Shown one piece after another: positions 1-64,000 of a stretch of 64,000 nucleotides of DNA. Origin of the DNA: Arthrobacter sp. C2. Lineage in GTDB: Bacteria; Actinomycetota; Actinomycetes; Actinomycetales; Micrococcaceae. The notes under the pieces were generated by a model. That model ran no database searches, was not told where the DNA came from, and saw only the letters and a program-made list of their open reading frames with translations. Position 1 is the stretch's first letter; the number at the start of each line of letters is the position of its first letter. The stretch lies in the NCBI GenBank assembly GCA_024207135.1, contig CP042428.1, positions 2,790,001 to 2,854,000 of the forward strand. Reading direction: 5' to 3'. Made by a program: the position numbers and the translations under genes.

Positions 1-1
1 G

Positions 2-346
2 CACGGGGAACCGCATGCCATTGCCGAGCTCGTGACGCACCGGCTGAACTACTACGTGGAGTCGGCGCTGACCATCGACGAGCTGGACAGCGCGACCGAG
101 TCGCTGCCGCCGATGCCCCGGGGCATCACCTCCACCAGCGTGTTCTCGCACATCGCGGCGACCAAGGCCGCGGCCGGGATCGGGATCCTGCCGGATTTCC
201 TGGCCGACCTCGAGGACGACCTGGTACGCCTGCTGCCCGGCGACTACGCGCACGCCGCCACCTACTGGGTGGTGGGACGCGAGGAGGCAATTCGCAACCC
301 CGCGGTTCAGGCGGCCGTTGCCGCAATGGCGGAGGCCGCAGCGTAG
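2..346 (+). CDS. LysR-type regulator, C-terminal fragment (cut by left edge)
   Basis: The frame is open from the first bases and ends at a TAG at 344-346, so only the last 114 or so residues are present; the DNA-binding domain lies outside the window. What remains resembles the second half of a LysR effector-binding domain: a segment around GITSTSVFSHIAATKAAAGIGILPDF has the shape usual before the last strand (ligand-contact loop, helix, 'G-I-G-I-L-P'), followed by a short terminal helix rich in Ala. It converges on the transporter gene at 414-1811 across a strong hairpin. The target genes cannot be told from the fragment. A GTG at 32 is internal and should not be taken as the start. Confidence 0.75.
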   Translation, partial: HGEPHAIAELVTHRLNYYVESALTIDELDSATESLPPMPRGITSTSVFSHIAATKAAAGIGILPDFLADLEDDLVRLLPGDYAHAATYWVVGREEAIRNPAVQAAVAAMAEAAA

Positions 347-361
347 GACACCGGGCACGCA

Positions 362-401
362 CATGCCCGGGGGGCCGGCGACCGCCGCTCCCCCGGGCAT
401 G
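362..401. terminator. Bidirectional terminator hairpin between convergent genes
   Basis: A 12-bp inverted repeat (CATGCCCGGGGG at 362-373 and its complement ending at 401) with a 16-nt loop lies between the stop of the plus-strand LysR fragment and the stop of the minus-strand transporter. There is no clear T-tract, so the call rests on stem strength and position. Confidence 0.55.
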
Positions 402-413
402 GTTGCCACGCGG

Positions 414-1811
414 CTACTTCACGCTGTCGCGTGCGGCGGCCTCCGTTGCCTCGGTGTTGATGACGATCGTCCGGGCCCGGTCGGCCTCGTCGATGTCGTG
501 CAGGGAAATGCCATTGGTTTCACGCATCGAGTACACGACGGCCAGGGTGATGATGGCCGCGATGCCGATGTAGATGGCCACCGGCACCCACGACCCGTAG
601 ATGCTCAGCAGGAAGGTGGCGATGATCGGCGCCATCGAGCCGGCCACGATCGAGGTGACCTGGTAGCCCAGGGAGACCCCGGAATAGCGCATGCGGGTCG
701 GGAACATCTCGGCCATGATGGCCGGCTGCCCGGCGTACATCAGGCCGTGGACCAGCAGGCCGGCCACGACCACCAGCAGGATCACGAAGTCGTTCTGCGT
801 GTTGAACAGCGGGAAGGCCACGAATCCCCAGACCAGCATCAGCGAGGCGCCCAGCGCGTACACCGGCCGGCGGCCCAGCTTGTCCGTGTAGCGGCCGATC
901 ACCGGGACCACGGCAAAGTGGATCGCGTGTGCCACCAGCATCAGCATCAGGATGGTCGAGGTGTCCATCTTCAGCTGGGTCTTCAGGTAGGTGATCGAGA
1001 ACGTCACCACCATGTAGTAGAGGATGTTCTCGCCCAGCCGCAGGCCCATGGCGGTGAACACGCCGCGCGGGTAGCGGCGGAAGACCTCGGCGACGCCGTA
1101 TCCGGCCTCCGCGTTCTGCTCCAGCTCGGCCTTGGCCTCCTGGAAGATCGGGGCGTCGGAAATCCGGGTGCGCACGTAGTAGCCCACCGCGACGATGACC
1201 ACCGAGAGCCAGAAGCCGATGCGCCAGCCCCAGGCCAGGAAGGCCTCCTCGGACAGCGTCGAGGAAAGCACCAACAGCACAATGGTGGCGAGCAGGTTGC
1301 CTGCCGGCACCGCTGCCTGCGGCCAGGATGCCCAGAACCCGCGTTCCTTGTCGGGCGCGTGTTCGGCAACGAGGAGGACAGCTCCACCCCATTCGCCGCC
1401 GACCGCGAACCCTTGGAAGAAGCGCAGGATAACCAGTAGCACCGGTGCCGCATAGCCGATGGAATCGAAGGTCGGCAGGCAGCCCATGAGGAAAGTGGTG
1501 ACACCCACCAGGACTATGGCGACCTGCAGCAGGTGCTTGCGGCCGTACTTGTCGCCGAAGTGCCCAAAGACGATGCCACCGATGGGCCGGGCAATGAAGC
1601 CGACGGCGTAGGTCAGGAACGCCTTGATGATGTTGTCCAGCTCGTTCGCCGCTTCGGGGAAGAAGATCTTGTTGAAGACCAGCGTTGCCGCGGTCGCATA
1701 CAAGAAGAACTCGTACCATTCGACGACCGTACCGGCCATCGAGGCGACAACGACGCGCTTGAGTCCCTTGCGTTCCTGAATGCTGGTGCTGCTGGAGTTG
1801 GATGAAGCCAC
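414..1811 (-). CDS. MFS transporter, metabolite:H+ symporter (MHS) family, probable aromatic acid uptake
   Basis: A 465-residue, 12-helix permease of the MHS branch of the major facilitator superfamily (relatives carry shikimate, alpha-ketoglutarate, proline/betaine, dicarboxylates). Family marks visible are VVEWYEFFLYATAA in the first helix, the loop GHFGDKYGRK between helices 2 and 3, and GGEWGGAVLLVAEHAP after helix 4. It is the last gene of the minus-strand run pcaF-pcaI-pcaJ-IclR-transporter, so protocatechuate, 4-hydroxybenzoate or beta-ketoadipate is a reasonable substrate guess, not proven by sequence. The start chosen is the GTG at 1811, which has a GGAGG six bases upstream; a TTG at 1817 is in frame but lies inside that spacing. 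Two more MHS proteins occur at 27.0 and 31.0 kb. Confidence 0.85.
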   Translation of the reverse strand: MASSNSSSTSIQERKGLKRVVVASMAGTVVEWYEFFLYATAATLVFNKIFFPEAANELDNIIKAFLTYAVGFIARPIGGIVFGHFGDKYGRKHLLQVAIVLVGVTTFLMGCLPTFDSIGYAAPVLLVILRFFQGFAVGGEWGGAVLLVAEHAPDKERGFWASWPQAAVPAGNLLATIVLLVLSSTLSEEAFLAWGWRIGFWLSVVIVAVGYYVRTRISDAPIFQEAKAELEQNAEAGYGVAEVFRRYPRGVFTAMGLRLGENILYYMVVTFSITYLKTQLKMDTSTILMLMLVAHAIHFAVVPVIGRYTDKLGRRPVYALGASLMLVWGFVAFPLFNTQNDFVILLVVVAGLLVHGLMYAGQPAIMAEMFPTRMRYSGVSLGYQVTSIVAGSMAPIIATFLLSIYGSWVPVAIYIGIAAIITLAVVYSMRETNGISLHDIDEADRARTIVINTEATEAAARDSVK

Positions 1812-2111
1812 TTTCAACCTCCGGGGTCCATGGATGGCACCTGGGGCAATTGCCGCCTGCCGATCACCCCATGAGTATGACCCGGATCACAGAAATCGTG
1901 AAGGGCTTCCATTGGCATCTCGGGCAGCCGTTTGTGCACATGGCTCGTGCGGCAACGCACGCCTCCGAGGAAGGTTGCCAAGCCGGCGGCATGCTTCCGG
2001 CCCTTGTTGCCGCCGACGAACCGACCCAAGTCACAGGAATATTCGCGGCACAATGCCACCGGGCGGCTGGATGGACTCGGCGAAGTTCGCCCGGAACCCC
2101 GGCGGTTCCTC

Positions 2112-2909
2112 CTAGCGGCTGGCGGCCAGCGCGTCCTGGACCTGCGCTGCGGCCTGCTGCAGCGCCGGAAGCACCGCATCGGCGGCTTCCTGCGCGCCGG
2201 TGTGCGACGCCGGGCCCACGCTCATGGACACGTTCATGGCCGCGGCGATGCTGCCGTCGGGGCTGAACACCGGGACGGCGACCGAGCGCAGCCCGATCTC
2301 CAGTTCCTGGTCGACGATCGCGTAGCCCTGGGCCCGAACCCGTTCCAGTTCGGCCCGCAGCTCTGCGGCGGTGCCGATGCCGTGCCCGGTCGGGCTCGGC
2401 ATGCCGCCTTCCAGCAGTTGTTCCAGCACCCCGGGCGCCTGGTAGGCCAGCAGCACCCGGCCCATCGAGGTGTTGGTCGCCGGGAACCTGGTGCCCACCG
2501 AGATCCCCACGCGCATGATCGAGCGGGTGTGCACCCGGGCGATGTAAAGGATCTGGGCGCCCTCGAGCACCGAGGCTGAGGCCGACTCGTGGACCTTCGA
2601 GGAAAGTTCCTCGAGCACAGGTTCCATGAGCTGGGGCAGGGTGGCACTGGAGAGGTAGGAGTAGCCCAGCTGCAGGACCTTGGAGGTCAGTTCGAAGAAC
2701 TTGCCGTCCGAACGCACGTAGCCCAGTTCCTGCAGGGTCAGCAGGAAGCGGCGGGCCGTGGCCCGGGAGAGGTACACGCGCTTGGCGACCTCGCTCAGGG
2801 TCATCGAGGGGTGCTCGGCGTCGAAGGCGCAGATGACGTCCAGGCCGCGGGCCAGGGACTGGACCGAGGTCGAACCGCCCGCGGACGGGGTGCCGGTTTC
2901 CTGGCTCAT
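2112..2909 (-). CDS. pcaR: IclR-family regulator of the pca genes
   Basis: A 265-residue IclR protein: N-terminal winged helix (about residues 15-75, with LSEVAKRVYLSRATARRFLL as the helix-turn-helix) and a C-terminal effector-binding domain. The sequence VQSLARGLDVICAFD and the ring-cleavage-pathway neighbourhood match the PcaR/PobR/PcaU branch, whose members respond to beta-ketoadipate or protocatechuate. It lies downstream of pcaJ with a 119-bp gap holding a hairpin, and upstream of the MHS transporter. The ATG at 2909 has AGGAG nine bases away. Two tandem 15-bp palindromes in the pcaF promoter are its likely operator. The specific PcaR assignment, rather than another pca-linked IclR, is inference from position. 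Confidence 0.8.
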   Translation of the reverse strand: MSQETGTPSAGGSTSVQSLARGLDVICAFDAEHPSMTLSEVAKRVYLSRATARRFLLTLQELGYVRSDGKFFELTSKVLQLGYSYLSSATLPQLMEPVLEELSSKVHESASASVLEGAQILYIARVHTRSIMRVGISVGTRFPATNTSMGRVLLAYQAPGVLEQLLEGGMPSPTGHGIGTAAELRAELERVRAQGYAIVDQELEIGLRSVAVPVFSPDGSIAAAMNVSMSVGPASHTGAQEAADAVLPALQQAAAQVQDALAASR

Positions 2910-2979
2910 CTGATCTTGCTCCTACGGGGGTTATGCCTATAAATAGCTGTGCCCGCGCGTGCATGTGCGCGGGCGACGG

Positions 2980-3015
2980 GGGTGCGGCCGACGGGAAAAC
3001 CCGCAAGCCGCACCC
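2980..3015 (-). other. Intercistronic hairpin between pcaJ and the IclR gene
   Basis: GGGTGCGGC at 2980-2988 pairs with GCCGCACCC at 3007-3015, with a smaller CGGG/CCCG stem inside the loop. No T-tract follows on either strand. It may lower or shield expression between pcaFIJ and the regulator; a full terminator is not shown. Confidence 0.35.
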
Positions 3016-3028
3016 ACCAATGTACTGC

Positions 3029-3700
3029 CTAGGCGGCCTTCACCAATTCCACCGGCAGGCGCTCGGCGAGCTCCTCGAAGGTGATGCCGTGCGTGGAGCG
3101 CACGGTGACGGTGCCGTCGGCCAGCTCGAAGATGGCCGACTCGGTGTAGATGCGCGAGACGCAGCCCAGCCCGGTGACCGGGTAGGTCAGGGCCTCGACC
3201 AGCTTGGATTCGCCGGTCTTGGTGAACAGGCCCATCATGACCCAGGTGGCCTTGGCGCCGATGGCCAGGTCCATGGCCCCGCCCACGGCCGGGATCGCGC
3301 CCGGGGCGCCGGTGTGCCAGTTGGCCAGGTCGCCGCCGCCGGAGACCTGGAAGGCACCCAGGACACAAACGTCCAGGTGTCCGCCGCGCATCATCGCGAA
3401 CGAGTCCGCATGGTGGAAGTAGCTGGCTCCGGGCAGTTCTGTAACCGGGATCTTGCCGGCGTTGATCAGGTCCTCGTCGATGTCATCGCCGGTGGCGACC
3501 GGGCCCATGCCCAGCATGCCGTTCTCGGTGTGCAGGGTGACGCCCTGTTCGGCGGTGAGGAAGTTGGAGACGTTGGTCGGCTGGCCGATGCCCAGGTTCA
3601 CGAAGGCGCCGGCCGGGATGTCGGCGGCGACGATCTTGGCCATCTCGTCGCGGGTCAACGCGGCGTCGGTGGTGGTGAAGGTGGTGGTTTCGGTGCTCAT
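3029..3700 (-). CDS. pcaJ: 3-oxoadipate CoA-transferase subunit B
   Basis: The 223-residue small subunit of succinyl-CoA:3-oxoadipate CoA-transferase, which moves CoA from succinyl-CoA to beta-ketoadipate in the cytoplasm. The motif HTENGMLGMGP near residues 63-73 holds the glutamate that, in this family, forms the acyl-CoA thioester intermediate; the glycine-rich VSGGGDLANW and VGGAMDLAIGAK segments are also typical. The start is the ATG at 3700, not an upstream in-frame start inside pcaI, because this ATG overlaps the pcaI stop by one base (TAATG), a translational coupling arrangement expected for an equimolar heteromer. Confidence 0.95.
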   Translation of the reverse strand: MSTETTTFTTTDAALTRDEMAKIVAADIPAGAFVNLGIGQPTNVSNFLTAEQGVTLHTENGMLGMGPVATGDDIDEDLINAGKIPVTELPGASYFHHADSFAMMRGGHLDVCVLGAFQVSGGGDLANWHTGAPGAIPAVGGAMDLAIGAKATWVMMGLFTKTGESKLVEALTYPVTGLGCVSRIYTESAIFELADGTVTVRSTHGITFEELAERLPVELVKAA

Positions 3701-4371
3701 TAGTTGTTGCCTCCGATGGTGACCAGGGTATCGACGAAGATACCGGGGGTGATGACGTTTTCCGGGTCCAGCGAGCCGGTGGAGACGATCTCGGAAACCT
3801 GCACGATGGACTGCTTGGCTGCGGTGGCCATGATGGGACCGAAGTTCCGTGCGGTCTTGCGGTAGACGAGGTTGCCCAGTTCGTCGGCGCGCAGCGCCTT
3901 GATCAGTGCAAAGTCGGCGTTGATCGGGGTCTCGAGCACGTAGCCCTTTCCGTCGATCACGCGGGTCTCCTTGCCCTCGGCCAGCATGGTTCCGTAGCCG
4001 GTGGGGGTGAAGAACCCGCCGATGCCGGCACCGGCCGCACGGATGCGCTCGGCCAGGTTGCCCTGCGGGACCAGCTCGAGCTCGAGCTCGCCGGCGCGGT
4101 AGGCCTCGTCGAAGTGCCATGAGTCGGATTGGCGCGGGAAGGAGCAGATGACCTTCGCGACGCGGCGTTCCTTGATCAACAGCGCCAGGCCGGCATCGGC
4201 CTGGCCGGCGTTGTTGTTCACGACCGTGAGGTTGGTGGCGCCGCAGTCCATGAGCGCGTCAATCAGTTCCATCGGCTGGCCGGCGTTGCCGAAGCCGCCG
4301 ATCATGACGGTTGCCCCGTCGTGGATGTTTGCCACTGCTTCTGCAGCGGTGGCGGCGATGCGTGGTGCCAT
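3700..4371 (-). CDS. pcaI: 3-oxoadipate CoA-transferase subunit A
   Basis: The 223-residue alpha subunit of the beta-ketoadipate CoA-transferase. The N-terminal GATVMIGGFGNAGQPMELIDAL is the CoA-binding glycine loop of class I CoA-transferases, and the protein carries the family's FFTPTGYGTMLAEGKE segment. It sits between pcaF (62-bp gap with a small CGGGGGA/TCCCCCG hairpin) and pcaJ (one-base overlap). AAGGAG lies nine bases upstream of the ATG. Together with PcaJ it acts just before the PcaF thiolase. Equivalent subunits of acetoacetate CoA-transferases are close relatives; the pca neighbours decide the substrate. Confidence 0.95.
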   Translation of the reverse strand: MAPRIAATAAEAVANIHDGATVMIGGFGNAGQPMELIDALMDCGATNLTVVNNNAGQADAGLALLIKERRVAKVICSFPRQSDSWHFDEAYRAGELELELVPQGNLAERIRAAGAGIGGFFTPTGYGTMLAEGKETRVIDGKGYVLETPINADFALIKALRADELGNLVYRKTARNFGPIMATAAKQSIVQVSEIVSTGSLDPENVITPGIFVDTLVTIGGNN

Positions 4372-4433
4372 CGTGGGTTTCTCCTTAAGTCTGGTTTCGA
4401 AACGACCGGGGGAACAAAATCCCCCGAGGGTGA

Positions 4434-5645
4434 TTAGGCGGTGGCGTTCGGGTTTTCCAGCACGACCGCCAGGCCCTGGCCGACGCCGATGCAGATCGCC
4501 GCCACGCCCCAGCGCTGGTTGTTCTCCTGCAGGCGGCGGGCCAGGGTGCCCAGGATGCGCAGGCCGGAAGCGCCCAGCGGGTGGCCGATGGACAGTGCGC
4601 CGCCCCAGGCGTTGACGATTGAAGCGTCGATGCCCCAGGCGCGGACGCAGGCCAGCGACTGGGCGGCGAAGGCCTCGTTGAGCTCGACCGCGGCGACGTC
4701 CGACCAGGAGATGCCGGCCTTGGCCAGCGCCTTGTTGGCGGCCTCGACCGGGGCGAAGCCGAAGTACTGCGGGTCCAGGGCGGAGGAGGCGCGGCCGGCG
4801 ATGCGGGCCAGCGGCGCGGTTCCCAGCAGCTCGCCACCGCGCTCGGAGCCGATGAAGGCCGCCGAGGCGCCGTCGTTCATCGGCGAGGCGTTGCCGGCGG
4901 TGACGGTTCCGGTGGCGGCGTCGCGGAAGACGGTGCGCAGCCCGGCGAGGGTCTCGGCGGTGGTGCCGGGACGGATGGTTTCATCCATGGTCACCTCGGT
5001 GCCGCGCTTGTTGGCCGGGGGAACCGCGACCACGAGGTTGTTGTACTTGCCATTGGCCCAGGCCTCGGCCGCGAGCTTGTGCGAGAGTGCGGCGAACTCG
5101 TCCTGGTCTTCGCGGGTGACCTCGTACTTTTCGCGCAGCTGCTCGGTGGCCTCGCCCAGGGACACGGTCCATTCCTTGGGCATGGCCGGGTTGACCAGGC
5201 GCCAACCCAGGGTGGTGTTGGCCAGTTCGAGGTTGGCCATCGGGAAGGGGCGCTCGGTCTTGGGCAGCACCCACGGGGCGCGGCTCATGGATTCGACGCC
5301 GCCGACCAGGACGAGGTCCGCGTCGTCCGTGTTGACCTGGCGGGAGGCGGCGATGGCCGCATCCAGAGAGGAACCGCAGAGGCGGTTCATCGTGGTGCCG
5401 GGCAGCGAGGTGGGCAGGCCGGCCAGCAGGGTGGCCATGCGGGCCACGTTGCGGTTTTCCTCGCCGGCACCGTTGGCGTTGCCGAAGATCGATTCGTCGA
5501 TGGAGGCCGGATCCAGCTGCGGTGCGCGGGCGACGAGTTCGCGGACCACGTGCGCGGCCAGGTCGTCGGGGCGGTGGGAGGAAAGGCTTCCGCCGATCTT
5601 GCCGAAGGGGGTGCGGATCGCGTCGTAGAGGTACGCCTGCTTCAT
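4434..5645 (-). CDS. pcaF: 3-oxoadipyl-CoA thiolase
   Basis: A 403-residue thiolase that cleaves beta-ketoadipyl-CoA to succinyl-CoA and acetyl-CoA, the final step of the pathway. The nucleophile Cys90 lies in MNRLCGSSLDA, the histidine in GGALSIGHPLGASG, and the second cysteine in AAICIGVGQG near the end. An upstream in-frame ATG exists at 5684, but the start at 5645 (MKQAYLYDAIRTPFG) matches the family and avoids a nine-codon or longer extension running into the operator region. It is the first gene of the minus-strand pca run and carries the operator and promoter described below. Length and motifs fit PcaF; general acetyl-CoA acetyltransferases are the alternative, made unlikely by the neighbours. 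Confidence 0.93.
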   Translation of the reverse strand: MKQAYLYDAIRTPFGKIGGSLSSHRPDDLAAHVVRELVARAPQLDPASIDESIFGNANGAGEENRNVARMATLLAGLPTSLPGTTMNRLCGSSLDAAIAASRQVNTDDADLVLVGGVESMSRAPWVLPKTERPFPMANLELANTTLGWRLVNPAMPKEWTVSLGEATEQLREKYEVTREDQDEFAALSHKLAAEAWANGKYNNLVVAVPPANKRGTEVTMDETIRPGTTAETLAGLRTVFRDAATGTVTAGNASPMNDGASAAFIGSERGGELLGTAPLARIAGRASSALDPQYFGFAPVEAANKALAKAGISWSDVAAVELNEAFAAQSLACVRAWGIDASIVNAWGGALSIGHPLGASGLRILGTLARRLQENNQRWGVAAICIGVGQGLAVVLENPNATA

Positions 5646-5676
5646 GGTGTGGGGTCCTGGCTTCCTGATCTGAAAT

Positions 5677-5710
5677 GTTCGCATCGCGAACGCTTGTTCA
5701 CTAAATGAAC
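5677..5710. promoter_or_regulatory. Tandem 15-bp palindromes, candidate PcaR operator
   Basis: Two perfect inverted repeats lie side by side: GTTCGC-ATC-GCGAAC at 5677-5691 and GTTCA-CTAAA-TGAAC at 5696-5710. Their centres are 19 bp apart, close to two helical turns, so two IclR dimers would bind the same DNA face. Both share GTTC...GAAC ends. The right-hand one overlaps the predicted -10 element of pcaF. Confidence 0.65.
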
Positions 5711-5737
5711 TTTATCAGTTTGCCGCAGGCCGGACAA
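5709..5737 (-). promoter_or_regulatory. Predicted sigma70-type promoter of pcaFIJ
   Basis: Reading the minus strand, TTGTCC (5737-5732) is followed after exactly 17 bp by TAAAGT (5714-5709). Transcription would start near 5702, inside the candidate operator. Confidence 0.5.
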
Positions 5738-6115
5738 GGGGTCTGCCGCGGGATTGGTGCCCGGCCGGGGAATCGACGTTCCAACCCGTCGGGCCTCCGG
5801 CTCCGGGCCTTGGAGCAAAGGTGAACGCGGGAAGCGACGCGCCCGGAAGGACCCGGTCGCCGAATGAACGACGGTCCGGCCAGCGCGGCGTAGGACTCCA
5901 TCCGGTTGGAACCGTCAGGACCGGCGTGATGGGCCGCGCAGCCCGGCACTGATGGAATCGGTCTGCCGCTTGACATGCCCCGCTTAAACGGGTCTGCCCC
6001 AAGCCATGTGCTGGATGGCTCGGGGCAGCAGGAACGTCCCGGGGCATGGGCCCGAGAAACGACCCTAGCGCGGCAGCGGGCCGCGGGCCCGTGGCACGCG
6101 GACCGCTGCGGGTCC
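5738..6115. other. Non-coding stretch between pcaF promoter and BCCT gene
   Basis: No convincing gene is seen. Near its right end GCAGCGG (6073-6079) and CCGCTGC (6103-6109) could form a hairpin just after the stop of the BCCT gene, a weak terminator candidate. The rest has only open frames opposite or out of register with the real genes. Confidence 0.4.
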
Positions 6116-7999
6116 TCAGTCGTCGGCGCACTTGGCCGGACAGCGGTCCTCGGATTCACAGGCGTCGGTGCAGTCGTGCTTGGTCACCAGCTCGAAGGGC
6201 ACCCCGCCGTGTTCGTCCACGGCGGTGCGGATGGCCCTCTCGACCACCGAGTCGGCCAGCTTCTTGCGCAGCGCCAGCGGGTCGCGGCGCAGGTCCTTGA
6301 CCAAGGCAATGCACAGGATGAACATGACGACCGCGAAGGGCAGCGCGGAGACGATGGTGATGTTCTTCAGCCCGTTCAGCGCCTGCCCGGGGTTGTTCCC
6401 CCCGGCCAGCAGCATGGTCGCCGCCACCGCCCCGGTGAGCACTCCCCAAAAGACGACCACGCGCTTGGAGGGGTGCATGTGCCCGTTGGTGCTCAGCGAG
6501 CCCATCACGATCGAGGCGGAGTCGGCCCCGGTCACGAAGAAGATGCCCACCAGCACCATGGCCAGGATGGCAATGGCCAGGGTGATGCCCGGGGAGGTGC
6601 CCAGGTGCTGGATCAAGTCGAACATCGCGCCCTCGAAGTCGATGGACGGTTCCCCGTTGACCATTTTGACCATCGAACCGGTGGCCCCGTTGGAGGCTTC
6701 CGCCTTGAGCTGGACGTTGAAGGCGGCCCCGCCGAAGATCGAGAACCAGATGACGGAGACCAGGGACGGAACCAGCAGCACGCCGGTGACGAACTGGCGG
6801 ATGGTGCGCCCGCGGCTGATCCGGGCGATGAACATGCCCACGAACGGGGCCCAGGACACCCACCAGGCCCAGTAGAAGATGGTCCAGCTCGACATCCACT
6901 CGCGCACCGCTTCGTCGCCGGCAGCCTCGGTGCGCGAGGCCATCGAGGGCAGGTCGCGTACGAAGTCGCCGATGGCCGAGGGCACCAGATTGAGGATCAA
7001 CAAGGTGGGGCCCAGCACGAAGACGATCACGGCCAGCAGCAGGGCCAGGACCATGTTGATGTTGGAGAGCCACTGGATGCCCCGGGAGATCCCCGAGACC
7101 GCGGAGAGCACGAAGCAGATGGTCAGCACCGCGATCACCACGACCAGCACCGGGGAGGCCACATGGCCGACCCAGCCGTTGAATTCGATGCCGCTGGCAA
7201 TCTGCATGGCACCGAGACCCAGGGAGGCGGCGGTGCCGAAGAGCGTGGCGAAGATGGCCAGGATGTTCACGATCTTGCCGACGGGCCCGTCGACGCGCGG
7301 ACCAAACAAGGAGGTGAAAGCCGAGGAGATGAGCTGGCGGCGCCCCAACCGGAAGGTCGAATATGCCATCGCGATGCCCACCACTGCGAACATGGCCCAA
7401 GGGTGGAGGCTCCAGTGGAAGATGGAGGTGGCCATGGCCGTTTGGATGGCCTCGGGAGTGCTCCCGTCAACCGTTCCCGGGGGCGGAGAAACATAGTGGT
7501 AGAGCGGCTCGGCCACGCCATAGAAGACCAGGCCGATCCCCATTCCGGCGCTGAACATCATCGAGATCCAGGAGACGGTGCGGAATTCGGGCTTTTCCCC
7601 GTCGCGCCCCAGCGGGATGTTTCCGAAGCGTCCCAGTGCCAGCCAGAGCACGAAGATCACAAAGAAGGAGGCCAGCGAGACAAAGAACCATCCGGTGTTC
7701 TCGGTGACCCAGGACAGCGCCGCGGTGGAGGCAGACGAGAGCGAGGCGGAGTTGACCAGGCCCCAGACCACGAAGGCCACGGCGAAGACACCGGCAACGC
7801 CGAAGGTCACTTTGTCCAGCCCCGCGGGAATGCGGGTAATGCTCCGAGTGGCCGTTCGCTCCGATTCGCTGTCCTTCAGCTCCTGCAGGATCGCGGAATC
7901 GTCCGGGGGCAGGGACTCCACCCCCGGGCTCTCGACCGGACTCTCAAGCGGGCTCCCTTCCGGCTCATCGGAGAGGACTTCTTGGGTGTTCAAAGCCAT
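6116..7999 (-). CDS. BCCT-family transporter, BetP-like coupling motif, probable glycine betaine uptake
   Basis: A 627-residue betaine/choline/carnitine transporter with a roughly 80-residue hydrophilic N-terminus, 12 membrane helices and a C-terminal tail of about 70 residues. The signature around IFYWAWWVSWAPFVGMFIARISRGRT is the conserved substrate region. The unwound helix motif reads AGMGIGLVFYGVAEP, the G-M-G-I-G form known from Na+-coupled BetP. The start at 7999 has AAAGGA in front; a longer frame exists upstream but without support. Odd feature: the protein ends in a cysteine-spaced tail (C-x3-C-x6-C-x3-C) not usual for the family. Position next to gbcAB suggests betaine import for catabolism; osmotic use is also possible. 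Confidence 0.85.
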   Translation of the reverse strand: MALNTQEVLSDEPEGSPLESPVESPGVESLPPDDSAILQELKDSESERTATRSITRIPAGLDKVTFGVAGVFAVAFVVWGLVNSASLSSASTAALSWVTENTGWFFVSLASFFVIFVLWLALGRFGNIPLGRDGEKPEFRTVSWISMMFSAGMGIGLVFYGVAEPLYHYVSPPPGTVDGSTPEAIQTAMATSIFHWSLHPWAMFAVVGIAMAYSTFRLGRRQLISSAFTSLFGPRVDGPVGKIVNILAIFATLFGTAASLGLGAMQIASGIEFNGWVGHVASPVLVVVIAVLTICFVLSAVSGISRGIQWLSNINMVLALLLAVIVFVLGPTLLILNLVPSAIGDFVRDLPSMASRTEAAGDEAVREWMSSWTIFYWAWWVSWAPFVGMFIARISRGRTIRQFVTGVLLVPSLVSVIWFSIFGGAAFNVQLKAEASNGATGSMVKMVNGEPSIDFEGAMFDLIQHLGTSPGITLAIAILAMVLVGIFFVTGADSASIVMGSLSTNGHMHPSKRVVVFWGVLTGAVAATMLLAGGNNPGQALNGLKNITIVSALPFAVVMFILCIALVKDLRRDPLALRKKLADSVVERAIRTAVDEHGGVPFELVTKHDCTDACESEDRCPAKCADD

Positions 8000-8672
8000 G
8001 GAATATTCCTTTGCCTGGGGGATGCTGTGGGCGTGGTTGGACCACGGACGGCGTGCCCGCCGCCCTGCTCGGTTATGCCACGGGACCGACACCCAACTGA
8101 AGTGGTGGCGGTTGCGTGGGCCCTTCGGACCTGCTGGCGCCGCGGATCATGGCGGCAGCCTCGGAGCGCGCTGGCGGATAGGCCGTGGAAGGGCTTACCC
8201 CGAAGGTGCGCAGGGTGGAATCCGAGATGCGCAGTCGTCATTCGACCCAGCGGTTGGCCGGCAAGACTTATTCGGTCAGGGCCGGCCTAGCGCATCGCAG
8301 ACCCGGTCCTTTCCATACTGTGGTTCTGTGGGGAACGGGTGGACAGTGGTTCACATGGATCAACAGCAAGCGCTACGAGCAACAATCGTGGCGCACCTCA
8401 CAAGGGAAAGTCAAGCGTCCCAAAAACCCCGGCACGCGCCCACCTGACGCGACGGGGCCTCCGGGCATTCGGGGCAGGTGGTTCGAAGGCTGTGTATTCG
8501 CGCCGCCTTCGGGAAACGGTGGAGACGGGCATGGCGACCTCTCGAACCAGTGATCGGCCCGCGGTTTCCAGGCCTGGCGCGGCGGCCTGGGTAGCAAGCG
8601 CTCGCGATGCAGGCGAAGTTATGGGAAGTGCCTACCTGTGCCGCCGAACGGCGGGTCGATGTACACGCGGCG
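8000..8672. other. 673-bp gap without a supported gene
   Basis: Open frames here (for example 8185-8553 on the plus strand) have no recognisable family, no good ribosome site and no typical third-position GC pattern. The gap lies upstream of the BCCT gene and downstream of the LysR stop, so it should hold the BCCT promoter, but I could not pick one with confidence. Confidence 0.4.
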
Positions 8673-9605
8673 TTACAGCTCGTCCTCGAGGCGCTCGGTG
8701 AGGATTCGCTTCGCCCGGTCCTGCAGGATCGCCAGGGAATCCTTGATCAGCGGCGAGCCGATGCTGCCCTTGCGCACGGCAGCAACGATCCTGCGCGAGG
8801 GTTTTCCCCTGCCCGAAATGGGCAGTCGGGTCACGTTCTCCGCGCTTCCCAGGGTGGCCAGCCGCGGCAACAGGCCGACCCCCAACCCGGCACCTACGAA
8901 GGCAATCTGGGTTTCCCACTCGACAGCCTCGTGGGCGATTCGCGGAGTCACCCCGACAGCGGTGAACGCCGCCGTAAACAGGGCGTGATAGGCGGATCCG
9001 GGGGCTTCGGTGATCCACGGGTCCGTTGCGAGCTCTTCGAGGGTCACCGTTTCCCGAGTGGCCAGCCGGTGGTCGGACGGGAGGATCACGTCGAGGGGGT
9101 CATTCAGCAGGGTGGTCTGTTCGAAGCGCTGGTCTTCGTCGGCGTGCATGTCGGACTGCATGGCCACGATGACGGCCAGGTCTATGCGCTCGGCGACCAG
9201 CAGGTCGAAGCATCGTGCCGGATTGGCCTCAAGCACCTGGACTTCGACCAGGGGGTGCACCGAGCGGAGCGTGGCGGCAAGCGGCGCCAGAAGTTGGGCG
9301 GCCGCGCTGGAAAAGCCCCCCAGCCCAAAATGGGCCTGCATCTGGCCTCCGGCCTCCATCGCCGCGGCCCGCAGGCGCTCCCATTCGGCGATCATCGGAT
9401 CCGAGCCCGTCACCAGAAATCGTCCGGTCGCGGTCAAGCGCAGGCCCCGTCCGTCCTTTGTCAGCAGCTGCAGTCCGAGCACGCGCTGCAGTTCCCGCAG
9501 CTGCGCGGAAACGGCGGAAGGCGAGTATCCGGTGAGCTCCGCGGTGGCAGCGACGGTGCCGCATCGGGCAAACACCCGGAGCGTGGTGAGCCGTGAATCG
9601 ATCAT
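8673..9605 (-). CDS. LysR-type regulator divergent from gbcAB
   Basis: A 310-residue LysR protein. The first 60 residues form the winged helix (MIDSRLTTLRVFARCGTVAA, then AELTGYSPSAVSAQLRELQR), followed by a two-lobed effector domain. The ATG at 9605 is preferred over an upstream frame to 9848, because MIDSRL is where family alignment begins and the longer form would run through the gbcA promoter into gbcA. It is transcribed away from gbcA with 160 bp between the starts, the usual place for a LysR activator of the neighbouring operon. A repeated TCTTGC pair lies near 9634-9650 in that gap. Regulation of gbcAB is inference; gbc genes in Pseudomonas use a different (AraC-type) regulator. Confidence 0.85.
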   Translation of the reverse strand: MIDSRLTTLRVFARCGTVAATAELTGYSPSAVSAQLRELQRVLGLQLLTKDGRGLRLTATGRFLVTGSDPMIAEWERLRAAAMEAGGQMQAHFGLGGFSSAAAQLLAPLAATLRSVHPLVEVQVLEANPARCFDLLVAERIDLAVIVAMQSDMHADEDQRFEQTTLLNDPLDVILPSDHRLATRETVTLEELATDPWITEAPGSAYHALFTAAFTAVGVTPRIAHEAVEWETQIAFVGAGLGVGLLPRLATLGSAENVTRLPISGRGKPSRRIVAAVRKGSIGSPLIKDSLAILQDRAKRILTERLEDEL

Positions 9606-9765
9606 GCACCCATCCTGCACCATTCCCGACGAAATCTTGCGCTTTTCTTGCAGATGCTCGCGTCCTAATGTCGTGACTACAACGCTTTCAACAGCACTGG
9701 CGCACCAAAAAGCTCGTAAGTTCCCGCGTACCCCACGCCTACCCAGCTCTTCGAGGAGTAAACAG

Positions 9766-11070
9766 ATGTCTGCTTCAGTGACCGTGCCGATCAATTCACG
9801 CGGCAAGCTCGCTTCGCCATTGCCAGCTGAGCAGCTGGCGGAAATCACCGAACTCTTCGACCAGCGGCGGGAAGGCTACTCCCTCGACGCGCCGTTCTAC
9901 ACCGATCCGGCGATTTTCAAGCTCGATATGCAGGCCATTTTCGGCCAACACTGGATCTTCGCCGCAAGTGTTGCCGAGCTCCCCGAGCCGGGGGACTACG
10001 TCACCGTCGACTACGGCCCCTACTCCTTGATCGTCCTGCGCAACGACGAGGGCGGCGTGAATGTCATGCACAACGTCTGCCGCCACCGCGGGGCCCGGGT
10101 CCTGACCGAATCGGCCGGGAGCACCGGCAACATGGTCTGCGGCTACCACTCCTGGACCTACTCCCCCAGCGGCGACCTGATCCATGCCTCAGCTCCCGGG
10201 GAAACCAAGTTCGACAAGAGCTGCTTCGGCCTCAAACGCGCCCACGGCCGCGAATACGCCGGACTCATCTTTGTCTGCATGGCGGACGAGCCGCCGGCCG
10301 ATTTCGACGAAACGGCCAAGATCTTCGAGCCCTACCTGGCGCCGCACGACCTGGCCAAGACGAGGGTGGCCTACCAGCAGAACATCATCGAAGAGGCCAA
10401 CTGGAAGCTCGTGATGGAGAACAACCGGGAGTGCTACCACTGCGACGGCCACCCGGAACTCGCCTGCTCCCTCTTCCCCACCTGGGGCCTGACGGAGGGC
10501 CTCATCCCGCCGCACCTCGAGGAGGTGTGGGACCGCAACACCGAGGCCCAGGCCGCGCTCGAAAAGCGCTGCGAGCGCTACGGCATTCCCTACAAGGTCG
10601 TCGAGGAGCTCGACACCCGCGTGGCGGGAATCCGGATCTCCCGCGAATCCCTCGACGGCGACGGCGAGTCGTTCTCGCCCGACGGCCACCGGCTCTCCAA
10701 GAAGCTGCTCGGGGACCTGCGCGACTTCCGCCTGGGCCGCTGCTCGATGCACCTGCAGCCCAACAGCTGGTTCCACTTCCTCGGCGACCACGTCGTCACA
10801 TTCGCGGTATTCCCCGTCACCGAGCACCAGACCCTGGTGCGCACCACCTGGCTGGTGGCCGACGACGCCGTCGAAGGCGACGACTACGACCTGGAGAAGC
10901 TCACCCACACCTGGAAGCAGACCAACCTGCAGGACAAGGCGTTCGTCGAACTGTGCCAGAAGGGCGCAAACAGCCCCGCCTACGAGCCCGGCCCGTACAT
11001 GAAGAGCGAATACCAGGTCGAGGCCTTCATCAATTGGTACGTCCAGCGGGTGCAGGAGCACCTGTCGTGA
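9766..11070 (+). CDS. gbcA: Glycine betaine monooxygenase, Rieske oxygenase component
   Basis: A 434-residue Rieske-type oxygenase alpha subunit. The Rieske [2Fe-2S] ligands are Cys105, His107, Cys125 and His128 (CRHRGARV and CGYHSWTY). The mononuclear iron region reads NNRECYHCDGHPEL, with Glu222, His225 and His229, a pattern characteristic of the GbcA/stachydrine demethylase branch rather than ring-hydroxylating dioxygenases. The expected reaction is oxidative N-demethylation of glycine betaine to dimethylglycine plus formaldehyde. GAGGAG lies eight bases before the ATG. The reductase gene follows immediately, and dimethylglycine oxidase, folate genes and formaldehyde dehydrogenase lie nearby, which fits. 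Related quaternary amines such as stachydrine or carnitine remain possible. Confidence 0.88.
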   Translation: MSASVTVPINSRGKLASPLPAEQLAEITELFDQRREGYSLDAPFYTDPAIFKLDMQAIFGQHWIFAASVAELPEPGDYVTVDYGPYSLIVLRNDEGGVNVMHNVCRHRGARVLTESAGSTGNMVCGYHSWTYSPSGDLIHASAPGETKFDKSCFGLKRAHGREYAGLIFVCMADEPPADFDETAKIFEPYLAPHDLAKTRVAYQQNIIEEANWKLVMENNRECYHCDGHPELACSLFPTWGLTEGLIPPHLEEVWDRNTEAQAALEKRCERYGIPYKVVEELDTRVAGIRISRESLDGDGESFSPDGHRLSKKLLGDLRDFRLGRCSMHLQPNSWFHFLGDHVVTFAVFPVTEHQTLVRTTWLVADDAVEGDDYDLEKLTHTWKQTNLQDKAFVELCQKGANSPAYEPGPYMKSEYQVEAFINWYVQRVQEHLS

Positions 11071-11072
11071 CC

Positions 11073-12584
11073 ATGACCATGACCGAGCCCACGACTGCGA
11101 CCGAGACCATGAGCGAGCCCACGACAACCACCGAGATCACGACCGAGTCCACAACCACGACCATTACCGCGCCCCACCAGGAGCCACAGCGCATCCGCGG
11201 CCTGGAAATGCCGTGGAACCGGGTGCTGGGCAGCACCGAGGGACCGGCCAGTGCCGCGCGCGCCCTGGGCCCCTGGCATCCGCAGGAGTTCCTGGCCGAA
11301 TGCGTCGAGATCGTTCCGGAGGTCGGCGGAATGCTGACCTTCGTGTTCCGCCGCCTTGACGGCGCGCCCCTGGCGTTCCGTCCGGGCCAATACGTGAACA
11401 TCGCCTTTCCCGTGAACGGCGAGGGCGGGGACCCGATGGACCGCAGCTACTCCCTGTCCAGCTCGCCCACGAAACCCTGGACCTTCGACATCACGGTGAA
11501 GCGCGATCCCAAGGGCCGGGTCTCGCCGTGGGTGCACGAGAACATCGGACCCGGCACGGTGCTTGAAATGCTCGGACCCGTCGGCGCATTCCACTTGCCC
11601 GACGTCGACCGGCGGGCACGCTACCTCCTGCTGGCCGCGGGAGCCGGCATCACCCCCATCATGTCCATGCTGCGGACCATCCACTCACTGCCCGGACAGG
11701 CCGACGTGGTGGTGCTCTACCACGGGGCCGAGCCCGGAGGCTTCGCATTCCACCAGGAATTGGGCTACATCGCCACCGTGGATTCGCGCGTCACCGTCCA
11801 TTTCTCCCTGGGCGACCGCAGCGCGCCCGCGGACTGGGCCGGCCTCACCGGCCGGCTGTCCACCGCGATGCTGGACGAGGTGGCGCCGGACGCCAACGGA
11901 CGCCAGGTCTACGCCTGTGGCCCCGAGGGCTACCTGAACAACGTGTCCGAACTGCTCGCCGCGGTCGGGGTCGACGACACCTCCATCCACATGGAGTTCT
12001 TCTCAGGAGACCGCGAGACGACCCTGGAATACCAGGCAGAGGTCGCGTTGGCCGAGGAGATTGCGGAGGAAATCGCCGAGGAAATCGCCGATTCCGCGGA
12101 GGAGTACTACGAAAGCCAGCCTTCCGCCTTGGGCATGTACGAACCGGCCTACGACGACGAGGGTCCGCTGGAGGCCACGGGGCTGCTGCTCGAGGCGGCG
12201 GATCCCGACCTTGCCGAACCAGGCCCGGTCGATTCCGAGGTCCCGGCGGCCGAAGCGGAACCCGAAGTAACAGCGGAGCCCTCCGCCCCGGACGTTTCGG
12301 CATTCGACACCGTCGGCACGGGAACCCTCACCCTGTCCTTTGTTCGCACGGGCCTCAACGTCCTGATCAATCCCGAGGAGAAGATCCTTGGCGTGGCCAA
12401 GCAGGCAGGCGTCAGGATCGGGGCGAATTGCCAGGAAGGCATGTGCGGTTCGTGCAAGGTCGTGAAGCTTTCGGGGGACATCGAGATGAACCACCAGGGC
12501 GGGATCCGGTCACGGGAGATCGAGGCCGGCAAGTTCCTGCCCTGCTGCTCCACGGCGTTGACCGACATGGTGATCGACGCCTAG
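11073..12584 (+). CDS. gbcB: Glycine betaine monooxygenase, ferredoxin reductase component with long acidic linker
   Basis: A 503-residue reductase passing electrons from NAD(P)H via FAD and a plant-type [2Fe-2S] centre to GbcA. Order: Thr/Glu-rich low-complexity N-terminus (about 35 residues), FAD domain with DRSYSLSSSP, NAD domain with LLLAAGAGITPIMSML and YACGPEGYL, an acidic linker of about 100 residues that starts with the repeat EEIAEEIAEEIAD, then the ferredoxin domain with CQEGMCGSCK and a final CC. It is much longer than the roughly 370 residues usual for GbcB, because of the N-terminus and the linker. A GTG at 11067 overlaps the gbcA stop by four bases (GTGA) and is an alternative start; ATG at 11073 is given here. 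Confidence 0.87.
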   Translation: MTMTEPTTATETMSEPTTTTEITTESTTTTITAPHQEPQRIRGLEMPWNRVLGSTEGPASAARALGPWHPQEFLAECVEIVPEVGGMLTFVFRRLDGAPLAFRPGQYVNIAFPVNGEGGDPMDRSYSLSSSPTKPWTFDITVKRDPKGRVSPWVHENIGPGTVLEMLGPVGAFHLPDVDRRARYLLLAAGAGITPIMSMLRTIHSLPGQADVVVLYHGAEPGGFAFHQELGYIATVDSRVTVHFSLGDRSAPADWAGLTGRLSTAMLDEVAPDANGRQVYACGPEGYLNNVSELLAAVGVDDTSIHMEFFSGDRETTLEYQAEVALAEEIAEEIAEEIADSAEEYYESQPSALGMYEPAYDDEGPLEATGLLLEAADPDLAEPGPVDSEVPAAEAEPEVTAEPSAPDVSAFDTVGTGTLTLSFVRTGLNVLINPEEKILGVAKQAGVRIGANCQEGMCGSCKVVKLSGDIEMNHQGGIRSREIEAGKFLPCCSTALTDMVIDA

Positions 12585-12819
12585 CCACTGACAGTTGATC
12601 GGGGCAGGTCCGCACAAACCACCGCACAGGCCTGGTTTCACCTTGTGGACGAACGTCCGTGGCCGGGACGGCCACGGGTGGCGTTGCGGGCCCGGCGGGT
12701 TCGCCGGCGCACCTGCCGCTTTCGCCTCAATCCGCTTCTTCGGGCCCTCTTCGCCGCCTCATGCCACCCTCGGATGAATGCGCAACGAGCAGCAGCCGAC
12801 GCAAAAGTCTTCACGGAAA

Positions 12820-12848
12820 CTGACAATAACTATCTTCATAGGTAGTCT
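12820..12848 (+). promoter_or_regulatory. Predicted promoter of fdhA
   Basis: CTGACA (12820-12825), 17-bp spacer, TAGTCT (12843-12848). The same -10 sequence and the same spacing occur at vanA, and the 22-bp box fills the spacer in both. Confidence 0.6.
12825..12846. promoter_or_regulatory. VanR-type operator box at fdhA
   Basis: A 22-bp imperfect palindrome with core CTAT-CTTC-ATAG and right arm GTAGT. It runs from the last base of the -35 to the fourth base of the -10, so a bound protein would block RNA polymerase. It matches the vanA box I (minus strand) at 18 of 22 positions, although vanR itself lies 25 kb away. Confidence 0.65.
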
Positions 12849-12902
12849 AGCGTGACAAGCATCACGACCAAGGTTTGACCGCCAACACATAGGAGCCATT
12901 CA

Positions 12903-14123
12903 ATGTCAGGTAACAAAGCCGTCGCCTACAAGTCGCCGGGAATCGTCGAGGTCATCGACACCCCCTACCCCACCTTCGAACTGCAGGACGGACCCGGGGT
13001 GAACCCGTCCAACATCGGGCGCAAGGTCCCCCACGGCGCCATCCTGCGCACCGTGGCCACCAACATCTGCGGCTCCGACCAACACATGGTCCGCGGCCGC
13101 ACCACCGCCCCCGCCGGCCTGGTCCTCGGCCACGAAATCACCGGCGAGGTCATCGAAACCGGACCCGACGTCGAATTCCTCAAGGTCGGGGACATCGTCT
13201 CGGTCCCCTTCAACATCTCCTGCGGCCGCTGCCGCAACTGCAAGGAAGCCAAGACCGGCATCTGCCTGAACGTGAACCCCGACCGCCCCGGAAGCGCCTA
13301 CGGCTACGTCGACATGGGCGGCTGGGTCGGCGGCCAGGCCGAATACGTCCTGGTCCCCTACGCCGACTGGAACCTGCTCAAGTTCCCCGACCGCGACCAG
13401 GCCCTGGAAAAGATCATGGACCTGACCATGCTCTCCGACATCCTGCCCACCGGCTTCCACGGCGCGGTCACCGCCGGGGTCACCGTCGGCTCCACCGTCT
13501 ACGTCGCCGGCGCCGGGCCCGTCGGGCTCGCCGCCGCCGCCTCCGCCCAGCTGCTGGGCGCCGCGGTGGTCATCGTCGGGGACCTGAACGAGGACCGCCT
13601 CGCCCAGGCCCGCTCCTTCGGCTGCGAGGCGATCAACGTCGGCGCCGGGGACCCGGCCGACCAGATCGAGCAAATCCTCGGCGTGCGCGAGGTCGACTGC
13701 GGCATCGACGCCGTCGGCTTCGAGGCCCGCGGCCACGGCCACGGCACCCACGCGTCCGAGGCCCCGGCCACCGTGCTGAACTCCCTGATGGACCTCACCC
13801 GGGCCGGCGGCTCCCTGGGCATCCCCGGCCTCTACGTCACCGGGGACCCCGGCGCCGTGGACGAGGCCGCCCAGAAGGGCAGCCTGTCGCTGTCCCTGGG
13901 CACCGGCTGGGCCAAGTCCCTGTCCTTCGCCACCGGCCAGTGCCCGGTGATGAAGTACAACCGCCAGTTGATGATGGCGATCCTGCACGATCGCATCCAC
14001 ATCGCCAAGGCCGTCAACGCCCAGGCGATCCCCCTGTCCGACGCCCCGCGCGGCTACGCCGAGTTCGACGCCGGCGCGGCCACCAAGTACGTCCTGGACC
14101 CCAACGGCTACCTCTCCAACTAA
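12903..14123 (+). CDS. fdhA: Glutathione-independent formaldehyde dehydrogenase, zinc-dependent
   Basis: A 406-residue zinc-binding medium-chain dehydrogenase of the Pseudomonas FdhA type, oxidising formaldehyde to formate with tightly bound NAD and no glutathione. Visible marks: TNICGSDQHMVRGR with the catalytic-zinc cysteine, GHEITGEV with the zinc histidine-glutamate pair, CGRCRNCKEAKTGIC with the four structural-zinc cysteines, and the nucleotide fold VYVAGAGPVGLAAAASAQLLGA. It lies just after gbcAB, whose reaction makes formaldehyde, but has its own promoter with a VanR-type box, linking it also to formaldehyde from vanillate demethylase. A strong terminator follows. Confidence 0.93.
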   Translation: MSGNKAVAYKSPGIVEVIDTPYPTFELQDGPGVNPSNIGRKVPHGAILRTVATNICGSDQHMVRGRTTAPAGLVLGHEITGEVIETGPDVEFLKVGDIVSVPFNISCGRCRNCKEAKTGICLNVNPDRPGSAYGYVDMGGWVGGQAEYVLVPYADWNLLKFPDRDQALEKIMDLTMLSDILPTGFHGAVTAGVTVGSTVYVAGAGPVGLAAAASAQLLGAAVVIVGDLNEDRLAQARSFGCEAINVGAGDPADQIEQILGVREVDCGIDAVGFEARGHGHGTHASEAPATVLNSLMDLTRAGGSLGIPGLYVTGDPGAVDEAAQKGSLSLSLGTGWAKSLSFATGQCPVMKYNRQLMMAILHDRIHIAKAVNAQAIPLSDAPRGYAEFDAGAATKYVLDPNGYLSN

Positions 14124-14166
14124 ACCGGGACATCGGACCGGGATGCCGCGGTTCCACCTGCAGGCA

Positions 14167-14227
14167 GGCGACACGGTCGTTGCAGCACCCAGAGCGCTGG
14201 GGAGCCGCAACGACCGTGTCGCCTTTT
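14167..14227 (+). terminator. Rho-independent terminator after fdhA
   Basis: A perfect 17-bp stem: GGCGACACGGTCGTTGC at 14167-14183 and its complement at 14207-14223, followed by TTTT. One of the clearest terminators in the window. Confidence 0.88.
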
Positions 14228-14334
14228 AATGAAGTCCTTGCCAACCGGCGGAACCGCCCGGGCGCCGGGCCCCGCTTCCGCCAGGGCCGGGCCCGGCGCC
14301 CGCGTGCCGTACTCTCTGATATACCTAGGAACGG

Positions 14335-15024
14335 ATGACCATCCGGATCGCATCATCGACGAAGGGGCCAGGCACCGTGGCAAACACCGTCCCGGCGGGT
14401 AGGACGCAGGCGGAACACGCCTACCTGGAATTGCGCGAGCGCATCATCGACATGCGGCTGCCGCCCGGAAGCGCCCTCGACGAGGACGCGCTGATGCGCG
14501 ACCTGTCCGTCGGCCGGACCCCGATGCGCGAGGCGGTCAAGCGCCTGGAAACGGACCGGATGCTCAAGGTCTTCCCGCGCCGCGGGACCATCATCGCCGA
14601 CGTCAACATCCGCGACCTCAAGGACATCTCCGACGCGCGCCGTGTCCTGGAGGCCTTCGCCGCCCGGCGGGCGGCCGAGCAGGCCACCGAGGAGGACCGC
14701 GACATGCTGCGGGCCTGCCTGGCGGACGTCGAGGCCCGCTCCTTCGCCTCGAACCGGGCCTCGGTGGACCTGGACGCGCACATCCACCGCGCCGTGTACG
14801 CGGTGATGCGCAACAGCTACGTGGAAACCACGCTCATCCAGTACTTCCATCTCTCCCAGCGCATGTGGAACTTCGTGCTCTCCGGGCTCGAGCCCATCCA
14901 AGGCCACGTCAACGAGCACACCGCGCTGCTGCGCGCCATCATCGACGGGGACCCGGAGCTGGCCGCACGCCTGGCCGAGGAGCACATCACCCACTTCGAG
15001 AACCGCGTGCGCGAGGCCCTGTAG
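14335..15024 (+). CDS. GntR-family regulator, FCD type
   Basis: A 229-residue GntR protein: winged helix near residues 25-85 (LRERIIDMRLPPGSALDEDALMRDLSVGRTPMREAVKRLE, split here only as description of one continuous helix-turn-helix region) and an alpha-helical FCD effector domain with metal-type histidines (DAHIHRAV, EEHITHFENRV). It converges on dmgO across a shared hairpin and lies just after fdhA, so control of dimethylglycine or C1 genes is plausible but unproven. A GTG at 14377 is in frame and would give 215 residues; the ATG at 14335 has AGGA five bases before it. The string CTGATATA occurs in its own promoter (14316) and upstream of fchA (20210), a weak operator hint. Confidence 0.82.
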   Translation: MTIRIASSTKGPGTVANTVPAGRTQAEHAYLELRERIIDMRLPPGSALDEDALMRDLSVGRTPMREAVKRLETDRMLKVFPRRGTIIADVNIRDLKDISDARRVLEAFAARRAAEQATEEDRDMLRACLADVEARSFASNRASVDLDAHIHRAVYAVMRNSYVETTLIQYFHLSQRMWNFVLSGLEPIQGHVNEHTALLRAIIDGDPELAARLAEEHITHFENRVREAL

Positions 15025-15036
15025 CCGGGCACAAAA

Positions 15037-15068
15037 GAAGGCCGCCGGGGACCCGCCCGGCGGCCTTC
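15037..15068 (-). terminator. Terminator at the end of dmgO (shared with GntR gene)
   Basis: GAAGGCCGCCGGG at 15037-15049 pairs with its complement at 15056-15068. On the minus strand the stem is followed by TTTT, so it mainly serves dmgO; it may also stop the converging GntR transcript. Confidence 0.8.
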
Positions 15069-15088
15069 TCGGTACGCGGCCCGCGGAC

Positions 15089-18625
<3,537 letters not shown>

Positions 18626-19531
18626 TCAGTGGGGAACCGGCACCGGCGCCGGTTCGGTGGTGGATGGGGCGGCTGGTTTGGTGGGCCGGCGGGCGGCGAG
18701 CCCGGTGATGGTGTTGTGGAACAGCAATGCGGTGGTGATCGCCCCGACGCCTCCGGGGACCGGGCTGAGCGCAGCGGCCCGGGGTGCGACGGACCTGGCG
18801 TCGACATCCCCGGACAGGCGGCCGGCAGCGTCGTAGTTGGTGCCGACATCGACCACCACGGCGCCGTCGCCCACGTGCTCGCCGGTGACCAGGCCGGGAC
18901 TGCCCGCCGCGGCGACAAGGATCGAGGCCCCTAGGGTCGCCGCGGCCAGGTCCCTGGTCTTGGAGTGCGCCACCGTGACGGTGGCATCGCGGTTCAGGAA
19001 CAGGTGCAGCAGGGGCTTGCCCACCACCGGGGACCTGCCCACCACCGTCACGCGGGCACCTGCGAGTTCGACACCGTGGTGGTCGAGCAATTCGATGACT
19101 GCAGCGGCCGTCGCCGGGGCGAACCCGGCGCCGCCCGACATCCAGGTGGCCAGCGACAGCGGGTTGGCCCCGTCAACGTCCTTGTCCACGGCGATGGCCG
19201 TGGCGACCTGCTGCAGGGACACCCCGGCGGGCAGCGGCGTCTGCAGCATGACGCCGTGGACCGATGGATCCGCACTTGCGCCGGCCAGCGCGCGGCGGAT
19301 GGTTTCGGCCGGGGCGCCTTCGCCAAGCCGCTCCACGGTGACCCGGACGCCGATGCGGGTGCCATACCCAGTGAGGGCACGGACATAGGATTCGCTGGAG
19401 GGATCCGTCGTTGCGGTGACGATGTGCAGGCTGCGCTGCCCACCGGTCCGGGCCAGTTCGCCAACGCGCTCGATGGAGCGTTCGGTAAGGCCCGCCGCCA
19501 CGGCCCGGCCGTCGAGGATCCCGGCGCTCAT
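18626..19531 (-). CDS. folD: Methylenetetrahydrofolate dehydrogenase (FolD family) lacking the cyclohydrolase lysine
   Basis: A 301-residue FolD. The NADP fold is intact (VTVVGRSPVVGKPLLHLFL), as are the substrate segments MLQTPLPAG, KDVDGANP and PGGVGAITTALLF. The first catalytic motif, normally Y-V-x-x-K-x-K, reads YVRALTG here: Leu53 replaces the lysine needed for cyclohydrolase activity and Gly55 replaces the second lysine, with the spacing to the following G-I/V unchanged. So the protein probably oxidises methylene-folate to methenyl-folate but cannot hydrolyse it. The adjacent fchA, overlapping by four bases, would supply that step. The last 20 residues are a Pro/Ala-rich tail. Confidence 0.9.
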   Translation of the reverse strand: MSAGILDGRAVAAGLTERSIERVGELARTGGQRSLHIVTATTDPSSESYVRALTGYGTRIGVRVTVERLGEGAPAETIRRALAGASADPSVHGVMLQTPLPAGVSLQQVATAIAVDKDVDGANPLSLATWMSGGAGFAPATAAAVIELLDHHGVELAGARVTVVGRSPVVGKPLLHLFLNRDATVTVAHSKTRDLAAATLGASILVAAAGSPGLVTGEHVGDGAVVVDVGTNYDAAGRLSGDVDARSVAPRAAALSPVPGGVGAITTALLFHNTITGLAARRPTKPAAPSTTEPAPVPVPH

Positions 19532-20157
19532 GCCGCCACCGGGTTCCGGACCGACTCGACCAGGGCATCGGCACGGTTGCGCACCCGGGACACGTTTTGG
19601 AGGATCCGCTCGAAGTTGCGCAGCCTGGCGGGGTCCTTGACGGAGGGCAGGTTTGCCTCCAGGTTCACGACCGACGTGGAGACCGCGGCGCGGATGGACG
19701 CGGCGGCGGCGGCAACGTCAGCGATGACGCTGCTGTTGCCGATCGGGGCCAGTTCCTCGGCGAGGGCCACCAGCTCCCCGCAGACCACGATGAGTTTGGC
19801 CGGTGCGTCCGCGGCGGCGTCCAGGGCCCGGCCGATGGCTTCCCGGCGTTCCGCGGGGTCCAGGCCCACCCCGGGCTTGGCCGCGTAGGCCCGGCCGACG
19901 GCGTCGAACGCGCGGGCGTCCTCGTTGGCGGCGTCCAGCGAGCGTGCCTCCAGGACTTCAAGTTCGGCCAGGATGGCGGCCACCGCGGTCGAGACGTGCT
20001 CGAACTTCGGGCCCTGCGAATAGTTCGCCACCATGCGCAGCAGGCTGGCGCCGAGCGCCGCCTGCAGCCCCGCCACCGTTCCGCCGCCGGGCGAAGCGAT
20101 CCGCTTCCCGATGTCGCGGATCAATCCACCCACCGACTCGTCACGTATATCGATCAA
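19528..20157 (-). CDS. fchA: Methenyltetrahydrofolate cyclohydrolase / formiminotransferase-cyclodeaminase family
   Basis: About 209 residues, almost wholly helical, of the FTCD cyclodeaminase (FchA) family: IRDESVGGLIRDIGKRIASPGGGTVAG at the start with the conserved S-P-G-G-G-x-V/A-A loop, and ending in NFERILQNVSRVRNRAD. It should hydrolyse 5,10-methenyl- to 10-formyl-tetrahydrofolate. The chosen start is TTG at 20157, preceded by AAGGGG five bases away; an ATG at 20205 has no ribosome site and adds 16 residues not typical of the family. It is the first gene of the minus-strand C1 run and overlaps folD by four bases (ATGA). It fits neatly with a FolD that has lost its own cyclohydrolase lysine. 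Confidence 0.85.
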   Translation of the reverse strand: MIDIRDESVGGLIRDIGKRIASPGGGTVAGLQAALGASLLRMVANYSQGPKFEHVSTAVAAILAELEVLEARSLDAANEDARAFDAVGRAYAAKPGVGLDPAERREAIGRALDAAADAPAKLIVVCGELVALAEELAPIGNSSVIADVAAAAASIRAAVSTSVVNLEANLPSVKDPARLRNFERILQNVSRVRNRADALVESVRNPVAA

Positions 20158-20493
20158 CAGAACCCCTTTTTGCCGGTGTCGCCCTGGCCTCGCCCATTCA
20201 GGCATACAACTGATATATAACAGACCCTAGGTGAGCTTGGCCACACGTGTCAATGGTTTGGAGAAACGTGAATTCACTGGTGGACCGGCGGGGCAGGGAC
20301 CGGGCCCCTTTCACCCCGGAGCCGGGCCGCGCCGGAAGGAGCGACGCCCGGAACCCCGGCCTGGGCCGGCTCCAAACACGGCAAAAAGACGGTGGGCCAA
20401 GATCCCTCGCGCTACCTGCGCGCGAATGCCTGGCCCACCGTCCGGTTCCTGCCCCGGGGCCCGCGCTTCCACGGGTTCCGGTTGGTGCTTCCG
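20158..20493. other. Region between fchA and BCCT gene
   Basis: No gene seen. The left part must hold the fchA promoter (TATATAT at 20212-20218 region on the minus strand could be a -10); the right part holds the BCCT terminator given separately. Confidence 0.4.
20383..20442 (-). terminator. Terminator of the BetT-like transporter gene
   Basis: GACGGTGGGCCA at 20388-20399 pairs perfectly with TGGCCCACCGTC at 20431-20442. On the minus strand the stem is followed by TTTTT (20387-20383), about 50 bp after the gene's stop. Confidence 0.75.
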
Positions 20494-22752
20494 TTATTCC
20501 CGGCCCTTGCCCTCGTCCTCGTCGGGTTCCGGCTGCTCCACCTGCGGGACCATGCCGGTGGCCGGGCGCGGCGGGGTGAGCAGCGAGGCGTAGTCGTGCT
20601 CGGAGGAGTACTGCAGGAAGGCCAGGTGCGCCTCGTAGCGGTCCAGCACGTCGTTGATGACCTGCGACTTGTCCAGGCCCATCAGGTCGTAGCCCTCGGT
20701 GCCGGTCTGCGTGAAGACTTCCAGCCGGTAGTACACGTCGACCTCGCGGGAGACGGTGCGGGCACCGAACGCCGGGACCGGGGCCTCGACCGCCGACACC
20801 TGGTAGTGGAAGTTGCGGTGGTCGTGCATGTGCACCAGCAGCGTGTGCTCGGAAATCCCCGTCTCTTCGTTCGGCGCGGTGGTCAGCTCGGCCTGGTAGC
20901 CCAGCTCGTTGAATTCTCCGGCCACTTCCTCCAGCGCCGGGTGGATGGTCCGCTCCACGTATTGGGCCACGGCCTTGTTCGACGGGTAGGCGCGCAGCTG
21001 CGCCATCCGCTGGCGCCAGGTCTTTTCCGGTGCGTTGCCGCCGTGCGCGGCCACCGAGCGGCGGCGCATCACGGTGCCTTCGCGTTCGGCCCGCTCCATC
21101 CGCAGGACCTTGGAGAAGGAGGCCATGACCAGGTAGGCGATGATCGTCACCGGCAGCGCGAAGATCAGCGTCGCGTGCTCCATGGTGGTCACCCCGCCGG
21201 CCACCAGCATCGCCACGGTGAGCACCGCGGTGAGTAGTGCCCAGAAGATGCGCAGCCACTTGGCGCCGTCCTGCGAGGGATCCGGGATGGAGGAGGAGAA
21301 GTTGGACATGACCATGGCGCCGGAGTTGGCGCTGGTCAGGTAGAAGAGCAGTCCCGAGAGCGTGGCCAGGCCAATGAGGAACGGGGCGCCGGGGAACATC
21401 TCCAGCAACGCGTACCAGCCGTGCTCGGGGCTTCTGATGGCGAGCTCGGCAAATTCGGTGTTCCCGCCCAGCACCTCGTTCATCGCGCTGTTGCCGAAGA
21501 TCGAGACGATGAGGAAGTCGCAGAGCACCGGGGCGGTGATCGCGGCAATGACGAACTCGCGCAGCGTCCGCCCGCGCGAGATGCGCGCCAGGAACATCCC
21601 GACGAACGGGCCCCAGGCCAGCCAGAAGGCCCAGAAGAACAGGGTCCAGCCGGCCATCCAGGCCGAACCGTCTTCCTCGTAGGCAAAGGTCTGCAGCGTG
21701 CGCTCGGGCAGCGTGAAAATGAAGCGCCCGATGTTTTCCACCAGCGCGGTGAGCAGGAAGGAGGTCTTGCCGGTGATCAGGATGTAGAGCATCATGGCCG
21801 CGGCCGACCAGAGATTCAGCTCGGAGACCAGCCGGATGCCCTTGTCCACCCCGGAGGTGCAGGCGGCGATGGTCATGATGACCGCCACCAGCACCAGGGC
21901 GATCTGCAGGGCCAGCCCCTCGGGGATGCCGAAGAGCCAGGAGATCCCGACATTCAGCAGCACCACGCCGATGCCCATCGAGGTGGCCACGCCGAACACC
22001 GTGCCAACCAGGGCGAAGATGTCGATGACGTCTCCCGTCGCCCCGCGCACCCGCTTGCCGAGCAGCGGATAGAGCGCCGCGCGGATCGACAGCGGCATGC
22101 CCCAGCGGTAGGCGAAGTAGCCCATGGCCATGCCCAGCAGCGCATACATGGACCAGCCGGCGATGCCGTAGTGGAACATCGTCCACACCACCGCGTCCTG
22201 CGCGGCCGCTGCGGACTGGGGGTCGGCCGAGGGCGGGGTGATGTATTGGGTGATCGGTCCGGTCACCGAGTAGAAGAGCATGTCGATGCCGACCCCGGCG
22301 GCGAAGAGCATCGCGACCCAGGTGAAGAGGTTGTACTGCGGGCGCGAATGGTCAGGGCCCAGGCGCACGCTGCCTTCCTTGGAGAAGGCGACCCAGAGGA
22401 CAAAGAGCACCACCAGGGTCACCGTCACGACGTAGAACCAGCCGAGGTTGGTCGAGATCCAGGCGACGGCCGCGGCCATGGCGGCCGCGGCGTTGTCCGG
22501 GACGATGATGGCCCAGAGGGAGAAGGCCAGGATGATGACGGCCGAGATGATGAATACGCGCCAGTTGACCTTGGGCCCGGCATACTCGATGAGTTCGGAC
22601 GGGCCCTTGCTCAGCTCGGTGCTGGTGATCGGGGCACGGTTTTCCTCGGCCGCCGGGTCCTTGCGCCGTTCGCTGACGCCGAAGCGGCTTCGCTCCACCA
22701 TGGGCTGGGGGCGCTCCGGCCCGGTGCCCTGCATGTCCTCTGGCCCGGCCAT
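20494..22752 (-). CDS. betT: BCCT-family transporter, BetT-like, with C-terminal regulatory domain
   Basis: A 752-residue choline/betaine transporter with an 85-residue hydrophilic N-terminus, 12 helices, and a C-terminal cytoplasmic domain of about 170 residues ending in an acidic EPDEDEGKGRE. Long C-termini of this kind are typical of BetT and are known to affect osmotic control. The coupling motif AAGVGIDMLFYSVTGP is of the proton-coupled BetT form, unlike the G-M-G-I-G of the BCCT protein at 6.1 kb. The signature FFWAFWLAWGPFVGMFLARISRGRT is present. AAGGAG precedes the ATG at 22752. It is divergent from an IclR gene. Choline is the first guess; betaine or dimethylglycine is possible given the neighbours, and no choline oxidase gene is in the window. 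Confidence 0.83.
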   Translation of the reverse strand: MAGPEDMQGTGPERPQPMVERSRFGVSERRKDPAAEENRAPITSTELSKGPSELIEYAGPKVNWRVFIISAVIILAFSLWAIIVPDNAAAAMAAAVAWISTNLGWFYVVTVTLVVLFVLWVAFSKEGSVRLGPDHSRPQYNLFTWVAMLFAAGVGIDMLFYSVTGPITQYITPPSADPQSAAAAQDAVVWTMFHYGIAGWSMYALLGMAMGYFAYRWGMPLSIRAALYPLLGKRVRGATGDVIDIFALVGTVFGVATSMGIGVVLLNVGISWLFGIPEGLALQIALVLVAVIMTIAACTSGVDKGIRLVSELNLWSAAAMMLYILITGKTSFLLTALVENIGRFIFTLPERTLQTFAYEEDGSAWMAGWTLFFWAFWLAWGPFVGMFLARISRGRTLREFVIAAITAPVLCDFLIVSIFGNSAMNEVLGGNTEFAELAIRSPEHGWYALLEMFPGAPFLIGLATLSGLLFYLTSANSGAMVMSNFSSSIPDPSQDGAKWLRIFWALLTAVLTVAMLVAGGVTTMEHATLIFALPVTIIAYLVMASFSKVLRMERAEREGTVMRRRSVAAHGGNAPEKTWRQRMAQLRAYPSNKAVAQYVERTIHPALEEVAGEFNELGYQAELTTAPNEETGISEHTLLVHMHDHRNFHYQVSAVEAPVPAFGARTVSREVDVYYRLEVFTQTGTEGYDLMGLDKSQVINDVLDRYEAHLAFLQYSSEHDYASLLTPPRPATGMVPQVEQPEPDEDEGKGRE

Positions 22753-23055
22753 GTGGTTCTCCTTATGTCTTGTGGACCAGGGATGCCGGAGGGTCGTCCA
22801 TGAAGTCAATAACCGCTTGTCAAACCCCTAAGGGCTGGTCGGATGGGCCGGTGCACCTGGTTGCCTTTGCTTCCTCATGTTAGGCCCACTTGACGGAGTT
22901 CAAGGGAATTTGCCGGAGTTACTTTTATCTCCGGACGTTCTTGGCCCGTTCGCGGCACGCGAGGCAGGTCGGCCTGCGCGGCCTTGCCGCTTCCACCCGG
23001 AGCACCCTCGATTCCCGGGAACAGGGGGAACGGCCACCTGCTCTAAGGTGGTGTC
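22753..23055. promoter_or_regulatory. Divergent promoter region betT/IclR with two short inverted repeats
   Basis: Two perfect inverted repeats are seen: CTTGA-n6-TCAAG at 22889-22904 and CCGGAG-n10-CTCCGG at 22913-22934. They lie between the divergent starts and are candidates for binding by the IclR protein; no other features are seen. Confidence 0.35.
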
Positions 23056-23805
23056 ATGGCCAATTCACCGAGCGGGGACTCGATGTTGGACCGCCTGGTG
23101 CGGATCCTTGATGCCTTTGACGCGCAAAACCCCACCTTGACGGTCAATGCGCTGTCGCGGCGCGCAGACGTTCCCCGGGCCACCACCTACCGACTGCTCG
23201 ATGAGTTGGTCTCCCACGGTCTGCTGGCGCGCGACAACGACGGCCAGGTGCGCTTGGGCCTGCGATTGTGGGAACTGGCCAACCGCAGCGCCTCGACCCT
23301 GGGCCTGCGCCAGGCGGCGCTTCCCTTCATGGAGGACATCAACCAGCTGGTCGGGCAGAACACCCAGCTGGCGGTGCTGCACGAGGACGACGTGCTGGTC
23401 ATCGAGCGGCTCTCGCGCCCGGGATCCGTGGTCAACCAGGCCAATGTGGCAGGCCGCATGCCGGTCCACCTCACGTCCATGGGCATGGCGCTGCTGGCCT
23501 ACTCCCCCGCCAACGTGCTGGAGGGCTACCTTGAGCGGCACGGGGACGCCATGCTGGCCAGGCACCCGAAGCTGCGTCACGAGCTGGCCGAAATCCGGCG
23601 GATTGGCTACGCCACCTTCGATGGGTTCATCGACCCGGAGTCCACCGGGGCAGCCGCACCGATCCTCGATGCCCGCGGCCATGCGCTGGCCGTGCTGGCC
23701 GTGGTGCTCCCGCGCGGTTCGGACCTTTTGCCGGCCGCGGTCATGGCCCTGCAAACCGCGACCAGAGGCATCGCCCGGGCCTTGGGTCCGGGTGCGGACG
23801 GGTGA
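23056..23805 (+). CDS. IclR-family regulator
   Basis: A 249-residue IclR protein: winged helix in residues 10-70 (LTVNALSRRADVPRATTYRLLDELVSHG as the recognition region) and a C-terminal effector domain with LGLRQAALPFMEDINQLVGQNTQLAVL and the late FDGFIDPESTGAAAPILD segment. It is divergent from betT and followed after 87 bp by the PIG-L hydrolase gene, so either could be its target. AAGGTGGT precedes the ATG. Effector unknown. It resembles the IclR at 28.7 kb more than the pca regulator at 2.1 kb, sharing the LRLWELANR-x-LGLR region. Confidence 0.85.
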   Translation: MANSPSGDSMLDRLVRILDAFDAQNPTLTVNALSRRADVPRATTYRLLDELVSHGLLARDNDGQVRLGLRLWELANRSASTLGLRQAALPFMEDINQLVGQNTQLAVLHEDDVLVIERLSRPGSVVNQANVAGRMPVHLTSMGMALLAYSPANVLEGYLERHGDAMLARHPKLRHELAEIRRIGYATFDGFIDPESTGAAAPILDARGHALAVLAVVLPRGSDLLPAAVMALQTATRGIARALGPGADG

Positions 23806-23892
23806 CCGTCCCATCATGACCGACTGAACACCGAACGGAGGCCATGCCATGACGATCGCCCGCGCGATGCGCCAAGCCCCTACACTCAAGGA

Positions 23893-24654
23893 ATGGGCAA
23901 TGATTCCGTGGTTCCGGTAACTCTCGAACCGGTTGGACCGCTTCCGATTTTGGACGATTCAGCCATCGAACGCGTGCTTTGCGTGGTGGCGCACCCCGAC
24001 GACATGGAATACGGCGCCTCGGCCGTCGTGGCCGAGTGGACTTCCAGGGGCATCGAGGTGGGCTATCTCGTGCTGACCTCGGGCGAATCAGGGATACGGA
24101 ATCTGGCCCCGGCCGTCGCGGGTCCCCTGCGCGCCGAAGAGCAAAGGCGCGCTTGCGAAATCGTGGGGGTTGCCGATCTGACTATCCTGGATTTTCCCGA
24201 TGGGCTGCTGGAACCCGGGCTTGCGCTGAGGGAGCGAATAGCCCGCCACATCCGCCGCTTCAAACCCGATGTGGTCATGACCATGACCTGGGACCTGGAA
24301 ACCCTGTGGGGGATCAACCACGTGGACCACAGGGTCGCGGGGCTTGCTGTCGTGGACGCAATCCGTGACGCCGACAACCCATGGCTGTTTCGCACCACCG
24401 GCGAAGAGGCGGGGAATGAACCATGGGCCGTCTCGTTGTTGTTGGTCACCGAATCCCGAGACACCCACGCCATACCCGTCGGCAAGCAGTCGGTGGACCT
24501 CGCAGTCGCCTCGCTCAACGCGCACAAAGCCTACCTTGCCGCCCTGCCGGATCATCCGCCGCCCGAAGAACTCGTCTCCTCGATCCTGGGCCGGACCGGC
24601 AAGGCGGCCGAGAGGGACCATGCGTTGGGTGTTCGGGCCATCAGGATGGGTTGA
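23893..24654 (+). CDS. PIG-L (LmbE) family zinc deacetylase/amidase
   Basis: A 253-residue PIG-L protein. Zinc ligands and base lie in AHPDDMEYGASAV near residues 36-48 (His and Asp-Asp) and in WGINHVDHRVAG near residue 145. The family removes acyl groups from amino sugars and thiol conjugates; actinobacterial members include MshB and mycothiol S-conjugate amidase, but this short form lacks clear marks of either. ATG at 23893 is chosen although AAGGA lies directly against it; GTG at 23908 is an in-frame alternative with better spacing problems of its own. It follows an IclR regulator. Substrate not predictable. Confidence 0.8.
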   Translation: MGNDSVVPVTLEPVGPLPILDDSAIERVLCVVAHPDDMEYGASAVVAEWTSRGIEVGYLVLTSGESGIRNLAPAVAGPLRAEEQRRACEIVGVADLTILDFPDGLLEPGLALRERIARHIRRFKPDVVMTMTWDLETLWGINHVDHRVAGLAVVDAIRDADNPWLFRTTGEEAGNEPWAVSLLLVTESRDTHAIPVGKQSVDLAVASLNAHKAYLAALPDHPPPEELVSSILGRTGKAAERDHALGVRAIRMG

Positions 24655-24875
24655 CCTCCAGCGGCGCCGCGGACGCCTGGCCTGCATTTTCAGGAACGCT
24701 GGACGGCGGATGCCCGGCCCTGGTCCCAAGCCGTGGGCCCTCAGGATCCGTCCCCAGGTCTTTCCCGTGGAGAACCTGCGGGACGCCGCTGCCCCGCTAA
24801 TTTCACCCCGAGGCAGAAATCCCAGGCAAGCACCCGGGCGATTTCCCCTCCGCAAAGCATCCTGCCCGACCGGCC

Positions 24876-25766
24876 TCACGTCCATTGGGCGTGCAGGGCG
24901 GCCAGCGCTTCCGACACCATGGCGCTACGGCTGACGCCCGTGGGCACCGCAGCCACCAGCGAGTTGGCCTGGGTTTCATCGGAGAGGGAACGGAACACCA
25001 GCGGGCGGTCCTCCATGCTGTTCTCGGTCGGTTGCATCAGCAGCGAGTATGCCAGTCCCCGGCCCACCACAGAATGGATGGAGGGCACGTTGGCCAAGAG
25101 CCAGCCGACATTTGCCGTGACGCCATGGCGCTGGAATTCTGCAAGCGTATGCTGCAGCGCCGGTTCCAGGTTCAGGAAGGCCGCCGGGTACCGGGCAAGG
25201 TGGGCAAAGCCGATCTCTTCGAATTCAGCCAGCGGATGCGAGGGGCTCACCACGACCTTGCGGTGGAACTCCTGGAGCAGTTCCATCGTGCAATCCTGAC
25301 CGAACTGGGTCTCGTAGCCAATGGACAGCTGCGTGCGCCCGGCGAACAAGGCCTCGTGGATCTCGGGGCCGCTGCCCTCGACGAACGCCAGGTGCACCCC
25401 GGGGTGGCGAGCGCAGAACCAGTCAATGAGATGCGGGACGACGTGGACCGCCAGTGTCGTGAAAACCCCGATGCTCAGCCGCCCGGACAGCCCGGTGTGT
25501 GCATTGGAGACGGCGTCGCGCAGCCGTTCCACCTGGTCGGCAATGAATCGCGCGCGCGTGGCAACCTCTTGTCCCTCGGCCGTCAGCGCAATGCCGCGTC
25601 CGCGTTGCCGCATAGCGAGAGTGACACCGAGGGAGTGTTCCAGTTGTCCAAGCGCCAGGCTCACGGCCCCTTGGCTGACGTGGCAAAGACGGGCTGCGCT
25701 GGTTACCGATTGGGTTTCCGCGATTGCCGCGAAGTATTCGAGTTGGCGCAGCGTTATTTCACTCAT
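24876..25766 (-). CDS. LysR-type regulator
   Basis: A 296-residue LysR protein. The helix-turn-helix is MSEITLRQLEYFAAIAETQSV followed by ARLCHVSQGAVSLALGQLE. The effector domain begins near residue 90. AAGGAG precedes the ATG at 25766. It is divergent from the metallo-beta-lactamase-fold gene, with CTATTCTAGCTAG near 25792-25804 in the 158-bp gap as a possible site. It probably controls the hydrolase and the MHS transporter after it. Confidence 0.85.
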   Translation of the reverse strand: MSEITLRQLEYFAAIAETQSVTSAARLCHVSQGAVSLALGQLEHSLGVTLAMRQRGRGIALTAEGQEVATRARFIADQVERLRDAVSNAHTGLSGRLSIGVFTTLAVHVVPHLIDWFCARHPGVHLAFVEGSGPEIHEALFAGRTQLSIGYETQFGQDCTMELLQEFHRKVVVSPSHPLAEFEEIGFAHLARYPAAFLNLEPALQHTLAEFQRHGVTANVGWLLANVPSIHSVVGRGLAYSLLMQPTENSMEDRPLVFRSLSDETQANSLVAAVPTGVSRSAMVSEALAALHAQWT

Positions 25767-25924
25767 TAGTTCTCCTTATGACCGTGTGCAACTATTCTAG
25801 CTAGGCAAATGTGATGAACGACACCAAGATGGAATCAAGCAATAAGTCGGCACACGAGCCTCCAACAGTGAGCCCTGCGTCCCGACTTCTTCATCCCACC
25901 CGCCGGAAAGCGAGAATCTCCGCC

Positions 25925-26995
25925 ATGACCGATGCCAGCCCGTCCCCGATGATTCCCTATGTGGTCACCCTCGGCACCGCGGGAGGTCCCCGCTGGTGGA
26001 AGGACCACGAGGGTACACCGAGGTTCGGCATTGCCACGGCCGTGGTGGTCGGCGAAGCCTGGTACCTGGTCGATTGCGGCCAGGGTGCCGGTCGCCAGGC
26101 GAATGCAGCCGGATTGTCGATGTCGAACCTCGGCGGCATCTTCATCACCCACATGCACTCCGACCACACCGTCGATCTGCCCTCTTTGCTGCTCTTCGGT
26201 GCGTTCGAACTCAAAAACAGCCCCCGCGGACCGATTCCCGTCGTGGGGCCGGGCGACCGCGGCAAGTTGCCGCCGCTCTCCCCCCGGGCCACTGCCACCC
26301 CGAATCCGATTGCCCCGCATCGCCCGACGCCCGGCGTCGAGGGCCTGGTGTCAGGCATCCTTTCGGCCTACGCGACCGACTGCAACGACCGGATCTTCGA
26401 CTCCCTCGCGGTTTCCCCCGCGTTGCAGTTCGATCCGCGAGAGATCCAGCTACCCGGGGGAATCGGGTTTGACCCCGACACCGACGTCGCCCCGGACATG
26501 GAACCCATCGAAGTCTTCCGGGACGGAAACGTCACCGTGACGGCCATTCTGGTCTCCCACCATCCCACCGCCCCGGCCTATGCCTTCCGTTTCGAGACCG
26601 TTGGCGGATCCGTGACCATTTCCGGGGACACCGCCCCCTGCACCAACATGGTTCGCCTTGCCCAGGGCACCGACCTGTTGCTGCACGAGGCCATCAACCT
26701 GGAAATCTTGGCAGCGCAGTACTCCGACGCGCAGATGTTGCAGGCAACCATGGACCACCACCGCCGCGCACACACCACGGCGGCGGAAGCCGGCCAAATC
26801 GCCAGCGATGCCGGCGTATCCCATTTGGCATTGCACCACCTGGTGCCGAGCTATTCACCGCCGGAAGCCTGGGAAGAGGCTCGTACAACATTTGTCGGAC
26901 CCCTCTCGATCCCCGACGACCTGGAAGTCATTCCCTTCGGCCCCGCCGCCCGCGTCGCCGCCCGATTGTCTTCCGCCAGCGCGACCAGTCGCTGA
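25925..26995 (+). CDS. Metallo-beta-lactamase-fold hydrolase (RNase Z/arylsulfatase-like), substrate unknown
   Basis: About 356 residues with the metallo-beta-lactamase fold. Metal motifs: ITHMHSDHTVDLP (H-x-H-x-D-H, near residue 75), a later ILVSHHPTAP, SGDTAPCTNM with the bridging aspartate, and LALHHLVPSYSPP. The order and the SGDT motif fit the RNase Z / alkylsulfatase-like branch that includes many small-molecule hydrolases and lactonases. The start at 25925 fits the fold (strand begins at MIPYVVTLGTAGGP); an ATG at 25811 would add 38 unlike residues, and 25943 is another option. The MHS transporter follows 32 bp later, so the pair likely imports and hydrolyses one ester, lactone or sulfate. 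Confidence 0.75.
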   Translation: MTDASPSPMIPYVVTLGTAGGPRWWKDHEGTPRFGIATAVVVGEAWYLVDCGQGAGRQANAAGLSMSNLGGIFITHMHSDHTVDLPSLLLFGAFELKNSPRGPIPVVGPGDRGKLPPLSPRATATPNPIAPHRPTPGVEGLVSGILSAYATDCNDRIFDSLAVSPALQFDPREIQLPGGIGFDPDTDVAPDMEPIEVFRDGNVTVTAILVSHHPTAPAYAFRFETVGGSVTISGDTAPCTNMVRLAQGTDLLLHEAINLEILAAQYSDAQMLQATMDHHRRAHTTAAEAGQIASDAGVSHLALHHLVPSYSPPEAWEEARTTFVGPLSIPDDLEVIPFGPAARVAARLSSASATSR

Positions 26996-27027
26996 CATCC
27001 AATTTCGAGCACTGAAAGGACCACGCC

Positions 27028-28452
27028 ATGAGCCACAGCAGTACTGCCGATCCGGCAAGCCCAGCACCGGAAGGAAAGGTCTATCACGCCAGTCCGAAGG
27101 AGATGCGCAGGATCCTGTTTTCCAGCTTCCTCGGCACGGCGGTCGAGTACTACGACTTCATTCTCTACGCCACGGCCGCAGGCATCGTGTTCAATCAAGT
27201 GTTCTTTGCGGACCTGGACCCGAACGTTGCGCTTTTTGTTTCCTTCGGCACCCTGGCGGTCGGCTACATTGCCCGGCCGCTGGGCGCGTTCCTCTTCGGC
27301 AACCTTGGAGACAAGATCGGACGCAAGGCCATCTTGATCACCACCGTCCTGGCCATGGGCATCGCGTCCACGCTGATCGGCCTGCTGCCGACCACCGCAC
27401 AGATCGGGGTCTGGGCACCCATCTTGCTGGTCTCCCTGCGCGTCTTCCAGGGCCTTGCCGTGGGCGGGGAATGGGGCGGGGCCATGCTGCTTGCCTTTGA
27501 GAACTCCAAGAAGGAATCGCGCGGCTTCGCTTCCGCCTTCGCCTATATGGGGGCACCGGCCGGAACCATCCTTGGCACGCTGATCCTTTCGGCGATGTCC
27601 ACCCTGCCCAAGGCACAGTTCTTGGCCTGGGGCTGGCGTGTACCGTTCGTCTTCTCTGCCGTGCTCATGATGCTGGCCATCTTCATCCGAATGAAGGTCT
27701 CCGAATCCCGTGTCTTTACCGAGGTTTCCGAGTCCTCCGAGAAGGCCAAGAAGCGCATTCCCATTGCGGAACTTTTCCGCCATCACCGCAAGCCACTTCT
27801 GATCGCCATGGTTTCCGGGCTTTCCGGCCAGATGGCACAGGGACTCATGGGCGCCTGGGCGATCTCCTTCGCCGTGCAGCAAGCCATCCTGGCACAGACC
27901 GAGGTGCTGAACATCAAGGCCATCGGCGGCATCTTCACTGTCTTGGCCATCATCGTTGCCTCAAAGCTCAGTGACCGCTTGGGCCGCCGGAAAATCCTGA
28001 TCTGGGGCAACATCGGCGCCATCGTCCTTGCCTTCCCCGTCATGGCGCTGCTCGACATGGGCAACACGGTTGCCTTCATGCTGGCCATCGTGCTCGGCTT
28101 GAGCCTGGTCCAGGGCTTCACCTCCGGCCCGTACGGGGCGTTTGCCGGTGAGCTTTTCCCGACTTCGGTAAGGTACTCGGGAACTTCGATCGGTTACCAG
28201 ATGGCTTCGACACTGGGCGCCGGATTCACGCCCATGATCGCCACCGCCCTGGTCATCGCCGGCGGCGGGGACCTGTGGCTGGTGGCGCTGCTGTGGATGT
28301 CGTTCTCGACAATGTCCCTCATTGCCCTGCTCTATGCCAAGGACCGCTCCGGTTCAGATATCCAAAACCTTGATGCGGACGTGGGTGAGGCCGCGTCGAG
28401 CGCAGTCTCCGGGCACGCACACAAGGGATTCAGCGCAGCCGTTCGAAACTAG
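27028..28452 (+). CDS. MFS transporter, metabolite:H+ symporter (MHS) family
   Basis: A 474-residue 12-helix permease. MHS marks are GTAVEYYDFILYATAAGIVFN, GNLGDKIGRK and GGEWGGAMLLAFENS. It is closely similar in layout to the MHS protein at 31.0 kb. GAAAGGA lies 10 bases before the ATG. It is probably cotranscribed with the metallo-hydrolase and controlled by the divergent LysR. Substrate unknown; an aromatic or dicarboxylic acid is likely from the family. Confidence 0.87.
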   Translation: MSHSSTADPASPAPEGKVYHASPKEMRRILFSSFLGTAVEYYDFILYATAAGIVFNQVFFADLDPNVALFVSFGTLAVGYIARPLGAFLFGNLGDKIGRKAILITTVLAMGIASTLIGLLPTTAQIGVWAPILLVSLRVFQGLAVGGEWGGAMLLAFENSKKESRGFASAFAYMGAPAGTILGTLILSAMSTLPKAQFLAWGWRVPFVFSAVLMMLAIFIRMKVSESRVFTEVSESSEKAKKRIPIAELFRHHRKPLLIAMVSGLSGQMAQGLMGAWAISFAVQQAILAQTEVLNIKAIGGIFTVLAIIVASKLSDRLGRRKILIWGNIGAIVLAFPVMALLDMGNTVAFMLAIVLGLSLVQGFTSGPYGAFAGELFPTSVRYSGTSIGYQMASTLGAGFTPMIATALVIAGGGDLWLVALLWMSFSTMSLIALLYAKDRSGSDIQNLDADVGEAASSAVSGHAHKGFSAAVRN

Positions 28453-28549
28453 AGCACCTGGAAACGAGGGTGCGACCGGCCGGCCATGGTGCGCGGCTAT
28501 GCCGAGCACAGATCCCCCGCGGGGGCGGGGAGCTTCCAGCCCGGTAAAT

Positions 28550-28586
28550 CAGATTAGGGGGCCCGTTATGCGGGCCCCCTAATCTG
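28550..28586. terminator. Perfect 16-bp hairpin after the MHS gene
   Basis: CAGATTAGGGGGCCCG at 28550-28565 pairs perfectly with its complement at 28571-28586 around the loop TTATG. It sits between convergent genes, so it is most likely a bidirectional terminator, although no T-tract follows. Confidence 0.6.
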
Positions 28587-28728
28587 ACGTTGAGCCTGGG
28601 CGGCATAGCGGGTCGCCACCACGGCGCGCTGCCCCTGCACTCCGTGGTCGACGGCCCACTTCAGGTTCGCCGGCACCAGCCTCATTTCCCATGGCAGACA
28701 GTCACTGCTGCAGAACCTGCGTCTTCAG

Positions 28729-29502
28729 CTACGAGGACTCCCCGACATAGGCGCTTCTCATGCCGTCGGCGATCTTCCGGGCCGTCGGTCGCAAGACATT
28801 CAGCAAACGCTCGAGATGAAATTCTTCCGACGGGACAACGACCGCGAGTGAAGCAGCGGCCGTGGCAAACGGGTCCATGATTGGTACGGCCACCGCGGTG
28901 GCATCGGGATGGACATAGCCCCGGGTTACCGCATATCCGTCCCGCCGGACATCCCCGAGTATCCGTCGCAATGCCTGTGCACTTGGCCGCGGTGCCGGAA
29001 ACTGTATGTCGAGCTGCGTTTTCAATGCATTTTCAACGGTATTTGGATCGCTGTGCGCAAGGAGGACCAATCCACTCGAGGTCGCGTGGAAGGGCATGGT
29101 GCCTCCCACGATGGTGAGGTTGATGACCGACTGGCGGGCCGAAAGGCGCTCCAGATACAGGACCTCGTTCCCTTTCAGAATGCCAAGCTGCGTATGCTGG
29201 CGAATCCTTGCCTGTACATCCTGGAGGTACGGCATCGCGACCTCTCGCAATCCCAGGGCACCCGGGGTTCTATTGGCCAACTCCCAGAGCCGCAGCCCGA
29301 TGCGATAGCGACGACTGGGGAGCTTTTCCAGCAGACCAAGTGCGGTCATCTCACTCACAAGTCGATAAGCGCTGGAGCTGGCCATTCCCGAGCGATTGGT
29401 GATCTGGGTCAGGCTGAGGTCCCGTGTTCCTTGGTCGAAGGCCTCAAGGACCCTCACACTCCGACTCATCGCGGATTCACCTTTTGACTCCTTCGCCATC
29501 AT
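28729..29502 (-). CDS. IclR-family regulator divergent from the P450 operon
   Basis: A 257-residue IclR protein: winged helix near residues 8-68 (LSLTQITNRSGMASSSAYRLVSEM) and effector domain with LGILKGNEVLYLERLSARQSVINL. The start ATGATG at 29502 has AAGGGG in front; an upstream in-frame start at 29538 has none. It is divergent from the P450 gene with 122 bp between the starts. That gap holds CGCAT-C-ATGCG at 29545-29555, a candidate operator. It probably responds to a methoxylated aromatic acid or phenol used by the P450. Confidence 0.85.
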   Translation of the reverse strand: MMAKESKGESAMSRSVRVLEAFDQGTRDLSLTQITNRSGMASSSAYRLVSEMTALGLLEKLPSRRYRIGLRLWELANRTPGALGLREVAMPYLQDVQARIRQHTQLGILKGNEVLYLERLSARQSVINLTIVGGTMPFHATSSGLVLLAHSDPNTVENALKTQLDIQFPAPRPSAQALRRILGDVRRDGYAVTRGYVHPDATAVAVPIMDPFATAAASLAVVVPSEEFHLERLLNVLRPTARKIADGMRSAYVGESS

Positions 29503-29544
29503 TGCCCCTTCATCTGGATTGACCCCCTGCCAAAACATTTTTTG

Positions 29545-29555
29545 CGCATCATGCG
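29545..29555. promoter_or_regulatory. Short palindrome in the IclR/P450 divergent promoter
   Basis: CGCAT-C-ATGCG, perfect over 11 bp, in an AT-richer setting midway between divergent starts. Short enough to occur by chance. Confidence 0.3.
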
Positions 29556-29624
29556 AATTTCACAATCCTTGCATGTAATTCAGATCATAGTTGTCATTCA
29601 GGAAGCAGACCCGAGGAACGAGGA

Positions 29625-30923
29625 ATGATCACCATGGAAACGAGCGCCATTACGGAATCGAGGTGCCCGTTCACCGACCGGGCCTCGCACGCCGAGCCCG
29701 AGGAGGCAACTGCGCCCGCAGCCGCGGAATCATCCGTGCCGGTTGGCGCAACCCTCAATTTGCCGGTCGCGGACTGGGTCGAGGTCGAACAGCTGCGCGT
29801 CGATCCCTACCCAACCTATGCGCGACTGCGTGATGAATCACCCGTGGTTTGGGTCCCCTCCATCAAAAAGGTTCTGGTCGCGTCCTTCGCCGGATGCCTC
29901 TTCGGGGAACAGCACCCTGACATATTTTCCAACGACGTTTCCGGAGCACACATGACCCGGGCGTTCGGCGGGCAGCCGATGATCCGCAAAGACGGAGCCG
30001 CCCACGCTGCCGAACGCAGCGTCATCAATCCCACGTTGCGACCGAAGAAAATCGCCCAGGTCTGGGAACAACGGTTTCGATCCAACACCGACACCTACTT
30101 GGATGCGTTGGAAGCAGCCGGTCCAGGTGCCGACCTCAACGAGGTCTTCGCTGCCCCGTTGGCTGCCAAGAACCTCATCGATCTGCTGGGCCTGACTGGC
30201 GTCTCCCCCACGGATCTTGCCCGGTGGTCGGCGGATTTCATTGCCGGGGCAGGAAACGTCCTCGGTAACGAAGACATCTGGCTTCGCTGCCGGCGTTCTC
30301 GAGCGGAAGTGGATGTTGCCCTTGACGAGGCGCTCCCGAGACTCCGGAAGCACCCCGACGACTCCATGACCTCGTTGCTGCTACATGCCGACATGCCGCT
30401 CGAAAGCGTCCGGGCCAATGTCATTCTTGCCATCTCGGGCGGAGTCAGCGAGCCGCAGCACATCACTACATCGAGCGTCTCGCTGTTGACGCAGCATCCC
30501 GAACACCTGGCCTGGGCACGCGCGGATCCCAAGAACTTCGCTCACGTATTCCAGGAAACCGTGAGGTTCCAGAGCCCGATCGGCATGGTCACGCGCGAAA
30601 CCAAGACCAGCACCGAAATCGATGGTTTCCAGATCCCCGCGGGCAGCCAAATCGGCCTCTTGGTGGCCTCCGCCAACAGGGACGCGAGCAATTTCGAAGA
30701 CCCCGAACATTTCAATCCCCGCCGTTCGGAACGCCGCCATTTGGGGTTCGGAAGCGGGAACCACATGTGTGCCGGGAAGTGGGCTGCCGAGACAGCCATC
30801 GGAAACGTCGCGGTCCCGGCACTCTATGAGCGTTTCCCCCAACTGAGCACGGATCCGGCGAACCCCGGGATCAAGGACGGATGGGCATTTCGGGGATTCA
30901 AGTCCCTTCCCGTCATTTGGTAG
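29625..30923 (+). CDS. Cytochrome P450, CYP255 (GcoA)-like, probable aryl O-demethylase
   Basis: A 432-residue soluble P450. The haem loop is LGFGSGNHMCAGKWAAE with Cys382; ExxR is Glu311-Arg314. The I-helix reads SGGVSEPQH (271-279): a Glu-Pro pair stands where most P450s have the acid-alcohol (D/E-T) pair. From memory, guaiacol demethylase GcoA has Q-E-P at the same place, and the end of the protein (GWAFRGFKSLPV) also resembles GcoA's GWGFRGPTSL. So O-demethylation of a methoxylated aromatic is the best guess. GcoA uses a one-piece reductase GcoB; here a separate ferredoxin and reductase follow. CYP199A-type methoxybenzoate demethylases are the alternative. GAGGA lies seven bases before the ATG. 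Confidence 0.85.
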   Translation: MITMETSAITESRCPFTDRASHAEPEEATAPAAAESSVPVGATLNLPVADWVEVEQLRVDPYPTYARLRDESPVVWVPSIKKVLVASFAGCLFGEQHPDIFSNDVSGAHMTRAFGGQPMIRKDGAAHAAERSVINPTLRPKKIAQVWEQRFRSNTDTYLDALEAAGPGADLNEVFAAPLAAKNLIDLLGLTGVSPTDLARWSADFIAGAGNVLGNEDIWLRCRRSRAEVDVALDEALPRLRKHPDDSMTSLLLHADMPLESVRANVILAISGGVSEPQHITTSSVSLLTQHPEHLAWARADPKNFAHVFQETVRFQSPIGMVTRETKTSTEIDGFQIPAGSQIGLLVASANRDASNFEDPEHFNPRRSERRHLGFGSGNHMCAGKWAAETAIGNVAVPALYERFPQLSTDPANPGIKDGWAFRGFKSLPVIW

Positions 30924-30980
30924 ACCGCAAGACAACCAAGCTATGCACCGACGCCGCACAACGAAGTGAAAGGAATCAGC

Positions 30981-32309
30981 ATGCAAATTGACACTCGCAT
31001 CGCCTCCGCAAGCGAAAAAGCCCGCACGCGAGAAATCCGTAAGGTAGTTTTCTCCAGCTATTTCGGCACAGCCGTCGAGTTCTACGATTTCCTCCTATAC
31101 GCGACGGCCTCCGCTGTTGTCTTCGGACCTGTCTTCTTCTCCGACCTTTCCCCATGGGCAGGCATCGTGGCCTCCTATGGAACGTTTGCCACCGGATATC
31201 TCGCGCGCCCCTTGGGCGGAATCATCTTCGGTCACTTCGGGGACAAAGTGGGCCGCAAGAAGCTGTTGGTCATTTCCATGCTCATGATGGGGTTGGCCTC
31301 CACTGCGATCGGTCTTGTGCCTCCGTCAGCAATGATCGGCTCCTGGGCCGCAGTCATCCTCGTGACCCTGCGCGTCATCCAAGGAATCGCCGTGGGCGGC
31401 GAATGGGGTGGGGCCGCACTGATGGCCTTGGAGCACGCTGACTCCAAGAAGCGCGGATTTGCAGCGTCATTCGTCAACGCAGGGGCTCCGAGCGGTTCGG
31501 TCTTGGGACTGATCATTATGGGACTCTTCTCTTCTCTTCCCCAGGAGCAATTCCTCAGCTGGGGCTGGCGCGTGCCTTTCCTGCTGTCGTTCGTGCTGCT
31601 TCTCGTCGGGTTGTACATTCGCAAAAACGTTTCCGAGAGCCCCATCTTCCTTCAAGCGAGCGAGCAGCAAACCGCCAAGGGCCAAGAACCAGCCCGCTCA
31701 CCCCTCGTGCAAGTTCTACGTCGCCCCAAGGGCCTGCTTGTGGTGATCTTCGCGGCGATGTCAGCCTTCGCATTGCAGACCACGTTGTCGACCTTCGCTA
31801 TCACGTTCACGGTGTCTCACGGCGTTGCGCGCCAGGATGTCATGTTCATGTTTGCCATTGCCGGAGTGATCAGCATCTTCACGACTCTGTTATTCGGTCG
31901 GCTCTCGGACCGATGGGGCAGGCGTCCGTTGATGATCGTTGGCAACGTTGCATTTCTGCTCGTCTTGCCAGTGGTTTTCCCGCTCTTGGCTTCGGGCAAC
32001 CTCTTTCTCATCTTCCTGGGATTCGCTCTGGGGATCATCACCCAGACGGTCATCTACGGACCCATGGCGGCGTTCATTGCAGAACGGTTCGGCACCAAGT
32101 CCCGCTACACCGGAGCATCCATGGGCTACCAGCTGGCAACGGTTTTGGGCGCCGGGTTCACCCCCGCGATCCTGGCATCGCTCTACGCACCGGCTCAGGC
32201 GACCGGTCCAGTCATGGTGTACCTCGGCACCCTTGCGGTCATCAGCTTGGTCACCGTCATCTTCATGAAGGAATCCAAGGACAACGACCTGAGCTCAGTT
32301 TCCAATTAG
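30981..32309 (+). CDS. MFS transporter, metabolite:H+ symporter (MHS) family, in the P450 operon
   Basis: A 442-residue permease with GTAVEFYDFLLYATASAVVFG, GHFGDKVGRKK and GGEWGGAALMALEHA. The ATG at 30981 with AAAGGA in front is preferred over a GTG at 30966. It lies 57 bp after the P450 gene and 46 bp before the ferredoxin gene on the same strand, so it most likely imports the P450 substrate. Base use is less GC-rich than the pca and gbc genes nearby, as for the rest of this operon. Confidence 0.87.
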   Translation: MQIDTRIASASEKARTREIRKVVFSSYFGTAVEFYDFLLYATASAVVFGPVFFSDLSPWAGIVASYGTFATGYLARPLGGIIFGHFGDKVGRKKLLVISMLMMGLASTAIGLVPPSAMIGSWAAVILVTLRVIQGIAVGGEWGGAALMALEHADSKKRGFAASFVNAGAPSGSVLGLIIMGLFSSLPQEQFLSWGWRVPFLLSFVLLLVGLYIRKNVSESPIFLQASEQQTAKGQEPARSPLVQVLRRPKGLLVVIFAAMSAFALQTTLSTFAITFTVSHGVARQDVMFMFAIAGVISIFTTLLFGRLSDRWGRRPLMIVGNVAFLLVLPVVFPLLASGNLFLIFLGFALGIITQTVIYGPMAAFIAERFGTKSRYTGASMGYQLATVLGAGFTPAILASLYAPAQATGPVMVYLGTLAVISLVTVIFMKESKDNDLSSVSN

Positions 32310-32355
32310 CCATTACGACACCACTCAATCCCCACGACAACAAGGGAGTACCACC

Positions 32356-32676
32356 ATGATCACGGCAACTTTCAACAACTACATCGGTGGAGCTGAACTG
32401 GTAAAGATGGAACAGGGAGTCTCCATCATGAAAGCCGCCATCCTCAATGGCGTCGGAAACATCGTCGGCGAGTGCGGGGGCCAGGCCATGTGTGCCACCT
32501 GCCACGTGATTGTTCGACCTGAACACCGCGAGCAGCTGCCTCCGCTGAGCGAAGACGAAGACGAGATGCTTGATTGTGCGGCCACAGCCAGAGCGGAAGG
32601 TTCACGGTTGGGATGCCAACTCAAGGCCGGAGAACACTTTTCCACCATTGAAGTCGACCTGCCGGAGACCCAGTAA
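32356..32676 (+). CDS. [2Fe-2S] ferredoxin, putidaredoxin type
   Basis: A 106-residue ferredoxin with cluster ligands Cys40, Cys46, Cys49 and Cys87 (GECGGQAMCATCH and RLGCQL). The spacing agrees almost exactly with putidaredoxin and adrenodoxin-type proteins that serve P450s. It hands electrons from the following reductase to the P450. Its stop overlaps the reductase start by one base (TAATG). Confidence 0.93.
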   Translation: MITATFNNYIGGAELVKMEQGVSIMKAAILNGVGNIVGECGGQAMCATCHVIVRPEHREQLPPLSEDEDEMLDCAATARAEGSRLGCQLKAGEHFSTIEVDLPETQ

Positions 32677-33935
32677 TGAACATCTCGGAACACCTCCAGA
32701 GCGCCGTGATCATCGGAACGGGACACTCAGGAGTTCAGGCGGCCGAGACTTTGAGGGAATCGGGCTGGACCGGACGAATCGTTCTCCTTGGCGAGGAGCA
32801 GCATGCCCCCTACCAAAGGCCTCCCCTGTCCAAGGACTACCTGGACTTGGACAAGGCAGCAGGACCGCTTCCTTTGCGGGCACCATCGTTCTTCGAGGAA
32901 CACCGGATCGAACTGCGTCTTGGTGTTCGGGTTGAGTCCATCGACCGTGCAGCCCGCTCGGTGCGGCTTTCCGGCCGCGAACAGGTACCGTTTTCCAAGC
33001 TTGTTATCGCCACCGGCGCTTCCAACCGGGCGCTGGATATCCCCGGGTCGGCGCTTTCAGGAATCGTGGGTCTGAAGTCGTTGGACGACGCAGGGAACCT
33101 GCGTGAACTCTTGGGTCCGGCCTGGAATATCGTGGTCGTTGGCGCGGGGTTCATCGGGCTTGAATTTGCCTCGGCGGCGCGCGCCATGGGGAAGAACGTG
33201 ACGGTACTTGAGTTTGCTGACCGTCCCATGTCCAGGGCCTTGAGCCCCGCCATGGGAGATTTCTTCGCCCGGCACCACGTGGACGCCGGAATCAACCTCC
33301 GCCTGAGCGAAGGCATAGCTTCCTTCCTTGGCGATGAGGACGGGAACGTGGCAACTGCGGTCTCGACATCGGGTTCTCAGTACGCCGCGGACCTCGTGGT
33401 GGTCGGCGTCGGAGTCGTCCCCAACACCGGACTGGCGCGGGCCGCCGGACTGCCAGTGGACAACGGGATCGTCGTGGACCACGACCTGCGGACCGAGGAC
33501 CCCGACATCTACGCCGTGGGCGACTGCGCTTCCTTCCCGAGCCCGACGGGCACCGGGCGCATCCGGTTGGAGTCGGTGCAGAACTCGACCGACCAAGCCA
33601 AGCACGCCGCGGGACAGATCGCCGGCGGCGCAGATGCACGGTACGAGCCGGTGCCGTGGTTCTGGTCGATCCAGGGCGGCGTTCGTCTGCAAATTGCCGG
33701 GTTGTCTTCACCCGGAAATGAGACGGTGCTGCGCGGGGACCCGGGCAGCGGCAAGTTCTCGGTGTTCTGCTTTGACGGGGAAGTCCTCACGGCCGTCGAA
33801 TCCGTCAACAGGCCCGGAGACCACGTTGCCGCAAGAAAGCTCCTGGGCCGGGTCCTGGCGGTGACGCCGGAGCAATGCGGCGACACGGCGTTCGATCTCA
33901 AATCCCAGTCGAATGCGTTGGCCCTGACCGGGTGA
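32676..33935 (+). CDS. NAD(P)H:ferredoxin reductase, FAD type
   Basis: A 419-residue putidaredoxin-reductase-like flavoprotein: N-terminal FAD fold (VIIGTGHSGVQAAETLRESG, where the second G-x-G position is T-G-H), FQRPPLSK-type segment YQRPPLSKDYL, NAD fold IVVVGAGFIGLEFASAARAMG, and a second FAD segment IYAVGDCASFPS. It completes the three-component P450 electron chain. One-base overlap with the ferredoxin gene implies coupled translation. A strong terminator follows. Confidence 0.93.
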   Translation: MNISEHLQSAVIIGTGHSGVQAAETLRESGWTGRIVLLGEEQHAPYQRPPLSKDYLDLDKAAGPLPLRAPSFFEEHRIELRLGVRVESIDRAARSVRLSGREQVPFSKLVIATGASNRALDIPGSALSGIVGLKSLDDAGNLRELLGPAWNIVVVGAGFIGLEFASAARAMGKNVTVLEFADRPMSRALSPAMGDFFARHHVDAGINLRLSEGIASFLGDEDGNVATAVSTSGSQYAADLVVVGVGVVPNTGLARAAGLPVDNGIVVDHDLRTEDPDIYAVGDCASFPSPTGTGRIRLESVQNSTDQAKHAAGQIAGGADARYEPVPWFWSIQGGVRLQIAGLSSPGNETVLRGDPGSGKFSVFCFDGEVLTAVESVNRPGDHVAARKLLGRVLAVTPEQCGDTAFDLKSQSNALALTG

Positions 33936-33941
33936 GCCCGC

Positions 33942-33991
33942 AGACGGACCATCGGTGCCAGGGTGCCTCCCTGCACCGATGGTCCGTCTTT
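33942..33991. terminator. Terminator between P450 operon and vanK (convergent)
   Basis: AGACGGACCATCGGTGC at 33942-33958 pairs with its complement at 33973-33989, a perfect 17-bp stem, followed by TT then G on the plus strand. It lies between two convergent genes and can serve both. Confidence 0.8.
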
Positions 33992-34071
33992 GGTGCATGG
34001 TCGCCAATCCGGAGCGCCGTCCGTTGCCCGGCCGCCGCCTCCACGGGAACGAGAGCATAGCTACTTAAGTG

Positions 34072-35436
34072 CTACCGTCCGTCAACAACCACAAGCGCCT
34101 CGACGTCGACGGCAGCGACCGGTTCGGCGGCCTGCGGCGAACGCATCAAGCCAATGGCCACTGCCGCGACCAAGACCACGATGCCCACGCCCAGGTACAG
34201 CTGCCCGGCGCTCCAGGCCGCATCCAGCAGTGCACCGGCTGCCAGCGGCGCGAGGATTGCGCCGAACCGCCCGATGCCAATTGCCCAACCGACGCCGGTG
34301 CCGCGTGTATGCGGGGCATAGGAGGCAGGTGCCAGCGTGTACAGGCCGGCAATGCAGCCATTGATGAGCATTCCAACGACGATGCCCATTCCAAAAGCCA
34401 GAGCCAGGATGCCGACGGCCGAAATGAACAACACCATCGTGATCGAGGAGAGCACGGTGAAGACCAGCAGCACCTTGCGCGTTTGCCACGTGGTGGTCAG
34501 CGCGCCAAAGAGCAAGGCTCCAAACGTCCCGCCAAGGGTCAGCATGAGCCCGCCGACCACGCCTTGGCTTTCGGTCATGCCGGCGGTCACCAACAGCTTT
34601 GGCGTCCAGCTGTTGACGAAGTAGAAGCCGAACATGGTGGCGAAGAAGGCGACCCAGATCAGGCCGGTGGCACGTCGGTTGGCCGGCGAGAACAGTGCCG
34701 TCACCTGCTGCCCCCTTACGCCACGGCCCGCGTTATGGCCGGCGAGGTCGGGAAGCAGGACCGTATCCTCTGCCAGACGGAGTTTGCGGGCAAGAACTGC
34801 GAGGCGTTTCCCGGCGCGCGGCGGCCTCTTGGTGATCAGGAAGTCCACTGACTCGGGCACGACCGCCAGCAACAGCAGGAAGGCTACGGTGGTGGCGATG
34901 CCGCCAAAGACGAAGACCGATCGCCAGCCGTGGGCGGCCTGCAGCGAGACCGCGGCCATGCCGCCTAGTGTGGCGCCGACGCCGTAGCCGGCGGTGTAGA
35001 TGCTCACGGCCATGCCGCGCCAGCGCTTGTTGGAGTACTCGCTGGTGATGACGTTGGTGCAGGCCAGGATGCCGCCGACGCCCAATCCGGTGGCCACGCG
35101 CCACAATCCAAGCTCGGTCACCGAATGCGCGGTAGAGGAAAGGAACATGCCGGCCGCGGCCAGCCCGGTGGTGAACAGCAGCATCGGGCGACGCCCGAAG
35201 ACGTCCGCAAAGGGTGCGAGGAACAGGGAACCGGCGGCCATGCCAAGGAGTCCGGCGCTGAGCAGAACACCAAGTTGGGAACCGCTGAGCCCGAATTCGG
35301 TGGAGACGCGGTTGGCGGTGAAGGCCATGGCCAACACATCGAACCCGTCGAGGGCGTTGAGTAAGGTGCAGACACCGACGACCACCCATTGGAAAGGGGC
35401 CATAGGAGAGGCGTCGATGCGTTCTCTGATATTCAT
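34072..35436 (-). CDS. vanK: MFS aromatic acid:H+ symporter, vanillate transporter
   Basis: A 454-residue permease of the aromatic acid:H+ symporter (AAHS) branch, like PcaK and VanK. The first-helix motif LLNALDGFDVLAMAFTA holds the DGxD-type signature, and the helix 2-3 loop reads APFADVFGRRPML. The start MNIRERIDASPMAPFQW at 35436 is typical; a GTG at 35463 lies upstream. It is the last gene of vanA-vanB-vanK, 87 bp after vanB, the same order as vanABK in Corynebacterium. Its likely cargo is vanillate, with protocatechuate and 4-hydroxybenzoate as possible extra substrates. Confidence 0.87.
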   Translation of the reverse strand: MNIRERIDASPMAPFQWVVVGVCTLLNALDGFDVLAMAFTANRVSTEFGLSGSQLGVLLSAGLLGMAAGSLFLAPFADVFGRRPMLLFTTGLAAAGMFLSSTAHSVTELGLWRVATGLGVGGILACTNVITSEYSNKRWRGMAVSIYTAGYGVGATLGGMAAVSLQAAHGWRSVFVFGGIATTVAFLLLLAVVPESVDFLITKRPPRAGKRLAVLARKLRLAEDTVLLPDLAGHNAGRGVRGQQVTALFSPANRRATGLIWVAFFATMFGFYFVNSWTPKLLVTAGMTESQGVVGGLMLTLGGTFGALLFGALTTTWQTRKVLLVFTVLSSITMVLFISAVGILALAFGMGIVVGMLINGCIAGLYTLAPASYAPHTRGTGVGWAIGIGRFGAILAPLAAGALLDAAWSAGQLYLGVGIVVLVAAVAIGLMRSPQAAEPVAAVDVEALVVVDGR

Positions 35437-35523
35437 GATGGTGCGCTTCCGTTTTTTGGACACGACAAATCACCCGCCAAGCCTCCGGACGGGAAACCTG
35501 GCGGGGAGTCAGCCGGGCTCCTG

Positions 35524-36531
35524 CTAGTTGGGTTCGATGGTGATCACGGCCGGTCCGGCGCCCGCATCGGTCCGGGAACCTGTCGGGGAGGTGACAGCGC
35601 GAGAGACGCAGCAGTTCATCTTCGTGCCCTGGCGCTGCTGGCGCTCGGAATAGAACACGTCGCGGTGGTCGATGGCACCGGAGAGCTCGGTGATGCGGAC
35701 CTCGCAGAGCCCGCATTCTCCCTTGCGGCAGTCGAACATCATCTCCGCGCCCGCGTCCTCGAGGGCCTCGAGCATGGAGCGGCCCTGCGGGACCGTGACC
35801 TCCAGGTTGAGCTTGGGAACCCTGACGATGAATTCCTCGGGGTCGTACCAGCCGCTGTTGCCGAAGGTCTCGTAACGAAGGTTGGGCAAATCCAGCTCGC
35901 GCTCCACCCAGGTGCGGCGCACCGCGTCCATCAGCCGGATGGGCCCGCACATGTACAGTTCGGTGTCCGCATCGGCGCGGCCCACCAGCGCGGGGACGCT
36001 CAGCGAGGAGCCCTCGTCATCGACGTGCACCTCGAGCCGCTCGCCGTGCAGGTCGGACAGCTCCGCCAGGTACGCCATGGCGCCCCGGCTGCGTCCGACG
36101 TACACCAGCGTGTAGTCGGCCTTCAGCCGTTTGAGCACCGCTGCCATGTTGGCGATTGCGGTGATGCCGATGCCTCCGGCGAGCAGGATGTAGCGCCGGG
36201 CGCCGACGCGCAGCGGGAAGTTCTGCAGCGGCTGGGTGATTTCAAGTCGCTGCCCCGGAACGAGTGAGTGCATGAAGATCGAGCCTCCCCGCGAGAGCGG
36301 CGCCTTCATCACGCTGATCACCAGCCGGGTCCCGTCGTGGTTCGATTCCACCACCGAGTAGGAGCGTTTTGCCTGTTCCCCGTTGATTTCGACCATCAGG
36401 TCCACGTGTGATCCCGGTTCGGCCTTGAGCGGCAGGGAGGGTATGAGCACGATGCGTGCAATGCCGTCGGCGACCGGAACCACCTGTTCGACGGTGGCCG
36501 ATTGCCAGGTTTCAATGTTGGTTGCTGCCAT
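35524..36531 (-). CDS. vanB: Vanillate O-demethylase reductase subunit
   Basis: A 335-residue class IA-type reductase: flavin domain with KRSYSVVES, NAD domain with YILLAGGIGITAIANMAAVL and LYMCGPIRLMDAV, and a C-terminal [2Fe-2S] ferredoxin domain with CRKGECGLC and a later cysteine in MNCCVSRAV. It moves electrons from NADH to VanA. It follows vanA with a 36-bp gap. The last 20 residues after the final cysteine pair are a slightly long tail. Phthalate-type reductases are close relatives; pairing with VanA and VanR settles the call. Confidence 0.93.
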   Translation of the reverse strand: MAATNIETWQSATVEQVVPVADGIARIVLIPSLPLKAEPGSHVDLMVEINGEQAKRSYSVVESNHDGTRLVISVMKAPLSRGGSIFMHSLVPGQRLEITQPLQNFPLRVGARRYILLAGGIGITAIANMAAVLKRLKADYTLVYVGRSRGAMAYLAELSDLHGERLEVHVDDEGSSLSVPALVGRADADTELYMCGPIRLMDAVRRTWVERELDLPNLRYETFGNSGWYDPEEFIVRVPKLNLEVTVPQGRSMLEALEDAGAEMMFDCRKGECGLCEVRITELSGAIDHRDVFYSERQQRQGTKMNCCVSRAVTSPTGSRTDAGAGPAVITIEPN

Positions 36532-36567
36532 GGTCCTTGTCCGTATCCTTCGCTGTCCGTCTCCGCC

Positions 36568-37662
36568 TTAGGCGGAGGCGGCCAGGCGTCCCTCGGCGGC
36601 CAGCATCGCTTCGAGGATGCGGCGCACCCACATGCCGCCCGAATCGATGTTCAGGTTGTAGAACTCGTAGTCCGGGTTGGCGTCGATGGCTGCCTGCTGG
36701 GCCATGAGCATTTCCTCGTCCTCGCCAAAGACCCCGTGCACGCCGTCGCGCAGCTGGGTGGTGATCAGCTGGCTGTCCAGGCAGTAGTTGCGCATGAAGG
36801 CCCAGAAATAATGGGAGGACCTGTCGGTTTCCGGGGTAATGGTGTTCATGACGAAGCCGTTGACGCCCTGGCTGCGGTCGCCCTCCGGTGCACCGGTGCC
36901 GGCCTTGGCCACCCCCACGTCGATGCTGATGGTGGAGGGCGCCTCGAAGTTGATGATCTGCCAGCGGTCGACCTTGCCCTCGAAACCGGGGAACTTGTCG
37001 CGCATGTTCTTGAGCCAAAACGGCGGGGCGTCGATGTTGTGCATCCAGCGCGTGACGGTCACCTTGTTGCCCTCGCGCACGGTGACAAAGTCGGACTCGC
37101 TGAGTTCCTCCTGGCCGATCGTGGAGGAATGGACGAACTCCTCATGGGTCAGGTCCATGAGGTTGTCCAGCACCAGCTGGAAGTTGCAGGCCGCGTGGAT
37201 GGTCAGCCCGTCTCCCGCCCACTCGTCGGACGTCATCTGGTGCATGTCCGGCACCAGATCCGGGTCGGCCAGCGTCGGGTCGCCCATCCAGATCCACACA
37301 TAGCGGTAGCGCTCCACGACGGGGAACGAGGGGACGGTGGCGGACGGGTTGATGGTTTCCTGCGCCGGCATGGAGACGCAGCGGCCGGCCGAGTTGTAGA
37401 TGATGCCGTGGTACGGGCACTGGATGGTGTCCTTTTCCATGGTCTTGCCCATGGACAGCGGTGCCAGCCGGTGCCAGCAGGCATCCGCCAGCGCGACGGC
37501 CCTGCCGTCCTCGGTGCGGTAGAGGGCCACGGGCCGGTTGGCAATGCGGCGGGACATCGGCTTGCGGGTGACCTCATGGTCCCAGCCGGCCACGTACCAG
37601 GCGTTCAGCGGGTGGGGCAGGACCTTGTTGGTGGTGGAGCTTGTCGTGGCGACGACGGTCAT
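36568..37662 (-). CDS. vanA: Vanillate O-demethylase oxygenase subunit
   Basis: A 364-residue Rieske oxygenase of the VanA/dicamba-demethylase branch. Rieske ligands are Cys62, His64, Cys82 and His85 (DACWHRLAP and CPYHG); the mononuclear iron site is in DNLMDLTHEEFVH with Asp170, His173 and His178. It converts vanillate to protocatechuate and formaldehyde. The start at 37662 (MTVVATTSST) has AAAGGA in front; a longer frame to 37689 runs into the operator. It is first in vanABK, divergent from vanR, with two operator boxes between them. Confidence 0.95.
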   Translation of the reverse strand: MTVVATTSSTTNKVLPHPLNAWYVAGWDHEVTRKPMSRRIANRPVALYRTEDGRAVALADACWHRLAPLSMGKTMEKDTIQCPYHGIIYNSAGRCVSMPAQETINPSATVPSFPVVERYRYVWIWMGDPTLADPDLVPDMHQMTSDEWAGDGLTIHAACNFQLVLDNLMDLTHEEFVHSSTIGQEELSESDFVTVREGNKVTVTRWMHNIDAPPFWLKNMRDKFPGFEGKVDRWQIINFEAPSTISIDVGVAKAGTGAPEGDRSQGVNGFVMNTITPETDRSSHYFWAFMRNYCLDSQLITTQLRDGVHGVFGEDEEMLMAQQAAIDANPDYEFYNLNIDSGGMWVRRILEAMLAAEGRLAASA

Positions 37663-37690
37663 GGGGTTTTCCTTTCGATACGGCAGCAAA

Positions 37691-37712
37691 ACTACCTATC
37701 GACATAGTTAGT
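37691..37712. promoter_or_regulatory. VanR-type operator box I (vanA side)
   Basis: The best copy of the 22-bp palindrome: ACTA-C-CTAT-CGAC-ATAG-T-TAGT, 16 of 22 positions paired in eight base pairs. It lies downstream of the predicted vanA transcription start, in the leader. It resembles, from memory, the published VanR site of Corynebacterium glutamicum (AACTAACTAA-n4-TTAGGTATTT). Confidence 0.75.
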
Positions 37713-37716
37713 GGTG

Positions 37717-37744
37717 TTGGTCATAGACTAACTGCGGATATAGT
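37717..37744 (+). promoter_or_regulatory. Predicted vanR promoter
   Basis: TTGGTC (37717-37722), 16-bp spacer, TATAGT (37739-37744), overlapping box II, which implies autoregulation. Confidence 0.5.
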
Positions 37745-37753
37745 GATTTGCAA
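37725..37753 (-). promoter_or_regulatory. Predicted vanA promoter
   Basis: On the minus strand TTGCAA (37753-37748), 17-bp spacer, TAGTCT (37730-37725). The -10 is identical to that of fdhA. Confidence 0.6.
37727..37748. promoter_or_regulatory. VanR-type operator box II (promoter core)
   Basis: ACTA-A-CTGC-GGAT-ATAG-T-GATT, a weaker copy centred 36 bp from box I. It spans from the last base of the vanA -35 to the fourth base of the vanA -10, and overlaps the vanR -10, so one bound dimer could shut both promoters. Confidence 0.65.
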
Positions 37754-37777
37754 CACCCGTGACCGCCGAAAGTTGCT

Positions 37778-38359
37778 ATGAGTCTCCGTAACGCATTGTT
37801 CGCCCTGCTCGTTGTCGAGCCGATGACCGGATACGACCTGCACAAGCAGTTCGAGTCCTCGGTCGGCCACGTGTGGCACGCCCCCGACTCGCAGATCTAT
37901 CCGGAGCTCAGGCGCATGGAGTCCGAGGGCCTGCTCGAAGGCGAGGAAATCCCCTGGGGCCCGCGTGGCAAGAAGCGCCAGTACCACGTGACCGAGGCGG
38001 GCAAGGCTGCATTCAGGAACTGGATGAACACCCCGCTGGAATACGCCCGCACCCGCGACCCCGCACACCTCAAGGCCGCCTATCTGGAATGGGCGGATCC
38101 GGATGCCGCCCGGGAGCAGTTGCGCGCCCACATCGAACACCACACGGGGCTTCTGGGCCAATGGCGCGAAAAGGTCAGGGAAATCGAGGATGGCTCCAGC
38201 GCCATGCTCAACCGGCGCCTGGCCAACACCCCGGAGGCCGACCGCGAAAAGACCAGCGCCTACAAGATCTACACCTACGAGGGGCTCATGTCCCAGGCGG
38301 AGGCAGAAATCGCCTGGGCCCGGCGCGGACTCAAGCTCATCGACCGGCTCAACGGCTGA
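37778..38359 (+). CDS. vanR: PadR-family regulator of vanillate catabolism
   Basis: A 193-residue PadR protein: N-terminal winged helix (MSLRNALFALLVVEPMTGYDLHKQF, then IYPELRRMESEGLLEGEE with the wing GKKRQYHVTEAG) and a C-terminal helical dimerisation domain (PadR Vir_act_alpha_C type) to residue 193. It is divergent from vanABK, like vanR in Corynebacterium, where VanR is a PadR repressor released by vanillate. The repeated 22-bp boxes at vanA, fdhA, ligM, metF and the 39.9-kb lipoprotein gene are its likely targets. Binding and effector are inferred. Confidence 0.87.
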   Translation: MSLRNALFALLVVEPMTGYDLHKQFESSVGHVWHAPDSQIYPELRRMESEGLLEGEEIPWGPRGKKRQYHVTEAGKAAFRNWMNTPLEYARTRDPAHLKAAYLEWADPDAAREQLRAHIEHHTGLLGQWREKVREIEDGSSAMLNRRLANTPEADREKTSAYKIYTYEGLMSQAEAEIAWARRGLKLIDRLNG

Positions 38360-38480
38360 CCGCCAGCCCCATTCGCCCCGAGCCGGCCACCGCTGGGCCG
38401 CCCTTGTAAACTCCCGGAACCTGTAGCTCAATGGCATGGAAGGCACTCGAGCGTGCCATGGCAAGACGGAGGATGGGAAC

Positions 38481-38882
38481 ATGTTGCTCGATGGGGTCAA
38501 CCACATCGCGATCATCTCAAACGATGTCGGAAAACTGGGCGAGTTCTACCGAAAGGTCTTCGACGCGCAGGTGGGACCGACCCGCAACCACGGCCCGGGC
38601 GAGACCATGACAAACATCAGGATCGGGCCGGGCACGGAACTCAATGTCTTCGTGATCGACGGGAACGCCGAGGCGCGACGGCAGACCCCGATGTGGGGCC
38701 GCGGACGCATCGACCACCTCGGCCTTGCAGCCGCCTCCCGGCCGGCCTTCGAGACCATCCGCAACCGGCTCATCGCCTCCGGAGCGGGAGACGGGAGAAT
38801 CAACGACTTCGGTTCCGTGCTCAGTATGTTCTTCCGGGACCCGGACGGACTCGAGGGCGAGGTGGTCATTCCCAAGGAATGA
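38481..38882 (+). CDS. VOC-superfamily (glyoxalase/dioxygenase-like) protein
   Basis: A 133-residue protein with one pair of VOC beta-alpha-beta-beta-beta modules: LDGVNHIAIISNDVGKLGEFYRKVFD and later RIDHLGLAAASRPAFETIRNRL, ending DPDGLEGEVVIPK. Metal-ligand positions His (VNHIAI), and His (IDHLGL) and Glu (GLEGEV) are kept. The start at 38481 has GGAGG in front; a longer frame from 38436 starts in an inverted-repeat region without a ribosome site. It lies between vanR and metF. Function unknown; it might bind or convert an aromatic intermediate or a C1 adduct. Confidence 0.75.
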   Translation: MLLDGVNHIAIISNDVGKLGEFYRKVFDAQVGPTRNHGPGETMTNIRIGPGTELNVFVIDGNAEARRQTPMWGRGRIDHLGLAAASRPAFETIRNRLIASGAGDGRINDFGSVLSMFFRDPDGLEGEVVIPKE

Positions 38883-38924
38883 CCGACCCTCCCCCTGGCC
38901 ATGGACACCATCGTGCATCCGGGA

Positions 38925-38946
38925 TATACCTATGGGGATAGGCAAT
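38925..38946. promoter_or_regulatory. VanR-type operator box at metF (weaker)
   Basis: The core CCTAT-GGGG-ATAGG (38929-38942) is a perfect 5-4-5 palindrome with the same CTAT-n4-ATAG centre as the other boxes, but the outer arms fit only partly (14 of 22 against the fdhA box). It lies 46 bp before the metF ATG. Confidence 0.45.
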
Positions 38947-38987
38947 GATGCCGACCTGCCCCACGGGGCACGAAAGGGGCACCACCG

Positions 38988-39839
38988 ATGACAACGGATC
39001 ATCCCGGCACCACCTCCGGGGACTTGCTGAAGGGATTCTCCCTGGAAATGACGGGCAAGGACATCCCCGCACTCCAAGCAGCAGCCCCGTCCCTGCCGCC
39101 CGGAACCCCCGTCAACGTCACTTTCCTGGGCAACGAGGATCTGTCGATGCGGGTGGCCGCGGCGGCAGCCGTCAAAGAAGCCGGACTGCATCCAGTGCCG
39201 CATATTTCGGCGCGCAGGCTGGCATCCACCGGCGAGCTCGACGGCTTCCTTGAGGCGCTGGTGCAGGTTGGGTCCGGAAGCCACGTCTTCGCTGTCGGCG
39301 GCGACCCGACCGAACCCATGGGCCCTTTCCCCGATTCGCTGTCGCTGATCACCTCCGGGCGGCTCGAGGCCTTCGGAGTGAACACGGTGTCGATTGCCGG
39401 CTATCCCGACGGCCATTCCGAAATCGAGGCCGACGCACTCTGGTCGGCCCTCGAGGCCAAGAACGCCGCCCTTCGGGAGAGGGGATTCGAGGGCGAAATC
39501 ATCACCCAGTTCGGGTTCGACACCGTCCCGGTCCTGGACTGGCTAACCACGTTGCGTGAGCGCGGCATCACGTTGCCGGTGCGGATCGGGGTACCCGGTC
39601 CGGCTGGCATCAAGCGGCTGCTGGGCTATGCCCGACGGTTCGGAGTCGCTTCCTCCGCCGGGATCGCCAAGCGCTACGGATTTTCCCTGGGGAACCTGCT
39701 CGGGACCGCCGGGCCCGAGCGCTTCGTTGCCGACCTGGCCCGGGACTACGACCCGGCACGCCATGGGGAGATCAAGCTGCACTTCTACACCTTCGGCGGC
39801 ATCAAGACCACCGCGGACTGGGTTGCGACGCACCGCTGA
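38988..39839 (+). CDS. metF: Methylenetetrahydrofolate reductase
   Basis: A 283-residue MetF-family flavoprotein (TIM barrel). Visible are the substrate segments VNVTFLGNEDLSM, HISARRL, VFAVGGDP (the usual A-L-R-G-D/G-G-D-x-P loop), and QFGFD. It interconverts 5-methyl- and 5,10-methylene-tetrahydrofolate. Next to ligM, whose product is 5-methyl-tetrahydrofolate, it is expected to run in the oxidising direction, as proposed for metF beside ligM in Sphingobium SYK-6. It is shorter and more divergent than housekeeping MetF, which supports a dedicated catabolic copy. A VanR-type box precedes it. Confidence 0.87.
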   Translation: MTTDHPGTTSGDLLKGFSLEMTGKDIPALQAAAPSLPPGTPVNVTFLGNEDLSMRVAAAAAVKEAGLHPVPHISARRLASTGELDGFLEALVQVGSGSHVFAVGGDPTEPMGPFPDSLSLITSGRLEAFGVNTVSIAGYPDGHSEIEADALWSALEAKNAALRERGFEGEIITQFGFDTVPVLDWLTTLRERGITLPVRIGVPGPAGIKRLLGYARRFGVASSAGIAKRYGFSLGNLLGTAGPERFVADLARDYDPARHGEIKLHFYTFGGIKTTADWVATHR

Positions 39840-39867
39840 GACGGGGACCAGGAGCATGCAGAACCGA

Positions 39868-39905
39868 CGGCGGCCTGCCGGGAAACCGTTCCCGGCAGGC
39901 CGCCG
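39868..39905. terminator. Bidirectional terminator metF / lipoprotein gene
   Basis: GGCGGCCTGCCGGGAA (39869-39884) and TTCCCGGCAGGCCGCC (39889-39904) form a perfect 16-bp stem, extended by one C-G pair, with a four-base loop between convergent genes. No T-tract. Confidence 0.65.
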
Positions 39906-39924
39906 ACGTCATGCTTGGTAGGAG

Positions 39925-40923
39925 CTACTTTGACGGCAGCAGCGCCGTGAGGTCCGGGATCTTTTCAATGAGTCCGCGGTCCAGCGAGATCTCGGCAATC
40001 TTCTCGATGGAGGCCTCGTTGACCTCGGTGTAGTACCTCGGCATCGTCAGCTTCTCGATGACATCCGGCTCCAGCGAGGTGTAGTCCGGCAGGACGGCCT
40101 TGGCCTTGTCGGGGTTCTCGTCGGCGAACTTCTGCGAGGCCTTCATGGCACGAGCAAACTTGGCCGCCGTTTCGGGATTTTCCTTGATGTATTCATCCGA
40201 AGTGAAGTAGACGGCGACGGTCAGGTCATCGACCGGTTCGGCATAGTTGGAGAAGATCGGAACATTGCCGTCTGCCTCGGAGATGGTCACGAACGGTTCG
40301 ACGGCCGCCATTGCATCGACGTTGCCGGCAGCGAGCTGGGCCGCCATGTCGGGGAAGCCCATTTCCACGAAGTGGACCTGTTTGTAGTCCCCGCCGGCGA
40401 GCTTCACCGCCTCGCTGATGGTGGAGTCCGAGATGTTGTTCAGGGTGTTTACGGCGACCTTCTTGCCGACCAGGTCCTTGATGTCCTTGATGCCGCTGTC
40501 CGGCTTGGTCATCACCGAGGCGAAGTCCGCCTTGGTGTCGCCGGTGGAGCTACCCCCGGGTGCCACCATCTTCAGGGGCAGGCTCTTTGAGCGGGCCACG
40601 ATCATGGAGGTGACGTTCGAGAACCCGAAGTCCATCTGCTTGCTCATGATGGCCGGGACGATGGCCGCCCCTCCCTGGGCCAGCGTCAGCTTGACGTCCA
40701 GGCCCTCCTTTTCGAAGAGCCCCTCCTTGACGCCCAAGTAGATCGGGGCGACGTCCACGATCGGGATCACGCCGACCTCGACCTTTTCCAGTCCCGTGGC
40801 GGCGCCGCTGCCGGATGCGCCTTCTGTGGACGATTCGGCCGGGCCGGTCGACGGCGATCCGCTCCCGCAGGCCGCCAAGCTCAGTGCCGCGAGCAGGGCC
40901 AACGCCCCTTTGATTCTCTTCAT
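39925..40923 (-). CDS. ABC transporter substrate-binding lipoprotein, NitT/TauT (SsuA/ThiY) type, copy 1
   Basis: A 332-residue lipoprotein: signal peptide with lipobox LSLAACGSG, a Ser/Gly-rich linker, then a two-lobed binding domain beginning VEVGVIPIVDVAPIYLGVKEGLF. It lacks its own permease or ATPase here. The motif I-P-I-x-D-x-A-P-I is shared with the lipoproteins at 44.5 and 49.2 kb, which marks them as paralogues; the ABC importer at 46.7-49.1 kb could serve all. The ATG at 40923 has GGAG nine bases upstream. It is divergent from ligM and its promoter region carries a VanR-type box, so vanillate or a related methoxy-aromatic acid is a likely ligand. Confidence 0.85.
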   Translation of the reverse strand: MKRIKGALALLAALSLAACGSGSPSTGPAESSTEGASGSGAATGLEKVEVGVIPIVDVAPIYLGVKEGLFEKEGLDVKLTLAQGGAAIVPAIMSKQMDFGFSNVTSMIVARSKSLPLKMVAPGGSSTGDTKADFASVMTKPDSGIKDIKDLVGKKVAVNTLNNISDSTISEAVKLAGGDYKQVHFVEMGFPDMAAQLAAGNVDAMAAVEPFVTISEADGNVPIFSNYAEPVDDLTVAVYFTSDEYIKENPETAAKFARAMKASQKFADENPDKAKAVLPDYTSLEPDVIEKLTMPRYYTEVNEASIEKIAEISLDRGLIEKIPDLTALLPSK

Positions 40924-40979
40924 GCTGGTCTCCAGGATTCCCGGGGTCACCCCCGAAAGAAAAGTGATGTACGTCGCAT

Positions 40980-41001
40980 ACTACCTATTTCGATAGTGTT
41001 T
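40980..41001. promoter_or_regulatory. VanR-type operator box at the 39.9-kb lipoprotein gene
   Basis: ACTACCTAT-TTC-GATAGT plus outer bases; on the minus strand it matches the fdhA box at 17 of 22 positions. With the same geometry as at fdhA, the -10 would be TAGTAT (40983-40978), a good hexamer, while the -35 is poor. Confidence 0.55.
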
Positions 41002-41094
41002 TGGGGCATAACGACGGGACCAAATACTTGGGCGCGCAACTTCACGGCCTCCGGGGCTCCGCGGCAAGGCCGGGTGGGGTTTGATTTTCCGAAA

Positions 41095-41116
41095 AGTAAC
41101 TATCGACTTAGTGAGT
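41095..41116. promoter_or_regulatory. VanR-type operator box at ligM
   Basis: AGTAACTATC-GAC-TTAGTGAGT, 16 of 22 matches to the fdhA box in the same orientation, 108 bp before the ligM start. Together with the box at 40980 it makes two boxes in this divergent region, 115 bp apart. Confidence 0.5.
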
Positions 41117-41139
41117 CCGTTGGCCTATGGTCGGGGTAG

Positions 41140-42630
<1,491 letters not shown>

Positions 42631-42639
42631 CCCCCGATA

Positions 42640-42692
42640 GCGACGAGCAGGGCCGCCGTCTCCCGAGGGGAGATGGCGGCCCTGCTCGTCGC
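42640..42692. terminator. Bidirectional terminator ligM / ThDP gene
   Basis: A perfect 18-bp stem, GCGACGAGCAGGGCCGCC at 42640-42657 and its complement at 42675-42692, with a second TCTCCC/GGGAGA stem in the loop. It separates convergent genes. Confidence 0.75.
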
Positions 42693-42798
42693 AGGATAGG
42701 ACCGGAGTCGATTAGGCAGGGAATTCATCGACAACCCTTAGGGTTTCTGCTTTGCCAGCGGAACCGCTGCCGTCCCGACCCTCTGTTGTTCGGTGCCG

Positions 42799-44448
42799 CT
42801 ATTCGCCGTCGAAGCTGTGGGCCAACACCCAGGAGGCGAACTTGGCGATCTTGGCATCAATGACCAAGGGCTTGTTCCGTGGGCCGGCCAACCAGTCGTT
42901 GACCGGCGCCAAGTCCTCCACGCTTCGCACCGTGATCCCCTCGCAGCCGAATCCCCGGGCAATGGCAGCGATGTCGGTTTCGGGGAACTTCACGATGTCC
43001 AGGTCCGTCGTCTCATGCTCGAAGTGGTGGACTTCGGCCCCGTAGGCGCTGTCGTTGTAGACGACCACGACCATCCCCAGTCCGAGGCGCACGGCGGTAT
43101 CGAGTTCGACCAGGCTCATCATGAACCCGCCATCTCCGACACCGACAACCGGCATGCGGTCCTGCAACGCCACGCCTGCTCCGATTCCGCTGGCCAAGGA
43201 CAGGCCGATGGATTGGAAGGCCAGCGGGACGCAGTAGCCCAAGTGGTCGGGCACCTTGAACAGCATGGCCGGGTAGGCGTTGAAATTTCCCCCGTCGGGC
43301 ACCACGACCCGCTCCATTGGGAGCATCTGATCCAACGCATTGGTCAGCGCCCGGGGGTCGATTTTTCCCTCGCCGCCGCGATCTTCAAACGACTGTTCGC
43401 TCCAATGCCGGCTCTCGGTCAGTCGCTTGGCCACCTCGTCATTGCGGTACCCGCCGGTACGCGGCGCCTCACGCAGTTTCTCGAGGGTGGCAGCCGCTAC
43501 CTGTGCGCTATCGCCGATGACGCCCAGATCCGTTCGGTGGTGGAAGCCAATCGCCTCAGGGGTGTCGTCCACATGCACAATTTTCGCACCGCGCAGCAGG
43601 GAGCCTGAGCGAGTCGTCCACCGGTTAAGGGCAGCCCCGAATGACACTACAAGGTCCGCGTCCTTGATTAATTCGGTGGCCCCTTCGGTTGCAAACCCGC
43701 CCATCACATCCATGTGCCAAGGGTCCTCGACAAACAGCCCGCGGCCGGCGGCGGAGGTCGTCAGCAGGGCCGAGGAAGCCTCCGCCAGTTCACGGATCGG
43801 AGAAATGGCTCCCCAAGCCCCGCGCCCCCCGACAAACACCGGACGCTCGGCTGCTCGTAGAAGGCTCGCCAGCTTGGCGATGGCTTCCTCAGAGGCTGCT
43901 GGCACGGTGTGCTCGACCAAGGCTGGAATCATGTCTTCGTCGAAGTCGATGAGCTCCTTTTGCAGGTCAATGGGCATGGACAGCACGACTGTGCGACGGT
44001 GCAGGAGCGCGGTGGAGAATGCGCGTGCAGCATCCGCCACGGCGCTTGCTGCTGAATGTATGCGCTCGGCCACTGCACCCACGGATCGAACCGCGTCGTC
44101 CTGTTCGATCCAGAAGTTTGAGTTCTTTTGCGTCGGAGGTGTATCTCCGGAAATCACGACGATCGGTGTCCGGGCTTTGGCCGCTTCGCCAATTCCTGTC
44201 AGGGCGTTGGTCAGCCCGCATCCTTGGTGGACGGTGACAAGGGAGACCTTGCCCGTGGCGCGTGAGTATGCGTCCGCCATGCAAGTGGCACCCATCTCGT
44301 GCCGGGCCGCGGTGAATCCCACACCGAGTGCGACAAGTTCGTTGGTGACGTGGAAGTTTCCGCTTCCAACCACTCCAAAGATATGGGCCGCGCCGAGCCG
44401 GTGAAGGGTCCTGGCGATTGCTTGGGAGACGGTGGCTTGCTGTTGCAT
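42799..44448 (-). CDS. Thiamine diphosphate-dependent enzyme (acetolactate synthase / benzoylformate decarboxylase-like), substrate unknown
   Basis: A 549-residue ThDP enzyme with the three usual domains. The cofactor-activating glutamate is Glu51 in ARHEMGATCMADAYSRATG; the ThDP-Mg motif is VGVGDGGFMMSLVELDTAVRLGLGMVVVVYND near residues 430-462, described here by its G-D-G and closing N. The middle domain looks catalytic rather than FAD-binding. It lies nine bases after a binding lipoprotein gene, with a LysR gene upstream, so it acts on an imported compound, possibly decarboxylating a 2-oxo acid or cleaving an acyloin. I could not assign a known family member. Confidence 0.75.
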   Translation of the reverse strand: MQQQATVSQAIARTLHRLGAAHIFGVVGSGNFHVTNELVALGVGFTAARHEMGATCMADAYSRATGKVSLVTVHQGCGLTNALTGIGEAAKARTPIVVISGDTPPTQKNSNFWIEQDDAVRSVGAVAERIHSAASAVADAARAFSTALLHRRTVVLSMPIDLQKELIDFDEDMIPALVEHTVPAASEEAIAKLASLLRAAERPVFVGGRGAWGAISPIRELAEASSALLTTSAAGRGLFVEDPWHMDVMGGFATEGATELIKDADLVVSFGAALNRWTTRSGSLLRGAKIVHVDDTPEAIGFHHRTDLGVIGDSAQVAAATLEKLREAPRTGGYRNDEVAKRLTESRHWSEQSFEDRGGEGKIDPRALTNALDQMLPMERVVVPDGGNFNAYPAMLFKVPDHLGYCVPLAFQSIGLSLASGIGAGVALQDRMPVVGVGDGGFMMSLVELDTAVRLGLGMVVVVYNDSAYGAEVHHFEHETTDLDIVKFPETDIAAIARGFGCEGITVRSVEDLAPVNDWLAGPRNKPLVIDAKIAKFASWVLAHSFDGE

Positions 44449-44457
44449 AGGTGGTTC

Positions 44458-45507
44458 CTAGTTCTTTGGAAGGAGCAGGTCGAGGTCCGGAGCCTTGTTT
44501 AGGGTTCCGTAGCGCACGGCGGCTGCACCAAGTTCGGCGGCAGCTTCTCGGCTGAAAACGGGAGTAAAACTAGGCAGGGTGATCTTCTTCAGCAGTTCGG
44601 GATCGGTCTTGGTATAGGTGCCAATAGCTGTTCGGACAGCTTCGGGGTTCTCCTGCGAGAATTCCATGGACTTGCTCATGGCCCGGGTAAATGCCGCGAC
44701 AAGTTCCGGGTCCTGCTCAATGCGCTCGCCCGTCGTGAAATAGCCGCCGATATCAAGGTTTTCGTGGGCACCGGCGTACGGCCACAACACCGCTCGTCCG
44801 CCCTGTTCAAGGGCTGGGGTGAGGAATGGTTCAAGAATCAGGGTGGCGTCGACCTGCTTCGCTTCGAGCGCAGCAAAGGCGTCGGGAAAGGCTATTTCGA
44901 CAAAGGTCAATTCCGATCCGACGCCTCCTTCTTTGTCAACTGTGGCACGGATCGTGGTGTCGCCGATATTTGCTAAGTTGTTGGAGGTCACGGTCTTTCC
45001 TGACAGATCCTTGGCCGTCTTGATCGGCGAATCTTCAAGCACGACTACCGCTGCAAAGTCTTTGCCCTGTTCTCCCGTGGTGGACGTACCATTTGCCACA
45101 TAGCGCAGGTCAAGGCCCTTGTCGCGGGCCACCATGAGGGAAACCAAGTTCCCGAAAGCGAAGTCATAACTGCCCGCCACCACGCCCGGAACCGAGACTG
45201 CCCCGCCATTGGTGTTTTCGATGACCAGGTCGATCCCCTCATCGCTGAAGAATCCTTGTGCCTTGCCCACGTGTATCGGGGCGACATCGCCAATCGGGAT
45301 TGCCCCGACCGACACCTTGGTGAGAGAACCGGTTTCGGCGGCACTCGTCGAAGTCCTGGCGTCCGCCGAATTCGATGCGCCAGACAGCGTCCCGGACCCG
45401 CAGGCCGTCAGGGCCAGCGACAACACGGCTGCCGTCACAAGGGCCCGTGAGCGGATGCTTTTGAAGGGTCGAATCGGTGATGCTTCCTTGCAGCGCGGCT
45501 TTTTCAT
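44458..45507 (-). CDS. ABC transporter substrate-binding lipoprotein, copy 2
   Basis: A 349-residue lipoprotein with lipobox LSLALTACGSG after a long basic N-region, then VSVGAIPIGDVAPIHVGKAQGFF. It belongs to the same paralogous set as the copies at 39.9 and 49.2 kb. It is probably translated with the ThDP enzyme that starts nine bases after it, so it likely binds that enzyme's substrate or precursor. The ATG at 45507 has AAGAGG in front and precedes a sensible signal peptide; an in-frame start at 45549 does not. No own permease. Confidence 0.85.
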   Translation of the reverse strand: MKKPRCKEASPIRPFKSIRSRALVTAAVLSLALTACGSGTLSGASNSADARTSTSAAETGSLTKVSVGAIPIGDVAPIHVGKAQGFFSDEGIDLVIENTNGGAVSVPGVVAGSYDFAFGNLVSLMVARDKGLDLRYVANGTSTTGEQGKDFAAVVVLEDSPIKTAKDLSGKTVTSNNLANIGDTTIRATVDKEGGVGSELTFVEIAFPDAFAALEAKQVDATLILEPFLTPALEQGGRAVLWPYAGAHENLDIGGYFTTGERIEQDPELVAAFTRAMSKSMEFSQENPEAVRTAIGTYTKTDPELLKKITLPSFTPVFSREAAAELGAAAVRYGTLNKAPDLDLLLPKN

Positions 45508-45598
45508 TGAAACCTCTTCTTCGAGCGGTGGAGTATCGCAATGAATCAATCATTCGATAGTTTCACTAAGGCGTCTAATGAATATTTAGGCATTGATC

Positions 45599-45615
45599 CA
45601 TGAATTTTATTCATG
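45599..45615. promoter_or_regulatory. Palindrome in AT-rich region before lipoprotein copy 2
   Basis: CATGAAT-TTT-ATTCATG is a perfect 17-bp palindrome that overlaps the LysR stop codon. The adjoining 60 bp hold three more ATGAAT/ATTC half-sites (45541, 45551, 45577), so the LysR protein or another dimer may bind here to control the lipoprotein-ThDP pair. Confidence 0.4.
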
Positions 45616-46503
45616 TACTTTAGTGGCCGCAGCCGGCTCCCCGACCGCCGCGAGGATCAAATCTATGATCCATCTCGTATCTGCCGCGGTGGCCCCCGAA
45701 CGCCAGTAGAGCCGAACCATCAGGTCCTCCACGGGAAACGGAAGTGCGTCGAGCCGGATCGGCCACCGGCTCCGCCAGCCTTGCGCAATTGTTTCCGGGG
45801 CCATCGCGACCATGCCGCCCTGGCTGACTAGCCTCGGCAAAACCGCGAACGTCTGGACTGTAAAAATGGACGATGGAACGAGACCGGCCTTTTCGAGCCC
45901 GGCCATTGGAGCGGGGTGCCCAATACTCGGCCTCACCATGGCCAGTGCGTTGGTGGCAAACGCTTCTTTCGTCAGCGCTTCTTCCGCGTGCGCTGCCCGA
46001 AGAGCAACATACCTCTCTCGCTTGATTACATCGCTTTGCACCACTTCGCCCAAGTCCGTCGAGGCAATCGCTGCGTCGATTTGACCACGATCCAGCATCT
46101 CCGGGATTCGGGAAGCATCCATCGGCACGATCTCCAAACCTGCCCGAGGCGCTTCCCGCCGCAGCCCTTCCACAATGCGCGGCAGGAAGTCCATTTCGCC
46201 GATATCCGACAAACACAGCTTAAAAATTCGTGTGGACGACGCAGGGGCGAAGATCCTGCTTTGCGCTACTGATACGCCAAGTGAGGCGAGCGGCCCGCTG
46301 ATCTCTCGATACAGCACCCTCGCCCGTTCCGTCGGAACGATGCCACGTCCCTGCCGCACAAACAGGTCATCGTTCAGCTCCCGCCTGAGGCGGCCCAAGG
46401 CATGGCTGACCGCAGGCTGGGTGAGGTTCAGTTCTCCGGCGGCAGCTGTCAGGCTGCCCTTGTCAAAAATGCTCCGGAACACAAGCAACAGATTCAAATC
46501 CAT
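45607..46503 (-). CDS. LysR-type regulator, NodD/NahR-like
   Basis: A 298-residue LysR protein starting MDLNLLLVFRSIFDKGSLTAAAGELNLTQPAVSHALGRLR, a recognition region typical of the NodD/NahR/LinR group (L-N-L-L-x-V-F, T-Q-P-A-V-S-H-A-L), with FKLCLSDIGEMDFLPRIVEGL opening the effector domain. Members often sense aromatic acids. Same strand as, and 99 bp upstream of, the lipoprotein-ThDP pair. Its codon use is a little less GC-rich than neighbours. Confidence 0.87.
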   Translation of the reverse strand: MDLNLLLVFRSIFDKGSLTAAAGELNLTQPAVSHALGRLRRELNDDLFVRQGRGIVPTERARVLYREISGPLASLGVSVAQSRIFAPASSTRIFKLCLSDIGEMDFLPRIVEGLRREAPRAGLEIVPMDASRIPEMLDRGQIDAAIASTDLGEVVQSDVIKRERYVALRAAHAEEALTKEAFATNALAMVRPSIGHPAPMAGLEKAGLVPSSIFTVQTFAVLPRLVSQGGMVAMAPETIAQGWRSRWPIRLDALPFPVEDLMVRLYWRSGATAADTRWIIDLILAAVGEPAAATKVHE

Positions 46504-46612
46504 GTAATCACCGTTATCAGCGTGGGCCCTCGTCCACAGAAGACCATCTGCAAGGGCCGAGGTTGCAGGGATTTAATGAGCTGTCCAAGGGTGGACTTCA
46601 ATTATTTCCTCG

Positions 46613-46669
46613 AAAAAGGGCGTTGTGTGCCCACCATCCCGGCTGCGGGGTGATGGGCACACAACGCCC
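46613..46669 (-). terminator. Terminator of the ABC importer operon
   Basis: GGGCGTTGTGTGCCCA at 46618-46633 pairs perfectly with 46654-46669. On the minus strand the stem is followed by TTTTT, 22 bp after the ATPase stop. Confidence 0.85.
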
Positions 46670-46690
46670 TGTGGCTACTTCCGTTCCAGG

Positions 46691-47554
46691 CTACTTGGCG
46701 ACCATGGTGATGGCTTCCTCGGGGCGGTGCCCCTGCTTGGCCTTCTGGATCTCCGCATAGACGTGGTGGCGCAGCTCGGTGAACCGCGGCAGCGACCGGG
46801 TCTCCAGCTGGTCCCGCTCGGCCGGCAGGTCGATCACGATGTCCTCCTGCACGATCGTCGGCGAGGAGGACAGGATGATCACCCGCTCCCCCAGGTAGAT
46901 CGACTCGTCGATGTCGTGGGTGACAAACAGGACCGTCACCCCCAGCTTCTTCCAGACGCTGCGGATCAAATCCTCCAGGTCCGCACGGGTCTGTGCATCC
47001 ACGGCCGCGAACGGCTCGTCCATCAAAAGCACCTCCGGCTGGTAGGCCACCGCCCGGGCGATCGCCACGCGCTGCTGCATGCCGCCGGAGAGCTGCCACG
47101 GGTAGGACTTGGGCACGTGGTCCAGGCCCACCGCCTCCAGCGCCTCCTGCACCAGGCGCTTGCGCTCTTCCTTGGGAACCCCGGCGTTCTTCAGCGGCAG
47201 CTCGACGTTCTCGGCCACGCGCAGCCACGGGAACAGGGAGCGGCCGTATTCCTGGAACACCACCGCCATCTTCTTCGGCGGGCCGGTGACCTTTTGCCCG
47301 TCCAGGAGCACCTCTCCGGAAGTGGAGTTCAGCAGCCCGGCGATGCACTTGAGCAGCGTCGTCTTGCCCGAGCCCGAGGGACCGACCAGGCAGACCAGCT
47401 CGCCGCGGCCCAAATCGAAGGTCAGGTTCCGCACCGCCTCGATGTCCCCGGCGTCGGTGTGGTAAACCTTCTTCAGTCCGCGGACCGAGAGCAGGGCCTG
47501 CCCCTCGGGCAGGGTGCGGCCGCCCTTGTGCGACGTGGGATTCTCAGACTGCAT
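46691..47554 (-). CDS. ABC transporter ATP-binding protein, NitT/TauT (SsuB) type
   Basis: A 287-residue ATPase: Walker A GPSGSGKTT, Q-loop VFQEYGRSLFPW, signature LSGGMQQRVAIARA, Walker B LLMDEPFAAVDAQT and switch THDIDE. It energises the two permeases before it. ATG at 47554 with AAAGAGG in front is used; it overlaps the permease stop by 11 bases. It would drive uptake for the lipoprotein at 49.2 kb and perhaps the three others. Substrate by context: hydroxycinnamates or aromatic acids. Confidence 0.93.
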   Translation of the reverse strand: MQSENPTSHKGGRTLPEGQALLSVRGLKKVYHTDAGDIEAVRNLTFDLGRGELVCLVGPSGSGKTTLLKCIAGLLNSTSGEVLLDGQKVTGPPKKMAVVFQEYGRSLFPWLRVAENVELPLKNAGVPKEERKRLVQEALEAVGLDHVPKSYPWQLSGGMQQRVAIARAVAYQPEVLLMDEPFAAVDAQTRADLEDLIRSVWKKLGVTVLFVTHDIDESIYLGERVIILSSSPTIVQEDIVIDLPAERDQLETRSLPRFTELRHHVYAEIQKAKQGHRPEEAITMVAK

Positions 47555-48317
47555 TTTCAACCTCTTTCAGGCCGTGGTACCAGCGCAGCACGCGCCGTTG
47601 GACCCATTGGAAAATAAAGGACAGGGCCACGCCGATGAGCCCCAGGACAACGATGCCGGACCACATTTCCGGGACCGCGAAGGACCGCTGGAACTGCACG
47701 ATCGTGAACCCCAGGCCGGAGGACGAGGCGAACATCTCGGAGATGACCATCAGGATCAGCCCGATGGACAGCGCCTGGCGCACCCCGGCCATGATCGTCG
47801 GGGTTGCCGAGGGCAGGATCTGGTAGCGGATCCGGGAGAACCCGGTGATCCCGTAGGACCGCGAGGTCTCGTTCTGCACCGGGTCGATGGAGCGCACGCC
47901 CTCGATGGTGTTCAGCAGCACCGGCCAGATGCAGCCGGAGATGATCACCGCGACCTTCATCCCGTCATTGATGCCCACCAGCAGCATCAGCACCGGAACC
48001 AGCACCGGCGGCGGCAGCGCCCGGAAGAACTCGAACACCGGCTCGGTCACCGCCCGCAGCGTGCGGTTCAGGCCCACGGCCAGCCCCAGCACGATGCCCA
48101 GCACGATCGCGGCCAGCACCCCGATGACCAGGCGCATGATGCTGGGCAGCACGTCGGTGAGCATCCGCTCCCCGAACCAGGTCTCCACAAAGGTCGTCAC
48201 CAGCTTGGCCGGGGTGGGCACGAAGAAGTTCGGCGCCCCGGAGGTCGCCAGCCACCACCAGGCCAGCAAGATCAGCGGCAACCCCAACAGGAAGCCGAAG
48301 GATTTCAGGATTTTCAT
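47544..48317 (-). CDS. ABC transporter permease, NitT/TauT (SsuC) type, subunit 2
   Basis: A 257-residue permease with six helices and the EAA loop region around RSYGITGFSRIRYQILPSATPTIMAGVRQALS. It overlaps the first permease by four bases (ATGA) and the ATPase by 11. Two different permease genes imply a heterodimeric channel, less usual in this family where one SsuC-like protein forms a homodimer. Confidence 0.92.
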   Translation of the reverse strand: MKILKSFGFLLGLPLILLAWWWLATSGAPNFFVPTPAKLVTTFVETWFGERMLTDVLPSIMRLVIGVLAAIVLGIVLGLAVGLNRTLRAVTEPVFEFFRALPPPVLVPVLMLLVGINDGMKVAVIISGCIWPVLLNTIEGVRSIDPVQNETSRSYGITGFSRIRYQILPSATPTIMAGVRQALSIGLILMVISEMFASSSGLGFTIVQFQRSFAVPEMWSGIVVLGLIGVALSFIFQWVQRRVLRWYHGLKEVENAV

Positions 48318-49153
48318 GCCGTCGCCTCCCCGCGAACCGACGGGTGCCAGGACAGCACCCGTTTCTCAACCACCCGGGTGACCCCGTTGATCGCGACCCC
48401 CAGGAACCCGGTGGCCAGGATCAACGCATACATCCCGGAAATCGCGCCGCCGGACTGCGCCAGGGCGATCTCCTTGCCCAGCCCCGGGGAGCCGATCAGC
48501 AGCTCCGCGGTGATCGCCAGGATCAGCGCCACCGAGGCGGCCAGCCGGATGCCCGTCATCAGGTACGGCAGCATCGTGGGGAACACGACGTCCCGCACCC
48601 GCTGCGCGTAGGAGAACCCGTAGGAGCGGGCCGTCTGCATCGCCACGTTGTCCACGTCAGCCACCCCGTAGAGCACCTGGATCAGCACCTGCCAGAAGCA
48701 GGCGTAGACGATCAGCAGCAGCGAGGACTCGATCTTGATGCCAAAGAGCAGCACCGCCAGCGGGATCAGCGCCACCGACGGGATCGGGCGCAGGAACTCG
48801 ATGGTCGAGTTGGTGAAGCGCCGCAGGAACGGCGACATCCCGATCACCAGGCCCAGCACCAGGGCCGCGGCCACGGCGATCGCCAGGCCGATCGCCCAGG
48901 CGAGCATGGTGTCGCCCACGGCGACCCAGAACGCCGTCAGCCCCAGGTCGGTGGCCAGGGCCGCGATGACCTCGGAGGCCGGAGGCAGGTACTTGGCCTG
49001 CACCACGCCCAGCGCCGGCATCAGCTCCCAGAACCCCAGGAACACCACGATGCCGATCAGGCCCAGCACCCACTTCGGCAGGCCCTTGGACGGCGCGCGG
49101 GAGGCCTTGGCCTTCACCGCGGCGCGCGTCGATGGTTCGGTCACTTGGGTCAT
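48314..49153 (-). CDS. ABC transporter permease, NitT/TauT (SsuC) type, subunit 1
   Basis: A 279-residue permease with a basic N-terminus (KAKASRAPSKGLPKW), six helices and the EAA loop RSYGFSYAQRVRDVVFPTMLPYLMTGIRLA. It overlaps the lipoprotein gene before it by four bases and the second permease after it by four, a tightly coupled operon. Confidence 0.92.
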   Translation of the reverse strand: MTQVTEPSTRAAVKAKASRAPSKGLPKWVLGLIGIVVFLGFWELMPALGVVQAKYLPPASEVIAALATDLGLTAFWVAVGDTMLAWAIGLAIAVAAALVLGLVIGMSPFLRRFTNSTIEFLRPIPSVALIPLAVLLFGIKIESSLLLIVYACFWQVLIQVLYGVADVDNVAMQTARSYGFSYAQRVRDVVFPTMLPYLMTGIRLAASVALILAITAELLIGSPGLGKEIALAQSGGAISGMYALILATGFLGVAINGVTRVVEKRVLSWHPSVRGEATA

Positions 49154-50130
49154 GGCAACAGGGTCTCGAGGTCAACGGGCTTGGCGATGGCACCGAATTC
49201 CTGGGCCGCGTCGCCCAGCTTCTGTGCGGCCTCGGTGTTGATGTCCACGCGGTAGCGCGGCAGCACCAGCTTGGCGCGGGTTTCCTCATCGATCTTGGTG
49301 TAGGTGCCCACGATGTCGCGGACCTCCTGCGGGTTCTCGTTCGCGTATTCCAGCGACTTGTTCATCGCGCGCTGGAACTTGGCCGTCAGCTCGGGCTCGG
49401 CGGCGACCTTGTCCGAGGAGGCGAAGTAGCCGGCGATGTCCAGTTCCGGATCGAAGTCGGAGAAGTTGTTGCTCACGACCCGTGCGCCGTCACCCTTGGC
49501 CTGGACCAGGAAGGGATCGAGGATCCAGGCGGCATCCACGATGCCGTTTTCCAGGGCCGCCGGGGCATCGGGGAACGGAACCTCGACGAAGTCAACGGTG
49601 CTCGGGTCCCCGCCGTCGTCCTTGACGACCTGCGAAACGGTGATGTCCCCGATGTTGGAAAGGTTGTTCACCGAGACCTTCTTGCCCGCCAGGTCCTTGG
49701 GACTCTTGATCGGCGAGTCCTTCGGGACCACCACGGCGCCGAAGTCCCCGTCCTTGTTCCCGGAGGTGGTCACGCCGTTGGCGACGACCTTCATGCTCAG
49801 GCCCTTGTCGTTGGCGACCATGAGCGAGACGTAGTTGGAGAAGGCGAAGTCGTAGCTTCCGGACTGGATCCCCGGCACGATGGCCGAGCCGCCGGTGGCG
49901 GTCTGGATGTCCAGGTCCAGGCCCTCGGCCTCGAAGAAGCCCTTGGAGTCGCCGAGGAAGATCGGGGCGGTGTCCACGATCGGGATCACGCCGACGGTGA
50001 TCTTTTCCAGTCCGGCGCCGCCGGATTCGGAGGCGGTGCCGGCGGCCTCGCCGCTGGGCGAGCCCGAGCCACATGCGCTCAATGCGAGAATCCCCAAGGC
50101 GGCCACTGCGAGTGTGAGTTTGTTTTTCAT
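49150..50130 (-). CDS. ABC transporter substrate-binding lipoprotein, copy 3
   Basis: A 326-residue lipoprotein with lipobox LALSACGSG and binding domain opening ITVGVIPIVDTAPIFLGDSKGFF. It is directly coupled to the permeases by a four-base overlap and follows the CoA ligase gene with a 15-bp gap, so it should bind the acid activated by that ligase (ferulate, coumarate or similar). The ATG at 50130 has AAGGA nine bases away; the in-frame ATG at 50139 is too close to that site. Confidence 0.88.
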   Translation of the reverse strand: MKNKLTLAVAALGILALSACGSGSPSGEAAGTASESGGAGLEKITVGVIPIVDTAPIFLGDSKGFFEAEGLDLDIQTATGGSAIVPGIQSGSYDFAFSNYVSLMVANDKGLSMKVVANGVTTSGNKDGDFGAVVVPKDSPIKSPKDLAGKKVSVNNLSNIGDITVSQVVKDDGGDPSTVDFVEVPFPDAPAALENGIVDAAWILDPFLVQAKGDGARVVSNNFSDFDPELDIAGYFASSDKVAAEPELTAKFQRAMNKSLEYANENPQEVRDIVGTYTKIDEETRAKLVLPRYRVDINTEAAQKLGDAAQEFGAIAKPVDLETLLP

Positions 50131-50145
50131 GGTCGTCATGAATCC

Positions 50146-51690
50146 TTAGCTTGTGTGTACCGGCGGAGTCGTCCCGCCGAAGTTCTTGCGCAAATCGGTT
50201 TTGCGGATCTTGCCGCTGGCGGTGCGCGGGAAATCGTCCGTGAGCACCACCGTGCGGGGGATCTTGTATTTGGCCAGGCGTCCTGCCAGGTGTTCCTTGA
50301 TGTCGGACTCGGTGATGGCCGCGCCCTCCACCGGGACCACGATGGCCCTCGGCACCTCGCCCCACTTTTCGTCCGGGACACCGATGACGGCCACCGAGGC
50401 CACGCCGTCAAGTTCCATGATGGCCTGTTCCACCTCGGCCGGGTAGATGTTTTCCCCGCCCGAGATGATCATGTCCTTAAGCCGGTCTGAGATGTAAAGG
50501 AAACCCTCGTCATCCAGGTGCCCCATGTCCCCGGAGCGGAACCAGTGTCCGTCGATGAAGGCAGCCTCGCTGGCCTCCGGAAGCTGCCAGTATTCCTTGA
50601 TCACGTTCGGGCCCGAGATCAGGATCTCGCCGGCTTGGCCGGCCGGCAGTTCGGCCCCCGAGGGATCAACGATCATCACGTCGGTGAAAAAGTGCGCCAG
50701 GCCGGCCGAACCGGCCTTGGAACGGGAGCGTTCGGCCTGCAGGGAGGTGGCCCCCGGGGCGGTTTCCGTCATCCCGTAGCCGCCCGAGAATCCCAGGCCC
50801 CGTTTTTCGTAGGCTTCGAGCACACGCATCGGGACCGCGGAGCCGCCACAGGTGAGCATGCGCAGCGAGGAAATGTCGGTGCCGGCCCATGCGGGGTGCT
50901 CGGCCAGCATCTGGTAGGTGGTGGGGACCCCGGAGAGCGAGGTGATCGAGTGGCGCTCGATCGCCGCGAGCACCGAGGAGGGCTCGAAACGGTCCTGCAG
51001 CACCAGGGTGCCGCCCTTGAGCAGCGTCGGCAACGCACCCATGCCCAGCGAGGCCACGTGGAACATCGGGGCGATCATCAGGGCCTTCGCGTCGCTGGTC
51101 ACGTCGTAGTCGACCAGGACGTTCAGTGAATTCCAGGTCATGTTCCCGTGCGTCAGCACCGCGCCCTTGGGCCGGCCGGTGGTTCCGGAGGTGTACAGGA
51201 TGATGGCTGGATCCTCGTGGTCCACGGCGATGTCCTGGTAGCCGGCCTCCGCCGCACCCAGTGCGCGCTCGTACGCCGAGTCCGCCCCGGGCTCGTCGTT
51301 GAGCACCAGGTGGTGCTCCACGGGGCTTTCGCCCATCGCGGCCTGCGCCAGGTCTTCCAATGACTCCGGGTTGATCAGCACGGTGCTGCCCGAGTCGTTC
51401 AGCGCGTAGTTCAGTTCACGCGGGGTCAGCCTGGTGTTGAGCGGCACGAAGATGGCACCGATGCCGCCACAGGCAAAGAGGGTCTCCAGGAAGGCGGAGT
51501 GGTTGTTGCCCAGGTACGCCACGCGGCTGCCCTTGGCCACACCCAAGGCCCGAAACGCGTTGGCCAGCTTGTCGATGCGAGTCGCCAGCTGTGCGTAGCT
51601 CAGGGATTTTTCCCCCTCGATGACGGCCGCGTGGTCCTGCGACTTGACGCGGCGCTTGTGGATCCAGCCGCCGAGACCTTGGTTGAGCAT
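50146..51690 (-). CDS. phdA: Acyl-CoA synthetase for phenylpropanoids (hydroxycinnamate-CoA ligase)
   Basis: A 514-residue AMP-forming ligase: P-loop LYTSGTTGRPKGA, GYGMTETAPG, RSGDMGHLDDEGF and the C-terminal catalytic lysine in RTASGKIRK. It would turn p-coumarate, ferulate, caffeate or the 3-arylpropionates into CoA thioesters. Start at 51690 has GGAAAGG in front. It lies between two binding-lipoprotein genes in the ABC importer run, and near acyl-CoA dehydrogenase, hydratase, SDR and amidohydrolase genes that match the phd set of Corynebacterium glutamicum and cou set of Rhodococcus. The sequence alone would allow a medium-chain fatty acid ligase. Confidence 0.78.
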   Translation of the reverse strand: MLNQGLGGWIHKRRVKSQDHAAVIEGEKSLSYAQLATRIDKLANAFRALGVAKGSRVAYLGNNHSAFLETLFACGGIGAIFVPLNTRLTPRELNYALNDSGSTVLINPESLEDLAQAAMGESPVEHHLVLNDEPGADSAYERALGAAEAGYQDIAVDHEDPAIILYTSGTTGRPKGAVLTHGNMTWNSLNVLVDYDVTSDAKALMIAPMFHVASLGMGALPTLLKGGTLVLQDRFEPSSVLAAIERHSITSLSGVPTTYQMLAEHPAWAGTDISSLRMLTCGGSAVPMRVLEAYEKRGLGFSGGYGMTETAPGATSLQAERSRSKAGSAGLAHFFTDVMIVDPSGAELPAGQAGEILISGPNVIKEYWQLPEASEAAFIDGHWFRSGDMGHLDDEGFLYISDRLKDMIISGGENIYPAEVEQAIMELDGVASVAVIGVPDEKWGEVPRAIVVPVEGAAITESDIKEHLAGRLAKYKIPRTVVLTDDFPRTASGKIRKTDLRKNFGGTTPPVHTS

Positions 51691-51753
51691 GGGTGCCTTT
51701 CCCGTGTGCCGGCCGGAGGGCCGGCACACCTTCTTAGAACGTTGTTGTCGGTA

Positions 51754-52749
51754 CTACTTGACCGTCATGGCCGCGACGTCGGGTGCCTTGGAAAGGAACT
51801 TCAGCTTGGCGGCCAGCTCGGCCAGCTTGGCGAGCTGGTCGCTGGGCACCTCGCCGTCCCAGGTTTCCATCTTCAGGTTCTCGGCCACCTTGGCGTCCAT
51901 CTTCATGAACTCGGGCAGCATGGCCTTGGCCCCGGCCTGGTCGGCTTCTGCAGCGGCGAGGGTTTCGGTCATGGCTGCCTTGAAGTCGGAGACGACTTCT
52001 GGCTTCTCCTGGGCGAACTTGCCGCTGGTGAAGCTGACCATGGTTGGCAGGCCGGGGATGGCCTTCTGGTTCGGGTAGCCGAGCAGTGCGTTGTCCGGGT
52101 TCGCCAGCGCCTTGGACAGGAACGGCTCCGGGAGCCAGACGGCGTCCATGTTCCCGCGGTCGAGCTGGGCTTCCATGTCCGGGAACGGCATCTCGGAGAA
52201 CTTCAGGGCCCCCGAGTCCCCGCCATCGATCGCGGCGGATTCCATGATGGTCAGGTCGCCCTGCGTCTTCAGCGCGTTCACCGAGGTGGTCTTGCCGGCC
52301 AGGCCGGCAAAGTCCTTGATGCCCGAATCGGCACGCACGACCACGCCGTTGATGTCGTCCCCTTCGGCCTTGGAATCGGAGTAGCCCGAGACGATTTTCA
52401 TGTCCAGGCCCTTGTCGACCGCGGTCAGCACCGAGAGCGGGTTGCCGACGGCGAAGTTCAGGTCGCCGGTGGAGACGGCCGGAAGCATGGCTGCACCGGC
52501 GGAGCTGGTGGTGAACTCGACGTCGAGTCCGTGCTTTTCGAAGATGCCCTTGTCGATTCCGTATTTCACGGCAACTGACGGTGCGATCGGCAGGACGCCG
52601 ACGACAACCTTGGTCAATCCGTCGGAGCCGGCGGCGGCGGTACCGGTATCCGAGGCGGCAGAGCCGGAGGGCGATCCCTGGCCGCAACCGGTCAGTGCGA
52701 GAGCCGCAATCGATGCCCCGGCGAGGATGGTGGACAAACGCTTCTTCAT
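51754..52749 (-). CDS. ABC transporter substrate-binding lipoprotein, copy 4 (divergent)
   Basis: A 331-residue lipoprotein with lipobox LALTGCGQG. The binding domain opens VVVGVLPIAPSVAVKYGIDKGIF, so it lacks the I-P-I-x-D-x-A-P-I motif of the other three and is the most divergent copy. AAGGAG precedes the ATG. It starts a transcription unit (promoter at 52829-52857) that likely runs through the CoA ligase, lipoprotein 3, permeases and ATPase. Gap to the ligase gene is 63 bp. A second lipoprotein in one importer operon suggests a widened ligand range. Confidence 0.85.
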   Translation of the reverse strand: MKKRLSTILAGASIAALALTGCGQGSPSGSAASDTGTAAAGSDGLTKVVVGVLPIAPSVAVKYGIDKGIFEKHGLDVEFTTSSAGAAMLPAVSTGDLNFAVGNPLSVLTAVDKGLDMKIVSGYSDSKAEGDDINGVVVRADSGIKDFAGLAGKTTSVNALKTQGDLTIMESAAIDGGDSGALKFSEMPFPDMEAQLDRGNMDAVWLPEPFLSKALANPDNALLGYPNQKAIPGLPTMVSFTSGKFAQEKPEVVSDFKAAMTETLAAAEADQAGAKAMLPEFMKMDAKVAENLKMETWDGEVPSDQLAKLAELAAKLKFLSKAPDVAAMTVK

Positions 52750-52828
52750 GGATGCTCCTTGGTGAAAAATGATGGGCCAGGCACCTACGCCCCAACCGCG
52801 AGATTCTGTGACCCCTGCCACATAGGAC

Positions 52829-52857
52829 AATCTAAGCACAATCATTGAGAAAATCAA
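52829..52857 (-). promoter_or_regulatory. Predicted promoter of the importer/ligase operon with inverted repeat
   Basis: On the minus strand TTGATT (52857-52852), 17-bp spacer, TAGATT (52834-52829). A perfect ATTGA-GAAAA-TCAAT repeat (52844-52858) covers the -35. It resembles the TTGATAA arms at the divergent MarR promoter, so the same regulator may bind. Confidence 0.5.
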
Positions 52858-52933
52858 TAGTTGTAACTTTTGTGCGCCTGGGATGGCTGAATGTGACGCC
52901 ACATTCGGGCCAGCGACCTTGCGCCACTACGGC

Positions 52934-52970
52934 AAAGGCCGGGAGCGCCCCCAGCGGGCTCCCGGCCTTT
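52934..52970. terminator. Terminator after the hydratase gene
   Basis: AAAGGCCGGGAGC at 52934-52946 pairs with GCTCCCGGCCTTT at 52958-52970. T runs follow on both strands. It ends the SDR-amidohydrolase-dehydrogenase-hydratase operon before the next promoter. Confidence 0.8.
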
Positions 52971-52979
52971 TGCTGGATA

Positions 52980-53435
52980 CTAGGCGTAGAAACGGTAAAT
53001 GCCGCGCGACACCACTGCGGGCTTCGGTGCGCCCTCCACCTCGACGACCTGGTCGACGGCGATCTGGTAGCCGCCCTTGACCTCTTCGACCTCGGCGATC
53101 TGCGCTTTCATGCGAATCTGCGCGCCCACCGGCACCGGCGAGGGGAAGCGGACCTTGTCCAGCCCGTAGTTCACGCGGGTGGAGACGCCGGTGACGTCGA
53201 AAAGCTCGGACCAGAAGGCGATCTGCAGGCTCAGCGAGAGGTAGCCGTGGGCAATCGGACCGCCGAAGGGGCCATCCTTGGCCTTTTCCGGGTCGGTGTG
53301 GATCCACTGGTGGTCGTCGGTCGCGTCGGCAAACGTGTTCACCTGGTCCTGGGTGACGGTGCGGAAATCGCTGTACCCGAGGTCGGTGCCGGCCGCGGTT
53401 GCGAGCTGCTCGTAGGAAAGAACTGTCTGGCCCAT
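52980..53435 (-). CDS. phdD: MaoC-type enoyl-CoA hydratase
   Basis: A 151-residue hot-dog-fold hydratase of the MaoC type. The hydratase-2 motif reads FADATDDHQWIHTDPEKA with the aspartate and histidine of the catalytic pair near residue 40, then FGGPIAHGYLSLSL. It would add water to the cinnamoyl-CoA double bond. AGGGAG precedes the ATG at 53435. It is the last gene of the minus-strand operon, 72 bp after the acyl-CoA dehydrogenase, with a terminator behind it. In C. glutamicum and Rhodococcus the matching hydratases serve p-hydroxycinnamoyl-CoA. Confidence 0.85.
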   Translation of the reverse strand: MGQTVLSYEQLATAAGTDLGYSDFRTVTQDQVNTFADATDDHQWIHTDPEKAKDGPFGGPIAHGYLSLSLQIAFWSELFDVTGVSTRVNYGLDKVRFPSPVPVGAQIRMKAQIAEVEEVKGGYQIAVDQVVEVEGAPKPAVVSRGIYRFYA

Positions 53436-53507
53436 GATGGGTACTCCCTTTAACTAAGTGGTTGGTCTTGAGATGTGCAAAAAACAAACTTGTGGTGCCG
53501 GGGCAAT

Positions 53508-54695
53508 CTAGCGAAAGGCCCCGATCCCGGTGATGGCCCTGCCGAGGATCAACGCATTGATCTCGTCGGTGCCCTCGTAGGAATAGATCGCCTCGGCGTC
53601 GGCGTGGAAGCGGGCGACATCGTAGTCGAGCACGATGCCGTTGCCCCCGCAGACCTCCCGTGCCAGGGCGGCGGTCTCGCGCAGCATGCGCGCGGTGAAC
53701 ATCTTGGCCATGGCCGAGTTCTCGTCCTTGTAGATGCCCTCGTCCTGTGCCTGGGTCAGGCTGGTGACCATGGCCAGTGAGGCGGTCACATTGGTGAGCA
53801 TCGTGGCGAGCTTTTCCTGGATCAGCTGGAAGGACGCCAGCGGCTTGCCGAACTGGTGGCGTTCGGTGACGTATTTCAGCGCCGCCTCGTAGGCGCCGGC
53901 CGCCGCTCCGGCGGCGATCCAGGCGACGTCCGAGCGCATGTTGCGCAGGCAGGCGGCGACGTCGGCGAACGAGTTGATGTTCGCCAGCCGCGCCGACTCC
54001 GGAACCCTGACGTCAACCAACTCGATGTCTGCGTTCTGCATGATCCGCAAGCTGGTCTTGCGCTCGATCTTGCTCAGCTTCATGCCCGGCGCGTCGGTGG
54101 GCACCAAGAAGCACTTGACCTTCGAATCGGCGGTGTCGCGGGCGAACACGGCCAGCACGTCGGCCTGGGCGGCGCCGCCGATCCAGCGCTTGGCCCCGTT
54201 GAGCACCCAGTGCCCGCCCTGTCCGTCGTCCGTGAACGTCGCGGTGGTTGCCAGTCCCCCGGCGATGTCCGATCCGTGGTCCGGTTCGGTGAGCGCGAAG
54301 ACGCCCTTGAATTCGTAGGAGGCGATGCGCGGGTCCAGCTCGGCGACCTGCTCGGGACTGCCGCCCAGGTTCACCGTGGTGCGGAACAGCCCGGACTGGG
54401 CGTTGTAGAAGGTGACGACCGAGGCATCCACCCGGGCCAGCTCGAAGTTCCGGAAGCCGCCGAAGAGGCCGCGGACCGGCTCGCCGGCGGCCAGCACCTC
54501 GGCCGGCCGCATCAAGTCCAGGCCCACCAGCGGCTCGATGATCGATTCCGGGAACTCCCCGCGCTCCCAATGGTCGCTGAGCACCGGGCGCACATGCTCA
54601 TCGAGCACGGCGCGCAGGCGCAGCAGCGCGGCGCGCTCGGCATCGGTCAGCAGCCGCGCGAAGCCGTACTGGTCGCTGGGATAGAAGTCGGTCAT
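53508..54695 (-). CDS. phdC: Acyl-CoA dehydrogenase, 3-arylpropionyl-CoA type
   Basis: A 395-residue acyl-CoA dehydrogenase. FAD/substrate segments are FALTEPDHGSDIAGG and WIGGAAQADVLAVFARD; the catalytic glutamate is in IYSYEGTDEINALILGR near the end, the position used by short-chain and glutaryl-CoA dehydrogenases. It would oxidise dihydro-cinnamoyl-CoA to cinnamoyl-CoA, so that saturated 3-arylpropionates can enter. The ATG at 54695 overlaps the amidohydrolase stop by four bases; longer in-frame reading upstream is inside that gene. The overall look is also close to glutaryl-CoA dehydrogenase. Confidence 0.83.
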   Translation of the reverse strand: MTDFYPSDQYGFARLLTDAERAALLRLRAVLDEHVRPVLSDHWERGEFPESIIEPLVGLDLMRPAEVLAAGEPVRGLFGGFRNFELARVDASVVTFYNAQSGLFRTTVNLGGSPEQVAELDPRIASYEFKGVFALTEPDHGSDIAGGLATTATFTDDGQGGHWVLNGAKRWIGGAAQADVLAVFARDTADSKVKCFLVPTDAPGMKLSKIERKTSLRIMQNADIELVDVRVPESARLANINSFADVAACLRNMRSDVAWIAAGAAAGAYEAALKYVTERHQFGKPLASFQLIQEKLATMLTNVTASLAMVTSLTQAQDEGIYKDENSAMAKMFTARMLRETAALAREVCGGNGIVLDYDVARFHADAEAIYSYEGTDEINALILGRAITGIGAFR

Positions 54696-55585
54696 GGCCT
54701 GCGCAGTCCCAGCACCCGCACCGCGTTGTCCTTGAGGATCAGCGGGCGGACCTCGTCCTTCAGCGGCAATTCGGCAAAGGCGCCCAGCCACTTTTCCGGG
54801 GTGATCAACGGGTAGTCGGTGCCGAAAAGCACCTTGCGGGAGAGCACGTTGTTGCTCATCTTCACCAAGGACTCCGGGAAGTACTTCGGGCTCCAGCCCG
54901 AAAGGTCGATGAACACGTTCGCCTTGTGCGTGGCGATCGAGTTCGCCTCGTCCTGCCACGGCACCGAGGGGTGGGCCATGATCATCGTCAGCCCCGGGAA
55001 GTCCGCTGCCACGTCGTCGAGCAGCAGCGGGTTGGAGTAGCGCAGCTTGATGCCGCGCCCGCCCGGCAATCCGGCACCCATGCCGTTCTGGCCGGTGTGG
55101 AAGATGCACGGCAAGCCGATGTCCTCCAGCGCCGCCCACAGCGGGTGGAACTCCTCGCTTGAGGGGTCGAAGCCCTGCAGCGAGGGGTGGAACTTGAAGC
55201 CGCGCACCCCGAGTTCGTCCGCCTGGCGGCGGGCCTCGGTGATCGCGGCCGGGCCGGTGCGCGGGTCCACCGAGCCGAAGGGGATCAGCACGTCGTTGTT
55301 GCGCGCGGCCCCGGCCACCAGGTCGTCAATCGAGTTCGGCTCGTGGCCCAGCGCGGTGCGCGCATCGACGGTGAAGAGCACCGCGGCCATCTTCGCCTCG
55401 CGGTAGACCTGCGCGATCCGGTCCACCGACGGAGTGCGGTCCGCGGACTTGAAGTAGGCGGCCGAGGCCTCGAAGAGGTCCTCGGGCATGGCCTTGTGCC
55501 CGCAGTCGTCGACCTCGACGTGCACATGCATGTCGATCGCGGAGACCGCGTCGAGGTCGATGTTGGATTCGTAGCGAACGCTCAT
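54692..55585 (-). CDS. phdB: Amidohydrolase-2 family metal hydrolase, probable 3-oxo-3-arylpropionyl-CoA hydrolase
   Basis: A 297-residue TIM-barrel amidohydrolase. Metal ligands: DMHVHVEVD (H-x-H near residue 20), FKFHPSLQGF, IFHTGQNG and the aspartate in LFGTDYPLI. In the Rhodococcus cou and Corynebacterium phd clusters an enzyme of this fold cleaves the beta-keto aryl-CoA, releasing the aromatic acid. The same reaction here would give 4-hydroxybenzoate or vanillate. ATG at 55585 is chosen because the HxH motif then lies at the usual distance; the upstream frame is inside the SDR gene. Gap to the SDR is 17 bp. Confidence 0.8.
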   Translation of the reverse strand: MSVRYESNIDLDAVSAIDMHVHVEVDDCGHKAMPEDLFEASAAYFKSADRTPSVDRIAQVYREAKMAAVLFTVDARTALGHEPNSIDDLVAGAARNNDVLIPFGSVDPRTGPAAITEARRQADELGVRGFKFHPSLQGFDPSSEEFHPLWAALEDIGLPCIFHTGQNGMGAGLPGGRGIKLRYSNPLLLDDVAADFPGLTMIMAHPSVPWQDEANSIATHKANVFIDLSGWSPKYFPESLVKMSNNVLSRKVLFGTDYPLITPEKWLGAFAELPLKDEVRPLILKDNAVRVLGLRRP

Positions 55586-55602
55586 CGTAATGGTGGTGCT
55601 TT

Positions 55603-56529
55603 CTACTTGGCTGCCGGTTCGGGCTGCAACTCGGCCGGCAGCTCCGGGAACTTTTCGCCGACCGACTGCAGGTTGTCCGCAAACGGGAAGCGTTCGAGCA
55701 AGGTGGCGTAGTCCCAGCCGCCGTCGTTGAATTCCGAGGCAATGGCCTCCGGGTGGCTCCACAGCTGCAGGCGGTCCCCGCCGGCGCCGATGGCCTGGCC
55801 GGTGATGTTGCTTGCCTGCTCGGAGGCGAGGAAGGCGATGAGTCCTGCCACGTCGTCGGCGGTGCCGAAGCCCAGTTCCTTGCGGAAGAAGTCCGGCATG
55901 GCCTCGCCGCGCTCGTCGGCCTCGACGGCCTTGGCGAAGAACGGGACGGTCTTGGTCATGGCGGTGGCGGCCACCGGGATGACGGCGTTGACCGTGACGC
56001 CGGCACGCTTCATTTCCATGGCCCAGGTGCGCACCATGCCCACGATGCCGGCCTTGGCGGCGGCGTAGTTTGTCTGGCCGAAGTTGCCCCGCTGGCCGGT
56101 GGGCGAACCGATGGTGATGATGCGACCGGCGATGTTGTTTTCCTTGAAGTAGCCATAGGCCTCGCGGACGCAGGTGAAGGTGCCGCGCAGGTGCACGTTG
56201 ATGACCAGGTCGAAGTCCTCGTCGGTCATCTTCAGGATCGACTTGTCGCGCAGCACGCCGGCGTTGGTGACCAGGATATCCAAGCGGCCAAAGTTCTCCA
56301 CGGCGGAGGCAACCAGTGCCTGGGCGGTTTCGGAGGATCCGACGGGGGCCACGACCGCCACGGCCTTGCCGCCCGCCGCGGTGATCGAGGCAACCGCCTC
56401 GGCGGCCACGTCGGCATCGACGTCGTTGACGACCACTGCGGCACCCTGGCGGGCCAGTTCCTGTGCGTAGCTCAGGCCGAGTCCGCGGCCGCTGCCGGTA
56501 ACGATTGCAACTTTTCCAGCCAGTGACAT
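55603..56529 (-). CDS. phdE: Short-chain dehydrogenase, 3-hydroxyacyl-CoA type
   Basis: A 308-residue SDR. Cofactor loop TGSGRGLGLSYAQELA, NAG motif VTNAGVLRDKS, catalytic serine in TIGSPTGQRG and Tyr/Lys in TNYAAAKAG. The sequence resembles the (3R)-hydroxyacyl-CoA dehydrogenase unit of peroxisomal multifunctional enzyme 2, with a C-terminal extension of about 50 residues. It would oxidise 3-hydroxy-3-arylpropionyl-CoA to the 3-oxo compound. AAGGAG precedes the ATG at 56529. It is first in the operon and divergent from the MarR gene. Confidence 0.87.
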   Translation of the reverse strand: MSLAGKVAIVTGSGRGLGLSYAQELARQGAAVVVNDVDADVAAEAVASITAAGGKAVAVVAPVGSSETAQALVASAVENFGRLDILVTNAGVLRDKSILKMTDEDFDLVINVHLRGTFTCVREAYGYFKENNIAGRIITIGSPTGQRGNFGQTNYAAAKAGIVGMVRTWAMEMKRAGVTVNAVIPVAATAMTKTVPFFAKAVEADERGEAMPDFFRKELGFGTADDVAGLIAFLASEQASNITGQAIGAGGDRLQLWSHPEAIASEFNDGGWDYATLLERFPFADNLQSVGEKFPELPAELQPEPAAK

Positions 56530-56592
56530 GTCTGCTCCTTCGAGGGTAGTTATTGCCCCCGCCGACCGTGTCGTGGGAACCTTGCTATATAC

Positions 56593-56621
56593 ATAACAAC
56601 TTAAACTCTTGATAAAGTCAA
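56593..56621 (-). promoter_or_regulatory. Predicted promoter of the phd operon
   Basis: On the minus strand TTGACT (56621-56616), 17-bp spacer, TGTTAT (56598-56593). Confidence 0.6.
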
Positions 56622-56640
56622 CGATTAAGTTTCTTATCAA
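56598..56640. promoter_or_regulatory. Interleaved inverted repeats, candidate MarR operator
   Basis: Two overlapping inverted repeats: AACTTAA (56598-56604) with TTAAGTT (56625-56631), and TTGATAA (56609-56615) with TTATCAA (56634-56640). Each arm pair is 27 or 25 bp apart, so they read AACTTAA..TTGATAA..TTAAGTT..TTATCAA. They cover both divergent promoters. Confidence 0.6.
56609..56637 (+). promoter_or_regulatory. Predicted promoter of the MarR gene
   Basis: TTGATA (56609-56614), 17-bp spacer, TCTTAT (56632-56637), overlapping head-on with the phd operon promoter. Confidence 0.55.
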
Positions 56641-56657
56641 TCTCGAGGGGCAGCACC

Positions 56658-57125
56658 ATGGCAACCAAGCCGGGCACCACCATGAACACCATTCACCGAT
56701 TCCTGTCCAGCGAACTGGCGGGGGAAATCGAGTTCCTCACCGCCCGCACCCGCTCATTGGGATCGGCACGCGCCAACAAGCTCCTCGAGCCACTTGACCT
56801 CAAGGTCCGCTCCTACTCGGTGCTCTCGCTGGCCTGCAGCGGACAGGCACCCACGCAGCGGGAACTGGCCGAATTCCTCTCGCTGGATCCGAGCCAGATC
56901 GTGCCGCTGGTCGACCAGCTGGAAGGCCGGGGCCTGGTGGAGCGAACCGCCGACCCCAACGACCGCCGTTCCAAGGTCATCACCGGCACGAGGTCCGGCG
57001 AGCAGCTTTACTCCAAGGCGCGCAAAGCCACCGCCGAGGGCGAGGCCGTGGCCATGGCGAAGCTGAGCAAGGTGGAACAGGAGACCCTGCGCGACCTGCT
57101 GTCGCGGATCGCGTTTCGCGACTGA
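56658..57125 (+). CDS. phdR: MarR-family regulator of phenylpropanoid genes
   Basis: A 155-residue MarR protein: dimer helices at both ends and a central winged helix (PTQRELAEFLSLDPSQIVPLVDQLEGRG, wing DPNDRRSK). In Corynebacterium PhdR and Rhodococcus CouR, MarR proteins repress these operons and are released by the aryl-CoA thioester. It is divergent from the SDR operon, with interleaved repeats over both promoters. The start at 56658 gives a short basic lead before the first helix; ATG at 56682 is in frame as an alternative. Confidence 0.85.
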   Translation: MATKPGTTMNTIHRFLSSELAGEIEFLTARTRSLGSARANKLLEPLDLKVRSYSVLSLACSGQAPTQRELAEFLSLDPSQIVPLVDQLEGRGLVERTADPNDRRSKVITGTRSGEQLYSKARKATAEGEAVAMAKLSKVEQETLRDLLSRIAFRD

Positions 57126-57212
57126 TCGAGACGGGCGCCTGCCAAGCGGGCATTTTTCCGAATTTGCGTACTTTAGGCCCCATTACCGCCGCAAATGAGG
57201 CACCATGGGAAT

Positions 57213-57623
57213 ATGCCGAAAATTCGCGTCTCCGAAGCAGCCCGCTTTCTCGGGGTCAGCGACGACACCATTCGCCGCTGGACCGAGAACGGAAACCTCA
57301 CTCCGCACAAGGACACCTCGGGCCGGCTGGCCGTCGACGGGCTCGAGCTGGCCCACCTCGCCCGGAACCAGGCCCACCTGCCCGATGACCCCTCGCAGAT
57401 CGGTTCCTCCGCACGCAACCGATTCGTCGGACTGGTCACCGACATCACCATGGATACCGTCATGGCGCAGGTCGAGCTGCAATGCGGGCCGTTCCGCGTG
57501 GTCTCGCTGATGAGCAGCGAGGCCGCCCGAGAACTGGGCCTCAAGCCGGGGTCCATTGCCACCGCCGTGGTCAAGGCGACCACCGTCATCATCGAATCCC
57601 CGCAGGGAAAGACCGCGACATGA
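57213..57623 (+). CDS. HTH-molbindin (TOBE) protein, ModE-like molybdate regulator
   Basis: A 136-residue two-domain protein: an N-terminal MerR/excisionase-type helix-turn-helix (IRVSEAARFLGVSDDTIRRWTENG) and a C-terminal Mop/TOBE domain (SSARNRFVGLVTDITMDTVMAQVELQCG, ending SIATAVVKATTVIIES) that binds molybdate or tungstate oxyanions. Short relatives sit in front of modABC in many actinobacteria. The stop overlaps the modA start by four bases. ATG at 57213 is used; one at 57195 adds MRHHGN. It probably senses molybdate for the operon, though it might only store it. Confidence 0.82.
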   Translation: MPKIRVSEAARFLGVSDDTIRRWTENGNLTPHKDTSGRLAVDGLELAHLARNQAHLPDDPSQIGSSARNRFVGLVTDITMDTVMAQVELQCGPFRVVSLMSSEAARELGLKPGSIATAVVKATTVIIESPQGKTAT

Positions 57624-58423
57624 GTTTCCTGGGCAAAAGCATGGCCACACTCGTCACGGCCGGGGCACTCATCGCCTCGCTTGCCGGATGCGCCCAGGGC
57701 GCCGCAAGCGACGCCTCGCCCAACTCCCCCCGCACCGGGCCCACCGGAAGCATCACGGTATTTGCCGCGGCCTCCTTGAAATCCACGTTCACGCAGCTGG
57801 CCGACGACTTCGAGGCCAGCCATCCCGGCACCACCGTCCACCTGAGTTTCGCCGGATCCTCGGACCTAGTCACCCAGATCACCGCCGGCGCCCCGGCCGA
57901 TGTCTTCGCCTCGGCCGACACCAAGAACATGTCCAAGCTGCAGGACGCCGGCCTGGTTGCCGGCACGCCCGTCGATTTCGCCACCAATACCCTTCAAATC
58001 GTGGTCCCCCCGTCCAACCCCGCCTCGATCGCTTCCCTTGGCGACCTGGCCAGACCCGGCCTCAAGCTGGTCATCTGCGCACCCCAAGTCCCGTGCGGGG
58101 CGGCGACCAAGGCCGTCGGGGAATCCGCCGGAGTGATGCTCGCCCCGGTCAGCGAGGAATCCTCCGTCACCGACGTACTGGGCAAGGTGACCAGCGGCGA
58201 GGCCGACGCGGGGCTGGTCTACGTCACCGATGTCTTGGCTGCCGGGGACAAGGTCAAGGGCATCGAGTTCCCCGAGTCTTCCGCTGCGGTGAACACCTAC
58301 CCGATCGCCACCGTGGCCACCAGCAAGAACAAGGAACTCGCGGATGCCTTCATCGCCTCGGCCACCGGGCCCGAGGGCCGCAAGGTCCTGGCCGCCGCCG
58401 GCTTCGGAAACCCGCGGGGCTAG
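57620..58423 (+). CDS. modA: Molybdate-binding lipoprotein
   Basis: A 267-residue lipoprotein: lipobox [10 protein letters not shown], then [22 protein letters not shown], the start of all ModA proteins. Oxyanion contacts would come from the first serine (AAASL), SFAGSSDLV and later APQVPCG and VYVTD segments. It overlaps the regulator gene by four bases (ATGA) and modB follows four bases after its stop. Confidence 0.93.
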
Positions 58424-58427
58424 AGGG

Positions 58428-59246
58428 ATGCGTCGACGAAGCGGCATCGGATACACCGCGGTTCCCCCGTGGATCTATGCACTCGCGGCCGTGGGCGCGC
58501 TCTTTGTCATGCTTCCACTGGTTGCCATGGCCGTGAAGATCAACTGGGCCCAGTTCATCCCGCTGATCACTTCCGAGTCCTCGCTGACCGCCCTGGGCCT
58601 GTCACTGCGCACCTCGGCGGCCAGCACGGCGCTGTGCATCTTGCTAGGCATTCCGCTGGCACTGGTGCTGGCCCGCGGCGATTTCCCGGGCCAGCGTGTG
58701 CTGCGCGCCTTCGTGCTGCTGCCCCTGGTGCTGCCGCCGGTGGTCGGCGGCATCGCGTTGCTTTACACCTTTGGTCGCCAGGGCCTGTTGGGCCGGTCCC
58801 TGGAGCTGGCCGGGATCCAGATCGCATTTTCCACCACTGCGGTCATTCTGGCCCAGACCTTCGTCGCCCTGCCATTCCTGGTGGTCAGCCTCGAGGGCGC
58901 GCTGCGCACCGCGGGCGGCAGGTACGAGGCAGTCGCGGCAACGCTGGGGGCGCGTCCCACCACGGTGCTGCGACGCGTGACCCTGCCGCTGGTGCTTCCC
59001 GGACTGGCCTCCGGAGCGGTGCTCTCCTTTGCCCGCAGCCTCGGGGAATTCGGGGCGACCCTGACGTTCGCCGGCTCCCTGCAGGGCGTCACCCGGACCC
59101 TGCCGCTGGAGATCTACCTGCAGCGCGAGACCGACGCGGATGCCGCGGTGGCACTGTCCCTGGTGCTGGTTGCCGTCGCCGTCATCGTCGTGGCCCTGTC
59201 CTACCGTTCGCCGCGCGGGCGACAGGCCATGGCGGGGGCGAGCTAG
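58428..59246 (+). CDS. modB: Molybdate ABC transporter permease
   Basis: A 272-residue permease with six or so helices; the EAA loop reads [36 protein letters not shown] directly before the ATG at 58428 also spans the modA stop region; an upstream in-frame start inside modA lacks similarity. modC follows without a gap. Confidence 0.93.
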
Positions 59247-60293
59247 GTGGGGCTCCGGTTCGAGGCCACGCTGAAATCCCGGAACTTCGAGGTTGCCCTG
59301 GAGCTGGCCCCGGGTGAGACCCTGGCGGTGCTGGGCCCCAACGGGGCGGGCAAATCCACGTTGCTGTCCATCATTGCCGGGCTGCTGCGCCCGGACTCGG
59401 GCAGCGCGACGATCGGCGAGCGCACCCTCTTTGACCTCGCTTCCACCCGGTCCACCTGGGTGGCGCCGCACGACCGGGGCACCGCGCTGCTGGCGCAGGA
59501 GCCCCTGCTCTTTCCGCACCTGAGTGTGCTGGAGAACGTGGCCTTCGGCCCGCGCAGCACCGGCACCCCCGTGGCCGAGGCCAGAAGCGTGGCGCGCCAA
59601 TGGCTCGCCTCCACCGACACCGGGGCGCTGGAATCCCGTCGCCCCGGCGAGCTGTCCGGGGGCCAGGCGCAGCGGGTCGCCGTGGCCCGGGCGCTGGCTG
59701 CCGGTCCGGACCTGTTGCTGCTCGATGAGCCCATGGCCGCGCTGGACATCCATGCCGCGCCCCTGATGCGCCGGCTGCTGAAGCACGTGCTGGCCGGCCG
59801 CAGCGCCATCATCATCACCCACGACGTGCTCGATGCCCTGATGCTCGCCGAAAGGGTCATCGTCATGGAGGATGGGCGCATCACCGAGGCCGGGGCCACC
59901 CGTGAAGTGCTCAACAGGCCGCGTTCCCGCTTTGCCGCCGGACTCTCCGGGCTGAACCTGCTCACCGGCACGGCCCGCACCGAGGGGATCGACACCCGCT
60001 ACGGACTGGTCTCCGGAACCCCCGAGGGGACGGTGTCGCCGGGCGTCCCGGCGGCGGCGGCCTTCCACCCCTCGGCGGTCTCGGTGTACCTGGATCCGCC
60101 GCACGGCAGCCCGCGGAACATGCTTCGCGCCACCATCACCGATCTGGAACCCCACGGGGATGCGATCCGGGTGCGGGCCGGCGACCTGGCCGCGGACATC
60201 ACCCCGGCGGCACTGGCCGACCTCGGGCTGGCGCCCGGAATGCGGGCCTTCTTCGTGCTCAAGGCCACCGCCGTCACGATCTATTCCACCTGA
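59247..60293 (+). CDS. modC: Molybdate ABC transporter ATP-binding protein
   Basis: A 348-residue ATPase: Walker A GPNGAGKST, signature LSGGQAQRVAVARA, Walker B LLLLDEPMAALD, switch ITHDVLDA, and a C-terminal TOBE domain (NMLRATITDLEPHGDAIRVRAG) that senses molybdate. The start is a GTG immediately after the modB stop. Confidence 0.92.
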   Translation: MGLRFEATLKSRNFEVALELAPGETLAVLGPNGAGKSTLLSIIAGLLRPDSGSATIGERTLFDLASTRSTWVAPHDRGTALLAQEPLLFPHLSVLENVAFGPRSTGTPVAEARSVARQWLASTDTGALESRRPGELSGGQAQRVAVARALAAGPDLLLLDEPMAALDIHAAPLMRRLLKHVLAGRSAIIITHDVLDALMLAERVIVMEDGRITEAGATREVLNRPRSRFAAGLSGLNLLTGTARTEGIDTRYGLVSGTPEGTVSPGVPAAAAFHPSAVSVYLDPPHGSPRNMLRATITDLEPHGDAIRVRAGDLAADITPAALADLGLAPGMRAFFVLKATAVTIYST

Positions 60294-60759
60294 AACCGGA
60301 CGCTGCCCCGTCCCGCGCCGTTACGATTGCCAATGTGACACGCAGCCCGCAGGAACCCGTAGGCATGGACTTCCTTGTTAAGGAAAATCAGCCCGAGCCG
60401 TGAGGCGAGCGGGCTGATCATGATGCAACGAGCCTAGCAGAATTCCATCGAATATCAGTGGCAAGCCGTTCAAATCTGGAGCACTCGCTCATGTCCGCAA
60501 AGCCACCCAGGATTCTTTGACGCCGCTCTGGAGCAGGGCGGCACCGTAGAGTCATTCCCGCCTACGTTCAGCATCTCCATGAATCACCAGAAAATACATT
60601 CTCATTCAATGAGATGCGGCATGTGCTTTGTGTGCCGGCGCCCACAGACTGTTTGCAGACGGATCACATTCATTCGGCTTCCCCAGGTTTCCCGCGCGAC
60701 GACGCACGGCCGCCGGCAGGGGGAACCGCCACCGACGCACCAAAGGACTCAATCGCCCC
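60294..60759. other. Region between modC and pobA
   Basis: No gene seen. ATCAGCCCG (60387-60395) and CGGGCTGAT (60410-60418) form a 9-bp stem with TTTT after it on the minus strand only, so it is at most a weak terminator for modC. A palindrome at 60600-60614 (separate entry) marks the pobA promoter area. Confidence 0.4.
60600..60614. promoter_or_regulatory. 15-bp palindrome upstream of pobA
   Basis: TCTCATT-C-AATGAGA, perfect, 146 bp before the pobA start in an AT-richer segment. It has a length like the pcaF operator palindromes but a different sequence, so another regulator than PcaR may act on pobA-pcaHGB. Confidence 0.45.
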
Positions 60760-61950
60760 ATGGCCACAGAGCGCACCATCCTCAAGACCCAGGTCGGCAT
60801 CGTCGGCGGTGGCCCCGCCGGCCTGATGCTCTCGCACCTATTAGCCAAGACCGGCATCGAGAACCTCGTCGTGGAATCCCGCGACCACGAGACCATCCGC
60901 AACACCCACCGCGCCGGCATCCTCGAGGCGGGCTCGGTCAAGATGCTCACCGACACCGGGGTCGAGGGCCGGGTGCTCACGCACGGGGACGAGCACGCGG
61001 GGATCGACCTTCGCTTCAACGGCGAATCCCACCCGCTGGATTTCACCGACCTGGTCGACGCCACCGTCACGCTGTACGCGCAGAACGAGGTCTTCGTCGA
61101 CCTCGCCGCGGCCCGGGCGCGCGACGGCGGGGACGTGCGCTACTCCGCCGAGGTCACCGCGGTCTTCGACCTGGAAACCGAGACCCCGAAGTTCCACTTC
61201 ACCGATGCCGAGGGCAACGCCTTCGAGGTGCACTGCGACATCCTGGTCGGCGCCGACGGCTCGCGCAGCTTCTGCCGCCGCGCAGTCCCCGGAACCCAGG
61301 ATTTCAAGATCGAGTACCCCTTCGCCTGGTTCGGCATCCTCACCGAGGCCCCCAAGTCCGCACCCGAGCTCATCTACGCCAACTCCCCGCACGGCTTCGC
61401 GCTGATCTCCCAGCGAAGCGAAACCGTCCAGCGCATGTACTTCCAGTGCGACCCCAACGAGGACGTAAACACCTGGAGCGAGGACCGCATCTGGTCCGAG
61501 CTGCAGCGCCGCGTCGACGGGCCGGACGGGTTCACGCTGAAGACCGGAAACATCTTCGACAAGACGGTGCTGAAGTTCCGCTCCTTCGTGCGCGAACCGC
61601 TTTCCCACGGCCGGATGTTCCTGATCGGGGACGCCGGGCACACCGTCCCGCCCACCGGCGCCAAAGGCCTGAACCTGGCCTTCGCAGACGTCAAGGTGCT
61701 CTTCGAGGCGCTGGATTCCTTCTACGCCACCCGGAACGACACGCTGCTGCACGGCTATTCCGACCTGGCGCTGAAGCGTGTGTGGAAGGCGCAGAACTTC
61801 TCCTACTGGATGACCTCGATGCTGCACACCCCGGTGGACGCGGACCCGTTCATGGCCAAGCGCGCCCTGGGCGAGCTCGACACCGTGACCTCCTCGCGCT
61901 ACGGGCAGCAATACCTGGCCGAGTCCTACACCGGCTGGCCGCACTCCTAG
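60760..61950 (+). CDS. pobA: 4-hydroxybenzoate 3-monooxygenase
   Basis: A 396-residue class A flavoprotein: FAD fold VGIVGGGPAGLMLSHLLAKTG, the DG motif ILVGADGSRS, and GDAGHTVPPTGAKGLNLAFAD. Tyrosines typical of the PobA substrate pocket are present (for example in the RMYFQCDP strand). It converts 4-hydroxybenzoate to protocatechuate. The start at 60760 (MATERTILKTQVGI) is preferred over an upstream in-frame start at 60628. AAAGGA lies 13 bases before it. pcaHGB follow on the same strand, so product and ring-cleavage genes are joined. Confidence 0.95.
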   Translation: MATERTILKTQVGIVGGGPAGLMLSHLLAKTGIENLVVESRDHETIRNTHRAGILEAGSVKMLTDTGVEGRVLTHGDEHAGIDLRFNGESHPLDFTDLVDATVTLYAQNEVFVDLAAARARDGGDVRYSAEVTAVFDLETETPKFHFTDAEGNAFEVHCDILVGADGSRSFCRRAVPGTQDFKIEYPFAWFGILTEAPKSAPELIYANSPHGFALISQRSETVQRMYFQCDPNEDVNTWSEDRIWSELQRRVDGPDGFTLKTGNIFDKTVLKFRSFVREPLSHGRMFLIGDAGHTVPPTGAKGLNLAFADVKVLFEALDSFYATRNDTLLHGYSDLALKRVWKAQNFSYWMTSMLHTPVDADPFMAKRALGELDTVTSSRYGQQYLAESYTGWPHS

Positions 61951-62004
61951 CCTTCCTCCCTCCATCCATTTCCCGCATTTCCCCCCCACCGAAAGGAGCA
62001 CGCA

Positions 62005-62838
62005 GTGAGCACCGAAGCCACCTCGACCGAGTCCTTCACCGATTCGCACGTGCTGGATCCCGCAGCCACGACGCTCTCGCAGGACGCCATCTCCGCCGAG
62101 ATCACCGACATCCACGCCGCCTACCGCCAGTCCGTTGTTGACGGGGCGAAGGCCGAGACGCAGCCGCGCATCGACTTCGCGCCCTACCGCTCCTCGCTGC
62201 TGCGACACCCCACCAAGAACTTGCACCACGCGGACCCCGAGACCATCGAGCTGCACTCCCCCGCCTTCGGCGAGCGCGACGTGCACGCCCTGGAGGCCGA
62301 CCTGACCATCCAGCACAACGGCGAGCCCATCGGCGAGCGCATCGTGGTGGCCGGCCGCGTGCTCGACGGCGACGGCCGCCCGGTCGCCGGCCAGCTCGTG
62401 GAAATCTGGCAGGCCAACGCCGCCGGACGCTACATCCACAAGCGCGACCAGCACCCCGCCCCGATCGACCCGAACTTCACCGGCGTGGGCCGCGCGATCA
62501 CCGGCCCCAACGGCGAGTACTCCTTCACCACCATCAAGCCGGCTCCCTACCCGTGGAAGAACCACCACAACGCCTGGCGCCCGGCGCACATCCACTTCTC
62601 GCTCTTCGGCACCGACTTCACCCAGCGGATGATCACCCAGATGTACTTCCCGGGCGACCCGCTGTTCAGCCTCGACCCGATCTACCAGGCCATCACCGAC
62701 GCGGATGCGCGGGCTCGCCTGGTCGCCACCTACGACCACTCGATCACGTCCCACGAATGGGCCACCGGCTACAACTGGGACATCGTACTCACCGGCAGCA
62801 ACCGGACCTGGATGGAAGACGAAGAGGGAGATCACTAA
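62005..62838 (+). CDS. pcaH: Protocatechuate 3,4-dioxygenase beta subunit
   Basis: A 277-residue beta subunit, which carries the iron. Ligands: Tyr in AAGRYIHKRD, Tyr in PAPYPWKNH, and the two histidines in WRPAHIHFSLFG. It opens protocatechuate between the two hydroxyls to 3-carboxy-cis,cis-muconate. The start is the GTG at 62005 with GAAAGGAG eight bases before. The first 45 residues (Ser/Thr-rich) are longer than in Pseudomonas but usual for actinobacteria. pcaG follows after one base. Confidence 0.95.
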   Translation: MSTEATSTESFTDSHVLDPAATTLSQDAISAEITDIHAAYRQSVVDGAKAETQPRIDFAPYRSSLLRHPTKNLHHADPETIELHSPAFGERDVHALEADLTIQHNGEPIGERIVVAGRVLDGDGRPVAGQLVEIWQANAAGRYIHKRDQHPAPIDPNFTGVGRAITGPNGEYSFTTIKPAPYPWKNHHNAWRPAHIHFSLFGTDFTQRMITQMYFPGDPLFSLDPIYQAITDADARARLVATYDHSITSHEWATGYNWDIVLTGSNRTWMEDEEGDH

Positions 62839-62839
62839 C

Positions 62840-63433
62840 ATGACGCAGGCATCCAACACCCAGGCACCCGCGCTGAAGCTCGCCCCCACCCCAGGCCAGA
62901 CCATCGGCCCGTTCTACGGCTACGCGCTGCCCTTCGACAAGGACAACGAGCTGGTCAACCAGGCCCGCCCCGGCGCGGTGCGCCTGCACGGCGTGGTCAC
63001 CGACGGTGCCGGCACCCCCATCCCCGACGCGCTGCTGGAAATCTGGCAGGCCGACGAGGCCGGCAACATCGTGGCCAGGGACGGCTCGCTGGTGCGCGAC
63101 GGCTACACCTTCACCGGCTGGGGCCGCACCGCGGTGGACAACGTCGGGCACTACACCTTCACGACCCTGAACCCCGGGGCCACCGAGGAGGGCAAGGCAC
63201 CGTTCATCATGCTCACGGTCTTCGCCCGCGGCCTGCTCAACCGCCTGTTCACCCGCATCTACCTGCCGGAGGACACCGCGGCGCTGGCCAACGACCCGCT
63301 GCTGGCCTCGCTGGACGAGGCCGGGCGCAAGACGCTGGTCGCCACCCGCGAGGCCGACGGTTCGCTGCGCTTCGACATCTCGCTGCAGGGCGAGGGCGAA
63401 ACCGTGTTCCTGTCCTACCCGCGCGAGTCGTAA
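62840..63433 (+). CDS. pcaG: Protocatechuate 3,4-dioxygenase alpha subunit
   Basis: A 197-residue alpha subunit: TPGQTIGPFYGYAL at the start and ALLEIWQADEAG in the middle, without the iron ligands of PcaH, as expected. One base separates it from the pcaH stop, so the pair is translated together. Confidence 0.95.
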   Translation: MTQASNTQAPALKLAPTPGQTIGPFYGYALPFDKDNELVNQARPGAVRLHGVVTDGAGTPIPDALLEIWQADEAGNIVARDGSLVRDGYTFTGWGRTAVDNVGHYTFTTLNPGATEEGKAPFIMLTVFARGLLNRLFTRIYLPEDTAALANDPLLASLDEAGRKTLVATREADGSLRFDISLQGEGETVFLSYPRES

Positions 63434-63619
63434 CACGCGCACACCTTTTGGCCCCCGCCTGCCGCAGAACTCGCCGTTCCGTCCCCGAACCGGGATGATG
63501 GAAAGTGCGTCTTCCGGCACCGCGGGGGCTTTGGGGTTCACCCCCCAGGGGTTCCCGGGCATTCCCGGAACCGCAGAAGCCACCCGGTCCCACCCCCTCC
63601 CAAGGAGATGCACCAGCGA

Positions 63620-64000
63620 ATGTACCCGGTCGATTACGGATTGCTGACCCCCGCCTGGGCGGCAACACCAGTTGCCGAAGCCGCCTCGGATGCCGCCTTC
63701 GCCCAGGGCATGCTCGACATTGAAGCCGCCTGGGCCAGGGTCCAGGCCGAGGCCGGGCTCTGCAGCCAGGCGGACGCCGATGCCGTCACCGCCATCGCCA
63801 AGGTCGAGCTCTACGACCTGGGCGCGCTGGCCCAGCGCGGGCCCGATGGAGCCAACGCGTTGATCCCGCTGCTGGGCATGATGCGCGAACAGCTCGCCCA
63901 GGCAGGCGCCCCGTCCACCGCGGCGCTGGCCCTGCACCGCGGCGCCACCAGCCAGGACATCATCGACAGCGCCCTGATGCTCCTCGCGTCCCGCTCCATC
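63620..64000 (+). CDS. pcaB: 3-carboxy-cis,cis-muconate cycloisomerase, N-terminal part (cut by right edge)
   Basis: 127 residues of a fumarase/aspartase-superfamily protein. The segment LHRGATSQDIIDSALML, with the G-A-T-S-Q-D motif, is characteristic of PcaB. The start is the ATG at 63620, 12 bases from AAGGAG; the in-frame ATG at 63608 sits directly against that site. The gene follows pcaG by 186 bp without a visible terminator. pcaC/pcaD or pcaL probably lie beyond the edge. Confidence 0.9.
   Translation, partial: MYPVDYGLLTPAWAATPVAEAASDAAFAQGMLDIEAAWARVQAEAGLCSQADADAVTAIAKVELYDLGALAQRGPDGANALIPLLGMMREQLAQAGAPSTAALALHRGATSQDIIDSALMLLASRSI

Follow-up and report, generated by a model that had tools for sequence, protein, structure and literature searches.

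Vanillate is a product of lignin, and Arthrobacter sp. C2 is a soil actinobacterium. The window analyzed here, a stretch of 64,000 nucleotides from its genome, raises the question of how far the influence of a single vanillate repressor extends, since a predicted VanR encoded in it appears to control two unrelated vanillate demethylation routes as well as genes handling the released one-carbon units. Among the titles and abstract openings of the open-access literature searched, none dealt with a joint VanAB/LigM regulon; in the excerpts consulted, control of ligM was described in Sphingobium (DesR) and a PadR-type VanR was described for vanABK only. If the arrangement is true, one regulator and its operator would predict when actinobacteria use the oxygen-consuming, formaldehyde-forming route, when the folate route that conserves one-carbon units, and when both. 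Lignin-converting hosts would gain a list of targets open to direct testing. The arrangement would also illustrate a regulon built around substrate and by-product and not around operons, and its operator model could be used to locate methoxy-aromatic genes in Arthrobacter, Microbacterium and their kin.

The predicted repressor, its candidate targets and six boxes

The genes considered are the following.

12903..14123, + strand: fdhA, glutathione-independent formaldehyde dehydrogenase (TIGR02819, 742.1 bits, cut-off 636.95)
34072..35463, - strand: MFS transporter, likely vanK (TIGR00895, aromatic acid/H+ symport, 339.5 bits, below the cut-off of 418.55)
35524..36531, - strand: vanB, reductase subunit (Fer2, 40.4 against a cut-off of 21; NAD_binding_1 and FAD_binding_6 domain matches)
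36568..37662, - strand: vanA, Rieske oxygenase subunit (VanA_C and Rieske domains)
37778..38359, + strand: vanR, predicted PadR-family repressor (PadR and Vir_act_alpha_C domains)
38988..39839, + strand: metF-like gene, divergent MTHFR (PF02219, 26.5 bits; best solved relative 7xg9/7xlf, E 2.5e-76)
39925..40926, - strand: SsuA/NMT1-type binding protein (NMT1 domain; TIGR01728, 130.4 bits, below the cut-off of 163.5)
41224..42630, + strand: ligM, tetrahydrofolate-dependent vanillate/3-O-methylgallate O-demethylase (NF047885, 895.9 bits, cut-off 580)

The VanR protein combines a PadR winged helix (PF03551, 53.1 bits) with a C-terminal dimerization domain (PF10400, 31.6 bits), both above their cut-offs. 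Its residues 1-191 match the solved structures 6lg2 (E 6e-49) and 5z7b (E 6.8e-49), so that these are full-length relatives; we take them to be Corynebacterium glutamicum VanR, the search output labeling them as PadR or predicted regulators. The gene adjoins vanA, vanB and the aromatic-acid MFS gene, which lie on the opposite strand. The MFS gene, next to vanB and in the same direction, is a better candidate for the transporter than the binding protein, called a lipoprotein in the preliminary description. The LigM product has the solved relatives 5x1i/5tl4 (E 2.6e-224). The gene initially named metF does belong to the MTHFR family; it is of a divergent type, its solved relatives presumably being S6MTHFR of strain SYK-6, and the ordinary MetF is encoded elsewhere, at 3955531.

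The preliminary description listed six copies of a 22-bp dyad, ACTA-n-CTAT-n4-ATAG-n-TAGT with variations, close to where these genes begin, and all six were found at the positions it had given.

12825..12846, no strand assigned: box before fdhA, 32.9 bits, 56 bp to the start codon
37691..37712, no strand assigned: box I before vanA, 34.5 bits, 0 mismatches to the consensus, 28 bp to the start codon
37727..37748, no strand assigned: box II before vanR, 23.0 bits, 29 bp to the start codon
38925..38946, no strand assigned: box before metF, 12.9 bits, the lowest of the six, 41 bp to the start codon
40980..41001, no strand assigned: box before the binding-protein gene, 18.9 bits, 53 bp to the start codon
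41095..41116, no strand assigned: box before ligM, 24.9 bits, 107 bp to the start codon

When the better of two orientations is taken, vanA box I (18/22), the binding-protein box (17/22) and the ligM box (16/22) share with the fdhA box the identities first given for them, box II shares 16/22, and the metF box shares 15/22 and not 14. The value of 14 corresponds to the direct orientation. The C. glutamicum VanR operator, taken as AACTAACTAA-n4-TTAGGTATTT and a candidate for the ACTA-n-CTAW-n4-WTAG type of dyad, appears to have the half-site layout of the boxes described here. In this form it scores a mean of 15.0 bits over all n4 and 22.1 bits at the best n4.

The scores of the six boxes come from a held-out matrix whose training boxes all lay next to vanR in other genera. 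The training set (A1) came from 16 of the 20 vanR loci outside the genus (L015-L034) and comprised 30 boxes read on both strands (60 rows), which had first been located with a matrix built from the window's own six boxes. Three near copies (L017, L020 and L026) and a locus with no box (L031) were left out, and L024 and L029 contributed one box each. With this matrix the six boxes occupy ranks 1 to 6 in the window, the seventh site reaching 2.2 bits, and no site of at least 12 bits occurs in 6 Mb of an order-2 Markov null. The core pattern ANTNNCTATNNNNATAGNNANT with at most one mismatch was found at exactly 5 places in the whole 4,555,954-bp genome, window positions 12825, 37691, 38925, 40980 and 41095, and not at the hundreds of random places that the preliminary description had named as fatal to its proposal; the reversed pattern gave 0 matches in the genome. 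Box II does not match the core pattern at this tolerance. A stricter consensus with up to three mismatches found 4 places in the genome, all inside the window, and this count was rejected as proof because its reversed control also gave 4. A covariance model (R1), built on sequence alone from the training boxes, recovered just two sites in the whole genome at E <=10, vanA box I (E 0.007) and the fdhA box (E 0.06), and missed the other four; as it is underpowered for weaker boxes, the matrix and the core pattern were used instead. Promoter scans detected none at vanA/vanR, and their single match at fdhA lay on the other strand, so the geometry of repression gains no support from them. A P450 cluster considered as a further target had no box by the held-out matrix.

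Boxes and VanR across genomes

In a sample of 197 family genomes, a box with at most two mismatches was present in 52/71 genomes with VanR and in 4/126 without it (P 1.2e-26); the remaining 19 of the 71 lack one at this tolerance. Within the genus, 13/15 genomes have a covariance model match, and the two that have none (G094 and G141) are those without VanR. Boxes stand directly upstream of vanR at 29/30 family VanR loci, and relatives, too, have paired boxes with a spacing of about 36 bp. The 80 named VanR loci kept from 275 relatives, some of the 80 being from training genomes, contain 161 boxes, where permuted matrices gave 1.5 on average; 75 of these loci carry boxes and five do not. In other genera, boxes also precede ligM, fdhA-ligM, metF and the binding-protein gene, in some cases without linkage to vanR. 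They persist when gene order differs between genomes, and some target boxes in relatives are on a different contig from vanR or more than 1 Mb from it. The ligM, metF and binding-protein targets are represented in P. psychrophenolicus and P. gangotriensis, and P. terrestris has the fdhA box with no ligM detected. At ligM, boxes were detected in 21/27 loci of genomes with VanR, the other six having no box of 10 bits or more, versus 0/3 loci of genomes without it.

The comparative data and the co-occurrence of box and VanR support the proposal of one PadR regulon for vanA, vanR, metF, the binding-protein gene and ligM; fdhA belongs to it only in patches. The six boxes are very probably operators of the VanR encoded at 37778, which would act through them on vanA(BK) and vanR, on metF, ligM and the binding-protein gene, and on fdhA, until relieved by vanillate.

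fdhA and other readings of the boxes

The patchiest member of the regulon is fdhA. Boxes were found at 8/61 fdhA genes of genomes with VanR and at 0/32 of genomes without it, and additionally in genome G198; these stretches are part of all the fdhA matches found and include second copies from five genomes (G000, G111, G022, G062 and G163) and one short stretch (L173). Control of fdhA as a general trait of genomes with VanR is thereby ruled out. In the nearest relatives, G111 and G022, a decayed box occupies the corresponding position. The genome has another, nearly identical fdhA elsewhere, and this second copy has no box here, in G111 or in G022.

The regulon could be real but smaller in effect, covering the other targets, with the fdhA box an inherited relic and fdhA serving mainly the adjoining dimethylglycine/one-carbon cluster (14335-20205). 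The scarcity and decay of the box fit this reading, as do the neighbors of fdhA, which encode a GntR regulator, a dimethylglycine-oxidase-like protein, PurU, FolD and an FTCD_C protein. However, only vanA box I outscores the fdhA box in this genome, the boxes lie 55-59 bp upstream of the start in all eight cases, from three genus groups, none occurs at the 32 fdhA genes of genomes without VanR, and a box-led pair in which fdhA comes first and ligM second is present in G163 (mapped), G176, G122 and G062. We consider the relic reading unlikely.

Much less probable is that the boxes away from vanA are read by another regulator, a second PadR protein or one of those encoded nearby (GntR at 14335, IclR at 23056 and 28729, LysR at 24876 and 45607): a single matrix trained on vanR-adjacent boxes fits them all, a search of the genome at E 1e-40 or better yields a single VanR match, and the boxes follow VanR over genomes despite changed gene order. 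That the weaker boxes at metF and the binding-protein gene are chance AT-rich matches is scarcely credible, for although the metF box has the lowest score and the binding-protein box is no better conserved than its surroundings (rank 83/279 for identity among 22-bp stretches in 8 genomes, compared with 12/279 for metF and 9/279 for ligM), the core pattern finds both and no place outside this stretch, metF boxes precede metF in several genera, and binding-protein boxes occur in five genomes of group g8.

Proposed mechanism and comparison with known systems

VanR is best read as a vanillate-responsive repressor that serves either demethylation chemistry and, in this genome, both. By analogy with C. 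glutamicum VanR, a dimer would bind each of the 22-bp dyads near the gene starts and keep the targets low, and binding of vanillate to VanR would release all of them together. The two routes would then run side by side. VanAB would convert the methoxy group to formaldehyde, which FdhA would presumably oxidize to formate; LigM would transfer the methyl group to tetrahydrofolate, and the MetF-like enzyme, probably working in the oxidative direction, would return 5-methyl-tetrahydrofolate to the folate one-carbon pool.

A PadR-like VanR repressor of vanABK in C. glutamicum was reportedly described by Morabbi Heravi et al. in 2015. Vanillate inactivates this protein in vitro, and vanABK is the only target named in the available portion of the source (PMC8358305). 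The PadR-type vanR beside vanA, vanB and an MFS gene corresponds to that vanillate-type operon; unlike in that portion, boxes here also precede metF, the binding-protein gene, ligM and fdhA, at distances of as much as 25 kb. In Sphingobium sp. SYK-6, the MarR repressor DesR acts on the ligM-metF-ligH operon, desB and desR (PMC6888825, in part). Both systems would place ligM and a LigM-linked metF at separate loci under a vanillate-responsive repressor, but DesR recognizes a 15-bp repeat of another sequence, the regulator here is a PadR and not a MarR protein, and neither vanAB nor a formaldehyde dehydrogenase is named among the DesR targets in that excerpt. The LigM-S6MTHFR module of Sphingobium lignivorans SYK-6 supplies one-carbon units in an organism without glycine cleavage (PMC12585457). 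LigM is likewise paired here with a divergent MTHFR, but in a genome that also encodes an oxygenase route and, separately, an ordinary MetF. In Pseudomonas sp. NGC7, according to the accessible part of PMC12314914, vanA1B1 is under a GntR repressor (VanR2) and an operon with fdhA2 is under a LysR activator (GalR). The second fdhA copy of NGC7 serves aromatic O-demethylation and the other stays with sarcosine catabolism, which resembles the two fdhA copies of this genome; NGC7 uses two regulators, whereas one VanR is proposed here.

In Actinomycetota, VanR and its 22-bp box probably form a transferable unit of control that is tied to the substrate and not to the chemistry. It would have been rewired several times between the Rieske (VanAB) and folate (MetF-PurU-LigM) routes, with both held at once in Paeniglutamicibacter; the counts of these changes are approximate because one locus (L281) was scored as having neither route although VanA is present there. 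Some lineages would have gained formaldehyde disposal as well, by way of one member of a pair of fdhA genes that retain nearly identical coding sequences behind unrelated promoters. In Microbacteriaceae, VanR is found within the arrangement box-metF-purU-ligM-vanR.

A predicted VanR regulon joining two vanillate demethylation routes

The genome of Arthrobacter sp. C2 is one contig of 4,555,954 bases, of which the window spans 2790001-2854000. The six 22-bp elements of the preliminary description (dyads of the type ACTA-n-CTAT-n4-ATAG-n-TAGT, predicted VanR operators, here called boxes) were all located, at these window positions:

12825, fdhA box
37691, vanA box I
37727, vanR box II
38925, metF box
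40980, binding-protein gene box
41095, ligM box

The window was scanned with a held-out matrix derived from 30 vanR-adjacent boxes of 16 loci in other genera; the window boxes were not used directly, and the training boxes had first been located through a matrix made from those same six. The six boxes occupied ranks 1-6 (34.5 bits for vanA box I, 32.9 for fdhA, 24.9 for ligM, 23.0 for vanR box II, 18.9 for the binding-protein gene and 12.9 for metF). Rank 7 fell to 2.2 bits, and a 6-Mb order-2 Markov null contained no site of at least 12 bits. Hundreds of random genome matches, an outcome that would have counted against the proposal, were not obtained: the core pattern with at most one mismatch was found in five places in the whole genome, every one among the six, and the reversed control pattern gave 0 matches. 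When a stricter consensus was allowed three mismatches, it matched four genomic sites, all in the window, and its control also matched four; a covariance model detected just vanA box I and the fdhA box among the six.

VanR (gene at 37778) has PadR and Vir_act_alpha_C domains, and is 99% identical to VanR of Paeniglutamicibacter psychrophenolicus CC174. Its residues 1-191 align with the solved chains 6lg2 and 5z7b, which we take to be VanR of C. glutamicum. VanA has Rieske and VanA_C domains, LigM and FdhA score well over their equivalog cut-offs, the gene described as a lipoprotein (39925..40926) encodes an SsuA/NMT1-type binding protein, and an MFS gene of the aromatic-acid type lies on the far side of vanB. 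The gene named metF encodes a divergent MTHFR (Pfam model, 26.5 bits; closest solved relative 7xg9/7xlf, E 2.5e-76) and not the ordinary MetF, which was located at 3955531 in the genome (200.9 bits). It is consistent with the LigM-coupled MTHFR of Sphingobium, which oxidises 5-methyl-THF (PMC12585457).

VanR of C. glutamicum is a repressor of vanABK, and vanillate inhibits it in vitro (PMC8358305). By analogy, the window VanR probably binds the box dyads and is released by vanillate. The VanAB and LigM routes would then be turned on jointly, with handling of both one-carbon products, formaldehyde by FdhA and 5-methyl-THF by the MetF-like enzyme. Box-to-start distances of 28-107 bp are compatible with repression; promoter scans gave no match at vanA/vanR and one, on the opposite strand, at fdhA.

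The action of a PadR-type VanR on vanABK is already known. A vanillate repressor, a protein unrelated to VanR, governs ligM-metF in Sphingobium (PMC6888825). In its introduction, PMC12314914 reviews the regulators reported for vanAB and gives DesR as that of ligM; no regulator there joins VanAB and LigM. The preliminary description knew of no such regulon, and none joining both was found in searches of open-access papers.

The window also carries genes for an IclR regulator, a cytochrome P450, an MFS transporter, a ferredoxin and a ferredoxin reductase (28729-33935). Among solved structures the P450 is closest to 6g71 (E 2.8e-100), with the aromatic O-demethylase GcoA next (E ~1e-45), and the cluster is perhaps a third demethylation route; the held-out matrix scan of the window placed no VanR box in it.

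Association of boxes with VanR

VanR (E 1e-40 or better) was present in 71 of 197 sampled family genomes and a box with at most two mismatches in 56. The box was found in 52 of the 71 genomes with VanR, being absent at that threshold from the other 19, versus 4 of 126 without VanR (G046, G113, G129 and G173; P 1.2e-26). LigM tracks VanR, which occurs in 52 of 56 genomes with LigM. Within the window's genus group, 13 of 15 genomes had a model match, and the remaining two, G094 and G141, also lack VanR. Boxes stood directly 5′ of vanR in 29 of 30 fetched family loci (the window's own counted), usually as two about 36 bp apart; L031 had none upstream of vanR. Among 80 named VanR loci, kept from 275 relatives, 75 had at least one box at a threshold of 12 bits, with a total of 161 boxes in 1.24 Mb; matrices with permuted columns yielded 1.5 on average (30 trials, range 0-8). 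No box of at least 12 bits was found in L298, L303, L314, L317 and L320. The VanR-like proteins of L303 and L320 (Citricoccus, Micrococcus) adjoin binding-protein and acyl-CoA-ligase-like genes, and possibly have a different specificity.

When 81 VanR proteins are placed in a tree and each is labelled with its linked demethylase (53 vanA, 18 ligM, 6 both, 4 neither), the ligM label requires 5 changes, each forced by well-supported branches, the count being approximate since one row (L281) is labelled neither though VanA is present. Because the tree demands these changes, it indicates that VanR changed demethylase partner more than once. The proteins linked to both form a single group (98/81) that includes the window's.

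Targets in other genomes

Gene order varies between genomes, yet the boxes remain with the same genes. One box heads fdhA-ligM and another metF in G163, with vanR about 1.3 Mb off; two boxes head ligM in five genomes of genus group g32, where vanR is on a different contig; and the binding-protein gene has a separate box in five g8 genomes. G198 has a single cluster (vanBA, two boxes, vanR, box, metF, binding protein, box, ligM, fdhA, box, ABC transporter, further box). There, boxes precede both fdhA beside the ABC transporter and the transporter itself (L150:11245-16274); the window homologues of this transporter (46602-50139) are boxless. The arrangement box, metF, (purU), ligM, vanR is found in other genera. 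In G104 there are two VanR genes; one accompanies ligM, the other vanA, and both places carry boxes of the same type.

Among 30 fetched ligM loci, a box of at least 10 bits was present in 21 of 27 from genomes with VanR (absent in the other 6) and in 0 of 3 from genomes without it. Across 8 genomes of the window's genus, the ligM and metF boxes were conserved above their surroundings (ranks 9 and 12, respectively, of 279 stretches of 22 bp); the binding-protein box, at rank 83, did not stand out from the sequence around it. Five neighbourhoods (L221, L222, L223, L224 and L226) contain 2-3 LigM-type demethylases, one just ~42-43% identical to the window's LigM; their substrates may differ. Beyond ligM (42799-45549), the window encodes a TPP enzyme (acetolactate/sulfoacetaldehyde type) together with another binding protein of the SsuA type, and a box sits between their homologues in G038.

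The two fdhA copies

Boxes were found in 8 of 61 fdhA upstream stretches from genomes with VanR versus 0 of 32 from those without (P 0.047), all eight 55-59 bp 5′ of the start; G198 provides a ninth. At the aligned position in G111 and G022 (with VanR) and G141 (without), the box is decayed or absent. fdhA is a patchy member of the predicted regulon.

A second fdhA, at 2039163 (L141:3164-4384), shares 1207 of 1221 coding bases with the window copy (12903-14123), and the identity runs over the whole reading frame; its flanks are unrelated to those of the window copy and carry no box. The pair looks as if gene conversion had been confined to the coding sequences of two genes with separate promoters. 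This division resembles that in Pseudomonas sp. NGC7, where two fdhA copies are split between sarcosine and syringate catabolism (PMC12314914). The neighbours of the second copy appear unrelated to C1 metabolism. The window copy adjoins genes for a GntR regulator, a dimethylglycine-oxidase-like protein, PurU, FolD and an FTCD_C protein (14335-20205); this C1 cluster may also draw on FdhA.
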